Notes under the pieces: generated by a model
The model's input: the letters and a program-made list of their open reading frames with translations, nothing else
The model's database searches: none
What the model was told of the DNA's origin: nothing
Made by a program: the position numbers and the translations under genes
DNA from: Eublepharis macularius
Taxonomy: Eukaryota > Chordata > Lepidosauria > Squamata > Eublepharidae
Direction of reading: 5' to 3'
Assembly: GCF_028583425.1 (NCBI RefSeq)
Contig: NC_072806.1
Coordinates: 37,308,001 to 37,372,000, forward strand
Length of the DNA: 64,000 nt
Shown: positions 1 to 64,000 of the stretch, piece after piece
Numbering within the stretch: the first letter of the stretch is position 1
Layout of the letters: each line of letters starts with the position of its first letter

Positions 1-524
1 AGGTTGGCTGGTTTGTCCAATGTACAGAGCAGAAGGACATTGTTGGCACATGAGGGCATATATCAGATTGGAGGATGAGCAGCTGTAAGAGCCAGAGACA
101 GTGTAGTTGATGCCATTGGGTCCTGTAATTGTATTCCCTGGGTAGATATAGGGGCAGAGCTGGCATCTGGGTCTGTTGCAGGGCCTGGTACCTGTGCTGG
201 TGACTCTGCTGGCCGATTCATGATTGTGGGTGAGAAGTCGTGTTTCTAGTCCTTAAGATAGTCTTGGCAAAAAGTAGGCTGCTCCTGATAGAATTCAGAG
301 GCCAAAGTTTAGACAAAGCAGAATTTCCAGTGAACACAATAGCCAGCAGGAGAAGGATACATTATGAAAATATAATCAACAGGTGTTTAATTTGCACAAT
401 TTACATGACTCCCAGAAGTCCCAAAATCTGGTCTCCCTTGTTTTCAGTTTTGGGTTGAAAGGTGTCTGACAGCATTAAAACACCAATTAAAACTCATAAA
501 AACTTCCAAAACATACCTCAAGGC

Positions 525-676
525 ATGAGATGGCAGAGCTCAGTTCCTTTGGAGAAAATGGCTTCTTTGGAAGGCGGAATCTATGGCATTGTACCTCCCC
601 TCCCCAAACCCTGCCCTCCCCAGACTCAATGCCTCCAAATCTCCAGACATTTCCCAACCTAGATTTGGCAACCCTA
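525..676 (-). repeat. GTTGCCA-type MITE fragment
   Basis: The right end reads TTTGGCAACCCTA, the terminal sequence of a MITE family found complete at 14591-14779 and 32115-32343. Internal sequence (a 'ggagaaaatggcttctttgg' stretch followed by a C-rich tract) matches those copies in reverse. The left end is degraded and no target duplication is visible. Positions 1-524 hold no gene I can support. Confidence 0.6.
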
Positions 677-1693
677 TTGCTGACCCAGCTTTCAGAGCTT
701 CAGCCATGTCACCTTGCTGGAAACTCATTTCCCAAGTGCACAGGCATCTAGTTTGCATCTGGAATGGTGTATGGAGGAAAAGGGGCTTCAGCCTTTACCC
801 TCTCCGGTGCCATTTTCCTGATCTGAAATGGCCCTGCAGGGTACTCTTTGCCCCACTGGAGGGACTACCCATGTACTGATTGGCTACACATTCCCCTCAA
901 TAATGCCCCTGAGACCATTCTGGGCAGGAAAATGGAGGAAGGCTGAAGCCCTGTTGCCATGGTCCTGATTTGAACTGGGGACCTGTGAACTTAAGAAACA
1001 CATTCCCAGCAGCGTGATGTGTGACTGATGGCCTGGAAATTGGGTTACGAAAGCCAGGCATAATCTGTGAAAAATGGACTGGTCTAGCTTTGCCCTGAGG
1101 TGTGGTCAGCACATGGACCAGTCAGGGCAGGCTCCAGGTCCTGGTGGGGTCCTGGGCAAGATGGGCTCCGTGGGCTTCAGAAGGAGGAGCAGAGCGCAAC
1201 ACGTTAACTCTCCTTTGAATGGCATTGGTGCCCGCAGGGCTCAAAAGGGTCCAGAAGGGCTCAGAAGGAGCATAAAGAGCGTCTACTCCCTCTTCCAGAC
1301 CTCGCTCCCAGCTGCAAATGGGAGATCACAGAACTTACGCAGAACGCCTCTGTGATGATCTCCCGTTCCTCATGGGGTGACGGGATCAGACGGATGAAGT
1401 GTCTCTGCCTGGCAGTGGGCTCTCTGCCACTCACCTTGCCAGGTGCCCAGTCATTCCAGCCCTTGATGCTGGCCCTGAGCAGAGTGTGGCGGTGGAATCC
1501 AGAATAGAGGGAAGCACTTCAGACTGCGGGATTAACATTCTCCCATCTAAAGAAAATGCCTGCAAGTAAAAGAAAATGAGCACATTAGGGAGAAGCGTTC
1601 TGGCATCAATCACTCCTGGCTAGATTAGTTTTCTCCTTACAGAAATGTGGTATCTCCCCCCCTGCAATATGAAATGGAACAGTTCCCTGTACC

Positions 1694-1955
1694 CAGGGCT
1701 TTTTTTCAGGGGGAACGCGGTGGAACGGAGTTCTGGAACCTCTTGAAAATGGTCACATGGCTGGTGGCCCCGCCCCCTGATCTCCAGACAGAGGGGAGTT
1801 GAGATTGCCCTCTGTGCCGCTGCAGCACGGAGGGCACTCTCAACTCCTCTGTGTCTGGAGATCAGGGGGCGGGGCCACCAGCCATGTGACCATTTTCTCC
1901 GAGGGCAACCCACTGAGTTCCACCACCTCTTTTCCCAGAAAAAAAAATCTCAGGA
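1694..1955. mobile_element. hAT-type palindromic MITE, family A copy 1
   Basis: It starts CAGGGCTTTTTTTC and contains two long inverted arms sharing CCCCGCCCCCTGATCTCCAG and GGGGAGTTGAGATTGCCCTC. The right terminus is decayed (AAAAAAATCT instead of AAAAAAAGCCCTG), so the target duplication cannot be confirmed. Related copies are at 13210, 15069, 34236, 56672 and 61811. Open frames here on both strands are by-products of the palindrome. Confidence 0.8.
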
Positions 1956-3580
1956 TTCCACCACCTTGTTGTGCTGCGCAGTAGGTGCAGTAAGCTTTGA
2001 TTCCACCCATTTTGCTCATGATGGTCTGATTATTGTTGGACAGAAAGGGGGAAAATGTATTCATTTCTCTGCCCAACTCCTCCTCTCTCCTCCATGGCTA
2101 ACATGTCCCATTCTTATTTCTTATCTATCCACAATCTCCATACACCTCACTCCCAACGGATTGGTAACCTTGAAATAAATTTTGCTAAATGCTATGAGTG
2201 TTTGACTGACAGCCGCGTTTGGTGGGTCATAGAATTTAGATTTCATTTTATTTTTAGTTTGGCCGCACAGCCTCGTACTCATCTCTCTGCATTTCACATG
2301 AATGAAGCTGTGGAATGCATATTAAAAACAAGCCCTGGGAACATAGGCAGTGTCCCTCTGTCTGTGTGTTGTAGGAAAGGAGTATTCTGTGTGCCTGGGA
2401 TGAAAGGCATTCATATTGGTTTTTCCATTTTAGTGTGTTTGCTCTCACCGTTCACAACCCATTGCGCTGGACAACGTGGCTCTTGTGGGCTTCTCTTTAA
2501 ACGAGCCGCATTTAACTAGCAAGTTGTGACAAGAGTGTGCTGTTGTGTAGTCATTACGTTTTAAATTATTTGGATGTTTAACCTAAGGATGCTTGAGAAA
2601 ATGCTTAATTGGAAACTTGTCAGTCTGTCTTGTTGAGGCTTACAGATTTACACCGAGGGTGGCATCGTCTAAGGCCTTTGAGCAACAGAAGGGAACGGTG
2701 GTGCCACGTTGCCTGCTGTCATTGGCAAACAGTGGCTTGGATCCAGTGAGGTGCAGCAGAAACATAAGGGGACTTAGAGGAGTTCCACTTGCTCAGAGCA
2801 GTTCCACTCTCCTCCCTGTTCGTTAGTGCCCAGAAATTAGTTGCACAAGACCTTGCACAAATGGAGAGATGCAGGTGGGGCTACGATAAGCGTGGGTGCT
2901 GATGCAGTCTTTTTCTTGAGTTCCCATTTGTGCAAGAGCCCTAGCACAAGTGGAAATTTTGAGCTGGATCCAACCTAATAGGATGCCTTGGTGTTGGTCG
3001 GGTGTAAATATGAGAGACCTGGCCCTTTCACCCTTGCCTGGCTCAACGGAGCAGTTCCTTATGCCCTTCTTAGTGTCTCCGTCTTCTCCAGTTTAAGTCA
3101 CTGGGGATCATGCCCTCCAGGTCTCAGTTCAGGTGTGTCCACAACATGTACCTGTGATTGGCAGACAGTGCAAAGCCACTAGATGGCCAGGCCTGGTAGG
3201 AGGTGGTAGGCCCGTCTGCCTTTTCCCCTTGTCAGTAGTTGATACAGTCCAATCTCAGGCTCCACTTGAGAGTCTCCAGCTCTAGCAACTGATCTCATGT
3301 ACCTTGCGATGGAGAACATGTGCTCCAGGTCCAGATCTGTGCATGGCTGCTGATGCCCCAGTGTGCTTCCCTGACACACACAAGTGAATTAATGAGTTTC
3401 GTTGATAGGTTTGTCAGATGTTGCCCTGTCAGGGTGCATTCAGACAAAATAATCAAAACGTGGATATTTTGATAAGGTCCTACATGATACTCTCGTTGAC
3501 AAGTTGGTAAAATGTGGTTTGGATCCTCCTACCGTTAGGTGGATTTGTAACTGATTGATAGATCACATCCAAAGAGTGCT
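1956..3580. other. No gene recognised
   Basis: The open frames in this stretch (for example 2055-2519) show no family resemblance, codon bias or splice-site support. I see no clear repeat family here. It is probably CUEDC1 intronic or intergenic sequence. Confidence 0.4.
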
Positions 3581-3589
3581 TGTAAGTGG

Positions 3590-4770
3590 TTCCTCATCCT
3601 CTTGGAGAGGAGTGACGTAGAGTGCCTCGAGGATCTGTCCTGGGCCCTGTGTTGTTTAACATCATTATAAATGACTTGGATGAAGGAATAGCAGGGAGGG
3701 CAACTAAATTTGCAAATGATACTAGACTGGGAGAGAGAGCAAATACAGTGGAAGACAGAATCAAGATTCAGGATTATCTTGACAGGATGGACAACGGCTA
3801 AAACTAATGAAATGAATTTTAACAGAGATAAATGTAAAGTTCTGCATTTAGATAGGAAAAATCAAAGCCATAATTATAGCATGGGGGGACTTGTCTTGCC
3901 AGTATTACATGTGAAAAGGATCTAGGAGTCTTAGTGGATGATACACTGAGCATGAGTCAGCTGTGTGATGCAGTAACTAAAAGGGCAAATACGATTTTAG
4001 GCTGTATCAACAGAAGAATAGTGTCCAGATCACGTGTAGTGATGGTTTTGCTTTACTCTGCTCTGGTTAGACCTCACTTGGAGCACCGTGTTCAGTTTTG
4101 AGCACCACAGTTTAAGGAGGATGTTGACAAGCTGGAACACATCCAAAGGAGGGCAACAAAGATGGTGAGGGGCCTGGCGACCAAGTCCAATGAGAAAAGG
4201 TTGCAGGAGGTGGGCATGTTTAGCCTGGAAGGGAGGCGATTGATAGCCCTCTTCAAGTATTTGAAAGACTGTCACATAGAGGATGGGGTGGAGTTGTTTT
4301 CTGTTGACACAGGGACAGACCAGACAGAAACTCTGGGTTACAATTAAACCAAAAGGGTTTTCAGCTAAATGACAGAGCAGTTCCTCGGTGGGACAGGCTT
4401 CCTCAGGAGCTGGTGAGCTCCCCCCGTCTTGGAGGGATAGAAGAAGAGGCTAGGTGGCCACCTGACAACAGTGATGATTCTGTGGCTTTAATGTGAATGT
4501 ATGCAGATGGGGAGAGGGAGGGCCTGAAGGGATGAGCTGGTGCCAGGCTCTCATGGCCCTTTCTCCCATGCCCAGGGTAATGCTAGTTGCCACTTTGGGG
4601 TCAGGAAGGCATTTCCCTCCAGGCCGGATTGGCTGGGGCTCCTGGAGGTTTTTTGCCTTCCTCTGGGCATAGAGCAGCAGACACTATGGGGTGAGGAGGA
4701 GGAGGGCAGGTGACTGTGAATGTCCTGCATTGTGCAGGGTCTGGGACTAGATCACCCTTGCAGTTCTATG
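3590..4770 (+). mobile_element. CR1 LINE fragment, broken
   Basis: Translation in shifting frames gives the CR1 reverse-transcriptase C-terminal half: SVLGPVLFN, INDLDEG, a degraded FADDT box (read as FANDT), DKCKVLHL, DLGVLVDD, LVRPHLEH, MVRGLATKS and GMFSLEGRRL. Stops and frameshifts break it repeatedly. The sequence after about 4500 resembles a CR1 3' tail ('ctgggactagatcaccc'). It is older and more decayed than the CR1 at 52850-54011. Confidence 0.9.
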
Positions 4771-5199
4771 TTATCTTGCAGCTCTATTATCCTTCCAGCT
4801 CTGTGTTTGTATCATAGTTCAAACTGAGCTGCAAACTGAGCTGCAGGGTATAAAGTAGCAGGCTGTGCATTGCAGGCGACTTTGTGTTCATGTGTGTGCG
4901 AATGTGCTAGGATCAGCATACACTAGGATAAGGACCACCAGTTTCGCCTTTTGATACCCAGAGAAGTGGCTCAAGCATTGGGGAGGGGGCTGACAACTCT
5001 AGCGCATAATGCTTTTAAATAGCCGTATTCAGACTCTTCCCCACAAAGCAAAGTAGGTTTACCACAGAACAGATTATTTGGATCTTATGGGGTTGCATAT
5101 GGAGGCCATGTTGAGTTAGGCTTTCCCCACCTCATCTTGTGGGTCACAAAAAATTATATTGGGACCCTTTTTTCATAAAACTGTTTGGTTTTCTTCCAG

Positions 5200-5291
5200 C
5201 TACACGCAAAAAGCTTTTTGAACTTGCCAGGGCTTTCTCAGAGAAGACCAAGATGAGGAAGTCAAAAAGAAAACAGTTGCTGAAACATCAG
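5200..5291 (+). CDS. CUEDC1: CUEDC1 antepenultimate coding exon
   Basis: The acceptor is a pyrimidine tract ending TTCTTCCAG at 5199; the donor is CAG|GTGTAT after 5291. The exon encodes 30 whole codons after two bases that complete a serine codon, reading T-R-K-K-L-F-E-L and ending L-L-K-H-Q. This is the lysine/arginine-rich conserved segment near the CUEDC1 C-terminus. Confidence 0.93.
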
Positions 5292-8200
5292 GTGTATCCT
5301 TCCACATGTGGCCTATTTACCCTTTTAGGACTGTGTAACATCTTCCTCCACTTGGTCTTCAGCATGGAGATCTTATCCAGACAAGAGCACCATTCCTAGG
5401 ACATCCCAGGTATGCAAGGATCCTCTGTCCGCGCTCGGGTGTGCTTGGCGGGCCACAAGAGCAACCATGTTTTACGGTCTACACAGCTGACTTCCTGCAC
5501 TGGTCAGTTATTCATTAAGGTATTTTTATGCTGCTCTTCTCATCCCTGGGGACTGAAATTGGCTTCCCTAAAACCCCAGAAATATTTAAATTTAAGTGAC
5601 TAGAGAAGACAAAATGTACTACCCAAACTCCAGGACTGGTCTTTGGTCTGGCTCATGACCACAGCTTGCTCAAGACCACAGGCTGTGAGCCAAGGGCTGT
5701 GAGCCCTTCAGCCCATACCCAAAGGCCCATGCCTCACGCCAAGTCCCCAGGTATTAAGTACCTGCAAACGAGGAGGGGACAGAAGCGCAGCCACTAGTGG
5801 AGTGATGCCCTAGCCTCAGGGGTAAAATCACCGTACTTTTCTTTAAGACATTTCTTTGCCTTCTGTGTCCTGCCCGCGAGCGCCACAAGTTCCACAGCTG
5901 ACCAGGGAGTGAACTCGGGGCTCCCTCTTCCCTTCCCAAGGCACTCTGTGTTGCCTTGCAACAAGCGGGGCTGGTTTTTATGCCCGATGGTTGAAGCATC
6001 CTGTTGACAACACAGGTTCAAATGATAATAGTTGTTTAATGATGTTGATAACATACTTTCTGTCAGTTTATAACAACAACAACAACAGCAACAACATTTG
6101 ATTTATATACTGCCCTTCAGGATAAATTAACGCCTACCGAAAGCGGTTTATAAAGTGTGTTATTTTCCCACAAAAATCACCCTGTGAGGTGGGTGGGGCT
6201 GAGAGAGCTCCAAGAAGCTGTGACTGATCCAGGGTCACCCAGCTGGCTTCAAGTGGAGGAGAACCGAATAGCTTTATTGGCGTAACAGGACATACATATG
6301 CACAGTCAACAACAAAAAAAAATCCCTTGCCCCATCACTTAAACCATTCTTCGAGTGGAGAATCAAACCTGGTTCTCCAAATTAGAGTCCTGCCACTCTT
6401 AACCACACCAAACTGGTTATTAATAATAAAAGTAATTAGCTGTGTAATTGCAAAGCATTTATGAGGGAGTGGGGATAAATGACTGAGAAACACCAGCACC
6501 TCCAGCTCAGATGTCCCCTGCGGGATTTAATAAAGTCTAACACACACACACACACCTTTTCACCCCTCTCTCACCTTTTCATTGCTTCACGACTGCTCCC
6601 AACATTCCATTGATGCTAAGCCCTCTCCAGGACATTTTTGAGGAGGGAGGGTTTTTTAAACTCTCTCTTTGTAGTGAATATTAGAATCTTTCTAATGCAT
6701 GCAGCTTCCATCTTGGGAGCACGTCCTCCTCCAGATCTGCTTAGTCAAACAATGATGTCCTTCAGGGATGTTTTGCTTGTTTCAGTCTGGATCTTAGCGG
6801 CGGGTAACTAACCTCAGGGCCACAAAGAAAGCCAAACATATTTCCCAGTTTCAGAGACTGTAAATCTCAAGGGGCACCACGCTTGCACTGGTATATACCA
6901 CAAAAAAGTTGTGGGGTTTGACTCTCCTTAGCTTCAATAGGTGCTGAAACTGTGAAGGGGAGATGCACCTGTCTCAGAGTCTCTCTACACGAGACTACTT
7001 ACGCGAGAACACTTAAGTGTAGAGAGATGCAATGTTAGCCTGGAAGCATAGTTTAAAAAGAAAGAGCCAAAGGCTCTGTCAGTTTCACCTTTCTGAAGAG
7101 CAGGCAAAGATCTTTCCTCAGAGGGTTTGTTAATTTCCTCTTCGCCTCCCTGAAGGGGAGGTGAAATTGACAGAGCCTTCAGGGAGGCAAAGAGGAAATT
7201 AACAAGCCCTCTGAGGAGTGATCTTTGCAGGCTCTGAAGAGAGGTGAAATTGATAAGAGCCTTTGGCTCTGTCTTTTTAAACTACGCTTCCAGGCTAACA
7301 TTGCATCTCCCTAAACTCGAGTGTTCTCATGTAGAGAGATTCTCAGCAAGCAGGGAATCCCAGGGACACAGGGTGGTTGCACAATGTTACTTATTTACAT
7401 TATTTATATCTCGCCTTATCTCTGCAAGTTCAAGGTGGCTAGCAAAACAGACAAAGCAGCAGAGATACAAGCAAGTCCAAACCAATATACCAGTTAAAAC
7501 GCAGCCTCAAGCTGTTCACCATCTACAAAATGCCCTCTGAACAAAAGCAGTTTTTGCACACCTTCCTGCATGCAACAAGTGAGAGCAAGTGCTGTGGCGC
7601 CCTGGTAGGCCGTTTCAGAGGAATGGGCCTCTGAGAGAGGAAGTCTGGGCTAGGTGGGGAATCCCCAGTAGCGGGTGTTGAGGGAAAGGCTCTTGGTAGC
7701 TGGTCAGCAGGACCTTCCCCATGTCCTGGTGGCCACTGGACACCAGCCATGGAGCTCAGTCACGCGGGGGCCTCTTTCAGGTTGAGACTTGGCAAGACCA
7801 GGAGCTCCCCTTTCTCCTTAACGGCAAGTGCAGGATGGGGACTGCGGCCTCGACAGCTAACCTTCTTGATGACGTTGAAGGACATTCATGCGGTAAGACT
7901 GTGGCTTAGGCTGGGGGGGGGGGGTGGATTGAAGAAAAGAGAAAGAAAAACAAGGTGCTGTAAAAGGGTAGTTTTATTGACAATTGTACATCCTGATGTG
8001 TTTCAAAGATTCATCAGGGGGTCTGTAAAGCAGCAGTCTCGCCAACCTCCCACCTTAGCCAGATGAGGGCGGGGGAGCGCGACTGGGGCTGCAATTCTTT
8101 AGTCAGTAGATGCGTTTACTTCACTAAAATCCATTGAATTAACAACAAAGTTCCCCCAATTAATACGGCAATATAGTTTTTAAAATGATTTGGTTTTGAT

Positions 8201-8818
8201 ACAAGCGCTCACACAAACACACACACACACCTAAAGCAGGAGGCTACTGTTGTTTAGAAGAGGGGTATTCCCATTCACACAGCATAGAATATCCCTTAAA
8301 TTTTGGCATCCACTGAGACATATTCATGCACCGTCAAAGAACACACCGACTTCCTTCAGAGTATAGCACTTCATTCCTCCTCACTTCCCCCCAGAACACT
8401 TCATACAACACACGGAACTATTTCCCTTAGAGCAACTCTGGCTAAACTGCAGAATCAGCTCCCGTCCAGCCTTCCTCCTCCTTGCTTTAGAGGCCTGCAT
8501 TTTAAACCCTAGCAAACATGCATTGAAAAACCCCACCTTAATTTCCAGAAATAAAACACACAAAAATATTTACATGGCAAAACATTACAAGGTTGAATGT
8601 AAAGTTCCATGTAAATCGAAAGCTTTCACAGTGTCCTGCTTATATCCCCCCCTCTAATTATCTGGGGCCCGTGTCTGCGGGAAGAACTCACAACACCTAA
8701 ATGGCAAGCTGGGTCTTCAGGATCCTCGCTGATCTGTGTTTGCGTTTCAGATGAAGATGCCCAGGGAAGAAGGCGACAGTTAGATGTGGAACAAGAAGCA
8801 TCCAGAGAAGCACTGTAA
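5200..8818 (+). CDS. CUEDC1: CUE domain-containing protein 1, C-terminal exons (partial)
   Basis: Three spliced exons (5200-5291, 7829-7892, 8751-8818) encode about the last 74 residues of CUEDC1. Visible landmarks are KLFELARAFSEKTKMRKSKR, LLKHQ, STANLLDDVEGH and a final DED..GRRR tail ending in TAA at 8816-8818. This order matches the C-terminus of vertebrate CUEDC1 as I know it. Phases are consistent: the first exon opens with the last two bases of a serine codon and ends in phase 0; the second ends one base into the Asp codon of the DED tail. CUEDC1 carries an N-terminal ubiquitin-binding CUE domain; that part and the exon ending in the LKHMGKS region were not found and probably lie before position 1. 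Its cellular role is poorly defined. MRPS23 follows on the same strand, as in human 17q22. Confidence 0.93.
6060..6420 (-). mobile_element. Sauria-like tRNA SINE, interrupted
   Basis: Reading on the - strand: a tRNA-like head (ggttaagagtggcaggactc, then a B-box-like ggtttgattc), the conserved 'gaagccagctgggtgacc' body, 'cacctcacagggtga', and a tail ending in (TTG)n. About 90 bp at 6265-6355, AT-rich and unrelated, interrupts the body. Confidence 0.85.
6541..6555. repeat. (CA)n microsatellite
   Basis: A short uninterrupted dinucleotide run inside the CUEDC1 intron. Confidence 0.95.
6977..7344. mobile_element. Large inverted-repeat element (MITE-like)
   Basis: The ends are GAGTCTCTCTACA and TGTAGAGAGATTCTC. 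The arms continue inward: GATGCAATGTTAGCCTGG on the left pairs with CCAGGCTAACATTGCATC on the right, then GAGCCAAAGGCTCT and its complement, and a third matched block around a gaggtgaaattgacagagcc centre. The left arm has about 13 extra bases (cgagactacttac). It lies in the CUEDC1 intron. The class is unknown; I could not define a target duplication. Confidence 0.75.
7829..7892 (+). CDS. CUEDC1: CUEDC1 penultimate coding exon
   Basis: The acceptor follows a pyrimidine tract and AACGGCAAG; the donor is CG|GTAAGA after 7892. The frame encodes C-R-M-G-T-A-A-S-T-A-N-L-L-D-D-V-E-G-H plus S-C and one base. This acceptor keeps phase 0 with the preceding exon; the AG three bases further (TGCAG) would break the frame. 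It gives one residue more than the human sequence at the junction, so a non-standard acceptor remains possible. Confidence 0.9.
7960..8030 (-). repeat. Degenerate hammerhead-like repeat end
   Basis: On the - strand the sequence reads CCTGATGAATC, TTTGAAACAC, ATCAGG: an intact CUGAUGA and GAAA flanked by complementary CCTGATG/CATCAGG, but with almost no stem II between them. It resembles the ends of the inverted-arm elements seen later in the window. Confidence 0.4.
8209..8231. repeat. (CA)n microsatellite
   Basis: A short interrupted dinucleotide run in the last CUEDC1 intron. Confidence 0.9.
8751..8818 (+). CDS. CUEDC1: CUEDC1 terminal coding exon
   Basis: The acceptor is TGCGTTTCAG at 8750. 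AT completes the Asp codon begun in the previous exon; then E-D-A-Q-G-R-R-R-Q-L and further acidic residues run to TAA at 8816-8818. Counting the split Asp, the tail is 22 residues, the same length as the human CUEDC1 tail, which also begins DED and has a GRR motif. Confidence 0.9.
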
Positions 8819-9740
8819 GAAGAACGGCAGCTTATACAGATGACCTCTGTGGCCCCTGCTTTTATGCTTGCTCCGTCTGTTCAGGCCGCCCTGCACCTCC
8901 ACTCCACAGTTTTGATCCAAGCTTAATTTTAAATGTGGCACATTTCTACTACATTTTACTTCACTTTTTTGTGGCTGTTGAATATATCTGATTTGGGGTG
9001 TGGAGTGAGGTTTTTCTGCAACTCAACTCACGTTGGGGTTAGATCCAGAATAGGTTTTCCGCTAAGGAAAACGTCCACCAACTCCTCCCCCCCTTTCCCA
9101 CTGCACCCCTCCATCATGTTACTCCACAAGGTTCCCTGTCCCCCGAGAGCAGCGTTTCATGAAGATGGATTGCAGTAGGCGGGAGAAGGCGGGAAAGTTC
9201 CATTCAGATGGTGGGAAAGTCTGGATTGGGTTGGATCCTATGATCAACTTGCGCCAAGTTTTCCTCTCGGAAAGAAAGGTGTTTCTTCATCAGAGGAGGC
9301 CTTTCTCCACCAGAAGAAGTCATTCTCCAATGGAGGAAGGCTTTCTCTATTGAAGGAAGACTTATTGGAGGAGAGTGACAAGATCTAACTTAGCTGAAGG
9401 GAAATCATAGGATCCAGCCCGCAGTCCTTCAGTTTGATACTTTGCTCGTTTCTGATCACAGTAAGCGCCTTAAACAAATATCCAAACCTGGCTTAGACCT
9501 CACTAAGTAATATCACGTAAGTTACGGAGTCCTTTCTGACACAGAATTTTCTTTGATGGGCTGTTTTATGCCTTCCTTTTAATTTGCATTCCCAAGCCTT
9601 GGAGGCTGATTTATTGGCATCGCTCATAAAATGAGCTCACTCGGTTTTTAACTTTTCATGCTCTCTCCTTGTTTTCTAGGGCCTGAACCGGGTCTTTGAT
9701 CAGCAAATTGGAAAAGAAATGAATAAAAGACAAGAAGGTG
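8819..9740 (+). other. Probable CUEDC1 3' UTR
   Basis: No other coding signal is seen after the CUEDC1 stop. The first AATAAA is at 9722-9727, about 900 bases downstream. A pyrimidine tract with TTTTCTAG just before 9680 looks like a splice acceptor, but I cannot assign an exon to it. Confidence 0.5.
9722..9727 (+). terminator. Candidate CUEDC1 polyadenylation signal
   Basis: AATAAA in the sense strand, the first canonical signal after the CUEDC1 stop codon. A G/T-rich downstream element is only weakly present. Confidence 0.4.
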
Positions 9741-10462
9741 AGAGCTGGAAGTTGGTCAAGAAGGAAGATGATTTTCTGGCTGGTATTTCATCCCTGCTCT
9801 GGAGTTATTGGACTCCATTCAATGTACAAGCATTAAAGCGTCAGGCACAATGTTTTCTTACTGGAAGAGTTAGAAAACACTTCTGTTCCCCACCCCGTTC
9901 CTTATCTAAGGAGTCCAGCCAACAAAGAGTGATTAAACTAACAGCTGATCTGAATTTTTTAATGGAAATCTTTGCTGCTGGAGAATGGATTTTGAGTTTG
10001 TGAAGTTGGATGGGTCAAACCTCTGTATTTCTTTGTTGCGCGATGCTGTTCAGATGTTTGAATGAAAAAGCGATACACCTTTGGTGGGTGGTTTTCGGGC
10101 TAGCCTTTGGAAAAACATCTCTCTTTTACGGATGTGTGGTGACTTCCATCCAGGTATAGGGTGGCCTCAAAATTTTGCCTAATTGTTTTGTTATCATTCT
10201 TGCTGCTAATAGAGGTAAGCCCAAATCAAGATCTGGTTGTTGCAATCAGAATAATGAAAATGCGTTTCTGCTCATCCCACTCTGCAACGAGAAAACACAC
10301 CACAATGGCTCAATCTTTGGCTTCAGTCCTTGGGTTTTAAAAAACAAACTTTAAAGAATTATCCACATGACTAAAAATACATTATTCCTATTGTTCACGG
10401 GTGACCCATCTTCTAATTTTGTATTTCTGTATCGTTAATGTAAGAGGAGGTTACATTCTATT

Positions 10463-11290
10463 ATGTCCCTGTGAGCGCCCGCTCCGGCCCCCGCGCCGCT
10501 CCCGCCTTCCGCCGTCGCGGTCCAGTAGAGGGCGGCTCCCTCGGCCTCAGATATGGGTGAGAGGTGGGGGTTTAAGGCACCCGGCTTCCACCGTCTCTCC
10601 CTGCTGAGCTCTGGCTTGTGCGTTCGCCCTCTCTCTCGGCTCTTTCCCAGTCGCTCCAGCCACCTCCTCCCCGGTGTCCTTGGGAGCTGCCCTCTTATAG
10701 CTTCCTCCCCACCACCTCCACCAATCCTGCCATCCCCCACCCTTCCGTGTCCCAACTAGCAGCCCTGGTTTGCCTCCTCCCCTGTCTTCCTTCCCCTGGG
10801 GCCAATCCCGCTGGGTTTCCCTGCCCCCGGACTCCCTCCCCCGCTCCGGCCCTCCCCGGGCCGGCTCAGGTGTGGCTGGTTGTGCCTGCCGCCGCGGCTC
10901 CGGCCGCCGCGGCTCGAGGCTCCGTCGGGCTGCGGCGGCTGGGCTCTCCGCCGGGGCCCGGGCCGCGGCCTCTCCTGCTGCCGCGGCCAGCGTCTTCGCC
11001 GTGGCCAGCGTCTTCGCCGCGGTCTCCCCCACCGCCGCAGCCAGCCTCCTCGCCGCGGCTGGCGTCTTCGCCGCGGCCCTCCCGGTCGCCACGGCCGTCC
11101 CGGGCGTCCTCACTCCGGTCTTCGGCGGCACGGGGAGGCCCTCCGCGGGGCTGGGCCTCGCTTCCCCCCATGTCGCCAGCCAGGTAAGGGGTTGGGGGGC
11201 CGTGGGAGGGCTGTCCCTCCTGGCTGGAGGGTGGCACCCCCGACCCCGGGGCCGAGTCCGGCAGCGCCGGACAGTCCCCTTCCTGTTTCA
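10463..11290. other. GC/CpG-rich island of uncertain nature
   Basis: About 830 bp is extremely rich in C, G and CpG, unlike everything around it. Imperfect 18-bp repeats (GCGTCTTCGCCGCGG type) fill 10975-11100, so all frames stay open and give Ala/Arg/Pro-rich translations that are not credible proteins. Two readings are possible. As a promoter: a consensus donor CAG|GTAAGG sits at 11181-11188 on the + strand just after an ATG. As a retroelement end: on the - strand a purine-rich tract precedes a TGCTAG...GGGACA block at 10762-10463 with a CTATAAGAGGG TATA-like motif near 10700, as in an LTR. I cannot decide between them. Confidence 0.55.
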
Positions 11291-11773
11291 GTAATTTAAG
11301 AGTCCCTTTGTGAACTATTTCGTTGACTTGGGGGCCCCTTCCTTATGGTTTTGCCACAAGAGGCTTAGATCATGGCTTTCGGTGACTGTTGGGTGGGAAG
11401 GGCCTGGCCCTTGGCAGAGCCAGTGTTTCAAGTGCTACCTCAGGAACACAGGATGAAGCCACGTGTGAAGGGGCCATTAGACTGAAGGCCGTGCACAGGG
11501 GCTTTGGATTGGGTTCTTTAGCATCTGGTTTGTATTGGAGGGTAGGGTACCTCTTGGCTGTTATGGCTTCTTGGTCACCATTTTATTTGTCGTGGTAATC
11601 TACATTAGGAAACATAACCAAGGAACACTGAACATGGGAGGACCCACCACAGGGCATATGAGGAACTTTCCAGTTTAGCTTTTGGTATCTCCAATTAAAT
11701 TTAGAAAAGACTTTTGTCTGCTTAAGACCCTGGAAAGCTACTTCCAGTCAGAGGAGACAGTCCTGGGCTATAA

Positions 11774-11892
11774 CCAAAGTTTATTCCAACATCAGCTTTG
11801 GTGAGTCAGAGCTCACTGCATCAGACTGTTTCACACGACTGCGTCTGAAGCGAGCTCTGACTCACCAAAGCTGGTGCTGGAATAAACTTCGT
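11774..11892. mobile_element. Inverted-arm retroelement remnant (family P1-like)
   Basis: Two arms share TTTATTCCA(A)CATCAGC, TTTGGTGAGTCAGAGCTC and a CATCAGAC-like centre. Read outward, each arm resembles the hammerhead-like arms at 56053-56232: a CUGA box, a GUGAG-CUCUGA-CUCAC hairpin, then CAAAGC where GAAAGC is expected, then AATAAA. Both arms carry the same G to C change. Confidence 0.65.
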
Positions 11893-12304
11893 TTCATCTT
11901 TATGGTTCCACTTAATATCTTTCTCTTTTAGTCATCCTCACAGAACTACAGTTCCCACAGTGCCTTGAGGAGCGATTGTAACAAACAGTCTGCCGCATAG
12001 GTATGCCTTCATTTGCTGGCTTGTTTTGGAAAAGGAGAGAGAAACATGAGAACACCTCTTAACATTTTTAAAATTGGAATTTTTACTTTGGTTGCAAGGG
12101 CAGGACATGTTCCTTAGGACCAAAACAGATCAAAAATTGATGAAGCATCCTCTGGAAGTTTTTTTTTAAATCTCTTCCCACTCTGCTGTTTTACTGACCT
12201 CAAGGGGCCCACCTGCAGGGGCTGTTTGTCATCTTGGGAGAAACAGACGTGAACTGTACGGGCATCTCCCCTAGTGGGCTAAACAGCAGCTCTAGGAGGC
12301 TGTT

Positions 12305-12720
12305 TTAGAACATAAGAAAAGTCCTTCTGGATAAGCCAAAAGATTCATCTAGGCCAGAATCCTATTTCCTGTGGTGTCAGCCAGAAGCCCTGGAAGGCTA
12401 CAAGCAGGAGCATAGAGGGCATAGCCTCCCCTGTGTTGTTGCTTCCTACAGACTGTCAAAGGTATACTACCTCTGAACATGGAGGTTTTGCTTAGCCACC
12501 ATGACTAACAGCTCGTGGTGGATGAGTCTTGTAGCAGTGAGTTCCGCAAGTTAATTATGCGTAGTGTTCTGAAACTACTTCCCATCAGCGTATTAGGTGT
12601 CCTCAAGTTCAGATATTTATGGGATAGGGAAGAAAAGTTCTCTCTCCCTCCACTTCCTCCATACCTTGTCTAATTTGATAAACCTCTATCACCTGATTAT
12701 TTAGGTTACCCTTACCTGCA
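12305..12720 (+). mobile_element. CR1-class LINE 3' region, old
   Basis: The sequence follows the familiar reptile CR1/L3-type tail: 'gaacataagaaaagtccttctggat', 'atctaggccagaatcctatttcc', 'agcaggagcatagaggg', 'atggaggttttgcttagccac'. It is diverged and has no open frame. Confidence 0.65.
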
Positions 12721-13209
12721 TCCTTTCTAGCTGCACAATATCCTTTTTCTGCTGGGGCAATCAGAAGCAGACACTAGTTTGAAATTGGTGCAGGGAGTGA
12801 AAGAGTTAATTACCCACTCCTGGATTTGAATGGGGGGTGCACTTGCTATTGATCCATTAAGAACTGCATGAGCTGTTTACATATTTCAAACATGGCTTTC
12901 TATACTTTGGTCCAAGGCAAGCTTGAAGGTCACTTCATTCCAGAATGCTGAGATGCTTCCATGCTTCCTCCCTGATAAGTGTAGGAGCACGAAAAGTATA
13001 TTCTTCAGTCTTACCATTGCTGGCTGGAGAAGATGCAATTTGAATTCTCTAAAACAGCCAATTAAATCTCCAAAACGTGGTTTTCAAGCATAATTTTTTT
13101 ATTAAAATGGATCTTTAGAGCATGGCCTCCTTTCAGTGGCTACTGTGGATCTTAAGAGCTGGCCCCCATTGAATGGCTACACCTGTGAAAATTTCATGTG
13201 TGTGCTTGC

Positions 13210-13480
13210 CAGGGCTTTTTTTCTGCTGGAATGTGGTGGGACGGAGTTCCGGAACCTCTTGAAAATGGACACATGGCTGGTGGCTTCGCCCCCTGATCTC
13301 CAGACAGAGGGGAGTTTAGAGTGCCCTCCGCACCACGGCAGGGAGGGCAATCTAAACTCCCCTCTGTCTGGAGATCAGGGGGCGGGGCCACCAGCCATGT
13401 GTCCATTTTCACCAAGGGTGATTTAAACTTTTAAAAACTCTCCCTTTGTTCCAGCTGACCCAAAGTCATTGGTCCTGGCA
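13210..13480. mobile_element. hAT-type palindromic MITE, family A copy 2 (truncated)
   Basis: It starts CAGGGCTTTTTTTC at 13210 and carries the family A arms around 13265-13400. The right part follows the longer subfamily also seen at 15069 ('gatttaaactt', 'ttgttccagctgacccaaag'), but the right terminus is missing. Matching open frames on both strands here are palindrome artefacts. Confidence 0.8.
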
Positions 13481-14590
13481 CATACTTTGCACGCGCACAT
13501 GTGGTGCCAGGGGCATCACCTCCCGCCAAGATATCCAACAAAAGTGGCCTCCGAAAGCACACCCAGATCAGTGAGTCTTTAGCACACAAAACAAAGTGAA
13601 AAAAACAACTACCAACAATCCTGAATGAAATGTGTGTCTTCCCTCCAAGGCAATGATGTCACTCGACAAAAGTTCTGCCTCTCAGGCTCAGCCACACTAT
13701 ATCTATTTAAGACCCAAGTGACTGGGTTGTTGGTGGAAGGGGATTAAACAATATTGCTTTTAAAAATCCCAAACAAGAGAGGCAGCCGGGTACCTACAGT
13801 TTGTTCTGAAAGGCCAGTCACATTGCAGAAGCACACAGATCCTCTAGATTGAACCTTCCTCCCCCCCCTGGTCCCCCCCCGTCTCCCTCTCCTCCCTTGT
13901 TGGACAGCAAGCATCTGCTCGTTGCTAAGGGCAAAGCTGGAAACTTGCCATTGGAAAACAAACCCAGCCAAAGAGCGAGAAGGGCTTGCTTCCCCCCCCC
14001 CCCACTTCCCCTCTGTTAGTTTCTAGGTTGAATAAGCACCCGGCTGTTCTTCCCTCCTTGTCCGGAGCCACTCTCTGAATGCTTGGAAGGCGCTCAAGCT
14101 TGCAATTGGATCTGCTTGTTTGAACGTTCCAAGGCTTGGTGGCTGCTTGTGGGTTTGACTTGTTAAAACTTTCCATGAATGCAGAAAGACGCTTAGAGAA
14201 GCCAGTAAGAAGTTCCACCGCCTGGGCCTCTGCAGAGAAATGGCATGCTTACTAGAAGATGCCAGGCTGGGGAGGGGGAGAGGGGCTTTGAGGAATGTTA
14301 GGGAGGGGGGAGCACATGGTGAGGGCACCTGTCCTTTTGCCAAGCCCATGGGCTTGTGCCCCCTCTGCGGTACACAGAGCTGTAAAGAGATGCAGACAGA
14401 CAGCCCCATTTGAGACAAGAGAATAGGCCCACCTGTTTTCAGTTAAAGGAATACGTGATTCATTTGTGTGGTAGTAAAAAGGCTACATCAACTGCCTGTG
14501 GTACAGACTAGCCACACCACCCTGTGTTATATAGAGAGGCCCTCATTCCCACTCCACCCCTGCCACCAGACTTCCTGTGCCTTTAACACC

Positions 14591-14779
14591 TAGGGTTGCC
14601 AGCCTCTGTGTGGTCGCTGGAGGTCTCCCGGAATTACAACTTATCTCCAGGCAACAGAGACCAGTTACCCTGGAGATGACGGCTGCTCTGGAGGGTGGTC
14701 TCCCCCCTTCCTAAGCGCCTCCCTCCCCAGGCTTCACCCCCAAATCTCCACCCCCAAATCTCCAGAGTTGGCAACCCTA
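14591..14779. mobile_element. GTTGCCA-type MITE with perfect 8-bp target duplication
   Basis: The termini are TAGGGTTGCCA and TTGGCAACCCTA. The flanks are TTAACACC at 14583-14590 and TTAACACC at 14780-14787, a perfect 8-bp duplication. This indicates hAT-type transposition. No coding capacity. Confidence 0.85.
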
Positions 14780-15068
14780 TTAACACCTCAGTTCAGCAGC
14801 TGTTTGTACAGGGCAGCCATTTTGACAATGGGATGGAACATAAAAGGCCAGGGAAGGGCCTCTGATGGGCTGTGACTGTCCAAAAAAAAAAATCCTGTGG
14901 CCACATTTGTGTCTAAATTGTCCATGAGGGAACCAGATTATAAGTGTTTATAATGTTCTTTATGTTGGTTCCAAGAAAACAGTACCACCTTTCATGTGCT
15001 TTTTAGAGGGACGGGAGGGCTTTTCCCATCATGAGCTCTGATAAAGGCTCTGATAAAGCTCTGATACT

Positions 15069-15391
15069 CAGGGCTTTTTTTCAGCGGGAACGTGGCGGAA
15101 TGGAGTTCTGGCACCTCTTGAAAATGGTCACATGGCTGGTGGCCCCGCCCCCTGGTCTCCAGACAGAGGGGAGTTGAGCTTGCCCTCCACGCCACAGCAT
15201 GCGCAGAGGGCAACCCCCCTCTGTCTGGGGATCAGGGGGCGGGGCCACCAGCCATGTGACCATTTTCACCGAAGGCGATTTAAACTTTAAAAACTCCCCC
15301 CTTGTTCCAGCTGACCCAAAGTGACGTCATTGTGCGGTCCGGAGTTCCACCACTGAGTTCCACCACCTCTTTTCCCAGAAAAAAAGCCCTG
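15069..15391. mobile_element. hAT-type palindromic MITE, family A copy 3 (long form)
   Basis: It runs from CAGGGCTTTTTTTC to AAAAAAAGCCCTG. The flanks CTGATACT (15061-15068) and GTAATACT (15392-15399) agree at 6 of 8 positions. The internal arms repeat CCCCGCCCCCTG and its complement. About 70 bp near the right end is absent from the short copies. Confidence 0.85.
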
Positions 15392-15399
15392 GTAATACT

Positions 15400-17530
15400 T
15401 AAGGGAACACTGATCTCCCCCTTGGTGGTGCTTGGGGAGGGCAGATGTTGGTGAGAGGAGGGACTCACTCACGGTGGAAAGGATGCCATGGAGTCTGTGC
15501 GCCCTCCACAGGTGCCATTTCCTGCCGGGAGTAGTCCAGAGAGTCCTAATTCTGAGTGGCCCCACCTCAGCTTCCAAAGCGAACAGGCTAAGCCAGCTGC
15601 CCCTCACAACAGAGCGTTCCTCTCCTTTCCAGCCTTGCTGAAGTTAGGAAGAGAAGCTCAGCACGGCTGAAACCATGCTTGGAGCCCAAGCCGTGTGGGA
15701 TAGGCAGTTCTCAACAATCCCATGTTACGATTTTGCCACAAGGCTCGCTAGAATGAAAATTTGGAGAGCGCTTGGGATGGGCATAAACGGAACAGTCTGA
15801 AGTCTTGCAAATGGGTTTGAACTCATTAGACGTTTCGATCAATCTAACCCATGGAGTATATCCCAGAAGAAGGTGGGAACTTTTCTTTCTGGTCTTTACT
15901 TTTTTGAATCAGATGAAAAACGGGTTTAAGAGCAGCCAAGTTGGGCTCAGAAAAAGAAAAAACAAATTGTGTTTCGCCTATAAAACACTGTACAATCCTC
16001 CGTAACATTTGTATTGCTTTCTCTAAAAAAACAAAAAAAAACAAAAAAGGTTTTTTAAAAAGGAGACCATCAAAAAAAGAGACACTTCTGTGACGTTCGT
16101 GTGTGTTGCTATTTTAGAATTTATTTCCATACATGATTTTTTTCTTAAAGATGTTTAATAGTAATTCATATAATAAAGTCATGTTGTACTCTCGTAAGGC
16201 CTTGTTTTATTATTTACACATACAAACACCAGGTTGTATTATTTTATAGCACTATCTCGATTCTGTTGCCTTGCAGCAGGCAGACCATGATTTTCATTCA
16301 GGTATTTTGAAAAGGCTAAAGGTGAATAACAGCGGAGCTAATTTGGATGCTTTCATAACACTTTTTGAACATTAGATGAATCAGCCTTGCAGGATTTCTG
16401 CAAGGGAAATCACCACCTCAGAAGGACCTTACTTTATTTTTATTGTTATCCCAACTTGGGTCACAGGAAAAAAACCCCACAACATTAAAATTCAATACAA
16501 ACATTCCTTTGAGAAGGGACCACTTCACGGCAGCTGGAACCCAGCACATGGAGGGGGGAGGGGGGCTTGGCTATCTTCTGCGTATCTCTTGCCTTCCCTT
16601 TCTAATAGATTACCTACTATTATCCCAAACCAGGGAGGGAAAAGGCAGATCACAATATCTCTACCGCTGAGCATGGCCAAACATCTCTGGTTCACCACCA
16701 GGCATCTCCACTTACAGGTTCTCCAGTAGCTGAACTAGGAATTATTTTTGCTTAAGACTTTGGAGAGCCATTAGTAGAGTAGATCCCACCAGTCTGATGG
16801 TGGAATCTAGGTTTGTCTTTTTATATGATCTTGAAAACTGTCTTCTGGATCAGAAGTTCAGAGAGGCCTGTTGGGGTAAATAACCCTCTGGTTAATCTCT
16901 TTTGGACATTCCCCAAACAATCAAGTGGCAAGTAAGGGATGAGCCCTACATCCCTAACTCGAAGAACAGTCGAGGATTCTGCTTAGGGTCAGAACGAGCC
17001 ATTCACATTGACCCATCTGTAATGGGAGAGAATGACAGGAATCTCTACTGCTGACCAAATGGTATTCTTGGGACATCTCTTTTAGACAGTGATTCCTGGA
17101 AGCATCGTAGGTATGAGAAGGCTGTTTACTTGGTGCAATAACCTTGGTGCAGGTGTTCCAGACCATAAATCAAAGAGAGGGAGGAGAAAAGCGCAGTGCC
17201 CATATTAAGGTACCCTGTGAAGGGTTGTAAATGATGCCATCTGGTGGATACATCTAGGAAGCGCTGATAATAACTTTCAAGGAATAGAGCTCAGAACAAA
17301 CACAAAAGCTCCTTATCGGGCCACCTCTTTCAGTATCATCTACTCTGAATGACAGCAGATTTCAAGTGGAAAAAAGGCCTTTCCCAAGACTGATGAATTA
17401 ATCATCTTGGATCTCAACTCTGGAGAGGAATGGGTGCTTGTTCCCAGAGTGGCTTCCAACTGTGAAAATAATGTTTATTCCATCCCTACCCGAGCAGTGA
17501 CACGTTCCAGGAACACAGTTCTGTCTCCTC
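15400..17530. other. No gene recognised
   Basis: Open frames here lack splice sites or family resemblance. A homopolymer-rich stretch (A-runs at 16025-16080) and an AATAAAG at about 16172 on the + strand suggest an untranslated or retroposed fragment, but I cannot name it. Confidence 0.35.
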
Positions 17531-17543
17531 TGGATGAGAGAGC

Positions 17544-17815
17544 CAGGGGCGTAGACTTTCCAGTTTCCCCGGGGGGGCGGGGGGGGGCTGGGGCTGGACC
17601 AGAAGCATTGCTATATTCAGTCCTTAAAAGAACTGGGGCCCACTGCCCAGTGACGACATAGGGAGGAGCCAATGACATCACATGAAGAGGCTTCCATTGC
17701 TATCATCTATGGAGGCGGAGCAATGGGGGATTTAGGGAGGGGCTCCCCACAAATTTAGGGGCACCAGGACATCCATGGGGACCCCCCCCCCTAACAATGT
17801 CCCTGGGCTGAGCCA
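17544..17815. mobile_element. Possible decayed hAT-type element
   Basis: It starts CAGGGGCGTAGACTTTCC and ends AATGTCCCTG. The 8-bp flanks agree at only 5 of 8 positions. No coding capacity. Weak call. Confidence 0.35.
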
Positions 17816-19240
17816 AACCTAGGAAAAGGTGGGAGTTGGCTAGTGGTTATAAAGCTATCTCAGCAATCTGCTGTGCCCTGTTTTTGAAATTCCCTTTTAG
17901 GATAGTCACTTTAAGATCTACAAATATAATACCATGTGTATAGGACAAACGAATGGTCACAAATTTAACACTAAGAAAGTCAACACACAAAAGCATGTAC
18001 AAGGGGAGCATTTTTAAAGTTTTCCTGAACGTTCATTTACTGAAGTCTTGATTCTGTCCTATTCATAAGGGTGCCTTAGTACTGAAATTTACTAAATTGT
18101 GGCATCACAGATGCCTTCATTTGGTAAATGTGTGGTTGAAGTCTGAACCAGGGCAGAATACAAAATAGCTGCTATGCGTTCGATTTCTGAGCAATGTGCA
18201 GAGTTCAAAGTAGTAGCAATCTTCTCATTTCAAACTTATATCCTATTAAGTGAGTACAAGCACATTTTGAGGCAATTCAGAACAATGCTAGTCACAACCC
18301 CAAAGAAAAGTCACAGTTATACTACCTAGGATTGTATATACCTTGCTTTCTTAGCACACTGCTTAGAAACTCCACCTTAAAAACACAGACATTCAGAACA
18401 CATTATTAACAAAATCATATATTTCAGTGCACATTCCTTGCCAATGTTCTCTCCGGGCTGCACACAGGGCAAAAGGAAATTTTTAAAAAGCTTCTAATCT
18501 GCACCCCCCTCCCCCAATCTTGTTCATGCAGAAGGGCTTCCTCATTGTTTCAGAAAGACAGCACTCAGGCTGCCATTTTAGGAATTGTCCTTTTCTGCAA
18601 TAGATACCACCTCTTCATTTTAAAATGGAATGGAAATTGAAAGAGGAGCTTAGGAGTGGCTGAAGCAGCCCCACCCCCCGTCCCCGGTTATCATGAAAAA
18701 ACTGTTCTCCCACTCCCCCCCAAAAAAACAGCAAGCAAGCAAGCAAACAAAGCTATTTCAACAAGGAAACATAGTGTCTACCCTTCCCCACTGTTCCATT
18801 TCCAAAATACAATGTAATGATAAAGAAACTGAAAAGTAAAATAAAATACTCACTTTTCCCTATTAAAAGAAACAGAAACTGTTCCTTAACAGAATAGCAT
18901 TGATTGCAGAGAAAACATGGTGATGGGTGGTTGGAACATGCTGGCTGGTGTGAGTGTGAAAGAGAAAAGAATAAACTTATACTTGCCTTAGTTGTAGAAA
19001 AGAAGTAAGAGGTCTTTATTATAGGAATTCCATACTTTGATCGGAAAGTAGATCGAGTCCTATCTACCGATCTATTCCTGAGGAGGAAGTCCTGAGATTA
19101 GCAATCTACACATCAAAGGATAGTTCAGGGCAGTAAAGGAGTAAACAGTAAACAGAAGCCCTGGCCTGTCTATCTTTCTAACTCTCTGGTTTCTCCCCCT
19201 CTGCAACATGAGGAAAGTGACAGTGTTAGAAGTGGAATCT
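17816..19240. other. No gene recognised
   Basis: AT-rich sequence. The block at 18950-19200 has LTR-like features (AATAAA on the + strand near 18970 and a TTTATTATAG) but no paired ends or target duplication that I can define. Confidence 0.3.
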
Positions 19241-19480
19241 TGTTGTTGTTGTTGTTATGTGCCGTCAAGTTGCCTCTGACCTATAGCGACCCTATGGATG
19301 AAAGACCTCCAAAACATCCTATCATTAACAGACTTGCTCAGATCCTGCAAACTGGAAGACATGGCTTCTTTTATTGAATCAAGCCATCTCGTTTTAGGTC
19401 TTCCTCTTTTCCTACTGCCTTCTACTTTTCCTAGCATTATTGACTTTTCCAGAGAATCTTGTCTTCTCATGATGTGACCA
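19240..19480 (-). mobile_element. BovB (RTE-class) LINE 3' end
   Basis: The - strand translates to the conserved RTE/BovB C-terminus: RRQDSLEKSIMLGKVEG, RKRGRPKTRWLDSI, DRMFWRSFIHRVA. It ends in a 3' tail reading 'gaggcaacttgacggcac' followed by (AAC)n at the + strand coordinates just before 19260. Only the end of the element is present, as expected of 5'-truncated retroposition. Confidence 0.9.
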
Positions 19481-19619
19481 GTTTTGTCATTTTAGCTTCT
19501 AGGGAGAATTCAGGCTTGATTTTATCTAATACCCACTTATTTGTCTTTCTGGTTGTTTGTGGTATCCGCAAAACTTTACACCTATGGAGAGAGCATACTT
19601 AAGACTTACAGGATCTCCA

Positions 19620-19770
19620 TCATATTTTTTTTATTGGATAACCAAAAAGGTTGAGATTAACAAGCCAAAATGAAACAAATGCAAACAATAATTCAGAAAC
19701 TGAAAAAGTAATATGAACTATTTAATAGATGGTGAAGCAATAAAAACATGTATTTAAAACAATATGTGTA
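19620..19770 (-). mobile_element. Possible LINE 3' UTR fragment
   Basis: A T-run at 19625-19635 followed by AT-rich sequence looks like the poly(A) end of a retroposed fragment inserted on the - strand. No conserved coding sequence is visible. Confidence 0.3.
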
Positions 19771-19779
19771 TACATGATT

Positions 19780-19990
19780 CTTCAGTTTAGCACCTTCCCT
19801 TATGTAATACATGCCAATACACATAGGATGTCATATAGACAGTTTCCAAATGATCAGGTACAATTATATAACTATCACCAGACCAAACATGTCTCAGCCA
19901 AAAGGCCTTCCTCAGTGGTTCTGAATGAACTGCTACATACCATAAAGTGTGACAGGCCTAACCAGGCACAGAATGAAACAAAGAAATGTG
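19780..19990 (-). mobile_element. Penelope-like arm, family P3 (left copy)
   Basis: An inverted copy of 21120-21287. On the - strand it reads 'gtagcagttcattcagaacc', ACTGAGGAAGGCC, TTTTGGCTGAGACATG, TTTGGTCTGGTGATAG, then 'gacatcctatgtgtattggcat'. The hammerhead-like core lies at 19877-19919; the GAAA box is mutated to GAGA in this copy. Confidence 0.6.
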
Positions 19991-20029
19991 AGGCGCTTTA
20001 CATTTACTAGATACACCATTTGGATAAAC

Positions 20030-20250
20030 AACAACAACAAAGTTTATTAGCCAGAGGCCATCACATTCTCAAAATCAATTAAAAATTACACGATTACACA
20101 TCAGCGACACACACACCATTTTAAAATAAATATTTAAAAGGTACGTATTTCCACAAGTTACCACCTTTAAAAATTTACTTATAAAATTAATCAGTCCTAA
20201 AAACATATTTGGCAACAATATAAACTTAAAATATCCAGGCAATCATTTGG
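20030..20250 (-). mobile_element. Possible LINE 3' end, unassigned
   Basis: (CAA)n at 20030-20042 followed by 'agtttattagccagaggcc' on the + strand looks like the tail of a retroelement on the - strand. A similar 'gctttattggcgtaacagg' occurs at 6270. The family is not recognised. Confidence 0.3.
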
Positions 20251-20387
20251 ATAAATTTCCCCCCCTAACCTGGCTTAGAGAGTTGCACGAATCATTGGAA
20301 ATACCGTAATTCTTATTATCGTATCCGAGGCATTCATATTCATTTTCAGTGGAAAGTTGGGACTCACATCCACCCTTTCCGTAACCA

Positions 20388-21100
20388 TTGATGATGACAT
20401 TTGATTTATATACTGCCCTTCAGGACAACTTAACACTCACTCAGAGAGGTGTCGGGTCTTGCCAGATAGTCCCCCAAGCACTTCACTTCAGACACACTTG
20501 GGTAAAAGTTAAAGTTGCTTTATTAGAGCTGTATCAGTATCAAGGTACTCAGACAAGGTCATTGGCAGAAGTGACAAAAGGTGGATGGGCACTGTTAATT
20601 ATAGGGGAACGTTCCCAGCCCCTGGAAATGGGAGACCGTTAAGAGTTCTGGCGCAAAGGGTCCAGGCTTCGGGTGGGTGGGAGAGAAGGGAATAGGGAGG
20701 GATGAGTTCATCACAGTTCTCAGGGAGGACTGGCTCCGGCCAGCGCTCCAAGGCCACGTTCTGAAGCCAGCTGGGAAATTGAAAGCAAAACACCTGCAGA
20801 TAAGCAACTAATAGCCAAGTAGCAATTAGGATCCCTTTACACATTCTCAGAGGACCAGAACATTATGCATATACCCAATCATGGCAGATATACAGGGGTG
20901 TATCTGACAAGAGGTTTACAAAGTGCACTATTCTCCTCACAGCAATCACCTTGTGAGATGGGTGGGCCTGAGAGAGTTCTGAGGGAGCTGTGACTGACCC
21001 AAGCTCACCCAGCTGGCTTCAAGCGGAAGATAGGGAATCAAACCTGGCTCTCCAGATATGAGCCCTGCTGCTCTTAACCACTACACCAGACTGCATTTAT
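20388..21100 (-). mobile_element. Sauria-like tRNA SINE split by a solo LTR
   Basis: The SINE tail ('atttatatactgcccttcagg', 'cactcagag') at 20388-20449 resumes at 20910 ('gtttacaaagtg', 'cagctggcttcaag', then a tRNA-like head ending near 21095 'cttaaccactacaccag'). The two parts join without loss apart from the 5-bp duplication around the inserted LTR. Confidence 0.85.
20450..20909 (-). mobile_element. Solo LTR of an LTR retrotransposon or endogenous retrovirus
   Basis: 460 bp with TGTC...GACA ends, flanked by AGAGG at 20445-20449 and at 20910-20914. On the - strand it begins TGTCAGATACACC, has AATAAA about 75 bases from its 3' end, and ends GGCAAGACCCGACA. No internal genes remain; recombination between two LTRs would leave this structure. 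The lineage (gypsy or retrovirus) cannot be told from the LTR alone. Confidence 0.85.
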
Positions 21101-21119
21101 AGCATTTCTCTATTCATTC

Positions 21120-21287
21120 TGTGCCTAGTTAGGCCTATTGCACTTGTAGCAGTTCATTCAGGACCGCTGAGGAAGGCCTCTTGGCTGAAACACATGTGGT
21201 CTGGTGACATTTCTGTAACTGGTCATTCGGAAGGTGTCTGTATGACATCCCTATGTATATTGGCATATTTTGTTCTGTATTTGTATC
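21120..21287 (+). mobile_element. Penelope-like arm, family P3 (right copy)
   Basis: It contains ACCG, CTGAGGA, A, GGCC, TCTT, GGCT, GAAA, a CACATGTG palindrome, GTC and TGGT (21163-21205), a hammerhead-like layout. It is the inverted partner of 19780-19990. A SINE with a nested LTR and other sequence now lie between the arms. A hAT-type element begins at 21288. Confidence 0.6.
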
Positions 21288-21722
21288 CAGGGGTCATTTT
21301 GTAGAAAAAGAGCTGGAGGAGCTCATTAGCATAACTCATTAGCATATGCCATGCCCCTTGCCATCACCGGAAGTGTGTCATTAACATAACTGATTTGCAT
21401 ATGCCACACCCCCTGACATCACCTATCCTGGCTGCTTTGGACCCAATCCTGGCCATTCAGGGCCAAAATTGGGCCCAAAATGGCAAAAAGGGCCTGAACA
21501 TGGTAGAAAAGGGGCCCAAAATGGTCAGGATTGGGCCGCTGCTGAGTGGGAGAGTGATCCACCACCCATCAGAGGCCCAATCTGGGCCATTTCGGCCCCA
21601 ATCCAGGCTGAAATGGGCCCAAAATGGCCAAGAGTCGGGTGGGCAGGGCCACCTGACATGTGACCTCTATGAGGAACTACCGGAACTGCGTTCCTGCACG
21701 TTCCCCCTCAAAATGAGCCTTG
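21288..21722. mobile_element. hAT-type element, family B copy 1
   Basis: The ends are CAGGGGTCATTTTG and CAAAATGAGCCTTG. The 8-bp flanks TTTGTATC (21280-21287) and TTTGTATT (21723-21730) match at 7 of 8. The interior has repeated 'gggcccaaaatggc' and 'ctcattagcata' motifs. Non-autonomous. Other copies: 24385, 30114, 51556. Confidence 0.88.
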
Positions 21723-22301
21723 TTTGTATTACACAAGGATGTGATGCTAAACTGTGGACCATACATATAGATATTGACTCAGTATAAGGCTAAAGGTCAC
21801 ATGAACACCCACTTACTTGCCTTATACTAATTCAGACCCTTAGTCTATCAAGGTAACTCTTCTCTACTCTGACCCTGGAGCCACGGACCCTCCCCAGTGG
21901 CTACAGAGTTCATGGAGATGGATCACTCCTTGCCAGCTCTGGCTAAAAATCTTAATGTAGCAGCGCCCTTTTCACTGTGAGAGGAGAATGCAGGAGTGTT
22001 TGCACAGTGTTTTTTACCAATACAGAGCATGGAGCTTTGCATCCAGCCCATCTATTCCTTAAAGAAGCCGACTGGTTCTCCATGGTGCCGCCTCCTCCTC
22101 CTCCATGTCGCTACTCCAGAACGCAAAACCAGACACCTTCCTCTTTCAAATGTATTCCAGCTGCAAACTGTCTTACTCTCACTCACATCTGAACAGTTCA
22201 GGTATATCCAGTAGCTAATAGCTAACAGCCATCAAGCCACCATTGAAACGAACTTCTATCCAACTGCGGCAATTGAGGAAGCCTCTTTAACTATGTGCTA
22301 T

Positions 22302-22651
22302 CAGGGGTGGGCAATTGTTTTGGCTCAGGGGCCACTTTGTGGGAGCGGAGGTTAGTGGAGGGCCGCACCTTTTAAAATGATTGCATTCATTAGTTAACTT
22401 TGCATTTCAGAAAAAGTATAAATTGTATCATAAAAATCAATAAATATAAATTAAATAAAATAGTGGTAGTTTTATTCAATTTATTTATTGTGCTAATTTC
22501 ATATCATCTATAGCTGCAAGCACATTTAATTTTAGAATCAGTTTAATGAGACAAATGTACCCTATCACACTTTTCTACTGTCTTGGCGGGCCACAAAAAA
22601 CTCTGTAGCGGGCCGCATGTGGCCCGCGGGCCGCAATTTGCCCAACCCCTG
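22302..22651. mobile_element. hAT-type element with CAGGGGTGGGCAA termini
   Basis: CAGGGGTGGGCAATTG at the left and CGCAATTTGCCCAACCCCTG at the right form terminal inverted repeats around an AT-rich centre with GC-rich flanks ('ggccgcatgtggcccgcggg'). The target duplication is imperfect (GTGCTATC/GTGCTAAA if shifted one base). The terminus type is widespread among vertebrate hAT elements. Confidence 0.8.
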
Positions 22652-22659
22652 TGCTAAAC

Positions 22660-23210
22660 AGTAAGGTAAATGGGCCTTTCCTATGGCAACATGCATATGG
22701 TTTTGGTTGCATTGACTATTACCTGGCATGAGTTTTTTTCACCCAAGAAAGAGTAAGACTGCATGCAAATTAACTACAATTATTTTAATTCCTTATATTA
22801 CGAAATAATTGCAATCATGTGTCCCATGGAAATAGCACAAAGTGCACATCTATTTAGATTTTCACCAGGGAAGCAAAGCTGAGAGAATCCTCACCCCAAG
22901 ACTTCCACTGTTTCCAAGGCATCTGGGCTGCGTTCTTGGCCATCTGGTTGGCATTTAAGGACTTGAATTTGGCTTAACTGCAAGACATACAGAACTTCTC
23001 CCCCCGTCCCCTTGGCTGTGGTTTCTTCTCAAGGGAAGAGATTTTGGGGCTCGTTCCTACTTGCTTTCATGCTTTGGAAATAGTAAATAGTAAACGCACC
23101 CACTCATGTTCTCCTTTCAGCATCCAGAGTGTGGAAAGTGGGTAGGGAAAGGAAGTGTCACAACCAGGCTGAAGTAAACCAGGCTGTCAACATGAATCAT
23201 GTGCTAGACA
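22660..23210. other. No gene recognised
   Basis: I see neither a recognisable repeat nor a coding signal in this stretch. Confidence 0.35.
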
Positions 23211-23226
23211 TGTCAGATCAAGAGAG

Positions 23227-23349
23227 CAAAATCAAAAAGAGTCCAGTAGCACCTTTAAGACTAACCAACTTTATTGTAGCATAAGCTTTCGAGAATCACA
23301 GTTCTCTTCGTCAGATGCACGACTAACACGGCTAACTCCTCTGCATCTA
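23227..23349 (-). mobile_element. Penelope-like element, family P1 (short copy)
   Basis: Flanked by a perfect 12-bp duplication AGATCAAGAGAG (23215-23226 and 23350-23361), typical of LINE-style target-primed insertion. On the - strand it holds GCAT-CTGACGA-A-GAGAAC-TGTG-ATTCTC-GAA-AGCTT-ATGC (23279-23318) and then 'aaggtgctactggactc'. Confidence 0.75.
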
Positions 23350-23848
23350 AGATCAAGAGAGGATTCCCATTTGGAGACTGCGGTGTCGTTTTGAATGACA
23401 ACTTTAAAATCTGGAGCTGGGGTGTTCTGAGCAGAGTTTCTTTATCTGCCTAGCAAACTCATTTATGATTTTGTTTGTTTGAGAGAAGGAAGTGCTGGAG
23501 ATGTCGTAAAGTCTTGGCAAACATCAGTTTGTTTCCAACTAACACACAGTTTGAGAAGGACTATGGAACACAGGAATGAGTACAGCCGACTACCGGAGAT
23601 AAACGTGCCTTCGTACTTAATACTATACATTGGTAGGCATTTGGCAGGGCCTATTGTGGATTGTGTTAGGCAGGGCTCACGGTAGCCCAGATGAGTGGCC
23701 TTTCACAAGAGGTATCTGTGGGAAGTGTTCTATTGCTTCATTCGGACAGTTCTATGCAGCCAAGTTAAGAGTCTCCTGGAAGTCCAGCGCCCCTGCCCCA
23801 TTTCTGTTGCTTATTTGCAGATGGTAAATACATGTAGTATCCATATTG

Positions 23849-24099
23849 ATGGTTGTTGTGGGTTTTCCGGGCTGTATAGCCGTGGTCTTGGCATTGTAGT
23901 TCCTGATATTTCGCCAGCAGCTGTGGCCGGCATCTTCAGAGCTGTGCCACTGAGAGATCTCTGTCTTTTGGTGCTACACCTCTGAAGATGCCAGCCACAG
24001 CTGCTGGCGAAACGTCAGGAACTACAATGCCAAGACCACTGCAATACAGCCCGGAAAACCCACAACAACCATCGTTCTCTGGCCGTGAAAGCCTTCGAC
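23849..24099. mobile_element. Penelope-like element, family P2, two inverted arms
   Basis: 251 bp flanked by a perfect 13-bp duplication AGTATCCATATTG (23836-23848 and 24100-24112). The arms share 'gttgtgggttttccgggctg', 'gtggtcttggcattgtagtt' and 'gccagcagctgtggc' in opposite orientation. Each arm carries a hammerhead-like core (+ strand 23979-24019; - strand about 23902-23942). The end reads 'ccgtgaaagccttcgac', common in reptile repeats. Confidence 0.78.
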
Positions 24100-24169
24100 A
24101 GTATCCATATTGCTCTTCAAAGTAGCTATGTTGATTTGCATTGAGAGCACTTCGCATACACTGTTAATC

Positions 24170-24310
24170 TTAAAACAGCCTTGTAAGGTAGGCCAACATT
24201 ATTATCTCCATCATGGAGAGGAGGTGGAAACTGAGACAGTAGCTTGCCTAAGGATAGCTAGAGAGTGTGCAGTAAAAGGGAGACTTGAAATGGGACACAG
24301 AACCCTCTCT
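24170..24310 (-). repeat. MIR-like SINE fragment
   Basis: The sequence 'ttattatctccatcatggag', 'gaggtggaaactgagac', 'agtagcttgcctaagg' is the reverse of the conserved MIR core ('ctcagtttcc...', 'aagttacttaac'). Confidence 0.55.
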
Positions 24311-24384
24311 TGCAGCGCTTTCAATGGATTTAGAGTGAAATAACTCTGTATAGGATTGTACTTCCAGCAATTCTGTCAGACAAA

Positions 24385-24816
24385 CAGGGCTCATTTTGAG
24401 GGGGAACGCGCAGGAACGCAGTTCTGGCAGTTCCCCAAAGAGGTCATATGTCAGGTGGCCCCGCCCACCTGACTCTCAACCATTTGGGGCCTGTTTCGGC
24501 CTGGATTGGGGCCAAAACAGCCCGGATCGGGCCTCTGACAGGTGGTGGATCACTCTTCCACTCAGCAGTGGCCTGATCCTTAACATTTTGGACAACTTTT
24601 CGGCCATTTTCAGACCCTTTTTGCCATTTTGGGCTCAATTTCAGCCCTGAATGGCCAGGATTGGGTCCAAAACAGCCAGGATAGGTGATGTCAGGGGTGT
24701 GACATATGCACATCAGTTATGCTAATGACACTGCCGGTGATGTCAAGGGGCATGGCATATGCTAATGAGTTATGCTAATGAGTTCCTCCAGCTCTTTTCC
24801 TACGAAATGACCCCTG
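24385..24816. mobile_element. hAT-type element, family B copy 2
   Basis: It runs from CAGGGCTCATTTTGAGGGGG to CGAAATGACCCCTG and carries the family B interior ('gggattgggtcc'-type blocks, 'gctaatgagttatgctaatg'). The flanking octamers do not match, so the duplication has decayed. Confidence 0.85.
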
Positions 24817-25500
24817 GAACCAGTCTATAGGGCACTGCCGGCTCTTCCCCTTGGAGGCATCAGGGCCCCGGAGCCGTGACACACACACCCAGTGCCTCAC
24901 GCTGGCAGGAGAAAAATGGGGGTGGCATGCCAGCAAGTAACATCACATCTAACAGCAGAAACTGGATATGATGTTATTATATTAGAGCAATGCTTTAGAT
25001 TTTACCTCAGATTCTTCCCAGGGGGTGACCAGCTACAGCATATACCACCAAAATGATTTCAATACCTTAACACTTTCTGTTAGAGATAGAAGTGTTCTCT
25101 TTCACCCCCTCCATGCACCCCGAGAAGCTCCTATTTGTGGGGCTACAGACCACCAGGACTACATTTCCCAGCATGCTGTATAAATCCTCTCTGAAAGTGA
25201 CTAACTTCCCCCTAAAGCACTGACGTTTCAAAAAATCTTTTTCTGTACACATCCTCATGCCCTACATTTTGGACAATTTCTGTTGGTCAGCAGTAGAATA
25301 GCGGAATTCAAGTCCAGGAGCTCCTTGAAGACTCAAAACATCTCCAGGAAGATCGCTTCAGGTAGGTAGCCGTGTCGGTGTGTAGCAGTAGAGCAAGATT
25401 TGGGTCCCAGAGCACCTTGGAGACCCACAAGATTTCCAGGGGAGGAGCTTTGGAGAATCCCTTGGACAAAGGGAGCGCTGACTCGAAAGCCCAAGAACAA

Positions 25501-25682
25501 GGCCGTTTCCACACGTCTTACCTGCCTGAGGAACATCACGCGGAAGACAGCGTCTTCTTGCACGAAATGGTGCAAAACTCCCGGATGACTGCGTCTTCCT
25601 GGCATGATTTCATGCGAGAAGATACGGTCTTCCGGTCTTTTGCGCGATGTTCCTCAGGCAGGTAAGACGTGTGGAAATGGCC
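25501..25682. mobile_element. Inverted-repeat MITE with GGCC termini
   Basis: The ends are GGCCGTTTCCACACGTCTTA and TAAGACGTGTGGAAATGGCC, with arms through 'cctgcctgaggaacatc'. The flanking triplets are CAA and CAG. Related to the element at 42142-42302 (GGCCATTTTCACACTG). CpG-rich interior. Confidence 0.75.
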
Positions 25683-25859
25683 CAGTCGTACCTTGAAGAA
25701 CAACTAAATGGATTCAGCCGTGTTTCTGCTCCACAACCATTTCCTCCCCGCCCCCCCCAATGTGTAAGTAAGGGTCTACCACTTTCCCTTTTGTCTGCAC
25801 AGCTGCTGGGAAAGTCTTGCAAGATGTGAACGGGGGGGGGGGGTTCAAAGCCAGCTGAA

Positions 25860-26467
25860 AAGGGAGGAGAGCCTTTTCCATCAGCATAGAGGGAGGCAGC
25901 TTCGCTCACCTGAACAGGGCCTCCTGCAGGTGCCAGGCTGCCCACGGGAGAAGTCAGCAGCAGCCCGTACACGGGCTCTCTCTGTGGTGGCCCCTACTCT
26001 GTGAAATGACCTGCCTGAGGAGGTCAGGAGAGCCCCCCCCCTCCTGGCTTTCTGCAAACAATGCAAAACTGAATTATTCAAAAAGGCTTTTTACTCAAAT
26101 GGGAGGGCTGTATTGTAGGGGTGGGGTCTCAGATGCTTCGCTAATGAGTTAGGGACCCTAGACTTCATCACTATATTGCCTTACACATTATCTGCTGTTT
26201 TAAACATGCACCATCAGTGCTCCATGTTGTCTAATGTCAGTCCTAGAATTGATGATGTTCTCCTTCAGTATTTTTCCTACTCTGTATTAGATTCTTGCTA
26301 ATGCTATGTCTTTTAAACTTGTATCTATTTACCCTATGACATTGTTTATGGAAATGTCCTGACACTGTATTGAAATCTACTTGATACTGATTGTACTAAT
26401 CTCGTACGGTGTAATCCGCCTTGAGTCTCAGTGAGAAAGGCGGACAATGAATGAGATAAATAAATAC
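25860..26467 (+). mobile_element. L2-class LINE 3' end
   Basis: Around 25985-26075 a frame reads NDLPEEVRRAP, the WN(D/S)LP...R.AP motif at the end of L2/CR1-class ORFs, followed by 'gcaaaactgaattattcaaa' (KLNYSK-like). The 3' tail 'ccgccttgagtctcagtgag', 'aaaggcggacaatgaatgag' and (ATAA)n ends at 26467. Confidence 0.65.
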
Positions 26468-26529
26468 ATTTTATTCTATGAGAACAGTGAATGGAAAACA
26501 AGAAGAAATGGAAGAAGGAAGGAGAGAAG

Positions 26530-27324
26530 TCACAGCTCTTCATCTTCTTGGCACGGCAGCAGGGGACTGAAGGCCAGACATTTGGGCTGGAGAGAGGACC
26601 AAAAGAGGTTCTTGTTGCTCCAGTCCCACTCAACCAGGGCAACCTCCACCTGGCCAAGGAATCGGTTTCGGGTCGAGGAGGCTTTATGCCACACAGAGAT
26701 GTTCAGTCTGGTTTTCTGCAGCTGTGCCTTCCCCACTCGAAACTGCAGGAGTTCCTCAAACACGGGGTCCAGAGTGGCTTTCTGGACGTGGGTCCTCTTT
26801 GGCCTGTGGCGCCGAGGGAGGAGAGACACCTTGACGTAGGGGTTGGAACTCCCCAACTTGGCATCGGCCGCCCTCAATCCACAGCATCGGTCAATGAGGA
26901 CCCAGAGCTCGTGCTGGCGCTCCGCATACAGGACTCCGAACTTCAGGAGCCCCTGGATGTCTGGACACTCCACAGGGGTGGGGGGAGAGCTGCTGGTGGG
27001 CCTGCTCAGCAGAGTGTCAGCCGTCTGGGGGTCCAAGCGTGCTTCCCGTCCTGGGGAGGGACACAGGAGGAGCTCAGAGTGGGGGTCCTGGCTCAGCCCG
27101 TGCGTTAGCTGCCGGTGGGCACCAGCGCACAGGACCGAGACATTCAGGGACTTATCGTTAGTAGAGACACCCTCACCAAAAGGACACGATTGGAAAGCAA
27201 GTACCAAGAGAGGGGAGTTGCAAAAGAGAAAATCAGCCCCTGGCCTCCGTTCCTCCTCTTTGCCACAGAGGCTGTGAGAAGGACCACGGGAGGGGTAGGG
27301 CTTACGGGGCATCTGAGAAGCCAC
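26530..27324 (-). CDS. Single-exon C2-domain protein, synaptotagmin-like (Slp) type; retrocopy or terminal exon
   Basis: Residues 125-248 of the open frame form a C2 domain: GLLKFGVLYAERQHELWVL, AADAKLGSSNPYVKVSLLP, TLDPVFEELLQF, RLNISVWHK, RFLGQVEVAL, and a closing WDW...FW..LQPK. The SVWH and WDW signatures are those of synaptotagmin-like C2A domains. Calcium-binding aspartates are lost: the usual SDPYVK reads SNPYVK and the loop-3 D-x-D reads HKA, so calcium-independent lipid or protein binding is likely if it is expressed. Residues 1-124 look non-coding. A pyrimidine-rich stretch ending CAG lies just before residue 125, so a real exon could start at 26952. No upstream exon was found on this strand. 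AATAAA lies about 60 bases after the stop, within the end of the adjoining LINE tail. A 5'-truncated retrocopy of an Slp gene is the alternative. Confidence 0.6.
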   Translation of the reverse strand: MASQMPRKPYPSRGPSHSLCGKEEERRPGADFLFCNSPLLVLAFQSCPFGEGVSTNDKSLNVSVLCAGAHRQLTHGLSQDPHSELLLCPSPGREARLDPQTADTLLSRPTSSSPPTPVECPDIQGLLKFGVLYAERQHELWVLIDRCCGLRAADAKLGSSNPYVKVSLLPRRHRPKRTHVQKATLDPVFEELLQFRVGKAQLQKTRLNISVWHKASSTRNRFLGQVEVALVEWDWSNKNLFWSSLQPKCLAFSPLLPCQEDEEL

Positions 27325-27789
27325 TCCTTGCTACCCAGGCCCCTTAGAGAAAACGAGAGTGTGGAGAGCTACTCACGTGCCCTCCTGTTCCAGGTCTCCT
27401 CCTGGCCTTTGCTGCCACTGGTATAAGCCTGCCACACCAAAGACAGGAAAGAGAAGGGCGTTCAGCAGGGGGGAGAAGGCAAGTCCGTCCTCAGGAACAA
27501 GGTCAGGGGCAGGTGGGTGCGAGAGGGCCGGTCCCCAGCGGGCTGCTGTAGGCACAGCCTGTCCTTTTTAACAGTTCGGTGGTTGGCCCTTCCGAAGTCT
27601 CCTAGCAGATCCCAGAAGTGGCAATGTCTGAAAAAGGCCCTTACGGGCTCCGGCTTTAATGCCTCTCTGATCCCTGTCCTTAGTAAATCAAGGGAAAGCC
27701 TTGTTTTCTTCCAGGTGTTAAGTTCTGGAGAGATCCTGGGGACGGCTGTGAAAACTCTCACGTGTCTCATGGAAATGAGAACTAGGCTC

Positions 27790-28556
27790 AGCAAGCCAAA
27801 ATTACCAACATACGTTGACAGGTGGGAGAAAGAACTGCCTGGGGAACTTACAATAGATGACTGGGAATCTATTTGGAGTTCTCCCTCGAACAAATCTACT
27901 ATCCAATCAATTAGGACACAGTTCTATAAATTATTTGCACATTGGTATCTCTGTCCCAATAGACTACATAGAATAAATCAGGGTCTTAGCCCTGCTTGCT
28001 GGAAGCTTTGCGGGCAAAAAGGCTCTCCAATTCACTTATGGTGGATATGCCCCCCAATTTATCCTTTCTGGCTGTCTGTTTCTAAAACAATTTTCCAAAT
28101 TACTAAGATTAATCTACCCTTTTCTCCAAAGCTGTTTATATTTGATATCTGGAATGATATCCAAATTTCTCAAAAGACAAAAAACCCTTATTTCTAAATT
28201 ATTAGCAGCTGGTCGTTTGACAATTGCCGCCTTTTGGTCAGATCCAGCTAGACCTTCTATGGATAGGTGGCTTGAGAAACTTTGGGAGATTTGGGTTTTG
28301 GAGAAAATTGTGCACAATCTTTTTTTCTGTAGTTCGCAACATAGTGCTCAACGAAGCAGTTACGAAGAAATTCGGAATCCTGTCTCTGATTATTTGGAAC
28401 TCAGATGGATCCTAGCACAGAGAAAAGACGATAGACTTTGGCTTTCTCTTTGATTGTTCTTATGTCTGAAGCTAGTATGTTCTTTTACATTCTCCAGGGG
28501 TCTAATTGTGTTTATATTTCTGTACTTTTCTATGTTATAAATAAATTGGGGGGGGG
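27790..28556 (+). mobile_element. L1 LINE ORF2 3' fragment
   Basis: The frame reads VDRWEKEL, DDWESIW, HWYLCPNRLHRI, ACWKLCGQKGSPIHLWWICP, matching the C-terminal zinc-knuckle region of L1 ORF2. After a frameshift near 28190 it continues LLAAGRLTIA and MDRWLEKLWEI to TGA at 28451-28453. The 3' end is 'ataaataaattgggg' with a G-run instead of poly(A). The 5' limit is approximate. Confidence 0.88.
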
Positions 28557-28623
28557 GGAGAAATAGGTTTAGCAAGAGTAATCGCTTTTGTATATAGTTG
28601 TGTTTCAGGTTAATAGAGTAGTC

Positions 28624-29671
28624 CAGTGGTTCCCAACTTTTTTGATATGGTAGTCCAAATTTACTTTGTATGGTGACTGACCCAGGGCTGTCTCGAGAGA
28701 CTGAGCAGTTGAATTGACCCACAGTTGAATTCTAAAGGTGATGCGCTTTTCGTAAGATGGTTTTGAACTGCTGCTATACAGACAGTTTTCCTGGCCAATG
28801 GGATTCTGACTTTCACTTTAGGAGACCGTAGAAAGAAGAGTCTTAGATGTGAAAAACACCCTGATGGCACCTGAAATGCCTGTATTGGAGGGGTTGTTCT
28901 CCTGGCGAAACATGATGTTCCTCCACCCCTCCATGTCATGAATACTAACAAAACCAACTTGAAAACATGGTTCTGCCTAATTGCTTACCTGGTAGATGGC
29001 TTTGCACAGGCTATTCAGAAAAACAGTTACGTGAAGCATAACTGTAAGGTCTTACTTACCCACCTAACTGAAAATAATATATCTACCTAACTCGAAAACC
29101 TACCTATCCACCTAACTCAAAATAAGCAAGCAATATATCAACAAAATACAAAGAAAATCCTATCTATACTATTTCAATTCACCTATTAATTAACTCTTAG
29201 CCATTAACCTACTTCAATTAACCTATTAATTAACTCTTAGCAGAAATAAACTATAAATATAACAAGCAGATATGGTATGAATATGGTATACCAGCCTAGC
29301 CCTAAACCTGACTAACTAATGAAAATTTCAACTAACTAATGAAAATTAACTAATGAAAATTAATTAAAAACTAACTAATGAAAATTTCAACTAGCTCAAG
29401 CAATAAATAAAAATTTCAGCGCACTCAACCTCCAACATCCACCACCCTCTCCTAGATCACCCACTGGCAGTTAGAGAGAAGGCGTTGGCAAGGGCAACCC
29501 GTTTGATGACAACATTCTTAAGTAAGCAGCACGCTGACCTCATAGAGAGAAGGCGGAGCAAAAGGCGGAGCTGATGTGGTGAGGGGGATTAGAGGATCTG
29601 AGCACAAGTGGCCTCTGACCATAGGCTGGGAGCACATGGAAGAAATCCAGAGATCTTGTTAGGAACCATTG
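28624..29671. mobile_element. Possible hAT-type element, decayed
   Basis: CAGTGGTTCCCAACTTTTTTG at 28624 resembles a Charlie-like hAT terminus, and AACCATTG near 29671 could be its partner. The octamers do not match. The interior includes the AT-rich tandem stretch at 29310-29410. Low confidence. Confidence 0.3.
29310..29410. repeat. Short AT-rich tandem repeat
   Basis: Imperfect copies of 'aactaactaatgaaaatt' in direct order, four or more units of varying length. Part of a longer block (29060-29420) built from the words ctaact, ttaatt and ctattaat. Confidence 0.7.
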
Positions 29672-29689
29672 GTCTGGGAAACAAGAGTG

Positions 29690-30110
29690 CAGAGTCCCCC
29701 TGAGGAATCAGAAGAGTCCGTGTGCTGCTATTTAACATGAAAAATGGACTCTGGTGGACACATTCTCTTCGTGCGGTGAACCACAAAATTCGTGAAAAGG
29801 CATTCAATAACATTCACCAACTTCACAAAAAGCACCATTTATGTTACTACTTAAATCTTGCTGACTTTTGTAGAAGGGTTTTTAAACCGTTTAACCCAGA
29901 CCTCAGGAACCCACGTTCATTTTTCTGATCCATTATCAGCCAACAGAAGCGGGCAATTCACAGGGTTTGTTTAAGCCATTTATATGCCACCTTTCCACTT
30001 TCAGAACCATGCTTTTTTTAAACAAAGAGTTTGTTTTAAAAATTAAGATGATCCTCATACAAAATAGAATTAAAATACGACAGTAGTTACAGATCGACAC
30101 ATAAAAGGTT
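29690..30110. other. No gene recognised
   Basis: Moderately AT-rich sequence. The small frame at 29722-29928 has no family resemblance. Confidence 0.35.
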
Positions 30111-30113
30111 TCT

Positions 30114-30555
30114 CAGGGCTCATTTCGAGGGGGAACGCGCAGGAACACAGTTCTGGCAGTTCCCCAAAGAGGTCACATGACAGGTGGCCCTGCCCACCTG
30201 ACCCATTTTGGGCCTGCTTCGGCCTGGATTGGGGCCAAAACGGCCCGGATAGAGCCTCTGACGGGTGGTGGATCACTCTCCCGCTCAGCAGCGGCCCGAT
30301 CCTGACAATTTTGAGCCCCTTTTCAGCCATTTTCAGCCCCCTTTTGCCATTTTGGGCCCAATTTTGGCCCTGAATGGCCAGGATTGGGTCCAAAACAGCC
30401 AGGATAGGTGATGTCAGGGGGTGTGGCATCTGCAAATCAGTTATGCTAATAACACACTTCTAGTGATGTCAAGGGGCGTGGCATATGCTAATGAGTTGTG
30501 CTAATGAGTTATGCTAATGAGTTCCTCCAGCTCTTTTTCTACGAACGGACCCCTG
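30114..30555. mobile_element. hAT-type element, family B copy 3
   Basis: It runs from CAGGGCTCATTTCGAGGGGG to CGAACGGACCCCTG and is the best-preserved full-length family B copy, with the 'gggccaaaacggcccgg' and 'ggtgatgtcagggg' blocks. The flanking octamers do not match. Confidence 0.86.
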
Positions 30556-30859
30556 CAGACAACTAACATCTAACTTAAATATCCTCAGTCACAGGTTGTG
30601 TAAACAGGGAAGACATATAGAGGGCCCTGTCCCTGCTTGAAGCCTGTACAAGATGGAGCATTTTATGTGCTGTTCATTTACCTGTGTTTGCAGGTATCAG
30701 TTTTTGGCTGTTGTTCCGCTGCTGCCTTTTCAGAGTCTTTGAAAACTATAGCTCAGTCAGACTGTTAAAGGCCTCGGGGCTAATGTCATAACAATTTTCT
30801 GAAAATCACCTTGGGGTGCCAGGTTGTTTCCGGACCCAGTTTAAAGTGCTGGTTATTTT

Positions 30860-31074
30860 TGTTTGTTTGTTTATACTCTGCTTTTCTTCTAGTGGAGATC
30901 CAAAATCATTTTATTTCTTCCTTCATTTTACCCTCACAGCTACAGTAACCCTGTGAGGTAGTTTTGACCGTGTGTGATTGGCCCAAGAGCAGCCAGAAAC
31001 TTTCCATGGCAGAGTTGAGATCTGAACTTGGCTCTCCCAGATTCTCATTCGGCATTCTAACCACTACACTTCGC
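30860..31074 (-). mobile_element. tRNA SINE, diverged
   Basis: On the - strand a tRNA-like head ('gtgtagtggttagaatgccg', 'aagttcagatctcaac') is followed by 'ttgggccaatcacac' and 'cctcacagggttactgta'. It abuts the 5S-derived SINE at 31075. Confidence 0.65.
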
Positions 31075-31275
31075 TGACCTGGATGGTCCAGGTAGCCCAA
31101 TCTCATCAGAAACCAAGCAGGGTCAGCTCTGGTCAGCATTTGGATGGGAAAACACCAAGGAATACCAGGGTCACTATACAGAGGCAGGCAAAAGCAGATC
31201 ACCTCTGAATGCATCTTGCTTTGAAAATCCTTGGGGTTTTCCAACCATAAGTTAGATGCAACTTGACAGCACACA
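31075..31275 (+). mobile_element. 5S rRNA-derived SINE
   Basis: The head follows 5S rRNA: 'gcccaatctcatcagaaacc', AAGCAGGGTCAGCTCTGGTC, 'atttggatgggaaaacacca', covering the A box and C box of the internal 5S promoter. The tail 'ataagttagatgcaacttga' plus CAGCAC(AC)n is close to the BovB tail at 19260. Confidence 0.85.
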
Positions 31276-31503
31276 CACATAACCGCTACACCACATGCTT
31301 GGGACCAGTGTATTTGAAGGCCTCGCTTGTTCTGTGACTGCTGCCCTGCCCATGAACTGAGATCACAGCAAATGAGTAGAGTTGCTAGGGCTCCTAACTT
31401 GGTGTGAGACTTCCCAAAGGCAACCCCTGATGCCCAACACTGCCCCGTCAACTGGTGAGGGGATAAAACTAAAAAATCACCATCAGCCCAACAGCATTAT
31501 GTC

Positions 31504-31717
31504 TAGGGTTGCCAGATGGTTTCAACAAAAATAAAAAATTTGGAGACTAACACACACACACAGAGAATAAAAAAGAAAAAAATACCCTGCCCCTTTAATA
31601 GAGGCTGATGTGTACAAATGAGATGTTAAAGCTTTTAATGGCGTGGAGGTAAATAAGATCCACTTAAGCCTCTATTAATGGGACAAGACATTTTTCTCCT
31701 GGCAGTTCGCAACCCTA
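31504..31717. mobile_element. GTTGCCA-type MITE, divergent
   Basis: The termini are TAGGGTTGCCAG and TTCGCAACCCTA. Internal inverted segments 'cctttaatagaggct' and 'agcctctattaatgg' are visible. The target duplication is not recognisable. Confidence 0.6.
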
Positions 31718-31894
31718 ACCAGGATCTACCCAATCCTAGTTTAACACGCTCTGTCGGGCTTTAAGGCCCGTGTTCCCTGGGGGAGGGGCTTTCTACCTCC
31801 CGCCAATTACTGGATGATTGGCAGGCGAGGGAGCAAAATCCCTGTGAGTTTGCCTGCACGGCACCTAGGAACCCTACTGAGAATGCATGGTGAC

Positions 31895-31975
31895 ATCATT
31901 TTCTGGAAATGATGTCACACAGGAAATGATGTCACACAGGCCATTTTCTGGAAATGATGTCACACAGGCCCGTGA
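31895..31975. repeat. Minisatellite with GGAAATGATGTCACACAGG unit
   Basis: Three direct copies of the unit, two preceded by 'cattttct'. They lie in a decayed element that ends 'ctggcaaccctaa' near 32071. Confidence 0.8.
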
Positions 31976-32114
31976 GTGCTTACATGTAAAAAGTGCATGC
32001 AATAAAAAACCAAAAAGGTGAATGTCGGGTCTCTCCCTCCCACCAGGAGGGTAAGAGTACCTGGCAACCCTAAATTCAATCCTATGCAGATACTTTCAGT
32101 CTATGCCCACTGAA

Positions 32115-32343
32115 TAGGGTTGCCAGCTCCAAGTTGGGAAATTCCTGGAGATCTGGGGGGTGAAACCTGGAGAAACCTGGAGAAAGTGGGTTTTGGGGAG
32201 GGAAAGGAGCTTGGAATGACATAATTCCATAGAATCTACCCCCCAAAGTAGCCAGTTTCTCCAGGTGAACTGATTTCTGTGGCCTGGAGACCTGTTGTAA
32301 TTCCAGGAGATCTCCAGCCACTACCTGGAGGCTGGCAACCCTA
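32115..32343. mobile_element. GTTGCCA-type MITE with perfect 8-bp target duplication
   Basis: TAGGGTTGCCAGCTCC...GGAGGCTGGCAACCCTA, flanked by CCACTGAA at 32107-32114 and 32344-32351. Same family as 14591-14779 and the decayed pieces at 525, 33930, 36705 and 38590. Confidence 0.88.
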
Positions 32344-32539
32344 CCACTGAATCAATGAAATAATTAGAAATGAGTAAACTTCCACAGGATTATACAGTTA
32401 GTCTAGCAAATTATATTTTACACAGTAAAAAAGGGACATAATAAAAGATACATTCCATCCAAAGCTAAGCATTTTAAACAACTCATTATCCTGAAAGTGA
32501 AACAGCATATGCTTAAAACCAGTGCTTTTTTGTTTTTTA

Positions 32540-32695
32540 AAAAAGTGCCGGTATTCATGAGACACCTCCAACGAAGACCAGGGTTGCAGAGGCAGGCAAC
32601 GGCAAGTCACCTCTGTTAGTCTCTTGCCATCAAACCCCGCTAGGGGTCGCCATAAGTCGGCTGTGGTCTGAGGGCACTGTCCACCCCCCCCCCGC
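32540..32695 (+). mobile_element. 5S-derived SINE, 5'-truncated
   Basis: It begins within the 5S-like part ('tgagacacctccaacgaaga') and continues 'ggcaggcaacggcaagtcac', 'tctgttagtctcttgcc', 'ggtcgccataagtcggctg', the tail shared with 54040-54255. Confidence 0.75.
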
Positions 32696-32710
32696 TAGAA
32701 TCTTAACCAT

Positions 32711-32922
32711 GGCCGATTCCAGATGACTAACCTTAAGTCGCTTCATGCCGTCCTCTTCCGGATCGCGACGGGGAAAATGCGAAATATCGCGTTTCCTCGC
32801 GCGAGTTTTGCGCGTCGTCGCGCAAAACTCGCGCGAGGAAACGCGATATTTCGCATTTTCCCCGTCGCGATCCGGAAGAGGACGGCATGAAGCGACTTAA
32901 GGTTAGTCATCTGGAATCGGCC
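32711..32922. mobile_element. Perfect palindromic MITE (104-bp arms)
   Basis: GGCCGATTCCAG...CTGGAATCGGCC. By base-by-base reading the two 104-bp arms are exact reverse complements around a 4-base centre (TCGT). The flanking triplet CAT occurs at 32708-32710 and 32923-32925. Many CpGs remain undecayed. No coding capacity. Confidence 0.88.
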
Positions 32923-33399
32923 CATGTTTACTCAAAATCTTAACCATGTTTATTCATTGACACTTACTCATGAGTAGCTGTTTATAGATTTGCAACCTTA
33001 AAGTACTTAATAGCAGTAAAGCACCTGCAGCCATTAGGGCTGCACAAAATATAAAAATACAAGGCACACCTCTACTGTCCTGAGAGGGAATTTTCTGCTC
33101 TCCAACCCTTTCCCCTACAATGACTCCCAAGATCTTTCTCACTTTTCTTTAGAAGATTCAGCCTTGCCACCATCTCCCCCACAAATAGCTGGAACCAACA
33201 TGGGAAGCCAGTTGGTTGGCCATGAACGTCTACTTCCAGTTTGGTCACTTAGTGGTGTTTTTGGTTCTTTCCAACTTAGCTGGCTGCTATGGAAAATAAG
33301 TGAATGGGAATGTTGCTGCTTTAGCAAACCACAGGGCAAAGAAAGAGCACATGCAGAGAGCTTGGCCACAGTTGTTGCAGGCTTGCTTAATTAGAAAAT

Positions 33400-33640
33400 G
33401 TGTTATATGTCAAGTAGCCCCCAACCTATGGCGATCCTATGAATGAAAGACTTTCAAAACGTCCTATCATTAACAGACTTGCTCAGATCCTGCAAAGTGG
33501 TGGACATGGCTTCTTTTATTGAGTCCAGCCATCTTGTTTTAGGTCTTCCTCTTTTCCAACTACCATCCACTTTTCCTTACATTATTGACTTTTCCAGAGA
33601 ATCTTGTCTTCTCATGTCTTCTCAGCCTTTTTACTGGACA
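33400..33640 (-). mobile_element. BovB (RTE-class) LINE 3' end, second copy
   Basis: Nearly the same sequence as 19280-19480: 'cctatcattaacagacttgc', 'gacatggcttcttttattga', 'gttttaggtcttcctctttt', 'gacttttccagagaatcttg'. The reading frame of the C-terminus is broken. Confidence 0.85.
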
Positions 33641-33689
33641 GAAAGGGAAAATACTGGACTGTCTAGTTAAAAACTCGACATCTGGCAAC

Positions 33690-34140
33690 CCTAGACTTAC
33701 ATCACTGCTGGGGGAAACCCAGTGATGTCATGCCATTCTAGTATTCCTAGGGCGGCATGACATCACTTCCAAAGTAAGGTAATGCCATCGCAGTGATGGT
33801 GCCCCCCAGGTCCCAGCCCTGCCCTGTCTCTCCCTTTTTGCCTGCCACTGGCAACCCTAGAAATAAGAGAGTGGCCAGGAGAGGCAGACTCACAATTTTG
33901 GAATTCCCTTCACAAAGCTTATAGTTGCTAGCAGTAGGTTGGGGCATTTGTGGAGATTTGAGGATGGAGCCTGGGGAGGGAGGGTGGAGTTTGGGGAAGT
34001 TAGGGGCCTCAGTGGGATATAATGCAAGAGAGTCCACCCTCCAACACCGCCATTTCCTCCCAAGGATCTGATTTCTGTGGCCTGAAGATCAGTTGGATTT
34101 CCAAGAGCTCTCTAGGCCCTACCTGGAGGTTGGTCTTGCC
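33690..34140. repeat. Decayed GTTGCCA-type MITE pieces
   Basis: Two fragments: 33690-33870, ending 'ctggcaaccctag', and 33920-34140, with 'ggtggagtttggggaag' and 'cctggaggttgg'. Both belong to the families bounded by GTTGCCA termini. Edges are approximate. Confidence 0.5.
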
Positions 34141-34235
34141 AGGCAAAAGCTCTTTTTTTCATCCAGGAATTTGGTTAGGCTTTAGTTACTTTTTTAAATG
34201 CTGATTGGTACTTGGTCTAGATCAATTATGGAGAG

Positions 34236-34486
34236 CAGGGCTTTTTTTTCAGCAGGAACATAGTGGAATGGAGTTTCGGAACCTCTTGAAAATGGTCACG
34301 TGGCTGGTGGCCCCGCCCCCTGATCTCCAGACAGAGGGGAGTGATCAACTCTCTGGAGCAGCGCAGAGGAAATCTCAACTCCCCTCTGTCTGGAGATCAG
34401 GGGGCGGGGCCACCAGCCACGTGACCATTTTCTTTGCGGGCAACTCATTGAGTTCCACCACCTCTTTTCCCAGAAAAAAAGCCCTG
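34236..34486. mobile_element. hAT-type palindromic MITE, family A copy 4
   Basis: CAGGGCTTTTTTTTCAG...GAAAAAAAGCCCTG with a perfect 8-bp duplication ATGGAGAG (34228-34235 and 34487-34494). The arms GTGGCCCCGCCCCCTGATC and complement enclose a short centre. The long open frame 34205-34693 only traverses this element. Confidence 0.93.
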
Positions 34487-34599
34487 ATGGAGAGTATTCA
34501 TTTTATTTTTAGGCTGCTGCAGGCATTGATTTACTATGAAAACGTGGTTAGTGTTGTAGTGACTTCAAGCTCCTTTTCATTTTTAATTACATTAGTGAT

Positions 34600-34830
34600 A
34601 TTTTTATTTTGTAAACAACCTGGGAAATTGCATAGTGATCATCACCGTGTCATGGGCGGGAGACCCTGCTTCAAATCCCCACTTTGCCACTGAAGTCCAA
34701 TGGGTGAACCAGACACCCTTTCTCAGTTTAACCTACCTCATGGGGTCGTTGTGTGAATAAAACGGAGGGAGAGCAATGTTGTAAGCCACTTTGAGTCTCC
34801 ATTGGGGAGAAAACAAAGTATTAATAAATT
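34600..34830 (+). mobile_element. Sauria-like tRNA SINE
   Basis: 'gtgtcatgggcgggagaccc', 'ttcaaatccccactttgcc', 'aacctacctcatggggtcgt' and 'taagccactttgagtctcc' follow the Sauria SINE layout, ending in a (TAA)-like tail. Confidence 0.7.
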
Positions 34831-35494
34831 CAGAGGCAGTGGGAAATCTGCAAGTTTTTTTCTACTTGTACAGTTTTCATTCTTGTACCTGTTTTCTTAA
34901 CTTGCTTTAATTAAAAATCCCTTTGGAATTCCTTGCTTCCATAAGGGGCGGGCCTCAACCTCGTTCGGTCATCAACTGCTTCAGCCTGACCCACGACTGA
35001 AGCACTCTTCCGCCTCAATTTGCAACTGCATCCGCCTGGCTGTCAGTCGCTTCTGCTGTCTGTATTTTTGCCCGGCCCTCGCTAGTTAGAACAGATCCCA
35101 AAGGGGGAGAGGGGTTGAGAAATGAATTCCACTTCCGGTTACAATTGGACTACTCCATATGCGGGGCAAGAGAGGTAGAACTCAGGAGGAGACAAGTACA
35201 AATGTAAATTTAAACAGACACCCTTTAACTGCGATGCGTGGAAACAAGGCCGACACCAGCCCCAGACAGGCCCGCTGGTTCCTGCAGGATTCTTCTCTCC
35301 CCATGCCTTGCCGGCTTCCATCTAGCTGCTGGAATAAAAGCGTGAAAGAGAATGGGCAGATCGGTGAGGGCGGAAGGGAAGAGGCGGGCAGGAATCACCT
35401 ATGTGGATGGGCAATGGTGCTTAGGCTCTGCATGAGCTACAACTGGGCAAGAGGGGGCGCCCCAGCAGCGATTCCTCGCCCTGATAATGGGAAA

Positions 35495-35745
35495 TAATAA
35501 TAACAACAACATTCGATTTATATACTGCCCTTCATGACAACAATGCCCACTCAGAGCGGTTTACAAAGTATGCTATTATTATCCCCGCAACAAAACACCC
35601 TGTGAGGTGGGTGGGGCTGAGAGAGCCCTGAGAGAGCTGTGACTAGCCCAAGGTCACCCAGCTGGCTTCAAGTGGAGGAGTGGGGAATCAAACCCGGCTT
35701 TCCAGATTAGAGTCCTGCCACTCTTAACCACTACACCAAACTGGC
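35495..35745 (-). mobile_element. Sauria-like tRNA SINE
   Basis: On the - strand: head 'gagccagtttggtgtagtgg', B-box-like 'gggtttgattccccac', 'ggtgaccttgggctagtcac', 'cctcacagggtg', tail ending (GTT)n(ATT)n. Confidence 0.9.
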
Positions 35746-35751
35746 TCTCAG

Positions 35752-36105
35752 GATAGGGTTCCCAGGTCCCTCTATCCTCTCAGCAGGAGGATAGGGGCCT
35801 GGAACTTACCCTCGCACGTGTGCATCCGCGCTCCGGCGGTGGCATGATGATGTCACTTCCAGAAGTGACGTCATGCCGGCCATGAGAGTGCTCCCGTGCT
35901 CCGATTTGGTCGGTTTGGGGCCAAATCGCAGTGCAGGGATGCTCCCACAGCCAGTGTGAGGGGTAGGAGTGCACGCAAGGCGCGTGCTCCTGAAGTGTAT
36001 GCCAGTGGCGGGCACGCTCCGGGAGTTTGCCCCTTCCCGCCGATCGCGCAGCGATCGGCAGATAAGGGGCCAAATCCCTGGCTGGCACCTGGTAACCCTA
36101 TCTCA
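35752..36105. mobile_element. AGGGTT...AACCCT MITE-like element, GC-rich
   Basis: It starts 'ataggggtt'-like (AGGGTTCCCAGGTCCC) and ends 'ggtaaccctat'. The interior has several short inverted segments (TGACGTCATGCCGGCC; GATCGCGCAGCGATC). No convincing gene; open frames on both strands are CpG-rich by-products. Confidence 0.5.
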
Positions 36106-36109
36106 GGGT

Positions 36110-36475
36110 GAGGGTGTAACAACAACAAGAAGCTTCTCCAAGCTCTCCCAGCCCCGCCCACCTCACAGGGTGATTGCCCTGAGGATAATTATAACACACT
36201 TTGTAAGCCACTCAGAGTGAGTATTAAGTTGTCCTGAAAGGCGGTGTAAAAATTGAGTGTTGTTGTTATTATTATTAACATTTTATTTATATACCGCCCT
36301 TCAAGGCAACTTAACGCCCATTCAGAGTGGTTTACAAAGTGTGTTATTATTATCTCCACAACAATCACCCTGTGAGGTGGGTGGGGCTGAGAGAGCTCCT
36401 TCAAGCTAGTAGTGAAGAATCAAACCTGGCTCTCCAGATTACAGTCCTGCTGCTCAGACCGTCTGAGCTACCTTA
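36110..36475. mobile_element. Two Sauria-like SINE pieces, head to head
   Basis: 36120-36265 on the + strand (3' half: 'cccacctcacagggtgattg', 'ccactcagagtgagtattaa') meets 36270-36475 on the - strand (tail 'atttatataccgcccttc' through to the tRNA-like part). Confidence 0.75.
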
Positions 36476-36484
36476 CCACAAATT

Positions 36485-36560
36485 TTATTAGTCTTCTAGG
36501 TGCTACTGGACTATTGCTCTTTTCTACTGCTACAGACAGACTAACACGGCCACCCATCTT
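36485..36560 (+). repeat. 3' end of a P1-type Penelope-like element
   Basis: 'attagtcttctaggtgctac' followed by TGGACT, 'tctactgctacagacagact' and AACACGG matches the outer part of the P1 elements at 23227, 37450, 49250 and 56053. No hammerhead-like core remains. Confidence 0.6.
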
Positions 36561-36704
36561 GATCTTTCTCCTTATCGTCACTGATGCCCTGCCCCATAGA
36601 CTACAGAAGTACCACGGCGCCAGACCCACGCCTGGCCTTTCCTGGGGCCTTAAGCTTCAACAGGCCACGAAAGTGGACAAGGGAGGACAGAGTTGGGGGC
36701 CAAT

Positions 36705-37150
36705 ACTGAGGGATGCCAACTCTACCTTGGGAAAATTCCTGGAGATGTGGGGTTGAGGTCTTGAGAGGGCAGAGTTCAGGGCAGGGTCGCGATGCCACAG
36801 AAAACACCAGTTGAAGCTGCCATTTTCTCCATGGGGTAATCTGGATATTAGTAATTCTTTTTTTTTTTAATTAAGAATTTTATATAATAAAAAAGAAAAA
36901 AACATAAAAATACGATTACACAAAAACAAACAGAAACAGAAATAACAGATCATAGAGACAAAAAATCCACAATAAAGGATAAAGAAAAGCTATAAACAAA
37001 AAAGCTTCTGATTTTCTCCGCTGCACAAATATTAGTATTTTCAAATTTTCTCTTACTTTGTGTTAAAGATAAAGGCTCTCTTTTTTCTCACGTCCAAATT
37101 CCTTAGTCCATTGGAGATCAGTAATTCTGAGAGGCTGAGATCTGCTGAGG
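36705..37150. mobile_element. GTTGCCA-type MITE interrupted by a retroposed fragment
   Basis: MITE sequence ('ggatgccaactctaccttgg', 'tgccattttctccatgggg') is broken at 36858 by a T-run and an AT-rich insert (36859-37116), then resumes. The insert is flanked by ATTAGTAATTCT (36847-36858) and ATCAGTAATTCT (37117-37128). Its poly(A) end lies on the - strand; it resembles an L1-type 3' UTR. Confidence 0.6.
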
Positions 37151-37159
37151 TTTTGGTTG

Positions 37160-37380
37160 AGAGAGCGGGCCAGAGCCGTTATGGTGTAGTGCTGAAATGG
37201 CTGGACTGATTATCTGGGAGGTCCCGGGCTTGACTCCTGCTCCCCTGTGGAAGCTCCACTAAGGGCCTGGCATTCACTTTTAGCTTACCTACCTCTCAAA
37301 ATGGTAAACGGAGGCGGGGAGAGTGCTGTGGACTGCTTTGGGTCCCTCCCTCCTAGAGAGAAAGGCGGGATATTTTTTTT
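37160..37380 (+). mobile_element. Sauria-like tRNA SINE
   Basis: 'ttatggtgtagtgctgaaat', 'gggcttgactcctgctcccc', 'acctacctctc', 'gactgctttgggtccctccc' and 'gaaaggcgggat' in the expected order. Confidence 0.75.
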
Positions 37381-37449
37381 AAAAAACCCAGTTTTTAAAG
37401 TCAATACTTAAGCATCTATTTTTAAATGCTTAGTGCTTATGCGTGGTCA

Positions 37450-37600
37450 AAACCACAGCTCTCTTCGGTGCATCTGACGAAGAGAGCTGTGGTTCTCGAA
37501 AGCTTATGCTACAATAAACTTGGTTAGTCTTAAAGGTGCTACTGGACTCCTTACAATTTTGCAACTATGGACTAACACGTCTAACTCCTCTGGATCTAGG
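37450..37600 (+). mobile_element. Penelope-like element, family P1
   Basis: The hammerhead-like core at 37470-37509 reads GCAT-CTGACGA-A-GAGAGC-TGTG-GTTCTC-GAA-AGCTT-ATGC, followed by 'acaataaacttggttagtc', 'aaggtgctactggactcc' and 'actaacacgtctaactcc'. A partial inverted arm (CCACAGCTCTCTTCG) precedes it. Confidence 0.7.
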
Positions 37601-37799
37601 ACTATATCAACAAAACAAGACCTACTATTTTAAACTCTTTTTAATGAAATAAAAACGAACAATTCAAGTAATTTATTTCTATGTGTTCCCGGGAGTTTTG
37701 CACAGCAAAATGGAGGGTGTGTAGCAGCTGTAATAGGGAACCGGAAGTTTTTCTGAGGAGTCAACCCAGACTGTAACCCTTTGAAAACCCCTCGCCGCC

Positions 37800-37902
37800 T
37801 CCACCGCTAGTCTCGCGCAGTTTCGCACTTCCGGGTGCTTCTTGTTGCTAAGGGCCGGAGCCCGGTTGCTAAGAGAGGCCTAGCTCGGCCCAAGGCGTGA
37901 AC
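37800..37902 (+). promoter_or_regulatory. MRPS23 promoter region
   Basis: TATA-less, CpG-containing sequence directly before the start codon. It has an ETS/GABP-type CACTTCCGG at 37826-37834 and two copies of GTTGCTAAG(G/A) at 37844-37853 and 37865-37874, which resemble RFX half-sites. ETS sites are common in promoters of nuclear genes for mitochondrial proteins. Confidence 0.6.
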
Positions 37903-37946
37903 ATGGCGGGCAGCAGGCTAGAGAAGCTGGGCACCGTGTTCTCCCG
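37903..37946 (+). CDS. MRPS23: MRPS23 exon 1 (coding part)
   Basis: ATG at 37903 in AACATGGCG context; 14 codons plus two bases of an Arg codon; donor CG|GTAAGG. The encoded N-terminus (MAGSRLE..G..FSR) is the family signature. Confidence 0.96.
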
Positions 37947-40900
37947 GTAAGGCCGGGGCCGGGGCAGGGGAAGGCAAATTGCGCTTAACAGCATTTTGGG
38001 CAAGCAAGGTGGCGCGTGTAAAAAGGGGAAGGTCCGCCAGTGGGGAGCGTGGGGCATAATGTAATTGATGATCTCTTAATTATAACTGATATGAAACGGG
38101 AAGATATCTCCATTTCGTGTTTTCAACATTTGTGTGTGTGTTTCATATACTCTGTTTGCAGATATTTATGGTCTTTAATTTGTATATGTGTGGGTTTACA
38201 CATGCATAATAAAAATATGCACGGTGCTGGATTACTGACTCACAAAAGCGTATGCTGCAGGAAACAGTCTTGAGTGTGCTCTTGGGCACCTTTATTTTGT
38301 TGATACCGTCTAACATGGCTCCCCATAGTTGCCTACTTTGAAGACTCAGATTTCTATTTAACGTGTGGTTGCCTGTGAGTTGAATCCATTGGACTCAGTG
38401 GCACTTAATTCCAGGTCAATATCTGTGAGTTGGGTGGCTTTAAGCATTTGCATTAGTGTACACTGGCTAGTGAAGGTTGCTTGAAATGGTGGCTTCAATC
38501 ACTTTTTCATGATAATTCCATCAGAGAGCAAGCAAAGTGGAATGAATTGGCTGCACAAAAGAAGCTCTGATGTGGCTAGGCTTCTCAGCTCAGGGTTGGG
38601 AAATTCCTGGAGATTTGGGTGGGGTGGGATTTGGGAAGGGTGTTCAATAGGGTATATAATGCCATAGACTCTGGCTTCTAATGCAGCCATTTTCTCCAGG
38701 GGAACTGATCTCTGTAGTCTGAAGATGATTCTGGGGACTGGCAACTCTAAATGCATCCGAGTGATGGCAGCTGCTTTTGAAAATCAAGGTGGTGTTTGGG
38801 AGTTGGGAAGAGCAAGAAGTCAAATGAGAAATAATTCTTTCTATGCGTGGTCAAAAATGTTTTTGTTTAAAGAGACTAAAAGGGCTTTCTGAAACATTGC
38901 AAGAATGGAAGAAATGGATACTCTACTTCCTATAACTAGCACAGCTAGAAATTATTTTTAGCAAAGAAAATAAAGTGGTTGTTTTAGAAGACAAATAATT
39001 CCTAGCAAATAATTAGTTCAGTTTTGGGGGGAGGTGGGGGGGGGAGAAAGGCAGATTGGGATGCAGTTTTTCCTTCTGTGATTTTTCCTGTCCCAGTTCT
39101 TTACTGGTAGTATTGTTTATGTATCTGTATCTTCTTCCTCAGTACAAGGGACTTGATGCGCGCTGGAGTGATGCCTGAATCGAAGAAGCCAATCTGGTAT
39201 GATGTTTATGCTGCTTTCCCCCCGCTGAGGGAGCCTGTCCATCAGGAACTTCGTCCACGTTACGGCAAAGTGCAGGACACGGTACCCACCATCCTGTACA
39301 AGGAAGATGAGATCCGAGCGTAAGTCTGGAGGGGGCATTTCTCTGTTTATCTTTTTGTAGTAGAACTCTGATACTTTCAGATAGTTTCAGAGGCTTGTCC
39401 AAAGAGGCCAACCTTTAACAGATTATTTGACCCCTGTGTTTTAAGAACACACTTAATGCTGTGTTTGAAATTGATACGTGTTTTCAAGCAAGAGGGATGT
39501 AAGCAGTATATTTAAAGGTGTGAATTTTGAAGAGGTGGGGGATGCTGGGAGCAGTCCAGAGCAGCTATTGTGTTGCTGGTTTAGTGTCAAGCAAATTGTT
39601 AGTTCCTTGACTGGTGAATTGTCTCAGTAGCTTGTGCTTCCTGAAGCAGTCAGGGAAACCGTCGTTTACACTTTCAAAAGGTTGGTCACCGACAGCTTCT
39701 CAGATGTGAACTCTGGCAATTACCTCATATAAATGGAAATCTTGATAAAGATTTACAGACGTTCCAAGCATTTGTGTATAAATACTGATAGCACTTTAAT
39801 TATTGTGAGCTCAGCGGATATCTGCAAGAAAACAAAACCTGCTCCATCCCGAGTACATGGAATAGATAGCAATAGTTTCCTCACAAAAACCCTTCTAAAA
39901 TCCAAAAACATGTTTACTGTTAGAAACTTGCATATTGCCAAAAGCCAATCCAACTAAAACTTTGTTCTACTAGTCACAATTAAAATATGGAAACTTAAGT
40001 CTGCAAGGATTTTTGCAGAGACGCGGTTGTACAATTTCAAGTAGTTAACCAGGAAAGCCAGTCTCCTTGTCATTGTGCCACAGTTTTGGGACCACATGAA
40101 CATCTTTGTACTGAGACTTTTGTTCCACTGTCCACTCTGGCTGGCTGCGGCTCTCCAAGGTCTCAAACAGAGAGAGGTCTTTACCAAGACCTGCTGCCAG
40201 AGGTCCTTTTAAGTGGAGCTGCCTGACTTTGAACATGGGATATTCTGCAGAGTCTGCCGTGGCCCCTCTCCTGGTAAAGTCTCTGGTGCACTGTTTGTTG
40301 ATCTTAGAGATTATGGTGTGTGGGGGCAGGGAGGTGAATAGGTCATCTGTCAGATGCGATGGACTGGACCTATTTCACGTAGGGCTTCTGTAAATCTAGA
40401 CTAAGGTTTTAAGTGTTCTCAGAACACCAATACAGTTTCTGCTTTTAGTTTTTATACTGATATTGCATATTTCTTCTGTCATGGATGCACGCTGGAATTC
40501 CTAGGGACTTCCAGGGGCTTCTCATAGAGGCATTGATGGGAGTTTAGCTTCAGTAAAACTGCATCCTGCATCCTCCAGCTATGACACAGGAAAGAAATTG
40601 TCCTGAGGCTCTCTTGGTGTCTTTAAATCCTTATTGACAATAATGTCTGTCTTCACCCAGAATCATCCCAGACTGAAACTTCTTTATTTTATTGTACAGG
40701 AAATTTTATGAAGCTTATGGAAATGGTCCAAAAGCCTTTGAACTGTCCAAATTAAACTTTAAATCCACGTGCCAAAGGTAAGTGGATGAATGGTGACCTA
40801 AGGATATTCCTCTGAGCAAACAGAAGATAAATTTATTTCCCCTGCTTGATAACGCTTTGGCTGATCTGAAGCATGTCGAATTCCAGGTTTGTTGAAAAAT

Positions 40901-43900
40901 ATACCGAACTACAGAAGCAAGGAGAGGTGGATGAGGACAGACTATTTGAAGAAACTGGGAAAGCTCTCTTGGCAGAGGGAATTATCTTGCAAAGAAAAGC
41001 AACAGGCAGTGTAAGTATGGCAGAGAGCTGCTTTGTGTGGCGAGTGATTGTGTGACCCGGAAGTGAAAGGTTAATAGCTGGAAGTAAGTTCAGAGCTACT
41101 GCTGCCTGAGGGCATGAAATCCAAATTAATCCTTTTTCAGTGTAAGGAGGTCAGTAATTTGGCAGTATATTGCAGAGTAAACTTTCCCCTCAGTTACTGA
41201 AATAGTCCAGTTACAACATGGCATTCTGAGATACTAGGAACTTCAGGATCAAGTGGTTGTTTAAAACAGTAGTTCTTGCACCCCATGGCTTTAAAACAAT
41301 CAATTGTTAATATATTTTTGTGTATGTGAATTATATTTACTAAATTTATGCATCACAATTTTTTCCCCAAGTGCTACAGCACTTTATTAAAATTACATAA
41401 CCATTCAAGTAAAATTCAGCAAAGTATAAAATGGTGACAAAAATCCAGACTTTCAACAAAATATGTAAGGAAGAAACAGCAAAGAGTGTGGGGTATCATC
41501 GGTTTTTGTTGGTTGACTCTTGAAGACTAACAGGAAAAGTCTTCAACGGGATTACCAATTTATGGAACGCTGCAGAGAGGTAGTAAAAGCGTTCTAAACA
41601 GGCCCGGCTGCTTGTGGAGACCAGTCAGAGCTCAAAAGTTGGTACCCTACAGCAGAGACTCCCTCCTCCCAACCTTGCGGATAACCTATTATCTCCTGTC
41701 CCTTTGTCATCTTGAGAGGCTCTGACTATGAACTATTGTTGTAGAGCTTCTTACAATGTTTCATTGATATCTGGGATTGCTCTGAATTCATTGGTGCTTT
41801 TCTAAATCTGCATTGCCTGTTCAGATGGACAAAGGAACTGGGCCTTCTTTCTCGGGTTGCTTACAGGTCTGGCACTTGCAGAAACTTCTGATCTCCCCCT
41901 TGAACTGGAGCCTGTCACTGATTATACATGATTACTTAACTTGGTGGGAAACAAAGATGAGGTCAAGAGCCTATGCTATCTTTTTGTAGCTTTCCAGCTT
42001 GCTGAAGCAAGTTATGGGACCGTTATTCCAGGATAAATGATCGTGTAAATAAGCACACAGTTTTTACTATTAACTCCTCACAGCAAGCCCACCATATAAA
42101 TTGGTCGGGTGCTGTCTTGCACTTGGCATCCCTTAGTCCTAGGCCATTTTCACACTGCTTACCGGCCACGGAACATCGCACCAAGCTCCCGGAACAACAG
42201 CATCTTCCTGGTGCGATTTTGCGCGAGAACGGCCAAGAAGATGCTGTCATTCCAGGAGCTTGGCACGATGTTCCGTGGTTGGTAAGCAGTGTGAAAACGG
42301 CCCTAGATACCTTGTGTTTGAAAGGGCATCTTGCTTCTGTATCTTTTTTTTCATTCCTTTGATGTCTTTCTGCCCCAAGAGGCTTTTGAGGCTTTGCTTA
42401 GTGTCTTGCCAGCATCTTCCTCTTCTCTTGCACCTCTCTGACTTCTAAGGCTCCTTCTCTCAGCTTTAAAGTCTTAGGCCAGAATTAAGCCAGGTAGGAT
42501 TGCTTTCTCAGCAATTTGGTCACTACTGTGTACAAATTGAAGGCCTGTGAGAATCTTGGGTGTGTGGAATAAACCGTTAATAAATCTCCTGCCCCTGTGC
42601 AGAATACTATAAGCTCCTAGATGCTTGAGTAGGTCAGTTTTCCTATACATTCTGCTTTGTCTCTTAACTGACTTCTGCCTTTTGTGTCTCCAAGAGCGCA
42701 GTGCTCATTTTAGGAGTTTTCTTCTTTTGTTTAAAGCCACATTTTCTGCATGCGGGGGAGAGATTACCCAAACTCTGATTTTGTACAAACAGTGGCCTCA
42801 TTTCACTATCCTACAGCTAGATGCTGAACCATGAAGCCTGGCTTTGAAGTGAGTGGTTACACTGAATGCAACATTTTAGGGTACTCCGTAGTAAGCAGTT
42901 TTTGTATTGGATGACCCAGAGGTCATAATTGACATTGGTGTACCATCATAATAATAACCTTTACATGCCTATGACACAGATGATACAGACTGTTTAATAG
43001 TCTGAATTTTACTTCTGTGTGTGCTTGACTGGAAGTCCTAATGAAACGTTTATCTTGCTTTGTGGAAACAAACATGCAGGGTCCAAATGCATATTACATA
43101 AGTGATGCATTGCATTGCATTTAAATTTTCTCTGCTATAAAGAATTTTTGAGAGACTCTAGAGTTTAGTGACCGCAAACATCCCCTTTCCTTCATCCTTG
43201 GGACTTAGTGTATACTGGGCATGCAAATACACAGTGAGGGAAAGAATCTCTTTTCTGTTCTTGTGCTGTATCTGCATGCCTTGAGTTTCGAGTCTGCAAG
43301 CTGACACATGCACAACCTTCAAAGAGGCTCTAACTCTTACTTTGTTGAGCAAATTGGCTAGCACTTTGTTTCTAACACAGTAACTTTTGAGGTCAGTATG
43401 TGTTGAGTCCCAAACTTCAGGGACATCTTAGACCTTGCTAGTCAGCAGCCTTTCAGTGGTGGTGAAAATTGTTAAGCCTAAGAGCCACGTATACCTCTCT
43501 TGTGACACTGGCTTATCACATCCAGTTGTCTGCCCAGGGACTAGCCTCCAGCTAGACCACTGACTCAAATAAAAGCATCCCTTAGATGTTCGCATAGCAG
43601 TCAGTTTTTTTGCAAGCAGTAACGGCACATCGGAATAGTTATGTAGTCAACCACTCATGCATTTCTCCAAGTTTCCTGTCACCAGCACCTTCTATGAGTA
43701 AGCTCCATACCAGAATGAAAATAGTAGTAAGGTTCCCGTGGGTAGCTTAGTCAGTATTCAGGGAGCTGGGAAATGCAGGGGAGAGCCTTACTGGCCTGCT
43801 ACGTATCTTAGTTGCCGGCAGCAGCATAAAAATCATGGAAATGGGTTGTAGTGGCGTTTGAACGTTCAACCCTGCCTTATACAAAGCCCGTGTAGCCCAG

Positions 43901-44294
43901 TGTTGTTACCTCTGACTGCACTCCAAGGCTGTGAGTGGGGGAAGGCCCCCTATCTCATGTCTTCTGCCTCAGACCTTTTCTGGGGGTTGATCCTGGGATG
44001 TTCTGCATGCAAAGCATGAGCCCTACCACTGAACCGTATTCCCTCCACGTCTGGCACAATAATAGACTTAGCATAAGGGCATGGAAGAGCCCATCCTGTA
44101 TTCATTCTTGAACTCTGTGGTGCTGGCCTTTCTTTGCCCTGCAGGTCGCCCAGCAGGCTCCCCAGGAAGCCAAATCCAAGGATCCGTTGTTAACCGTGAG
44201 ACTCCAGAGCATGCTGCAGGAGATGCAGGATGATGCAGACGCCCAGGAGGCCCCGCCTGTGGAAGTGCAAGAGGAAGAACCCGTACCGTCCTAA
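37903..44294 (+). CDS. MRPS23: Mitochondrial ribosomal protein S23 (mS23), complete
   Basis: Five exons (37903-37946, 39143-39319, 40700-40777, 40887-41010, 44145-44294) splice to 573 bases, 190 residues plus TAA, the length of human MRPS23. It begins [15 protein letters not shown] and carries conserved blocks: [32 protein letters not shown]; and [13 protein letters not shown]. All introns have GT...AG ends; junction phases are 2,2,2,0 and every frame joins cleanly. mS23 is a metazoan-type component of the small subunit of the mitochondrial ribosome, in the matrix. The C-terminal exon is acidic and diverges from mammals, as is usual for this protein. The first ATG is used because it matches the family N-terminus. 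Confidence 0.97.
38580..38755 (-). repeat. GTTGCCA-type MITE fragment in MRPS23 intron 1
   Basis: 'ggttgggaaattcctggaga', 'ataatgccatagactctgg', 'gcagccattttctccagggg' and 'ctggcaactctaa' follow the family, with decayed ends. Confidence 0.65.
39143..39319 (+). CDS. MRPS23: MRPS23 exon 2
   Basis: Acceptor CTTCTTCCTCAG at 39142; donor GC|GTAAGT. It encodes residues 15 (shared) to 74 (shared), including [13 protein letters not shown] and PPLREPV. Confidence 0.97.
40700..40777 (+). CDS. MRPS23: MRPS23 exon 3
   Basis: Acceptor ATTGTACAG at 40699; donor AG|GTAAGT. It encodes [20 protein letters not shown] then FKSTCQ, residues 74-100. Confidence 0.96.
40887..41010 (+). CDS. MRPS23: MRPS23 exon 4
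   Basis: Acceptor GAATTCCAG at 40886; donor AGT|GTAAGT. It encodes [24 protein letters not shown] and IILQRKA, residues 100-141, ending in phase 0. Confidence 0.97.
41011..44144 (+). other. MRPS23 intron 4
   Basis: About 3.1 kb. Apart from the palindromic MITE at 42142-42302 I see no clear element; open frames here have no family resemblance. Confidence 0.8.
42142..42302. mobile_element. Inverted-repeat MITE with GGCC termini and CTA duplication
   Basis: GGCCATTTTCACACTGCTTA...TAAGCAGTGTGAAAACGGCC, flanked by CTA at 42139-42141 and 42303-42305. The arms continue through 'ggaacatcg' and 'ccaagctcc'. The 3-bp duplication suggests a PIF/Harbinger-type origin. It sits in MRPS23 intron 4. Confidence 0.82.
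44145..44294 (+). CDS. MRPS23: MRPS23 exon 5 (terminal coding exon)
   Basis: Acceptor TTTGCCCTGCAG at 44144. It reads [10 protein letters not shown], then [17 protein letters not shown] and an acidic tail ending E-E-E-P-V-P-S and TAA at 44292-44294. This tail differs from mammals; assignment rests on the clean phase-0 splice and matching total length. Confidence 0.9.
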   Translation, partial: VAQQAPQEAKSKDPLLTVRLQSMLQEMQDDADAQEAPPVEVQEEEPVPS

Positions 44295-44513
44295 GGGCAG
44301 TTATAATGCCTTCTCCAAGTGAGCCTCTTGATCGGGAGCCACTTCCTCGAGAGACTTGAGCATTCTTGCCTGCTGGAGATGCTCCACCCACCTCCACGTT
44401 GCCAGTTGTGCAAAAGTTATGATTGTCTACTTTAGAAGAGCAGTGAGGATTATCTTATTTTGAGAGGTTTTGTCACATGGGGGGGAACATCACATGTTGA
44501 ACTGGATTGGGTA

Positions 44514-44519
44514 ATTAAA
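44514..44519 (+). terminator. Candidate MRPS23 polyadenylation signal
   Basis: ATTAAA about 220 bases after the MRPS23 stop, the first recognisable signal. Another ATTAAA lies near 45084. Confidence 0.4.
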
Positions 44520-45104
44520 AGGATGGATCAGTCAATTCAAAACTTTAGTCAGAACTGTGACTTGCCAGGATATTTCCATTTTCAGCCATTTGAAAGGCTA
44601 ATTGGTTTGAACAGAGAGTACAGCAGGGAAACGTAGCAAGAAAAGTCAGTCTTGTCCATTTTCCCTCTGTTTTCTTTCTGCCATAGTTAAAAGTTTGATT
44701 TTGACACTTGATGTGGGTAGATCTGATATGTCTGAATAAGTTGGGATCACATTAAGGGTAACTGCAAGTAACGTCCAACGCGTATTTTGCTCGGGCGTCA
44801 GCACTGGGCAAATGGAGCTCCCTATCTTTGTATCTACGAAAAAGTTAACCTCTTCTGCATTCCGGTCAGCTGTTGTGCTTGCTGTGTCTTGAAAGCTAGA
44901 ATTACAGATTTCGCTTGAGGAAACAAATGAGAAATATTCTGTGCAAACCTTTTCCACCAAAGTCCATTCTTGGTGCGTATTTATAGAGGCATGGCTGAAC
45001 ATCCATCCAGCATGGTAGTAACAAGCAAGCGCTTAATGTGCATCCGTTGCTTCTTTAAATGAGCACTTGTTCTGTAGAGAAATATATTAAAGTGGGGTAC
45101 GTGA

Positions 45105-45440
45105 TCGTGACTTATCAGGCATAGGAAGAGCTCTGCTGCAGCAAGCCAAAGGTCCATCTCGTCCAGCATCCTGTTTCCCATAGTGGTCAACCCGATACCT
45201 CCACAAAGCCCACAGGCTGGGTACACCCCCCCCCTCTGCTGCTGCTCCCCAGCCGTTGGCGTAGAGTGCTGTGCTGCCTAAAGGAGAAGGTCTCGTCTGC
45301 GAAGTGTGCTAATAGCCATGAAGAGGCCAAACTACCAGGCATTTTTTCTAGTCCCCTCTTTAAGACTTGAGAACCTTTTATGATTAAGAAATGGTTAGTC
45401 AACAAACGAATAGCCATTGCCACAATCTTGCACTGGTGTG
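45105..45440 (+). mobile_element. CR1-class LINE 3' region
   Basis: 'ggcataggaagagctctgct', 'ggtccatctcgtccagcatc', 'ctgtttcccatagtggtc' and 'atagccatgaagaggcc' follow the same tail type as 12305-12720. Confidence 0.7.
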
Positions 45441-45864
45441 TGTCATGCATTGGGTGAAAAAGTCCTTTCTTTCATTGGTCTTGAAAACATTGTTCATGAA
45501 CACCATTAGATGGTCCTGAGTTCTAGTGTTATTGGAGAGGGAGAAAGTCTCCACACAGTTTATAGCTTTGTATATAAAGGCATGTTGGGTATTAGGATTT
45601 AGAATCCACATCTCCTTTGATAAGATAGATGTAATGTTCTTCACTAGAAAATGCTGTGACTAACAAGAAACTGCAGAAACCGAAGTTTAGAATTTAGACA
45701 CTGGTTTATGCTTTCAAATGTACAGGAAAACTGCAGTTTAAAAGAGCTGGCCATTTGCCAGCCTTACCATGCCTTTGGGAAATGTATCAGCTGGAACATT
45801 CACAGGGGGCAGCCACGGAGACGCTTCTTGGTGCTTCTTCATACAGCACATGATGAAATCACAG

Positions 45865-46190
45865 CAGTGGTTCTCGAACTGGGTCATGACTCTTGCTTGT
45901 TGGAATGTGAGGCTGGGGGAGAACTGAGTGAGGAGGCTTAGTGACAGGTTTGGTTTTACCTCTACATAAAGCACAAAATGACCATGCAATACAGCACGTT
46001 GCTCAGTAATGCTGTATAACCATAAACATTAAACATGAAAAATCAAATATCAACTTGTTCCGTGTTCTATTGGTGTGAGGTTTCTGCATTTATGTTGGAG
46101 GGAGAAAATAGCCTGGAGTTAGTATAATTGGGGGATCCACTTGCAAAATAAGGTAAATACGTTCCACTTCAAAAAGCTTGAGAACCACTG
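45865..46190. mobile_element. hAT (Charlie-like) element
   Basis: CAGTGGTTCTCGAACTGGG at the left and CTTGAGAACCACTG at the right are terminal inverted repeats of Charlie type. The flanking octamers AATCACAG and GCTTACAG agree at 5 of 8. Non-coding. Confidence 0.7.
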
Positions 46191-46519
46191 GCTTACAGGT
46201 GTCCTAGCCACAGGATGAGAAGATGGCATTTGTCTTAGATGACTTGAAAAGATTACTAGCGTTATTGACAGCTGTTCCTATGATAGTTTCCGGTGTGGAG
46301 GCACTGTGCTGGGGGGCTAGCCACACTGAAGAGCCTCCCTGCCTTGCCTGTAGGCTTCTCAGAGGCATTTGGCTGGTTGGACTACGTGGACTACATAGTC
46401 CTGGTGCAGCAAAGTGTTCTTTCTTTTCTTAGAAGAGATTATTTCAGTTCAGAACCGGATGGGTCCATCAACAGCTATTAATCAAGAACGGAATTTCCAT
46501 GTACAGGTGCAGTATTTTT

Positions 46520-46690
46520 GTCAGAGGCACATGTTGGGAACAGGCAACAAGGAAGGGGCGCTTTGCCCACATGCCCTGCTGGGTGAGCTTCCCAGAAACT
46601 TCAGACTAGCTATAGTTGGATATAGGCTGCTGGACTTTTGGGCCGATCCAGTAGGACAGTTATTTTGCTCGTGCCTTTGCTATTAGAGTG
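46520..46690 (+). repeat. CR1-like 3' tail, decayed
   Basis: 'ggctgctggacttttgggcc' and 'gatccagtaggacagttatt' resemble the closing part of the CR1/L3-type tail. Confidence 0.45.
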
Positions 46691-46827
46691 GTATCGAGGA
46701 TGCTCCCTCTGAGCGGTATTCATCCAAAGAAAAATCCAAAACTGGAAGCTTTTATTTAGACCATTAAAAATAGTGTACACTTCTGAATTCTAACAGGACA
46801 CTTTATCAAGCTTGTTGTTTTAAAATA

Positions 46828-46845
46828 GTGTGTGTGTGTGTGTGG
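46828..46845. repeat. (TG)n microsatellite
   Basis: A dinucleotide run followed by a G-run. Confidence 0.9.
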
Positions 46846-46859
46846 GGGGGAGCTATTTC

Positions 46860-48940
46860 AGGCCTTAATTCTTATTTATGTATTATTTATTAATTTGATT
46901 TTTAGCCTGCCCTCCCTGCTAGCAAGTTTGGGGCAGATTACAATAATATAAATGGTACAAAAATAAAACATTTAAATACGTTTAAAACCAGAACAGCAAT
47001 ACAAATATAATCTGAATCTCAAGATGGCAGCCCTCTCCATTCTTCCCAACCACAATATAACCAAGAGGGGAGCGGGGGGGGGCACAGTTGATGATCTCAT
47101 TGTGACTTTGCATGTGAGGGGGGGGGCAGATGGTTTTATACCTCCCCTGGTGGGAGACCAGTATCAAGTTACTCCTTTCAGCCTTCTGGGAAGAAGAAGG
47201 AAAAAATGGCACTGTGCAGTGGAAAACACAAAAATCATTAGTTGATCAATAGCCTCTCCAGCACCCAATGGAGCATGCAGGTCCATCTTGAAGGCTGAGA
47301 TCAGAGGTCACGTGGTAGCCACATTATCTCTTTATGTAAGAGTCCTCTCGGTCCTGCCTGTACATCAGCCTCCAGTTTTATTAATATACTGGCTACCAAA
47401 TTTTTCTTCTAATCTCAGTCTTTTTAGGACTTGTGTGTTCCGCCTGACACTGAGAGACAGTTGAGGAACTGCTTTTTTTCCTCTTTTCAACTGCAGATTG
47501 TCATTTTCATTCTTCCCAGAAAGCCTAAAAGTGCAACTTGATCCCAGCGCTACCTAATCAATTGCAAAGTGCCTGACACTCTGCACAGGATGCCCTCCTT
47601 TAAGATGGGGGGGGGCCCTTAAACATCCCCCTCCCCTCCCCTTTTATTAAGATCCAGCCCAATCAAGCTTTCTACCAGACTTCTTAAAGCTTGCATGAGG
47701 TTAATAATGCTGTTACTCTAAATATAAATTTCGCAGAGGGACAAAATCTCAAGCAAGCCAGCTTGTCCAATGTCAGAGCCGTTACCTTGGCTGCTGGTTC
47801 TGGGACGGGGCTTTGCCTGACACGGAGCCACCTCTGAAAAAGCCACAGCCATGGAGGACCTGCTGCCAAAGGAGAGAGAAGCCCTGGTATTATTCCGTGT
47901 AACTGCTAATGTGGCCCAATTCACTGGAAAACTTTGAACTGCGTATGTACATAGCCAGCCTGAATTAGCTGCTCAGGCTCTGTTGAGGAAGGAGGTTTGT
48001 TGGCTCTTGCGTGGTGACAGAGATGGGGGAAATGCCTTTTTTTCTTTTAAAGGCAGTTTCCAGAGTTAGAAATAGCTTTCGGAACCCAAGTTGCTTTTTG
48101 GTCTGTCCCAAGGAGCACATGAGTGGAGTGGCATCAGCCGAGGAAGCGCCTGTCTGTCTCCTCCAGCTGGCTGGAAAGGGAAAATTGTGTGTGTGTTTCA
48201 TCTTTTGAATACAGCCTGTGAGATGTCTCTTCTCACAGTGCCCCCCCCCAAACCCCCGCTGTTGCTCCTTCCTGCCCTTGGAAGAATGCTTTGTACTCAA
48301 GGTTCTGCCATTCACAGTGACCCTAGTGGAGCGGGAGTATTTTAATTAAAAGGTTGTGAGCAAACCCCCAAGGGTGACCTATTTACTTATTTATCAAGCA
48401 TTTACCTTCCAGCGGTTAGGAAAAGGTCACCGACTTCCCCTGATGCTTTGGAGTTCAGGCTTCTCTCTCTTTTAGATGATTATTCTTTTCCCTCCTCCTT
48501 TTTTAGCTTGGATGAAAAAGATGCTCTGTTGTTCCCTCCAACCTTGGGTGTTATGCATACAACATTTCTGTCAGTAATGATTCTGACTTTTAGGAGGCTG
48601 TGCCTGCCTAACAGGCAGAGAGAGAGAGGGGGGAAAGCGTGTGTTTTCTCATTGAGGTTTGTTTCTGCCAAAAAACTCCTCCAAACAACTGGCTAGTGAT
48701 TATGGCCAATAATGAGATATTGATTGTTTTGCAAATGTCACCACTGGAAGGACAGCAGGGGCTGTGGCGGTTTTGTGGGCTCTGCATTTGTCCGCTTGGT
48801 GGCACTGTAGGTTTTTTTAGGCAGGCCTGTCCTCGCTGCCTCTGTTCAAGAGGTGTTCTCCATGTAGCAAAGTTCCACACACCCAACTCTGCAGCTCCAT
48901 AGTTTATTTGAAAATAAGCCCTTTGATTTAGAACACTACA
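46860..48940. other. No gene recognised
   Basis: A short SINE-like start near 46870-46990 ('ttatttatt', 'cctgccctccctgctagcaa') is possible. The frames at 47684-48902 have no family resemblance and no splice pattern. Confidence 0.35.
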
Positions 48941-48944
48941 GCTA

Positions 48945-49045
48945 TAAAGATCAGAGGGTCTAGTAGCATCTTAAAAATTAGCAAACTTATTGTGCTTTGA
49001 GGTTTTGGGGGCAGAGTCCACTATCTCAGACACATGCCATGTTGC
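48945..49045 (-). repeat. Degenerate P1-like repeat end
   Basis: 'agagggtctagtagcatctt', 'agcaaacttattgtgctttg' and 'agtccactatctcagacaca' keep the order of the P1 elements (target words 'agtagcacctt', 'aactttattgtagc', a hairpin, then CAGAT), but the catalytic-like boxes are lost. Confidence 0.45.
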
Positions 49046-49249
49046 TACATTCAAGATTATATCAGTACACACCAGCCATACATATGGATAAAAACAGAAG
49101 AAAGGCTGGGTGTAGGAAATGTGATTACAAAGTGAAAACAGGAGGTCCAGTCATTTTGGAGAAGGTATGTTAGAATCGCTTGCTTTTTGATTTGATAGAT
49201 CCCTGTCCGGTGGCTCATTAATTTTTTAAAGAAGTTGCAAAATCTCAAA

Positions 49250-49450
49250 ATAGAAAAGAGTCCAGTAGCACCTTTAAGACTAACCAATTTTACTGTAGCA
49301 TAAGCTTTCGAGAATCACAGTTCTCTTCTTCAGATGCATCTGTGATTCTCGAAAGCTTATGCTACGGTAAAGTTGGTTAGTCTTAAAGGTGCTACTGGAC
49401 TCTTTTCTATTTTGCTGCTACAGACTAACATGGCTAAATCTTCTGGATCT
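49250..49450. mobile_element. Penelope-like element, family P1, long palindrome
   Basis: 'aaagagtccagtagcacctt' and TAAGACTAACCAA on the left are mirrored by TTGGTTAGTCTTA and 'aaggtgctactggactcttt' on the right. A 9-base word AAATCTCA(A/G) flanks it (about 49242-49250 and 49455-49463). The left arm keeps a full hammerhead-like core on the - strand (49298-49337, CTGAAGA variant); the right arm has lost its centre. Confidence 0.78.
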
Positions 49451-49459
49451 GTGAAATCT

Positions 49460-51540
49460 CAGTGTCATTTGCCTCCTCTTATGAAAGGAGAAGGGGAAGA
49501 GACTGGTTTTAATATGGCCTTTGGTGAGGGACTGTGAACTCTCTTGATTCTTGCCTCCCCATCAGCTTCTGTAGCTGAACACTTTTCACCTGATTTTAGA
49601 CAACTTGGCTGGGTGAACAGTGTCCTGGGGGAGAGGCTGCAGGAAGGTGAGCGATGGATGCAGGGGTGCAGCACCCCTCATTCATACACCCCTTTACCTG
49701 CTAAAATCAAACCTCTCCACTCCTGCAATAGGAAGGTTTTATGTTTAACTGCATGCGATGGCCACCATTTTGCCTAGTTTTGCTCTGGACGATGGGAACA
49801 AAAGGTGAGAGTGAAAAGTATTGTATGAATACGCTAAAATCACATTGGCCTGACCTTTGGGAGTTTAGTTAGCTGTGGGAAAAGTAAACAAGAATTCTGT
49901 CACTTCAGGCTTCTGTACATTGTTCAAGCTGAATGTTTTGCGTCCAGGCCTCTGGCCAGAGTCTCAGTGGTGATGCCTGCGAGGTGGCTGTATGGGAACC
50001 AGTCCTTAGAGGAGCTCCATTGCAATTCCAGTCTGGCACGACACTGATAACGAGACCCTTCCTCAGAAAACAGTTTGAGTAAAAACAACAGGCTCTCCCC
50101 GGGGGTCTGTAATGGGAACAGGAGCTAATATACTATGTAATAAGAGGTTCTATCTAGTCTTGTATAAAATGAGAAGCTGAAATATCTTAATTCATTTAAA
50201 ATCCCCAGCCGAATGCACATGGTGTTCGGAGACTGGCAAAATGTCTTCCTTGCTTTGGGCTATAAAGGAAGCATTCTGTCCAGGAGAATGTGACTCTTGT
50301 CTAATGAGCAGATCTGGGCTTTGTCTCTTTCTCAGTCCTACACTCCATTAAGAGAGCGCCCATTTGACCTTTGCTGGCTGAATTGCTGACCTCTTCCTTC
50401 CGTAAAGGCTGCAGGTCAGAAGCCTCCCCCCTCCCCCATCTCCTGGATAGCTTCATCAGAACACATCTTGTCGCTGCCGAGTTAACGATCTGGGTGCCAA
50501 GAGGTCAGTTTCCAGCTTGCTGCGTATGGCTGGAGGCACAATGGAGCTTTAAAATAACATCCTCTCATTTTAGTCCTTTAGATCTCGGGTGAACTCTGCA
50601 CTCTCCCCAATGTGCATTTCAGCCCACATTTTTTCTGGATACCAGCTTTACCCAAACTTTTGATCACTGAGTTGCATTTGCGGGGTGGGGGGGAGCATGA
50701 AGTGTGAGTCTGATCTGCCCTTGGAGGGGGCTTGCCTGCTGTGCTTCTGCACGTCACTGTTGCATTCCTCCTGACTGGAAGAGGCAGTCCTAAAGCAGTG
50801 ATTCATGAAGAGATGCAGTGGGGAGACTCCTCTGCAGCCTGTTAATCTGCCTTCTGTCTGTAGGGAGTGTGGTTGAATGACCCAATTTTCCCTAATGCTT
50901 AAGATGCATCTGGCTCACAACAGGTTCACAGTGGAGACTGGACTGGAAAGGGGAACAGTAAATCAAGCAGAGATGCAGCATGCAACCTCTTCTGTGGGCG
51001 GGTACTTTAAGTTCCTTTAATGTTTTGTATTGCACAGCTCAGAACTTGTTGGTTTATATGGAATTGTATTGGCTGAACAGCCTGTACTTGGGATCGGGAC
51101 TGATACTGCGATGTAGATTGTAAAAATACCCTTTGGTGTCCTGTGAGGCAGAAGGTGACTATTGAAAAAGTTCACTGTAAGAAAAGAATCTAAAGTCAAG
51201 AGAGGTTCTAATTAGAGAGAATGAGGAAGGAGAGATGTTTCCAGTGGCTGTTTTATTGCTAAAAATTTCAACAGTTTTAAGTGTTGCCAATATTGTCTGG
51301 AGTAAAATATCTAATAGGTCATTAGGGGATAGAGAAGTTAATTGGAATAATTTGCACTTTCCTCCTGTAGGGCACTTGGTAATATATGTACATATATGTA
51401 CTATATATAGATATATGCATATTTGAAAAAGAGATTTGTATTAAAATTGTACCCTTGTAAGATACAACTCAACAAGTAAAGTACAGAGCTTCAGGGATAA
51501 GCAATCTTTAAGATCCGCCCACTCCACCCCTTTAAGTTAA
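49460..51540. other. No gene recognised
   Basis: No family resemblance in the open frames. The short 'atatatgtacatatatgtac' run near 51380 is a low-complexity AT stretch. Confidence 0.4.
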
Positions 51541-51555
51541 TCAGCTTGTTGTACA

Positions 51556-51822
51556 CAGGGGCCATTTCATCGAAGAAGAGCTGCAGGAACTCATTAGCAT
51601 AACTCATTAGCATAACTCCTTAGCATATGCCACACCCTCGCCATCATCGGAGAGTGATCCATCACCCATCAGAGGCCAGATCTGGGCCATTTCGGGACCA
51701 ATCCTGGCCGCAATGGGCTCAAAATGGCCGAAAATCAGGTGGGCGGGACCACCTGTCATGTGACTTCTTTGGCGAACTACCGGAACTGCGTTCCTGTGCG
51801 TTCCCCCTCAAAATGAACCCTG
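51556..51822. mobile_element. hAT-type element, family B copy 4 (internally deleted)
   Basis: CAGGGGCCATTTCATCG...CAAAATGAACCCTG with a perfect 8-bp duplication GTTGTACA (51548-51555 and 51823-51830). It lacks the central part of the 435-440 bp copies. Confidence 0.93.
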
Positions 51823-51839
51823 GTTGTACAAGAGGTTGC

Positions 51840-52820
51840 TAGAAATGTTAGTGGTTTTTAACTGTCCCTTTAAACATTTTACACTCTGTTCTAAACATGA
51901 CCCACAGCCTGCAGCAGGCAAATGCTGCTAGAACGGTTCAGTTCAAAAAAGGGAAACTAAGGGTGGATCCCAGGGTGGGCAACTTAGCCCAAGTGCCCCC
52001 AAAATGCAACATTTACTCGTGAAGCTGTTGGGGGGTGGGATGGAGGAAGGTGACAGACAGGCACAGATAAAATCCCAGGGCCATTGCCAGCATCTCAGGG
52101 ATTCACTTCGGACGCAGCTGGTGGCTGTGCAGGTTTGGAAGGTGATTGTGGGCATATGCCTGTGAATTCTCCCACACTGCTGGCCCCAGCAGGGCAGCCA
52201 GTGCCTTGCTTGCTTGGGTAGAGATCTCACCCTGGGTGCCAGGTGTGCTGTTATTGGCCAGGGATTGCCCACCCCTGGCCTATCACATCTGCTCCAACAT
52301 TTCTCAGATGTTACACTCCCATTCTTATACCAAGACCCCACACCGCATCAACCACACGCTGCTGACAGTATTTATTTACTCTGCAATAGCCTGTCTTCTG
52401 CTGATCTAAAACCCAAGAGGGTGTTCGTCCTTTGTCATCCAGAAATTTTGCAAAAGGTTTGTGCCAGTCATGGTGCAGGTGGACACACAAGTGAAAGAAG
52501 GTGCTCAAGCCAGAGGCCTAGGAAAGCCGAGCCCTTCCCATCCTGGTCCCTTATGCTAGTGTTTTCGAAGCCTATGACCCAGCAGGATCGGGCCGTGATT
52601 CATTCAGGATTTGTTAGATTTTTAACCCGTAATTCAAACATTAAAGTATTGATTTCCCTTATCTCTGAGTAAGCACAGAATCGCCAATTTGAGTAAGTTG
52701 TGGGAGTTATCATACAATCAAGGGCTTCCCTCTGTTTCTAGACAGCACCGGCATCTTTCTTTCTAAAAACTAAGATTACAGGCAAAATTATATACGAACA
52801 CATGAAGCTGCCTAATGCTG
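51840..52820. other. No gene recognised
   Basis: No credible coding region or named repeat. The overlapping frames at 51943-52672 are unsupported. Confidence 0.35.
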
Positions 52821-52839
52821 AATCAGACCCTATGTCACA

Positions 52840-54015
52840 GAATCAGAGTTGAAAGGGGCCATACAGACTTTCTAGTCCAACCCCTTGCCCAGTGCAGGAT
52901 CAGCCTAAAGCATCTCTGACAAATATTCATCCAGCCTCTTCTTGAAAACTGCCAGTGAGGGGGAGCTCACCACCTCCCTAGGCAGCTGATTCCACTTTTG
53001 AACTACTCTGACCGTGAAAAAGTTTTTCCTAAGATCCAGCCGGTGCCTTTCTGCATGTAATTTAAGCCCATGGCTTCGGGTCCTACCCTCTGCTGCCAAC
53101 TGGAACAGCTCCTTGCCCTCCTCCAAATGACAGCCTTTCAAATATTTAAAGAGAGCAATCTTATCCCCCCTCAATCTCCTCTTCTCCAAACTAAACATTC
53201 CCAAGGCCCTCAGCCATTCCTCGTAGGGCTCAGACTCCAGACCCCTGATCATTCTCATCACTCTCTTCTGCACCCTCTCGATTTTGGCCACATCCTTTTT
53301 GAAGTGAGGCCTCCAGAACTGCACACAGTGCTCTAGGTGTGGCCTGACCAAGGCAGTATAGAGAGGGGCTATGACCTCCTGCGATTTCGATGCAATGGCC
53401 CTTTTGATACAACCCAAGACTGAGTTTGCCTTTTTTGCCACCGCATCACACTGACTGCTCATATTTAGTTTACAGTCCACTCTTACTCCAAGATCTCTTT
53501 CACATACACTACTACCCAGAAGTGTATCCCCCATCCTGTATTTGTGCTTCCCATTTTTGTGACCCAGATGTAATACTATGCACTTATCTGTGTTGAACTG
53601 CATCCTGTTCACAACTGCCCACTTCTCCAGAGTATTCAGGTCTTGTTGAATTTTAACTCTATCTTCTTGGGTGTTTGCCAGTCCTCCCAATTTGGTATCA
53701 TCAGCAAATTTAATGAGTAGCCTGTTTACCCCTTCATCCAGATCATTGATAAAAATATTGAAAAGTACCAGGCCCAAAACCGAGCCCTGTGGTACCCTAC
53801 TGGACACCTCCCTCAAATGTGATGAAACGCCATTGGCCACCACTCTTTTGGTGCGGTCCTCTAACCCGTTCCCTATCCACCGAACTGTCCCATAGTTCAG
53901 TCCGCAGTCTTCCAGTTTACCCATTAGAACATTAAAGCACCTTGCAACAGAGTCTGGCATTTCATACACTGAAGCTCCTGAAAGTATATTTTGAGCCATT
54001 ATGTAAGACAATTTT
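52840..54015 (-). mobile_element. CR1 LINE, 5'-truncated, with long open reverse-transcriptase fragment
   Basis: One open frame of 368 codons (54011 to 52905) covers the C-terminal half of the CR1 reverse transcriptase and the end domain: VPQGSVLGLVLFNIFINDL, the catalytic-box motif FADDTKL, WAVVNRMQFNTDKC, ERDLGVRVD, LVRPHLEHCVQFW, RVMRMIRGLESE, GMFSLEKRRLRGDKIALFKY and FFTVRVVQKWNQLP. A CR1 3' UTR (reverse of 'ggttggactagaaag' and 'ccctttcaactctgattc') follows down to about 52840. The intact frame suggests a fairly young insertion; the N-terminal part and ORF1 are missing. Confidence 0.95.
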
Positions 54016-54039
54016 GGTTTCCTACTGTATCTTTGCCCT

Positions 54040-54260
54040 GACCTGGATAGCCCAAGTGAGTGAGCCTGATCTCGTCAGATCTCCAAAGCGAAGCAGGGTT
54101 GGCTTTGGTTAGTAATTAGATGGGAGACCTCCAACAAATACCAGGATTGCAGAGGCAGGCAATGGCAAACCACCTCTGTTAGTCTTTTGCCAAGAAACCA
54201 CCAGCAGGGGTCACCATAAGTCAGCTATGACTTAAGGGCACTCTCTGCCACCACTATATC
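54040..54260 (+). mobile_element. 5S rRNA-derived SINE, full-length
   Basis: 'gcctgatctcgtcagatctc', AAGCGAAGCAGGGTTGG, 'tagtaattagatgggagacc' follow 5S rRNA through both internal promoter boxes. Then 'ggcaggcaatggcaaaccac', 'tctgttagtcttttgcc', 'ggtcaccataagtcagctat' and an ending near 'cttaagggcactc'. Confidence 0.9.
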
Positions 54261-54269
54261 TTTAACCAG

Positions 54270-54505
54270 AGAGCCAGTGTGGTGCAATGCCTAGGGTGAC
54301 AGACTAGGATCTGGGCAACTCGATTCCCCGCTCTGCCATGGAAGCTTGCTGGGTGACCTTGGGCAAAGTACCGTGCACTTGGCCTAACCTACCTCTCAGG
54401 GTTGTTGTGAGGGAAAAACGAAGGTGAGGAGAATGATGTAAGACACTTTGGGTCCCCGTTGGGGAGAGATGCATGGTATAACAGAAATAAAATAAATAAA
54501 ATTTG
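54270..54505 (+). mobile_element. Sauria-like tRNA SINE
   Basis: 'gagccagtgtggtgcaatgc' head, 'aactcgattccccgctctgc', 'gctgggtgaccttgggcaaa', 'acctacctctcagggttgtt', 'gtaagacactttgggtcccc', tail (AAAT)n. Confidence 0.9.
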
Positions 54506-54889
54506 CTTTTAAATCCACGGAGGTCCTGCAGTTGTGCAGTAACACTGGCACCCTTATTTTCACCTGTGAAATGTTGGAGAGTATGCAGACATACATGAAA
54601 TGCTTGAGCATATATCTCATCATGCATGCAAAGGAAGAAAAGGTGGTTGTACACATGAATTAATTATTTAAGCATATGTATTTTCTTATGTGGAAAAAGG
54701 ATTGCATGGACATTTTTCTGTCTCTTTGGTATCTGTAATGAAGTGGAGGGGTTTTTTTTTTTAGTATTCACAGGCCATTATGTTCTCACTGTTCTCCAGT
54801 CATCCCTTACTGGTCCTTGGTGCACTCTTTCTCAGACTTTCTTTGCTATGATCTTTTCAGAAAGGTGGCTGGCGGGGGGGGGGGCTAAT

Positions 54890-55180
54890 CGTAATAGCTA
54901 TAATTGCTGCAGCAATTACTAATTTTTACAAAGCTATCAAAAGGCCCTCTTGTGGTACGGCGGGGAAAAATGCAGACGAAACTGTGGCTAATGGAGAAAA
55001 ATGTGTAGATCCCCTCCCCCACCCCATATGGAAGCTCCATTCCAAATCCAAATGTCTCTGCAGCAGCAATGAATGCAAAAGGGAGAATCTTCATAGAACC
55101 GTAGATCTGGAAGGGGCCTTACAGACCGTCTCTTCCAACCGCCTGCCCAATGCACGAACAGCCTAAAGCTGCAGGAGCAG
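54890..55180 (-). repeat. CR1 3' UTR fragment and unassigned sequence
   Basis: At 55090-55170 'catagaaccgtagatctgga', AGGGGCC and 'caaccgcctgcccaatgcac' match the reverse of the CR1 3' UTR also seen at 52845-52910. The rest is unassigned. Confidence 0.65.
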
Positions 55181-56035
55181 GCGAGGTCAACATTCTCACC
55201 AGATTTAGCTTCAGATGCTCCATTCTCCCCCAAGTTTCAGAAGGAAAACAGCCTTTGGTGTACAGGTATCACACAGCTCACTGGGTGCTGATGCTAATTC
55301 CTAATGGTATGTGAAACGTGGGCAAATAGGTTTTAGAAAACCACATTAATGTGGGTTTATGCTGATTTCTAAGTGGAGAAGCAAAATCTATTCTCCGCAT
55401 GTGGTTTCTTATAAAAGAATCCAATTCCCCCAAGTCAGACGGGAAAGAACACTTTGTCAACCAGCACAAGAGTAGAATGTGACAATTCACAATCTACCAG
55501 TGTGAAGTCTAGCGTGAGTAATGTGACAAATCTTATAATGCCACATGGGTTGTGTTTTGGGTTGTTATGTGTGTTTGCACTATTTTAATTCAGAAAGGCT
55601 TTGCACCTGCCAAAACAGCTAGCAATCTTGGAGGAGGAAAACAACTTGGGTTCATTTTGTCTAGGAGACGAGGATGTTTTGCACTGGCTACCCAGCCATC
55701 AATTCATCAACTGTTAGGCAGACTGCAAAGGAAACAGCCGGGTCATATTCTGCTCATTTGCTGCTGAAAGGTGTGTGGCAGCTAAGAGAGAAAGCTCTGA
55801 TCAAGATTCTTTCGCCAGCATAAAAGCCGGAGATTGAGCTTGTTCCATAAGTTACTGGTAGCTGTGTATCTCCAGGTGGATGATAACTGTGTAAAAGTAA
55901 AGTGAATATGTGACTGTATTATTCATGCCATATCTATAACAAGAGATGTGAACACCCCAAAAAGTGTTTTTTCCACCCCACCCTCAATTACTTCATTTTC
56001 TCCAGCAGAAAAATTGGAAAATTTGGGGGATCATA
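55180..56035. other. No gene recognised
   Basis: No family resemblance or repeat that I can name. Confidence 0.35.
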
Positions 56036-56052
56036 ACAAATACCTCCTCTGA

Positions 56053-56232
56053 TCCAGAGGAGTTAGCCGTGTTAGTCTGTAGTCTCAAAACAGTAAAGAC
56101 TCCAGTAGTAGCACATTTAAGACTAACCAACTTTATTATGGCATAAGCTTTCGAGAACCACAGTTCTCTTCATCAGATGCACAATGCATCTGACGAAGAG
56201 AACTGTGGTTCTCGAAAGCTTATGCTGCAATA
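56053..56232. mobile_element. Penelope-like element, family P1, two arms
   Basis: Flanked by a perfect 15-bp duplication AAATACCTCCTCTGA (56038-56052 and 56233-56247). It begins TCCAGAGGAGTTAGCCGTG. The left arm (- strand, 56141-56180) has the canonical CTGATGA box; the right arm (+ strand, 56186-56225) has CTGACGA. Both have GAGAAC-TGTG-GTTCTC hairpins, GAA, AGCTT and GCAT/ATGC flanks. It ends in CAATAAA. Confidence 0.8.
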
Positions 56233-56249
56233 AAATACCTCCTCTGAAA

Positions 56250-56670
56250 TACGTAGTTGCTGTTTTTAAGTGAGAAAAACCTTGTACAAAGCATTTCACT
56301 CTTCCCAAATATACAACAAAAAATAACTGAGGACTTTTTGAGTCTTTCCAATAAAAATTTGGGGAGTACTGGGGAAAAACCTCTTATGCTGCAGACATAT
56401 ACAGCATTTTCAGTAATATTTTAATGTAAATTTTGGCAGCAATGAATATGGTATAATGTGTTTAATGTTAATACATTATCAAAGATTTTGGCGATGGCAG
56501 CGTTACAGAGTTTAGCTTAATATGCGAACATGCTGGACTGTTTATGGCAAATACTACAATTTACATGCCAACTGTTATAAATGATGTATAAGTTATAAGT
56601 GATGTATAAATGATAGGAAATTGCGTATATTTCAATCCCCCCATTCCATTTTTTTTCATAAAAGGGGGGG
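56250..56670. other. No gene recognised
   Basis: AT-rich; nothing recognisable. Confidence 0.35.
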
Positions 56671-56671
56671 A

Positions 56672-56902
56672 AAAGAGGTGGTGGGACTCAGTGGGTTGCC
56701 CTCGGAGAAAATGGTCACATGGCTGGTGGCCCTGCCCCCTGATCTCCAGACAGAGGGGAGTTGAGATTGCCCTCCACGCCGCTGGGCGGCGCGGAGGGCA
56801 ATCTCAACTCCCCTCTGTCTGGAGATCAGGGGGCGGGGCCACCAGCCATGTGACTGTTTTCAAGAGGTTCCAGAACTCCGTTCCCCCTGAAAAAAAGCCC
56901 TG
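56672..56902. mobile_element. hAT-type palindromic MITE, family A copy 5
   Basis: The right end CTGAAAAAAAGCCCTG is intact; the left end is degraded next to a G-run and T-run. The arms GCCCCCTGATCTCCAGACAG/complement and GGGCAATCTCAACTCCCC are well preserved. Confidence 0.85.
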
Positions 56903-57389
56903 GGCAGTTCTATGTGCAGTTCCACAGTCATGCCCTGGAAGAAGTGAATTTGGCATCAGGCCTTGATTTTAGTATTTCAACGTTATCTTTGTATTCCTCC
57001 CGCTGCCATCCCCCTTCAGTTTCTAGTCCTGAAGGCTGCAAAGAGTTTTGAGTGATCAACTAATGACTGGTAAAATCTCAGAACATCAGAATTCCAAGCT
57101 GCCCTTTGTTCTATCGCACGACTGAAACAGAAGAGGAAGAACTTCTACAGGAGAAGCAAATGTGTACAAATTTGACCAGATTTACACTGGTTTCCCTTGA
57201 CACAGAATGAGAATTATTTTGAAATATTTTGACAGCAGTCTGCTATTCTGTTGTTTTGCTTTTAAAAAGTGTAATCCTATATTTATTTATGTTTATTGTG
57301 TCCTGTCATTCAGACCTTCAAGAGCTCCCTACCCCACCTCACCCCCGGCCATGTGGACACATCCTCAAGAGCTCCGAGGGCCTGGTACT

Positions 57390-57605
57390 GCAGTGACGAG
57401 GCCAGGATCTAGGAGACGGAGGTTGACTACTTCCATGCCAAGGTCTGCCGTGGAGCCTGTTGGATGGCCCTGGGCCAGTCATTCTTCCTCATTCTAACCT
57501 ACCTCACAGGGTAGTTGTGAGGGTAAAATGGAAAAAGAGAGAACAGTGCAGCCTGAGCATTTTGGAATGGTGGGATAAAAATGTGCTAGATAACTAAATG
57601 CATGT
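57390..57605 (+). mobile_element. Sauria-like tRNA SINE, diverged
   Basis: 'ggtactgcagtgacgaggcc', 'gaggttgactacttccatgc', 'gccctgggccagtcattctt', 'aacctacctcacagggtag' in order. Confidence 0.65.
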
Positions 57606-57729
57606 GTATAAACCAGGTTAATATAAAGTGAGTGGGGGTCAATTTGACACAGTGTGGCCCCCCTCACTTAAAAAGAACTGTCTGGTAAAGTCATTTTTCC
57701 TGTGTATTAACCAGATGCTGTATAAAGAC

Positions 57730-58153
57730 TAGAGATGTGCACAAACCAAAATACAAACCAAAATCAAGCATGAACCAGGCCGGTTCGTGGTTTGCGAACC
57801 GCAGTTCATCAGATCCCATTTCTGACGAACCGTCACAAACTTTAGGCTGGTTCGTTTGGTTCGGTTTTTGGTTCGTGACTTCAGACAACCTGGTGCCAAT
57901 CAATCAGTTTCCTAGGCAATGGGATGGGCTTCCTGCAGACTTTCTTCTGGCCCAGAAGTGACCTTCTGCTGACCCAGAAGTGGCCTTCTGCTGACCTGGA
58001 AGTGATGATTTTCTGACCAGGATGTGGCGTTTTCATGAACAAAATGAATCGGTTCACGAACCAGGGGCAGGTTTGTGGAAGTTCGTGGTTTGTGAAATTT
58101 GACGAACCACAAACCACATGGTTTGTTTTTTTCCCGGTTTGTGCCCATCTCTA
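57730..58153. mobile_element. hAT-type element with TAGAGATG termini
   Basis: TAGAGATGTGCACAAACC...GGTTTGTGCCCATCTCTA with a perfect 8-bp duplication ATAAAGAC (57722-57729 and 58154-58161). The interior is rich in 'ggttcg' and 'cgaacc' in both orientations and has three direct copies of a 'gacc(c/t)agaagtg' unit (57950-58005). Non-autonomous. Confidence 0.9.
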
Positions 58154-58159
58154 ATAAAG

Positions 58160-59755
58160 ACACAGGCCTACATCGAACCACATTCCAAAAATGCTTAATT
58201 TTTCTTGAGGGGTGGCAATTTTTGCCCGTTTCCACTGCCAGTTCTCCCCTATTATGCTGCCTACTGATCCATAGGAACAAAAACGGGGGTGGGGGGCAGG
58301 CTGCTACGGTGAAGAAGTGGTAAAATGTTGCTGCTAACCCTTTCTAAGAAAACTTAAATACCCTGAAGTGAAGTCTTCAGAACTGAATGGTTGGGTAGAA
58401 GCCATTACCCTGAATGTCCATTGGGGTTACGTTTCCATCCCTTCTTCCTTTGAGAGGGTCTTGTCTTTCCTTTTGGGAATGTTGTAAGACTGTTTAAAAA
58501 AACACAACCAGTCTTGTGCCTCACTCTAGGCTAATGGGAGCTCATTAAAAATCAAGGCAAATCATCAAGGCCACATAATGCTGAGAGAAGGGTTTTTCCC
58601 TGGTCCCTGATGGAGCTTGGTGCCTCACAAGTATTTAACACACTGCTAGCTTAAACTTTGGCAGGCCTCTACCTCAGCGCAAGCTGTGCTGTATGTTAAA
58701 CATGAGGGAAGTTTCTTGAAAACTAGTCTCTTTTGGTAATGGTTCCTGGGGGGGGGGCAAGAGGGCACCCTGCATGTTTCTCCCCCACCCCTTTGCTCCC
58801 ATGCTGTGTTGGAACAGACACATACAGATTATTTTGGAGGCTATTTGCTTGAGCTGCTTGGCTCGCCCCGTCTCCCCTGTGCTGCTGCCGCTGCGCATAC
58901 TGCAAGCTCATTCTGCTGTGCGCTAATGCTATTATCCTCCTGAAATTAAATATCAAGTCCAAACCTATAATGTTTCACAGGGAGGGAATTGGGGTTATAT
59001 ATTCCTGGGTAGAGCCACCTTCTATTTCAGTCGTAGCATTTAATTATGATTGGTATGTTAGTGCCCACCAGAGCATAACAAATTGTCATTATGTTATTCT
59101 GCTGAGTCTAATTTAATTGGCAAGTTGTCACAAAAGCAATTATCCGTCATTTACTTTGTTGCCATAACCACATCTTAGAGAGCACCTGCTGCCCGTAATG
59201 GAAAAGACTCCCCAAGTCTCCCCGGTCCTGGATTTCTTCCACTTCTCAGATGCACAAGATGTTGCTTCCTCTTCTTAGTTCAGTTTTTGTTTCATGGTTG
59301 TTCCTTGTTTCCTGTATTGGTGTACTCACAAAAAGCTCCTGTGTGAAGCTAGAAATCTTTGGCACAGGTGAAGAGCTGACAGTAGTGTTCTGGGAAAATA
59401 TGATTTTGGGGGATCGCCTAGCAAGCAAGGAAGTAATAAACGGTTATGAGATTGGTGCACTTCTGCTTTTTCAGTGCAATCCTGAGGGCCATGGAGGCAG
59501 CAAGCAGCCGGCGCACTTGTAATGTTGCCACTTAACTCCCTAAAGGGTTTTGATAAAGGCCGGGAGGCAGCGGAGAGACCCAGAAAAGGGGGAGGGGAGG
59601 CATACGGTTCATGACCATGTCACTAGCAACCACACCATTGCACCCAGATGGTGTCCCAGGAGTCCGATGAGACAGCTGCGACAGGACGGAAAGAACCAAT
59701 CACAAAGTGGCAGCAATGGGGATCCAGCCCAGCTGAGAGGGGGACACATCATAGT
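58160..59755. other. No gene recognised
   Basis: No credible coding region. A stretch near 59030-59180 is AT-rich and unremarkable; open frames lack resemblance to known families. Confidence 0.35.
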
Positions 59756-59764
59756 GCTTGTGGT

Positions 59765-59782
59765 ACACACACACACACACAC
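59765..59782. repeat. (AC)n microsatellite
   Basis: An uninterrupted dinucleotide run. Confidence 0.95.
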
Positions 59783-60680
59783 CCAATCTCCTTAAAGGCA
59801 CAAGGGCCTGGCAGACTGTAATCGGTCCCAGCAACCTGAGCACCAGGGGCACCTCCAAACAGGTCCACTCAGGAGCACACCCCATGTGGGACAAAGGGTG
59901 CAGCCCCCAGGAAAGTAGCATGGTGAGGGGACAAGGAGTGCACACGCCCACCAGCAGAGATTCAAAACAGAAGCATGAGCAGCAATGGCCAACAGAACGG
60001 ATGCCCTGCCTGACATATTGGCTGGGGCTGCAGGTCCGCCCCATGGGGGGCATTTGCCAGAAGACCCCTTGAGGTGCCTGCTGTTGTCACCTGGGAGGTA
60101 CTTACTGATCTTGTGAGGAAGGGGTCTGCTATTGCACCTGATCAATCTGCTGCTTCTGCAGGGCTCTGACCCTGTAAGGGAAGGGGCCCCCCGGGGTTCC
60201 TTGGCATGCTGATCCAGAGAGCACAGCGAGGCAGCTGCCAGGCACCCTGACTCACAGCTGTGCCCTGTCCCCTGCCTGAGATGGGGTCCCTAGCAAGGGA
60301 GCTTGCGAACAGCACAGGGCAGGGCTGCCAGCATCCCTTCCCCACACCTCATAGGTAGCTGTTCCAGGTACTCTTCCCGGGGAGTACACTCTATTGCATA
60401 AAATGGGACATGGTGCGGGGAAGGCCTGGTTTGCACCACCCCCGTACACGTGCACCACTGGCCTTGGCAGCAGAGATCAGCCTCTGTGAGGGCAACAGGG
60501 ATGCCCCTGCTCCCCTGTCAGTGCATGGTCACCTCTCCAGGTTAGTCTTTGGAGATGGGGTACCTGTTAGGGTTCTGCAATGGGACATGCTATCCACACA
60601 GTATGGCTTGGGTGTTAATGCTAAGTGCTGCTTTAGTGGTGCTAAGAGCTTTCCCTGTGCCTCTCCCAGTCAGTCACAGT
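59783..60680. other. No gene recognised
   Basis: GC-moderate sequence with overlapping open frames on both strands, none supported by motifs or splice sites. Confidence 0.35.
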
Positions 60681-60835
60681 TCTCTCAAAGCTCTCTCAGC
60701 CCCACCAAACTCACAGGGTGATTGTTGTGGGGATAATAATAACACACTTTGTAAACCGCTTTGAGTGGGCATTAAGTTGTCCTGAAGGGCAGTATATAAA
60801 TCGAATGTTGTTGTTGTTGTTGTTGTTATTAGAAC
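60680..60835 (+). mobile_element. Sauria-like SINE, 3' half
   Basis: 'ctctcagccccaccaaactc', 'acactttgtaaaccgctttg', 'cattaagttgtcctgaaggg', tail (GTT)n. Confidence 0.85.
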
Positions 60836-61284
60836 TGAGGGGCAGTGATTGAGTGCTGGGGAGGGGGTTTGGCCACTGCTGGGGGGGAGGTGACTGGTTG
60901 TGGCTGTAGTCAGTATCCTGTGCTCTGCTGGGGCTTTTCATGGGGATGTGCCTGTAGAAGGGGCACTTGGCATTTCCCGGTGCGTGGATGCCTAAGGGCT
61001 GCGCTGTGTTTTTGGCTGGAGTAACTCTCCGCTGCTGTTGGGGGTGTCTTCAGGCTGGAGTGGCTTAGTGAGCCGTCTCCCGCCACACTCCCTGGAATAC
61101 CCAGTTCCATGCTGATGCAGGGATTTGCGCTGGCAGGCCACCAGTGGGTGGCCATTGTGGGGCAGCAGCAGCAGACAAAACCAATGTATTGGCAGCACTC
61201 CTGCCCATGCCAGTATATCTCAGACATACACCAGTGTAATGGCTAGTTGACTCCCTAAATGCACCCCCCCCCGGACTGTGCTGT

Positions 61285-61510
61285 TTATTGGTGGTGGAAA
61301 GTGCTGTCAAATCATAGCCACCTTATGGCAACCCCTGCTGGGAGTTTCAAGGTAAGAGGCTAACAGAGGTGGTTTGCCATTGCCTACCTCTGCATTGCAA
61401 CCCTGGACTTCTTTGGATGTCTCCCATCTAATTACTAAGGTTAACCCTATTTAGTTTCTGAGATCTGACAAGATTGGCCTTGCATGGGCTATCCAGATCA
61501 GGGCATACAG
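61285..61510 (-). mobile_element. 5S rRNA-derived SINE
   Basis: On the - strand: 'ggatagcccatgcaagg', 'cagatctcagaaactaaata', GGGTTAACC, 'tagatgggagacatcc', 'gaggtaggcaatggcaaacc', ending in 'ataaggtggctatgatttga' CAGCAC. Confidence 0.85.
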
Positions 61511-61800
61511 TTTATTACTTTATTGAAAATTCTTTACTCTTCTTTTCAATATTTACTATTGTAAAAATGCCTACCAAAATTATAGCTTACAAAAGTATAA
61601 AGAAACACAGTGATAAAAAAGCAGTAATAAAAGCAGCATAGTGTAAAATCCAAAACGCTAAGAGGTGATCAAAGAGCCTAAGCAGTAAAGCTGCACTAAG
61701 AATTGTAGCCGTCAAGGTCCCTTACCACCACCACTCAGCTGGACAGCAAAATAAGAATGGGGGGAACGGGACATGAGAAGTAGTTGTCAGCATCCCAACA
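61511..61800. other. No gene recognised
   Basis: AT-rich; nothing identified. Confidence 0.35.
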
Positions 61801-61810
61801 TGCTGAAATC

Positions 61811-62072
61811 CAGGGCTTTTTTTCTGGGAAAAGAGGTGGTGGAACTCAGTGGGTTGCCCTGGCAGAAAATGGTCACATGGCTGGTGGCCCTGCCCCCTTG
61901 ATCTCCAGACAGAGGGGAGTTGAGATTGCCCTCTGCGTCACTGGAGCGGCACGGAGGGCAATCTAAACTCCCCTCTTTCTGGAGATCAAGGGGCGGGGCC
62001 ACTGGCCATGTGACCATTTTCAAGAGGTTCCGGAACTCCGTTCCACCGCGTTCCAGCTGAAAAAAAGCCCTG
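61811..62072. mobile_element. hAT-type palindromic MITE, family A copy 6
   Basis: CAGGGCTTTTTTTCTGGG...AAAAAAAGCCCTG with a perfect 8-bp duplication CTGAAATC (61803-61810 and 62073-62080). Long arms as in the other copies. Confidence 0.93.
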
Positions 62073-62214
62073 CTGAAATCACTGGATGTAACATCAGTGC
62101 ATCACTGGCAACTCTCTAGTACTGAGCCAGAACTTCTATGGCTGCTGGCAACCAGAGCTAGTAATCATACAAAAACAAACCAACCAGAGTGTCAAAGCCA
62201 TAAAATAGAATCAG

Positions 62215-62465
62215 AAATAAATAATAATAATAACATTCAATTTATATACCGCCCTTCAGGACAACTTAACACCCACTCAGAGTGGTTTACAAAGTGTGTC
62301 ATTATTCCCCCAACAAACACCCTGTGAGGTGGGTGGGGCTGAGAGAGCTCCGAGAGAGCTGTGACTGACCCAAGGTCACCCAGCTGTCTTCATGTGGAGG
62401 AGTGGGGAATCAAACCCGGCTCTCCAGATTAGAGTCCCGCGCTCTTAACCACTACACCAAAATGG
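62215..62465 (-). mobile_element. Sauria-like tRNA SINE
   Basis: Tail (ATT)n at 62220 on the + strand side; then 'ataccgcccttcaggacaac', 'accctgtgaggtgggtgggg', 'acccaaggtcacccagctgt', 'gggaatcaaacccggctctc', 'gctcttaaccactacacc'. Confidence 0.9.
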
Positions 62466-62574
62466 CTGAAATCAGCAACAATAAAGATCAACTGGCAGAG
62501 TTTGATTCAACCTTCCGAAGTGGCCAAACATGCTTCCTGGGGCAGCCATTTAGTTGTAAATCTTGTCTCATGGG

Positions 62575-63372
62575 TAGAGGTGGGCACAAACAGGAAAAAA
62601 AAATGAACACAATGTTTGTTCATTGCCATCCATGAACAGGGAATCATGAACAACCACGAACATGACCCTGTTCATGAACATGTTTGTGGTTGGCTGTTCA
62701 TGGGAGGGAGGGTGGAGACTTGGAAGGGAAGAAAGTTCCCTGCGCCATTTGCAAACGGCTTGAGGAAACTCCTTCCCTTCCAAGTCTCCCTCCTTCCAGC
62801 CGGTTGGAGGGAGGGGGGGGGAGACTTCGTCAGGATACCCCTGACAAGCGGCTGAGTTGGGGGTGAAGTGCCCCTCTCCCTGCTGCTGTGCAGCAGCAGG
62901 GAGAAGGGCATTTCATCCCAGCAGGCTGCACTCAGCCACTTGTCAGGGGTTTCCCAAACAAGCAGCTGAGTGGTGGATTTAAATGTCCCTCTTCCTGCAC
63001 TGAGCAGCAGCAGGGAGAGGGAAATTTAAACCCCGGCAGGCTGCAATCAACCCTTGTCAGGGTTTTCCCTGACAAGCAGCTGAGTGGGGGGCGGGGTGAA
63101 GTGCCCCTGGGCTTAGATTGGGGTTTCCAGGGCAACAGGAGTTCATACAGAGTTCAGAAAGTCCGTGCCTACTGTTGCCAAGGGAATTGATTGAAAGGCT
63201 TGATGAACAGCTGATCTGGCTTGATGAACACCTGATGAACACCACGAATAGGGTTTGGAACCGAACACATGTTCATCGGGAACGGGGCCTCACGACCAGC
63301 TTGCTCGCGAACAGCTGATCAGGCTGTTCGTAGCTTCTTTTTTGTTCGTATTGCTGTTTGTGCGCACCTCTA
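62575..63372. mobile_element. hAT-type element with TAGAGGTG termini (798 bp)
   Basis: TAGAGGTGGGCACAAACAG...CTGTTTGTGCGCACCTCTA, flanked by CTCATGGG (62567-62574) and CTCATGGA (63373-63380), 7 of 8 identical. The interior has three diverged modules containing 'ctgacaagc(g/a)gctgag' and 'gcagcagcagggag' in direct and inverted order. Related in its ends to 57730-58153. Confidence 0.88.
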
Positions 63373-63859
63373 CTCATGGATCACTTGGAAAAAGACCTTC
63401 TCTCCATTGTTCACTAGTTCCACTGTATTAATGAAACTCTGGTTGTTCTTAAAATGGTAGGTATTTCATTGTACTCAAAGCTGCTCATGGAAAAAAACCC
63501 ACCCAAGTCACAAAATATCATTGTAAAACTATAGCTGTATGGCACCCTAGGTAGGATCCAAAAGCGCACAGGGTCTTTCCACCTCCCCTGTGCAACAAGA
63601 GGCCACAATGTGCCAAATTTGTCCTGAATATAGGGAACTTTTACAGTGCACAGGGGAGAGAGACAGTGCACAGTGCACAGTGAGACAGTGCACAGCCAGA
63701 GAGAAAAACTGGTAGAGACATTTCCTGATTAAATCACAGGACTTTTGGATTAACAACTATCCCTCAAAAACTGATCAAACTCGGTTATTAACATCATTGA
63801 AAAAATTATAGGCCATACAATATATCACAAACCAAAAGCTATACTGCTGAACTTACAGA

Positions 63860-64000
63860 GTGAAACTATCTACAGGATAGATCTCGTCTCAGTAATGCTA
63901 ACGGCAGCTAAGATGACTATAGCTCAAAAATGGAAAAGTGACTGTATATCCATCATTAGACAATGGCTATCTGGGATCTTTTAATTTCTGATAAAATAAC
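63860..64000 (+). mobile_element. L1 LINE ORF2 fragment, cut by window end
   Basis: A frame reads VMLTAAKMTIAQKWKS and IIRQWLSGIF, the conserved (L)L.AA...IAQ.WKS...W motif near the end of L1 ORF2, equivalent to LLAAGRLTIAAFWS in the copy at 27790-28556. Flanking L1 sequence probably starts before 63860. Confidence 0.75.

Follow-up and report, generated by a model that had tools for sequence, protein, structure and literature searches.

The hammerhead-like motifs P1, P2, and P3 in the window (the whole 64,000-nucleotide stretch of Eublepharis macularius DNA analysed here) are very probably minimal, type I-like hammerheads of GIY-YIG Penelope-like elements (PLEs), located in the pseudo-LTR/3' region and carrying an extra nucleotide 10 between A9 and stem II. 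They would work as double hammerheads formed by tandem copies or by two RNAs, and the inverted pairs in which they occur would be insertion products.

Hammerhead-like motifs in the window

Both strands of the 64-kb window were scanned with a descriptor consisting of CTGANGA, 0-3 extra nucleotides, and a 4-7-bp stem II flush with GAA, followed by a self-complementary A...T stem III of 4-12 nt, H, and a stem I of at least 3 bp. Six strict matches were found, one of P2 (23982+) and five of P3 (37474+, 56190+, 56176-, 49333-, and 23314-). Each contained a single extra nucleotide, which was U in P2 and A in P3, so that the canonical flush stem II, with its 10.1-11.1 pair at A9, was absent from all six, and each had a stem III of 4 nt (ACGU in P2, AGCU in P3). 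One thousand dinucleotide shuffles of the window yielded one match in total, which excludes chance as the source of the six; the expectation that the descriptor would exceed a shuffled control was thus borne out, and the hammerhead-like motif is real. An Rfam scan of the window returned 34 matches at E values up to 5, none of them to a hammerhead family; the miRNA-model matches for which an alignment was shown (10 of the 34) were inverted-repeat hairpins, all under the gathering score. The features of the window are as follows.

1..240, minus strand: GIY-YIG portion of an ORF from a P3-family PLE; identity to the L068 ORF 96% over 80 aa
19811..21266: P1 inverted arms (19811-19988 and 21103-21266), 78% identical when inverted
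19882..19919, minus strand: P1 hammerhead-like motif, left arm, degenerate (by eye and family alignment)
21162..21202, plus strand: P1 hammerhead-like motif, right arm, degenerate (by eye and family alignment)
23279..23318, minus strand: P3 hammerhead, single arm (descriptor scan)
23836..23848: left copy of the 13-bp direct repeat AGTATCCATATTG around P2, likely target site duplication
23848..24073: P2 inverted (head-to-head) PLE insertion, as interpreted below; arms 88% identical when inverted
23902..23942, minus strand: P2 partner arm, degenerate (by eye)
23979..24019, plus strand: P2 hammerhead (descriptor scan and by eye), CUGAAGA-U-GCCAGC(CACAGCU)GCUGGC-GAA-ACGU-C-AGG
24100..24112: right copy of the P2 13-bp direct repeat, likely target site duplication
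37470..37509, plus strand: P3 hammerhead (descriptor scan), with a short inverted partner arm to the left (inverted match 37451-37494)
49298..49337, minus strand: P3 hammerhead (descriptor scan) in the inverted pair 49246-49414
56038..56052: 15-bp direct repeat AAATACCTCCTCTGA to the left of the 56 kb P3 pair; probable target site duplication
56141..56180, minus strand: P3 hammerhead, left arm of inverted pair (descriptor scan)
56186..56225, plus strand: P3 hammerhead, right arm, CUGACGA-A-GAGAAC(UGUG)GUUCUC-GAA-AGCU-U-AUGC
56233..56247: AAATACCTCCTCTGA again (15 bp), to the right of the 56 kb P3 pair; probable target site duplication

The initial annotation had assigned one layout to all three families. 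This was correct as written for P2 and P3: the core CUGANGA...GAA...UH together with stems I and II was kept in one of the two P2 copies in the window and in all five P3 window copies that retain CTGANGA. The second P2 copy (23939-) fails the descriptor, with AUAU for ACGU and a stem I of 2 bp (by eye). For P1, the core was complete in neither window copy (19915- and 21167+), and neither passed the strict descriptor. By eye, the left arm has an extra A, the stem III ACAUGU, U as H, and a 4-bp stem I, but GAG replaces GAA; the right arm has the extra A and keeps GAA, but its stem III, ACACAUGU, is followed by G, so that the UH site is absent. An alignment of 11 old P1 copies, two from the window and nine from elsewhere in the genome, suggests by eye the form CUGAGGA-A-GGCC-UCUU-GGCU-GAA-ACGUGU-U-UGGUC. 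This form fits the layout and shares the diminished self-complementary stem III of P2 and P3, but only through central G-U pairs, and the fit of P1 is therefore indirect, at the level of the family. The stretch between the P1 arms looks, by eye, like later repeat insertions.

Inverted pairs as probable insertion products

Among the matches listed, all 13 P3-type pairs within 1 kb and all 10 P2 pairs within 150 bp were oriented head to head; when pairs up to 4 kb apart were considered, one P3-type pair faced inward. Direct repeats of 9-15 bp flanked seven of the 11 insertions tried, a test that is invalid for the 37 kb pair, whose stretches overlap, and that used guessed arm bounds for L007. 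No flanking direct repeat was found for the P3 pair at 49 kb or for P1. The P2 arms carry ACAACAACC close to their outer ends (by eye). These inverted pairs look like head-to-head PLE insertions and not like ribozyme dimers. According to PMC3846280, the Penelope elements of Adineta vaga have inverted pLTRs, most often head to head. Several of their copies show target duplications of 8-10 bp, a tail is optional, and the first ORF codons lie inside the pLTR; these rotifer families resemble the window pairs in their head-to-head copies and short target duplications. Some arms differ at N7 (C or T), which might have pointed to two RNA templates, but this reading was set aside because a CpG change explains the differences.

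Each pair would be a single insertion of 5'-truncated copies in head-to-head arrangement, reverse transcription having begun in the tail at each outer end. For PAc (Poseidon, Anolis carolinensis), PMC11167929 places the start of reverse transcription in an AC-rich stem loop. A serious, although less favoured, alternative is that the pairs arise by fold-back self-priming of one cDNA rather than by priming at the two sides of the break, as proposed from the junction palindromes of head-to-head Penelope copies (PMC3846280). However, by eye, the two arms stop at unequal points in the tail, both in L068 and in the 56 kb P3 pair, and PAc is described as cleaving and extending both DNA strands in vitro (PMC11167929). 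The flanking direct repeats also suggest a staggered two-strand cut, although such a cut followed by self-priming could have the same result.

Genome-wide recurrence and the extra nucleotide

The pattern with one extra A before stem II had 41,303 matches in the 2.24-Gb genome against 232 in the reversed control, and the flush canonical pattern had 931 against 799, which is near control. The P2 motif matched at 34,249 places and the P3 motif at 1,494, with no match to either in the reversed control. P3-type motifs also form one 52-bp tandem array (L071). Among the matches listed, which comprise the first 100 places per list that are related by descent and include some segmental duplicates among the pairs, a single extra U was present at all 100 P2 places (by eye), and the extra nucleotide at the 100 P3 places was A in 98, G in one, and AA in one.

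Of the 147 distinct sequences among the matches listed, 53 had a stem II flush after exactly one extra nucleotide and a single sequence had it flush with no extra nucleotide, against about 3.3 for each spacing in shuffles of these sequences. One extra nucleotide was common to further stem II types (GGCC, GTAA, GTGA, GCTT, GGTC, and others), and motifs with a good stem II in this genome almost always carry exactly one. The palindromic stem III was more common in sequences in which stem II was present. The raw count of the 6-nt stem III form AC..GT was slightly above its control (352 versus 282) and that of AT..AT was below (134 versus 180); for these 6-nt forms, the raw counts are uninformative, and weight can be placed only on the stem II test of the sequences listed. 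In 33 distinct P3-type sequences, for which the search pattern dictated pair 1 and the extra A, stem II pairs 2-5 were standard in 30-32, and both partners had been exchanged at pairs 2, 3, and 5; pair 1 formed in none of the 33 with no extra nucleotide and in one with two. The one-nucleotide insertion and the stem II pairing thus exceed chance by a wide margin in several stem II types, in agreement with the earlier proposal of a shared RNA form.

This conservation bears on whether the motifs are inert relics, hitch-hiking sequence without a ribozyme role today. Most of the copies fetched are shortened or damaged, L069 has AAA for GAA in the motifs at both of its ends, and PAc insertion in vitro does not require hammerhead cleavage (PMC11167929). 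Nevertheless, the core, the extra nucleotide, and the stem II pairing have been kept by compensatory changes across subfamilies, and we consider inert relics unlikely.

Linkage to Penelope-like elements

The P2 and P3 motifs flank PLE ORFs. In L068, P3 motifs are present at both ends, and RVT_1 (1e-11) and GIY-YIG (1e-5) match separate segments of the ORF; in L036, a P3 motif lies 313 nt past the stop of a GIY-YIG frame. A P3-type motif with a damaged stem I (L074) also lies downstream of the ORF at 1..240, just beyond the window. L069 and L070 have P2-type motifs at both ends and ORFs with RVT_1 (3e-12 in L069); because the L069 motifs are damaged, the link of P2 to an intact motif comes from L070. 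The endonuclease domain of P2 is weak, with T5orf172 at an E value of about 0.1 and a 31-aa stretch that is 45% identical to P0002 in its GIY-YIG region, and a search of the public protein set with the start of the P2 ORF returned no match. A relaxed scan downstream of 30 GIY-YIG hits gave five matches on the same strand and five on the opposite strand, that is, no enrichment by count, and a looser scan of 20 loci requiring a 4-bp stem I gave no match. L050 was considered as a fusion of P2 with a PLE ORF and rejected; by eye, its P2 pair sits inside an older PLE, and it was therefore left out of the linkage evidence. For P1, whose membership in PLEs is putative, one copy was examined, and the 1.3 kb preceding it contained no PLE ORF.

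The three families had been described as sequence-unrelated and their shared form as an independent recurrence. The first description is accurate for the flanks of the motifs, which are dissimilar, but not for the elements, as the reverse transcriptases (RTs) of P2 and P3 are homologous, with 36% identity over 269 aa. The P2 ORF also has a relative in a third PLE ORF, to which it is 31% identical over 366 aa. Convergence of three unrelated RNA families on one bulged, palindromic hammerhead form would accommodate the dissimilar flanks, the differing stem II and III sequences, and the single extra nucleotide of the further stem II types. The homologous RTs, however, mean that P2 and P3 are not independent inventions. 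Inheritance within PLEs needs fewer events and is the simpler explanation, which leaves convergence very unlikely.

Relation to known hammerheads

Minimal PLE hammerheads whose stem III is very small or missing (Lunse, Weinberg and Breaker 2017; Cervera and de la Pena 2014) have reportedly been found to cleave as dimers, and the motifs in the window resemble these small variants in being both minimal and located in PLEs. An extra A between A9 and G10.1 occurs in the plus-strand hammerhead of chrysanthemum chlorotic mottle viroid, CChMVd (De la Pena and Flores 2001, in PMC3705267), at the same position as the nucleotide inserted in the window motifs, although CChMVd is a viroid RNA and not a PLE. 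According to PMC3705267, this extra A lowers the rate moderately and its change to U raises the rate 3-4 fold; the extra nucleotide therefore need not help. Axolotl retrozyme hammerheads have a very weak helix III and a palindromic tetraloop and cleave far better as dimers (PMC7229834). These amphibian hammerheads retain loop 1-loop 2 contacts and are located in tandem, non-autonomous retrozymes. With a retrozyme taken as a small non-coding tandem element with a canonical hammerhead and loop contacts, and the comparison made by ORFs and copy orientation, the P2 and P3 elements fetched whole differ in having RT ORFs and inverted copies. The bulged variant had been thought undescribed, but dimer cleavage by small PLE hammerheads, the palindromic stem III, and the insertion of A or U between A9 and stem II have each been published; they are known singly, and an earlier paper uniting all of them for PLEs could not be confirmed.

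The geometry of P2 equals that published for PAc, with the cut 26 nt after the start codon (PMC11167929). In P2, A9-U10-G10.1 reads AUG, the extra U being the U of AUG, and the predicted cut falls 26 nt later. The PAc paper also reports that the hammerhead does not cleave without the PAc protein and that, in the data it presents, no RNA-seq reads start or end at the cut site.

Proposed mechanism and significance

Two motifs would be brought together by tandem PLE transcripts or by two RNAs, the palindromic stem III would pair between them to give a double hammerhead, and each motif would then be cut after H17, yielding unit-length RNAs. In cofolding, the minimum was not the double hammerhead but a structure with other pairings. 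Two sense motifs can be supplied only by tandem copies or two RNA molecules. The initial annotation had suggested an obligate dimer made when two inverted or tandem arms are transcribed together. Its inverted form, a cis dimer of both arms, would suit the commonness of inverted pairs but is contradicted by the sequence and practically out of the question, because each strand of a pair holds one sense motif and one reverse complement and the arms fold on each other into a hairpin (-89.5 kcal/mol for P2, -76.3 kcal/mol for P3).

For the double hammerhead of tandem or separate RNAs, cleavage of P2 downstream of AUG would part the start codon from the ORF. We tentatively suggest, as a possibility that is more doubtful than the assignment to PLEs, that nucleotide 10 is a class-defining part of the core of PLE hammerheads and that in Poseidon elements it also supplies the U of the start codon; self-cleavage, possibly set off by the element's protein, would then convert the RNA from a messenger into a template.

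Within a single vertebrate genome, tens of thousands of copies depart from the textbook hammerhead core in the same way, and they constitute a natural data set on the role of nucleotide 10 where stem III may form only between two units. They also correct a tempting misreading, since the inverted pairs reflect retrotransposon insertion and not ribozyme architecture. Should the overlap between the P2 start codon and its cleavage site prove important, a retrotransposon would have a simple means of keeping translation and reverse transcription apart.

Hammerhead-like motifs in the window

A descriptor consisting of CTGANGA, 0–3 extra nucleotides, a stem II flush with GAA, a self-complementary A...T stem III, H, and a stem I of at least 3 bp was applied to every CTGANGA on both strands of the window. 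It matched at six places, belonging to two (P2 and P3) of the three hammerhead-like families:

23982, + strand: P2 match, extra U
37474, + strand: P3 match, extra A
56190, + strand: P3 match, extra A
56176, − strand: P3 match, extra A
49333, − strand: P3 match, extra A
23314, − strand: P3 match, extra A

In every case there was a single extra nucleotide: U in the P2 match and A in each of the five P3 matches. Neither of the two P1 copies in the window matched: by eye, the copy at 19915 (−) has GAG in place of GAA, and the copy at 21167 (+) lacks the UH after stem III. When 11 P1 sequences were aligned (2 from the window and 9 from elsewhere in the genome), the motif suggested for their ancestor had an extra A, a stem II of GGCC/GGCU, GAA, ACGUGU, U, and UGGUC. 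Therefore, the layout that the initial annotation attributed to all three families is right for P2 and P3, whereas it applies to P1 only indirectly.

Other repeats in the window were a near-perfect inverted repeat at 56747–56821, for which Rfam miRNA models scored below threshold; an inverted repeat of ~110 bp at 32762–32871, rich in G+C with many CGCG runs; an inverted repeat with arms of ~30 bp at 7125–7207, where the Rfam miRNA model was below threshold on both strands; and a 114-bp tandem unit in about two copies at 62844–63089.

The single extra nucleotide across the genome

Shuffled controls had been proposed: in 1000 dinucleotide-preserving shuffles of the window, the descriptor gave one match in total. 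Across the 2.24 Gb genome, in which the window occupies C17:37308001–37372000, the P2, P3, and extra-A patterns lay far above their reversed controls. The P2 pattern, with 0–3 free nucleotides before stem II, had 17,052 + 17,197 genome matches (reversed control, 0), and among the matches listed, the extra nucleotide was, by eye, a single U in 100 of 100 places. The P3 pattern had 763 + 731 matches (reversed control, 0), and 100 places among those listed carried one A in 98 cases, one G in 1, and AA in 1. The generic extra-A pattern CTGANGAAG...CGAAANNTH occurred 20,705 + 20,598 times versus 118 + 114 in the reversed control, whereas the same pattern without the extra A, CTGANGAG...CGAAANNTH, occurred 464 + 467 times versus 384 + 415; some of the listed matches without the extra A were P3- or P2-type copies in which the extra base had mutated to G or been lost.

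The raw counts of the 6-nt stem III patterns were near or below control (AC..GT, 352 vs 282; AT..AT, 134 vs 180), so these patterns alone show little. From the places listed (100 of the 352 AC..GT and about 100 of the 134 AT..AT), 147 distinct sequences were obtained. Stem II reached 4 bp or more with exactly one extra nucleotide in 53 of these, none in 1, two in 3, three in 0, and four in 1, versus ~3.3, ~3.3, ~3.1, ~2.8, and ~1.6, respectively, expected from stem-region shuffles. A strict 6-nt palindrome was present in 36 of the 58 sequences with such a stem II versus 26 of the 89 without. Among 100 listed matches of the extra-A pattern, which fixes pair 1 and the extra A, 33 distinct P3-type sequences showed standard pairing at stem II pairs 2–5 in 30–32 cases, with both-sided exchanges at pair 2 (AT/TA), pair 3 (GC/AT), and pair 5 (AT/GC); pair 4 showed no exchanges, and pair 6 was paired in only 15 of 33. 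When stem II was re-registered to leave 0 or 2 extra nucleotides, pairing was seen at pair 1 in 0 and 1 of 33 sequences and at pair 3 in 4 of 33. Because the copies share descent, these stem II figures count sequences, not events.

Elements carrying the motifs

P3-type motifs accompany Penelope-like element (PLE) genes. The window start (1–240, −) lies inside the PLE ORF of a P3-type element, and a P3-type motif with a damaged stem I lies just outside the window. At locus L036, the frame matching GIY-YIG runs to 1809, with a P3-type motif starting at 2122, and locus L068 contains RT and GIY-YIG segments between two outward-facing P3-type motifs, its outer 612 bp at each side being inverted copies with 98% identity. 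P2-type motifs face outward at both ends of loci L069 and L070, which contain RT ORFs and have inverted arms of 1700 bp (99% identical) and 962 bp (93% identical), respectively; the motifs are intact in L070, and both of those in L069 have AAA for GAA. The RT sequences of the P2 and P3 elements show homology, with 36% identity over 269 aa. In P2, the endonuclease region has a weak domain score but can be aligned over 31 aa (45%) with the GIY-YIG portion of P0002, a 722-aa PLE protein encoded in the same genome. The best-matching named relatives of P0002 are from the squamates Anolis, Eublepharis, Paroedura, and Podarcis, in line with a squamate source, followed by amphibians and a few fish and amphioxus. 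An open PLE frame of 722 aa with RT and GIY-YIG was found at L040 (2671–4836), near which the scans used found no hammerhead. P1 had 11 genome matches, including the 2 in the window, the others being 75–88% identical, and no PLE ORF was found in the one P1 flank examined.

In the 3' region of the P3-type PLEs at L036 (1860–1940) and L074, the stretch separating the end of the ORF from the P3 motif also contains, by eye, a further inverted pair of hammerhead-like motifs, older and degenerate. Hammerhead-like matches of other sequence types occurred on the same strand downstream of GIY-YIG matches at G000:C3:92824914 (435 bp) and G000:C1:86643899 (338 bp).

Inverted pairs and the dimer question

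Among the matches listed, all 13 P3-type inverted pairs no more than 1 kb apart and all 10 P2 inverted pairs no more than 150 bp apart faced outward; P3-type pairs up to 4 kb apart comprised 21 outward and 1 inward, plus 5 same-strand neighbours. These counts include some segmental duplicates. Of 11 insertions tried, 7 had flanking direct repeats of 9–15 bp: the window P2 insertion, P3 at 56 kb, L005, L050, L068, L069, and L070; none was found for P1 or for L007 (arm bounds guessed), and none of at least 9 bp for P3 at 49 kb, and the test was invalid for the 37 kb pair. When 105-bp stretches were paired at random, 14 of 300 pairs shared a 9-mer. In our reading, each inverted pair is one insertion in which two 5'-truncated copies meet head to head. 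Copies in a rotifer show head-to-head structure with short duplications of 8–10 bp (PMC3846280). Priming at both sides of the target is slightly favoured as their origin because, by eye, the two arms do not end at the same tail position in either L068 or the 56 kb pair; it is also suggested by the cleavage and extension of both DNA strands by PAc, the Poseidon element of Anolis carolinensis (PMC11167929). Self-priming, suggested for the rotifer copies (PMC3846280), is slightly less favoured.

The initial annotation had envisaged a dimer of inverted or tandem arms. A transcript through an inverted pair is predicted to form a long hairpin with a single sense motif, so a dimer from inverted arms is excluded. 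Tandem motifs do occur: locus L071 (G000:C1:10495500–10495990) contains an array of P3-type motifs with a 52-bp period and is a natural candidate for cis dimers. In this stretch, seven copies of CTGANGA-A-GAG lie on the same strand, one of them reading AAA in place of GAA.

Relation to published hammerheads

The extra U of P2 is the second base of an AUG (A9-U10-G10.1), and 26 nt separate this codon from the predicted cut after H17, the same geometry as in PAc; therefore, judged by this geometry, P2 is very probably a Poseidon hammerhead. Minimal hammerheads without helix III are reported in PLEs (PMC7761336; PMC6155905), and dimer or double-hammerhead forms, credited to Lunse 2017 (PMC7761336; PMC6466107), require a palindromic sequence and tandem arrangement (PMC6466107). 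For the CChMVd plus hammerhead, PMC3705267 describes an additional nucleotide, A10, inserted between A9 and G10.1 and causing a moderate drop in rate; at this position, C or G is harmful and U raises the rate 3–4 fold. Among the listings and passages searched, none stated an extra nucleotide for PLE hammerheads; on this scope, it is not claimed as unpublished.

The structure exists and extends beyond what the initial annotation could see; judged by sequence, the motifs are probably a set of PLE hammerheads that share a known variation of the core. What may be new is at most two features: several stem II types within one genome make near-exclusive use of a single extra nucleotide, and in P2 this nucleotide overlaps the start codon.
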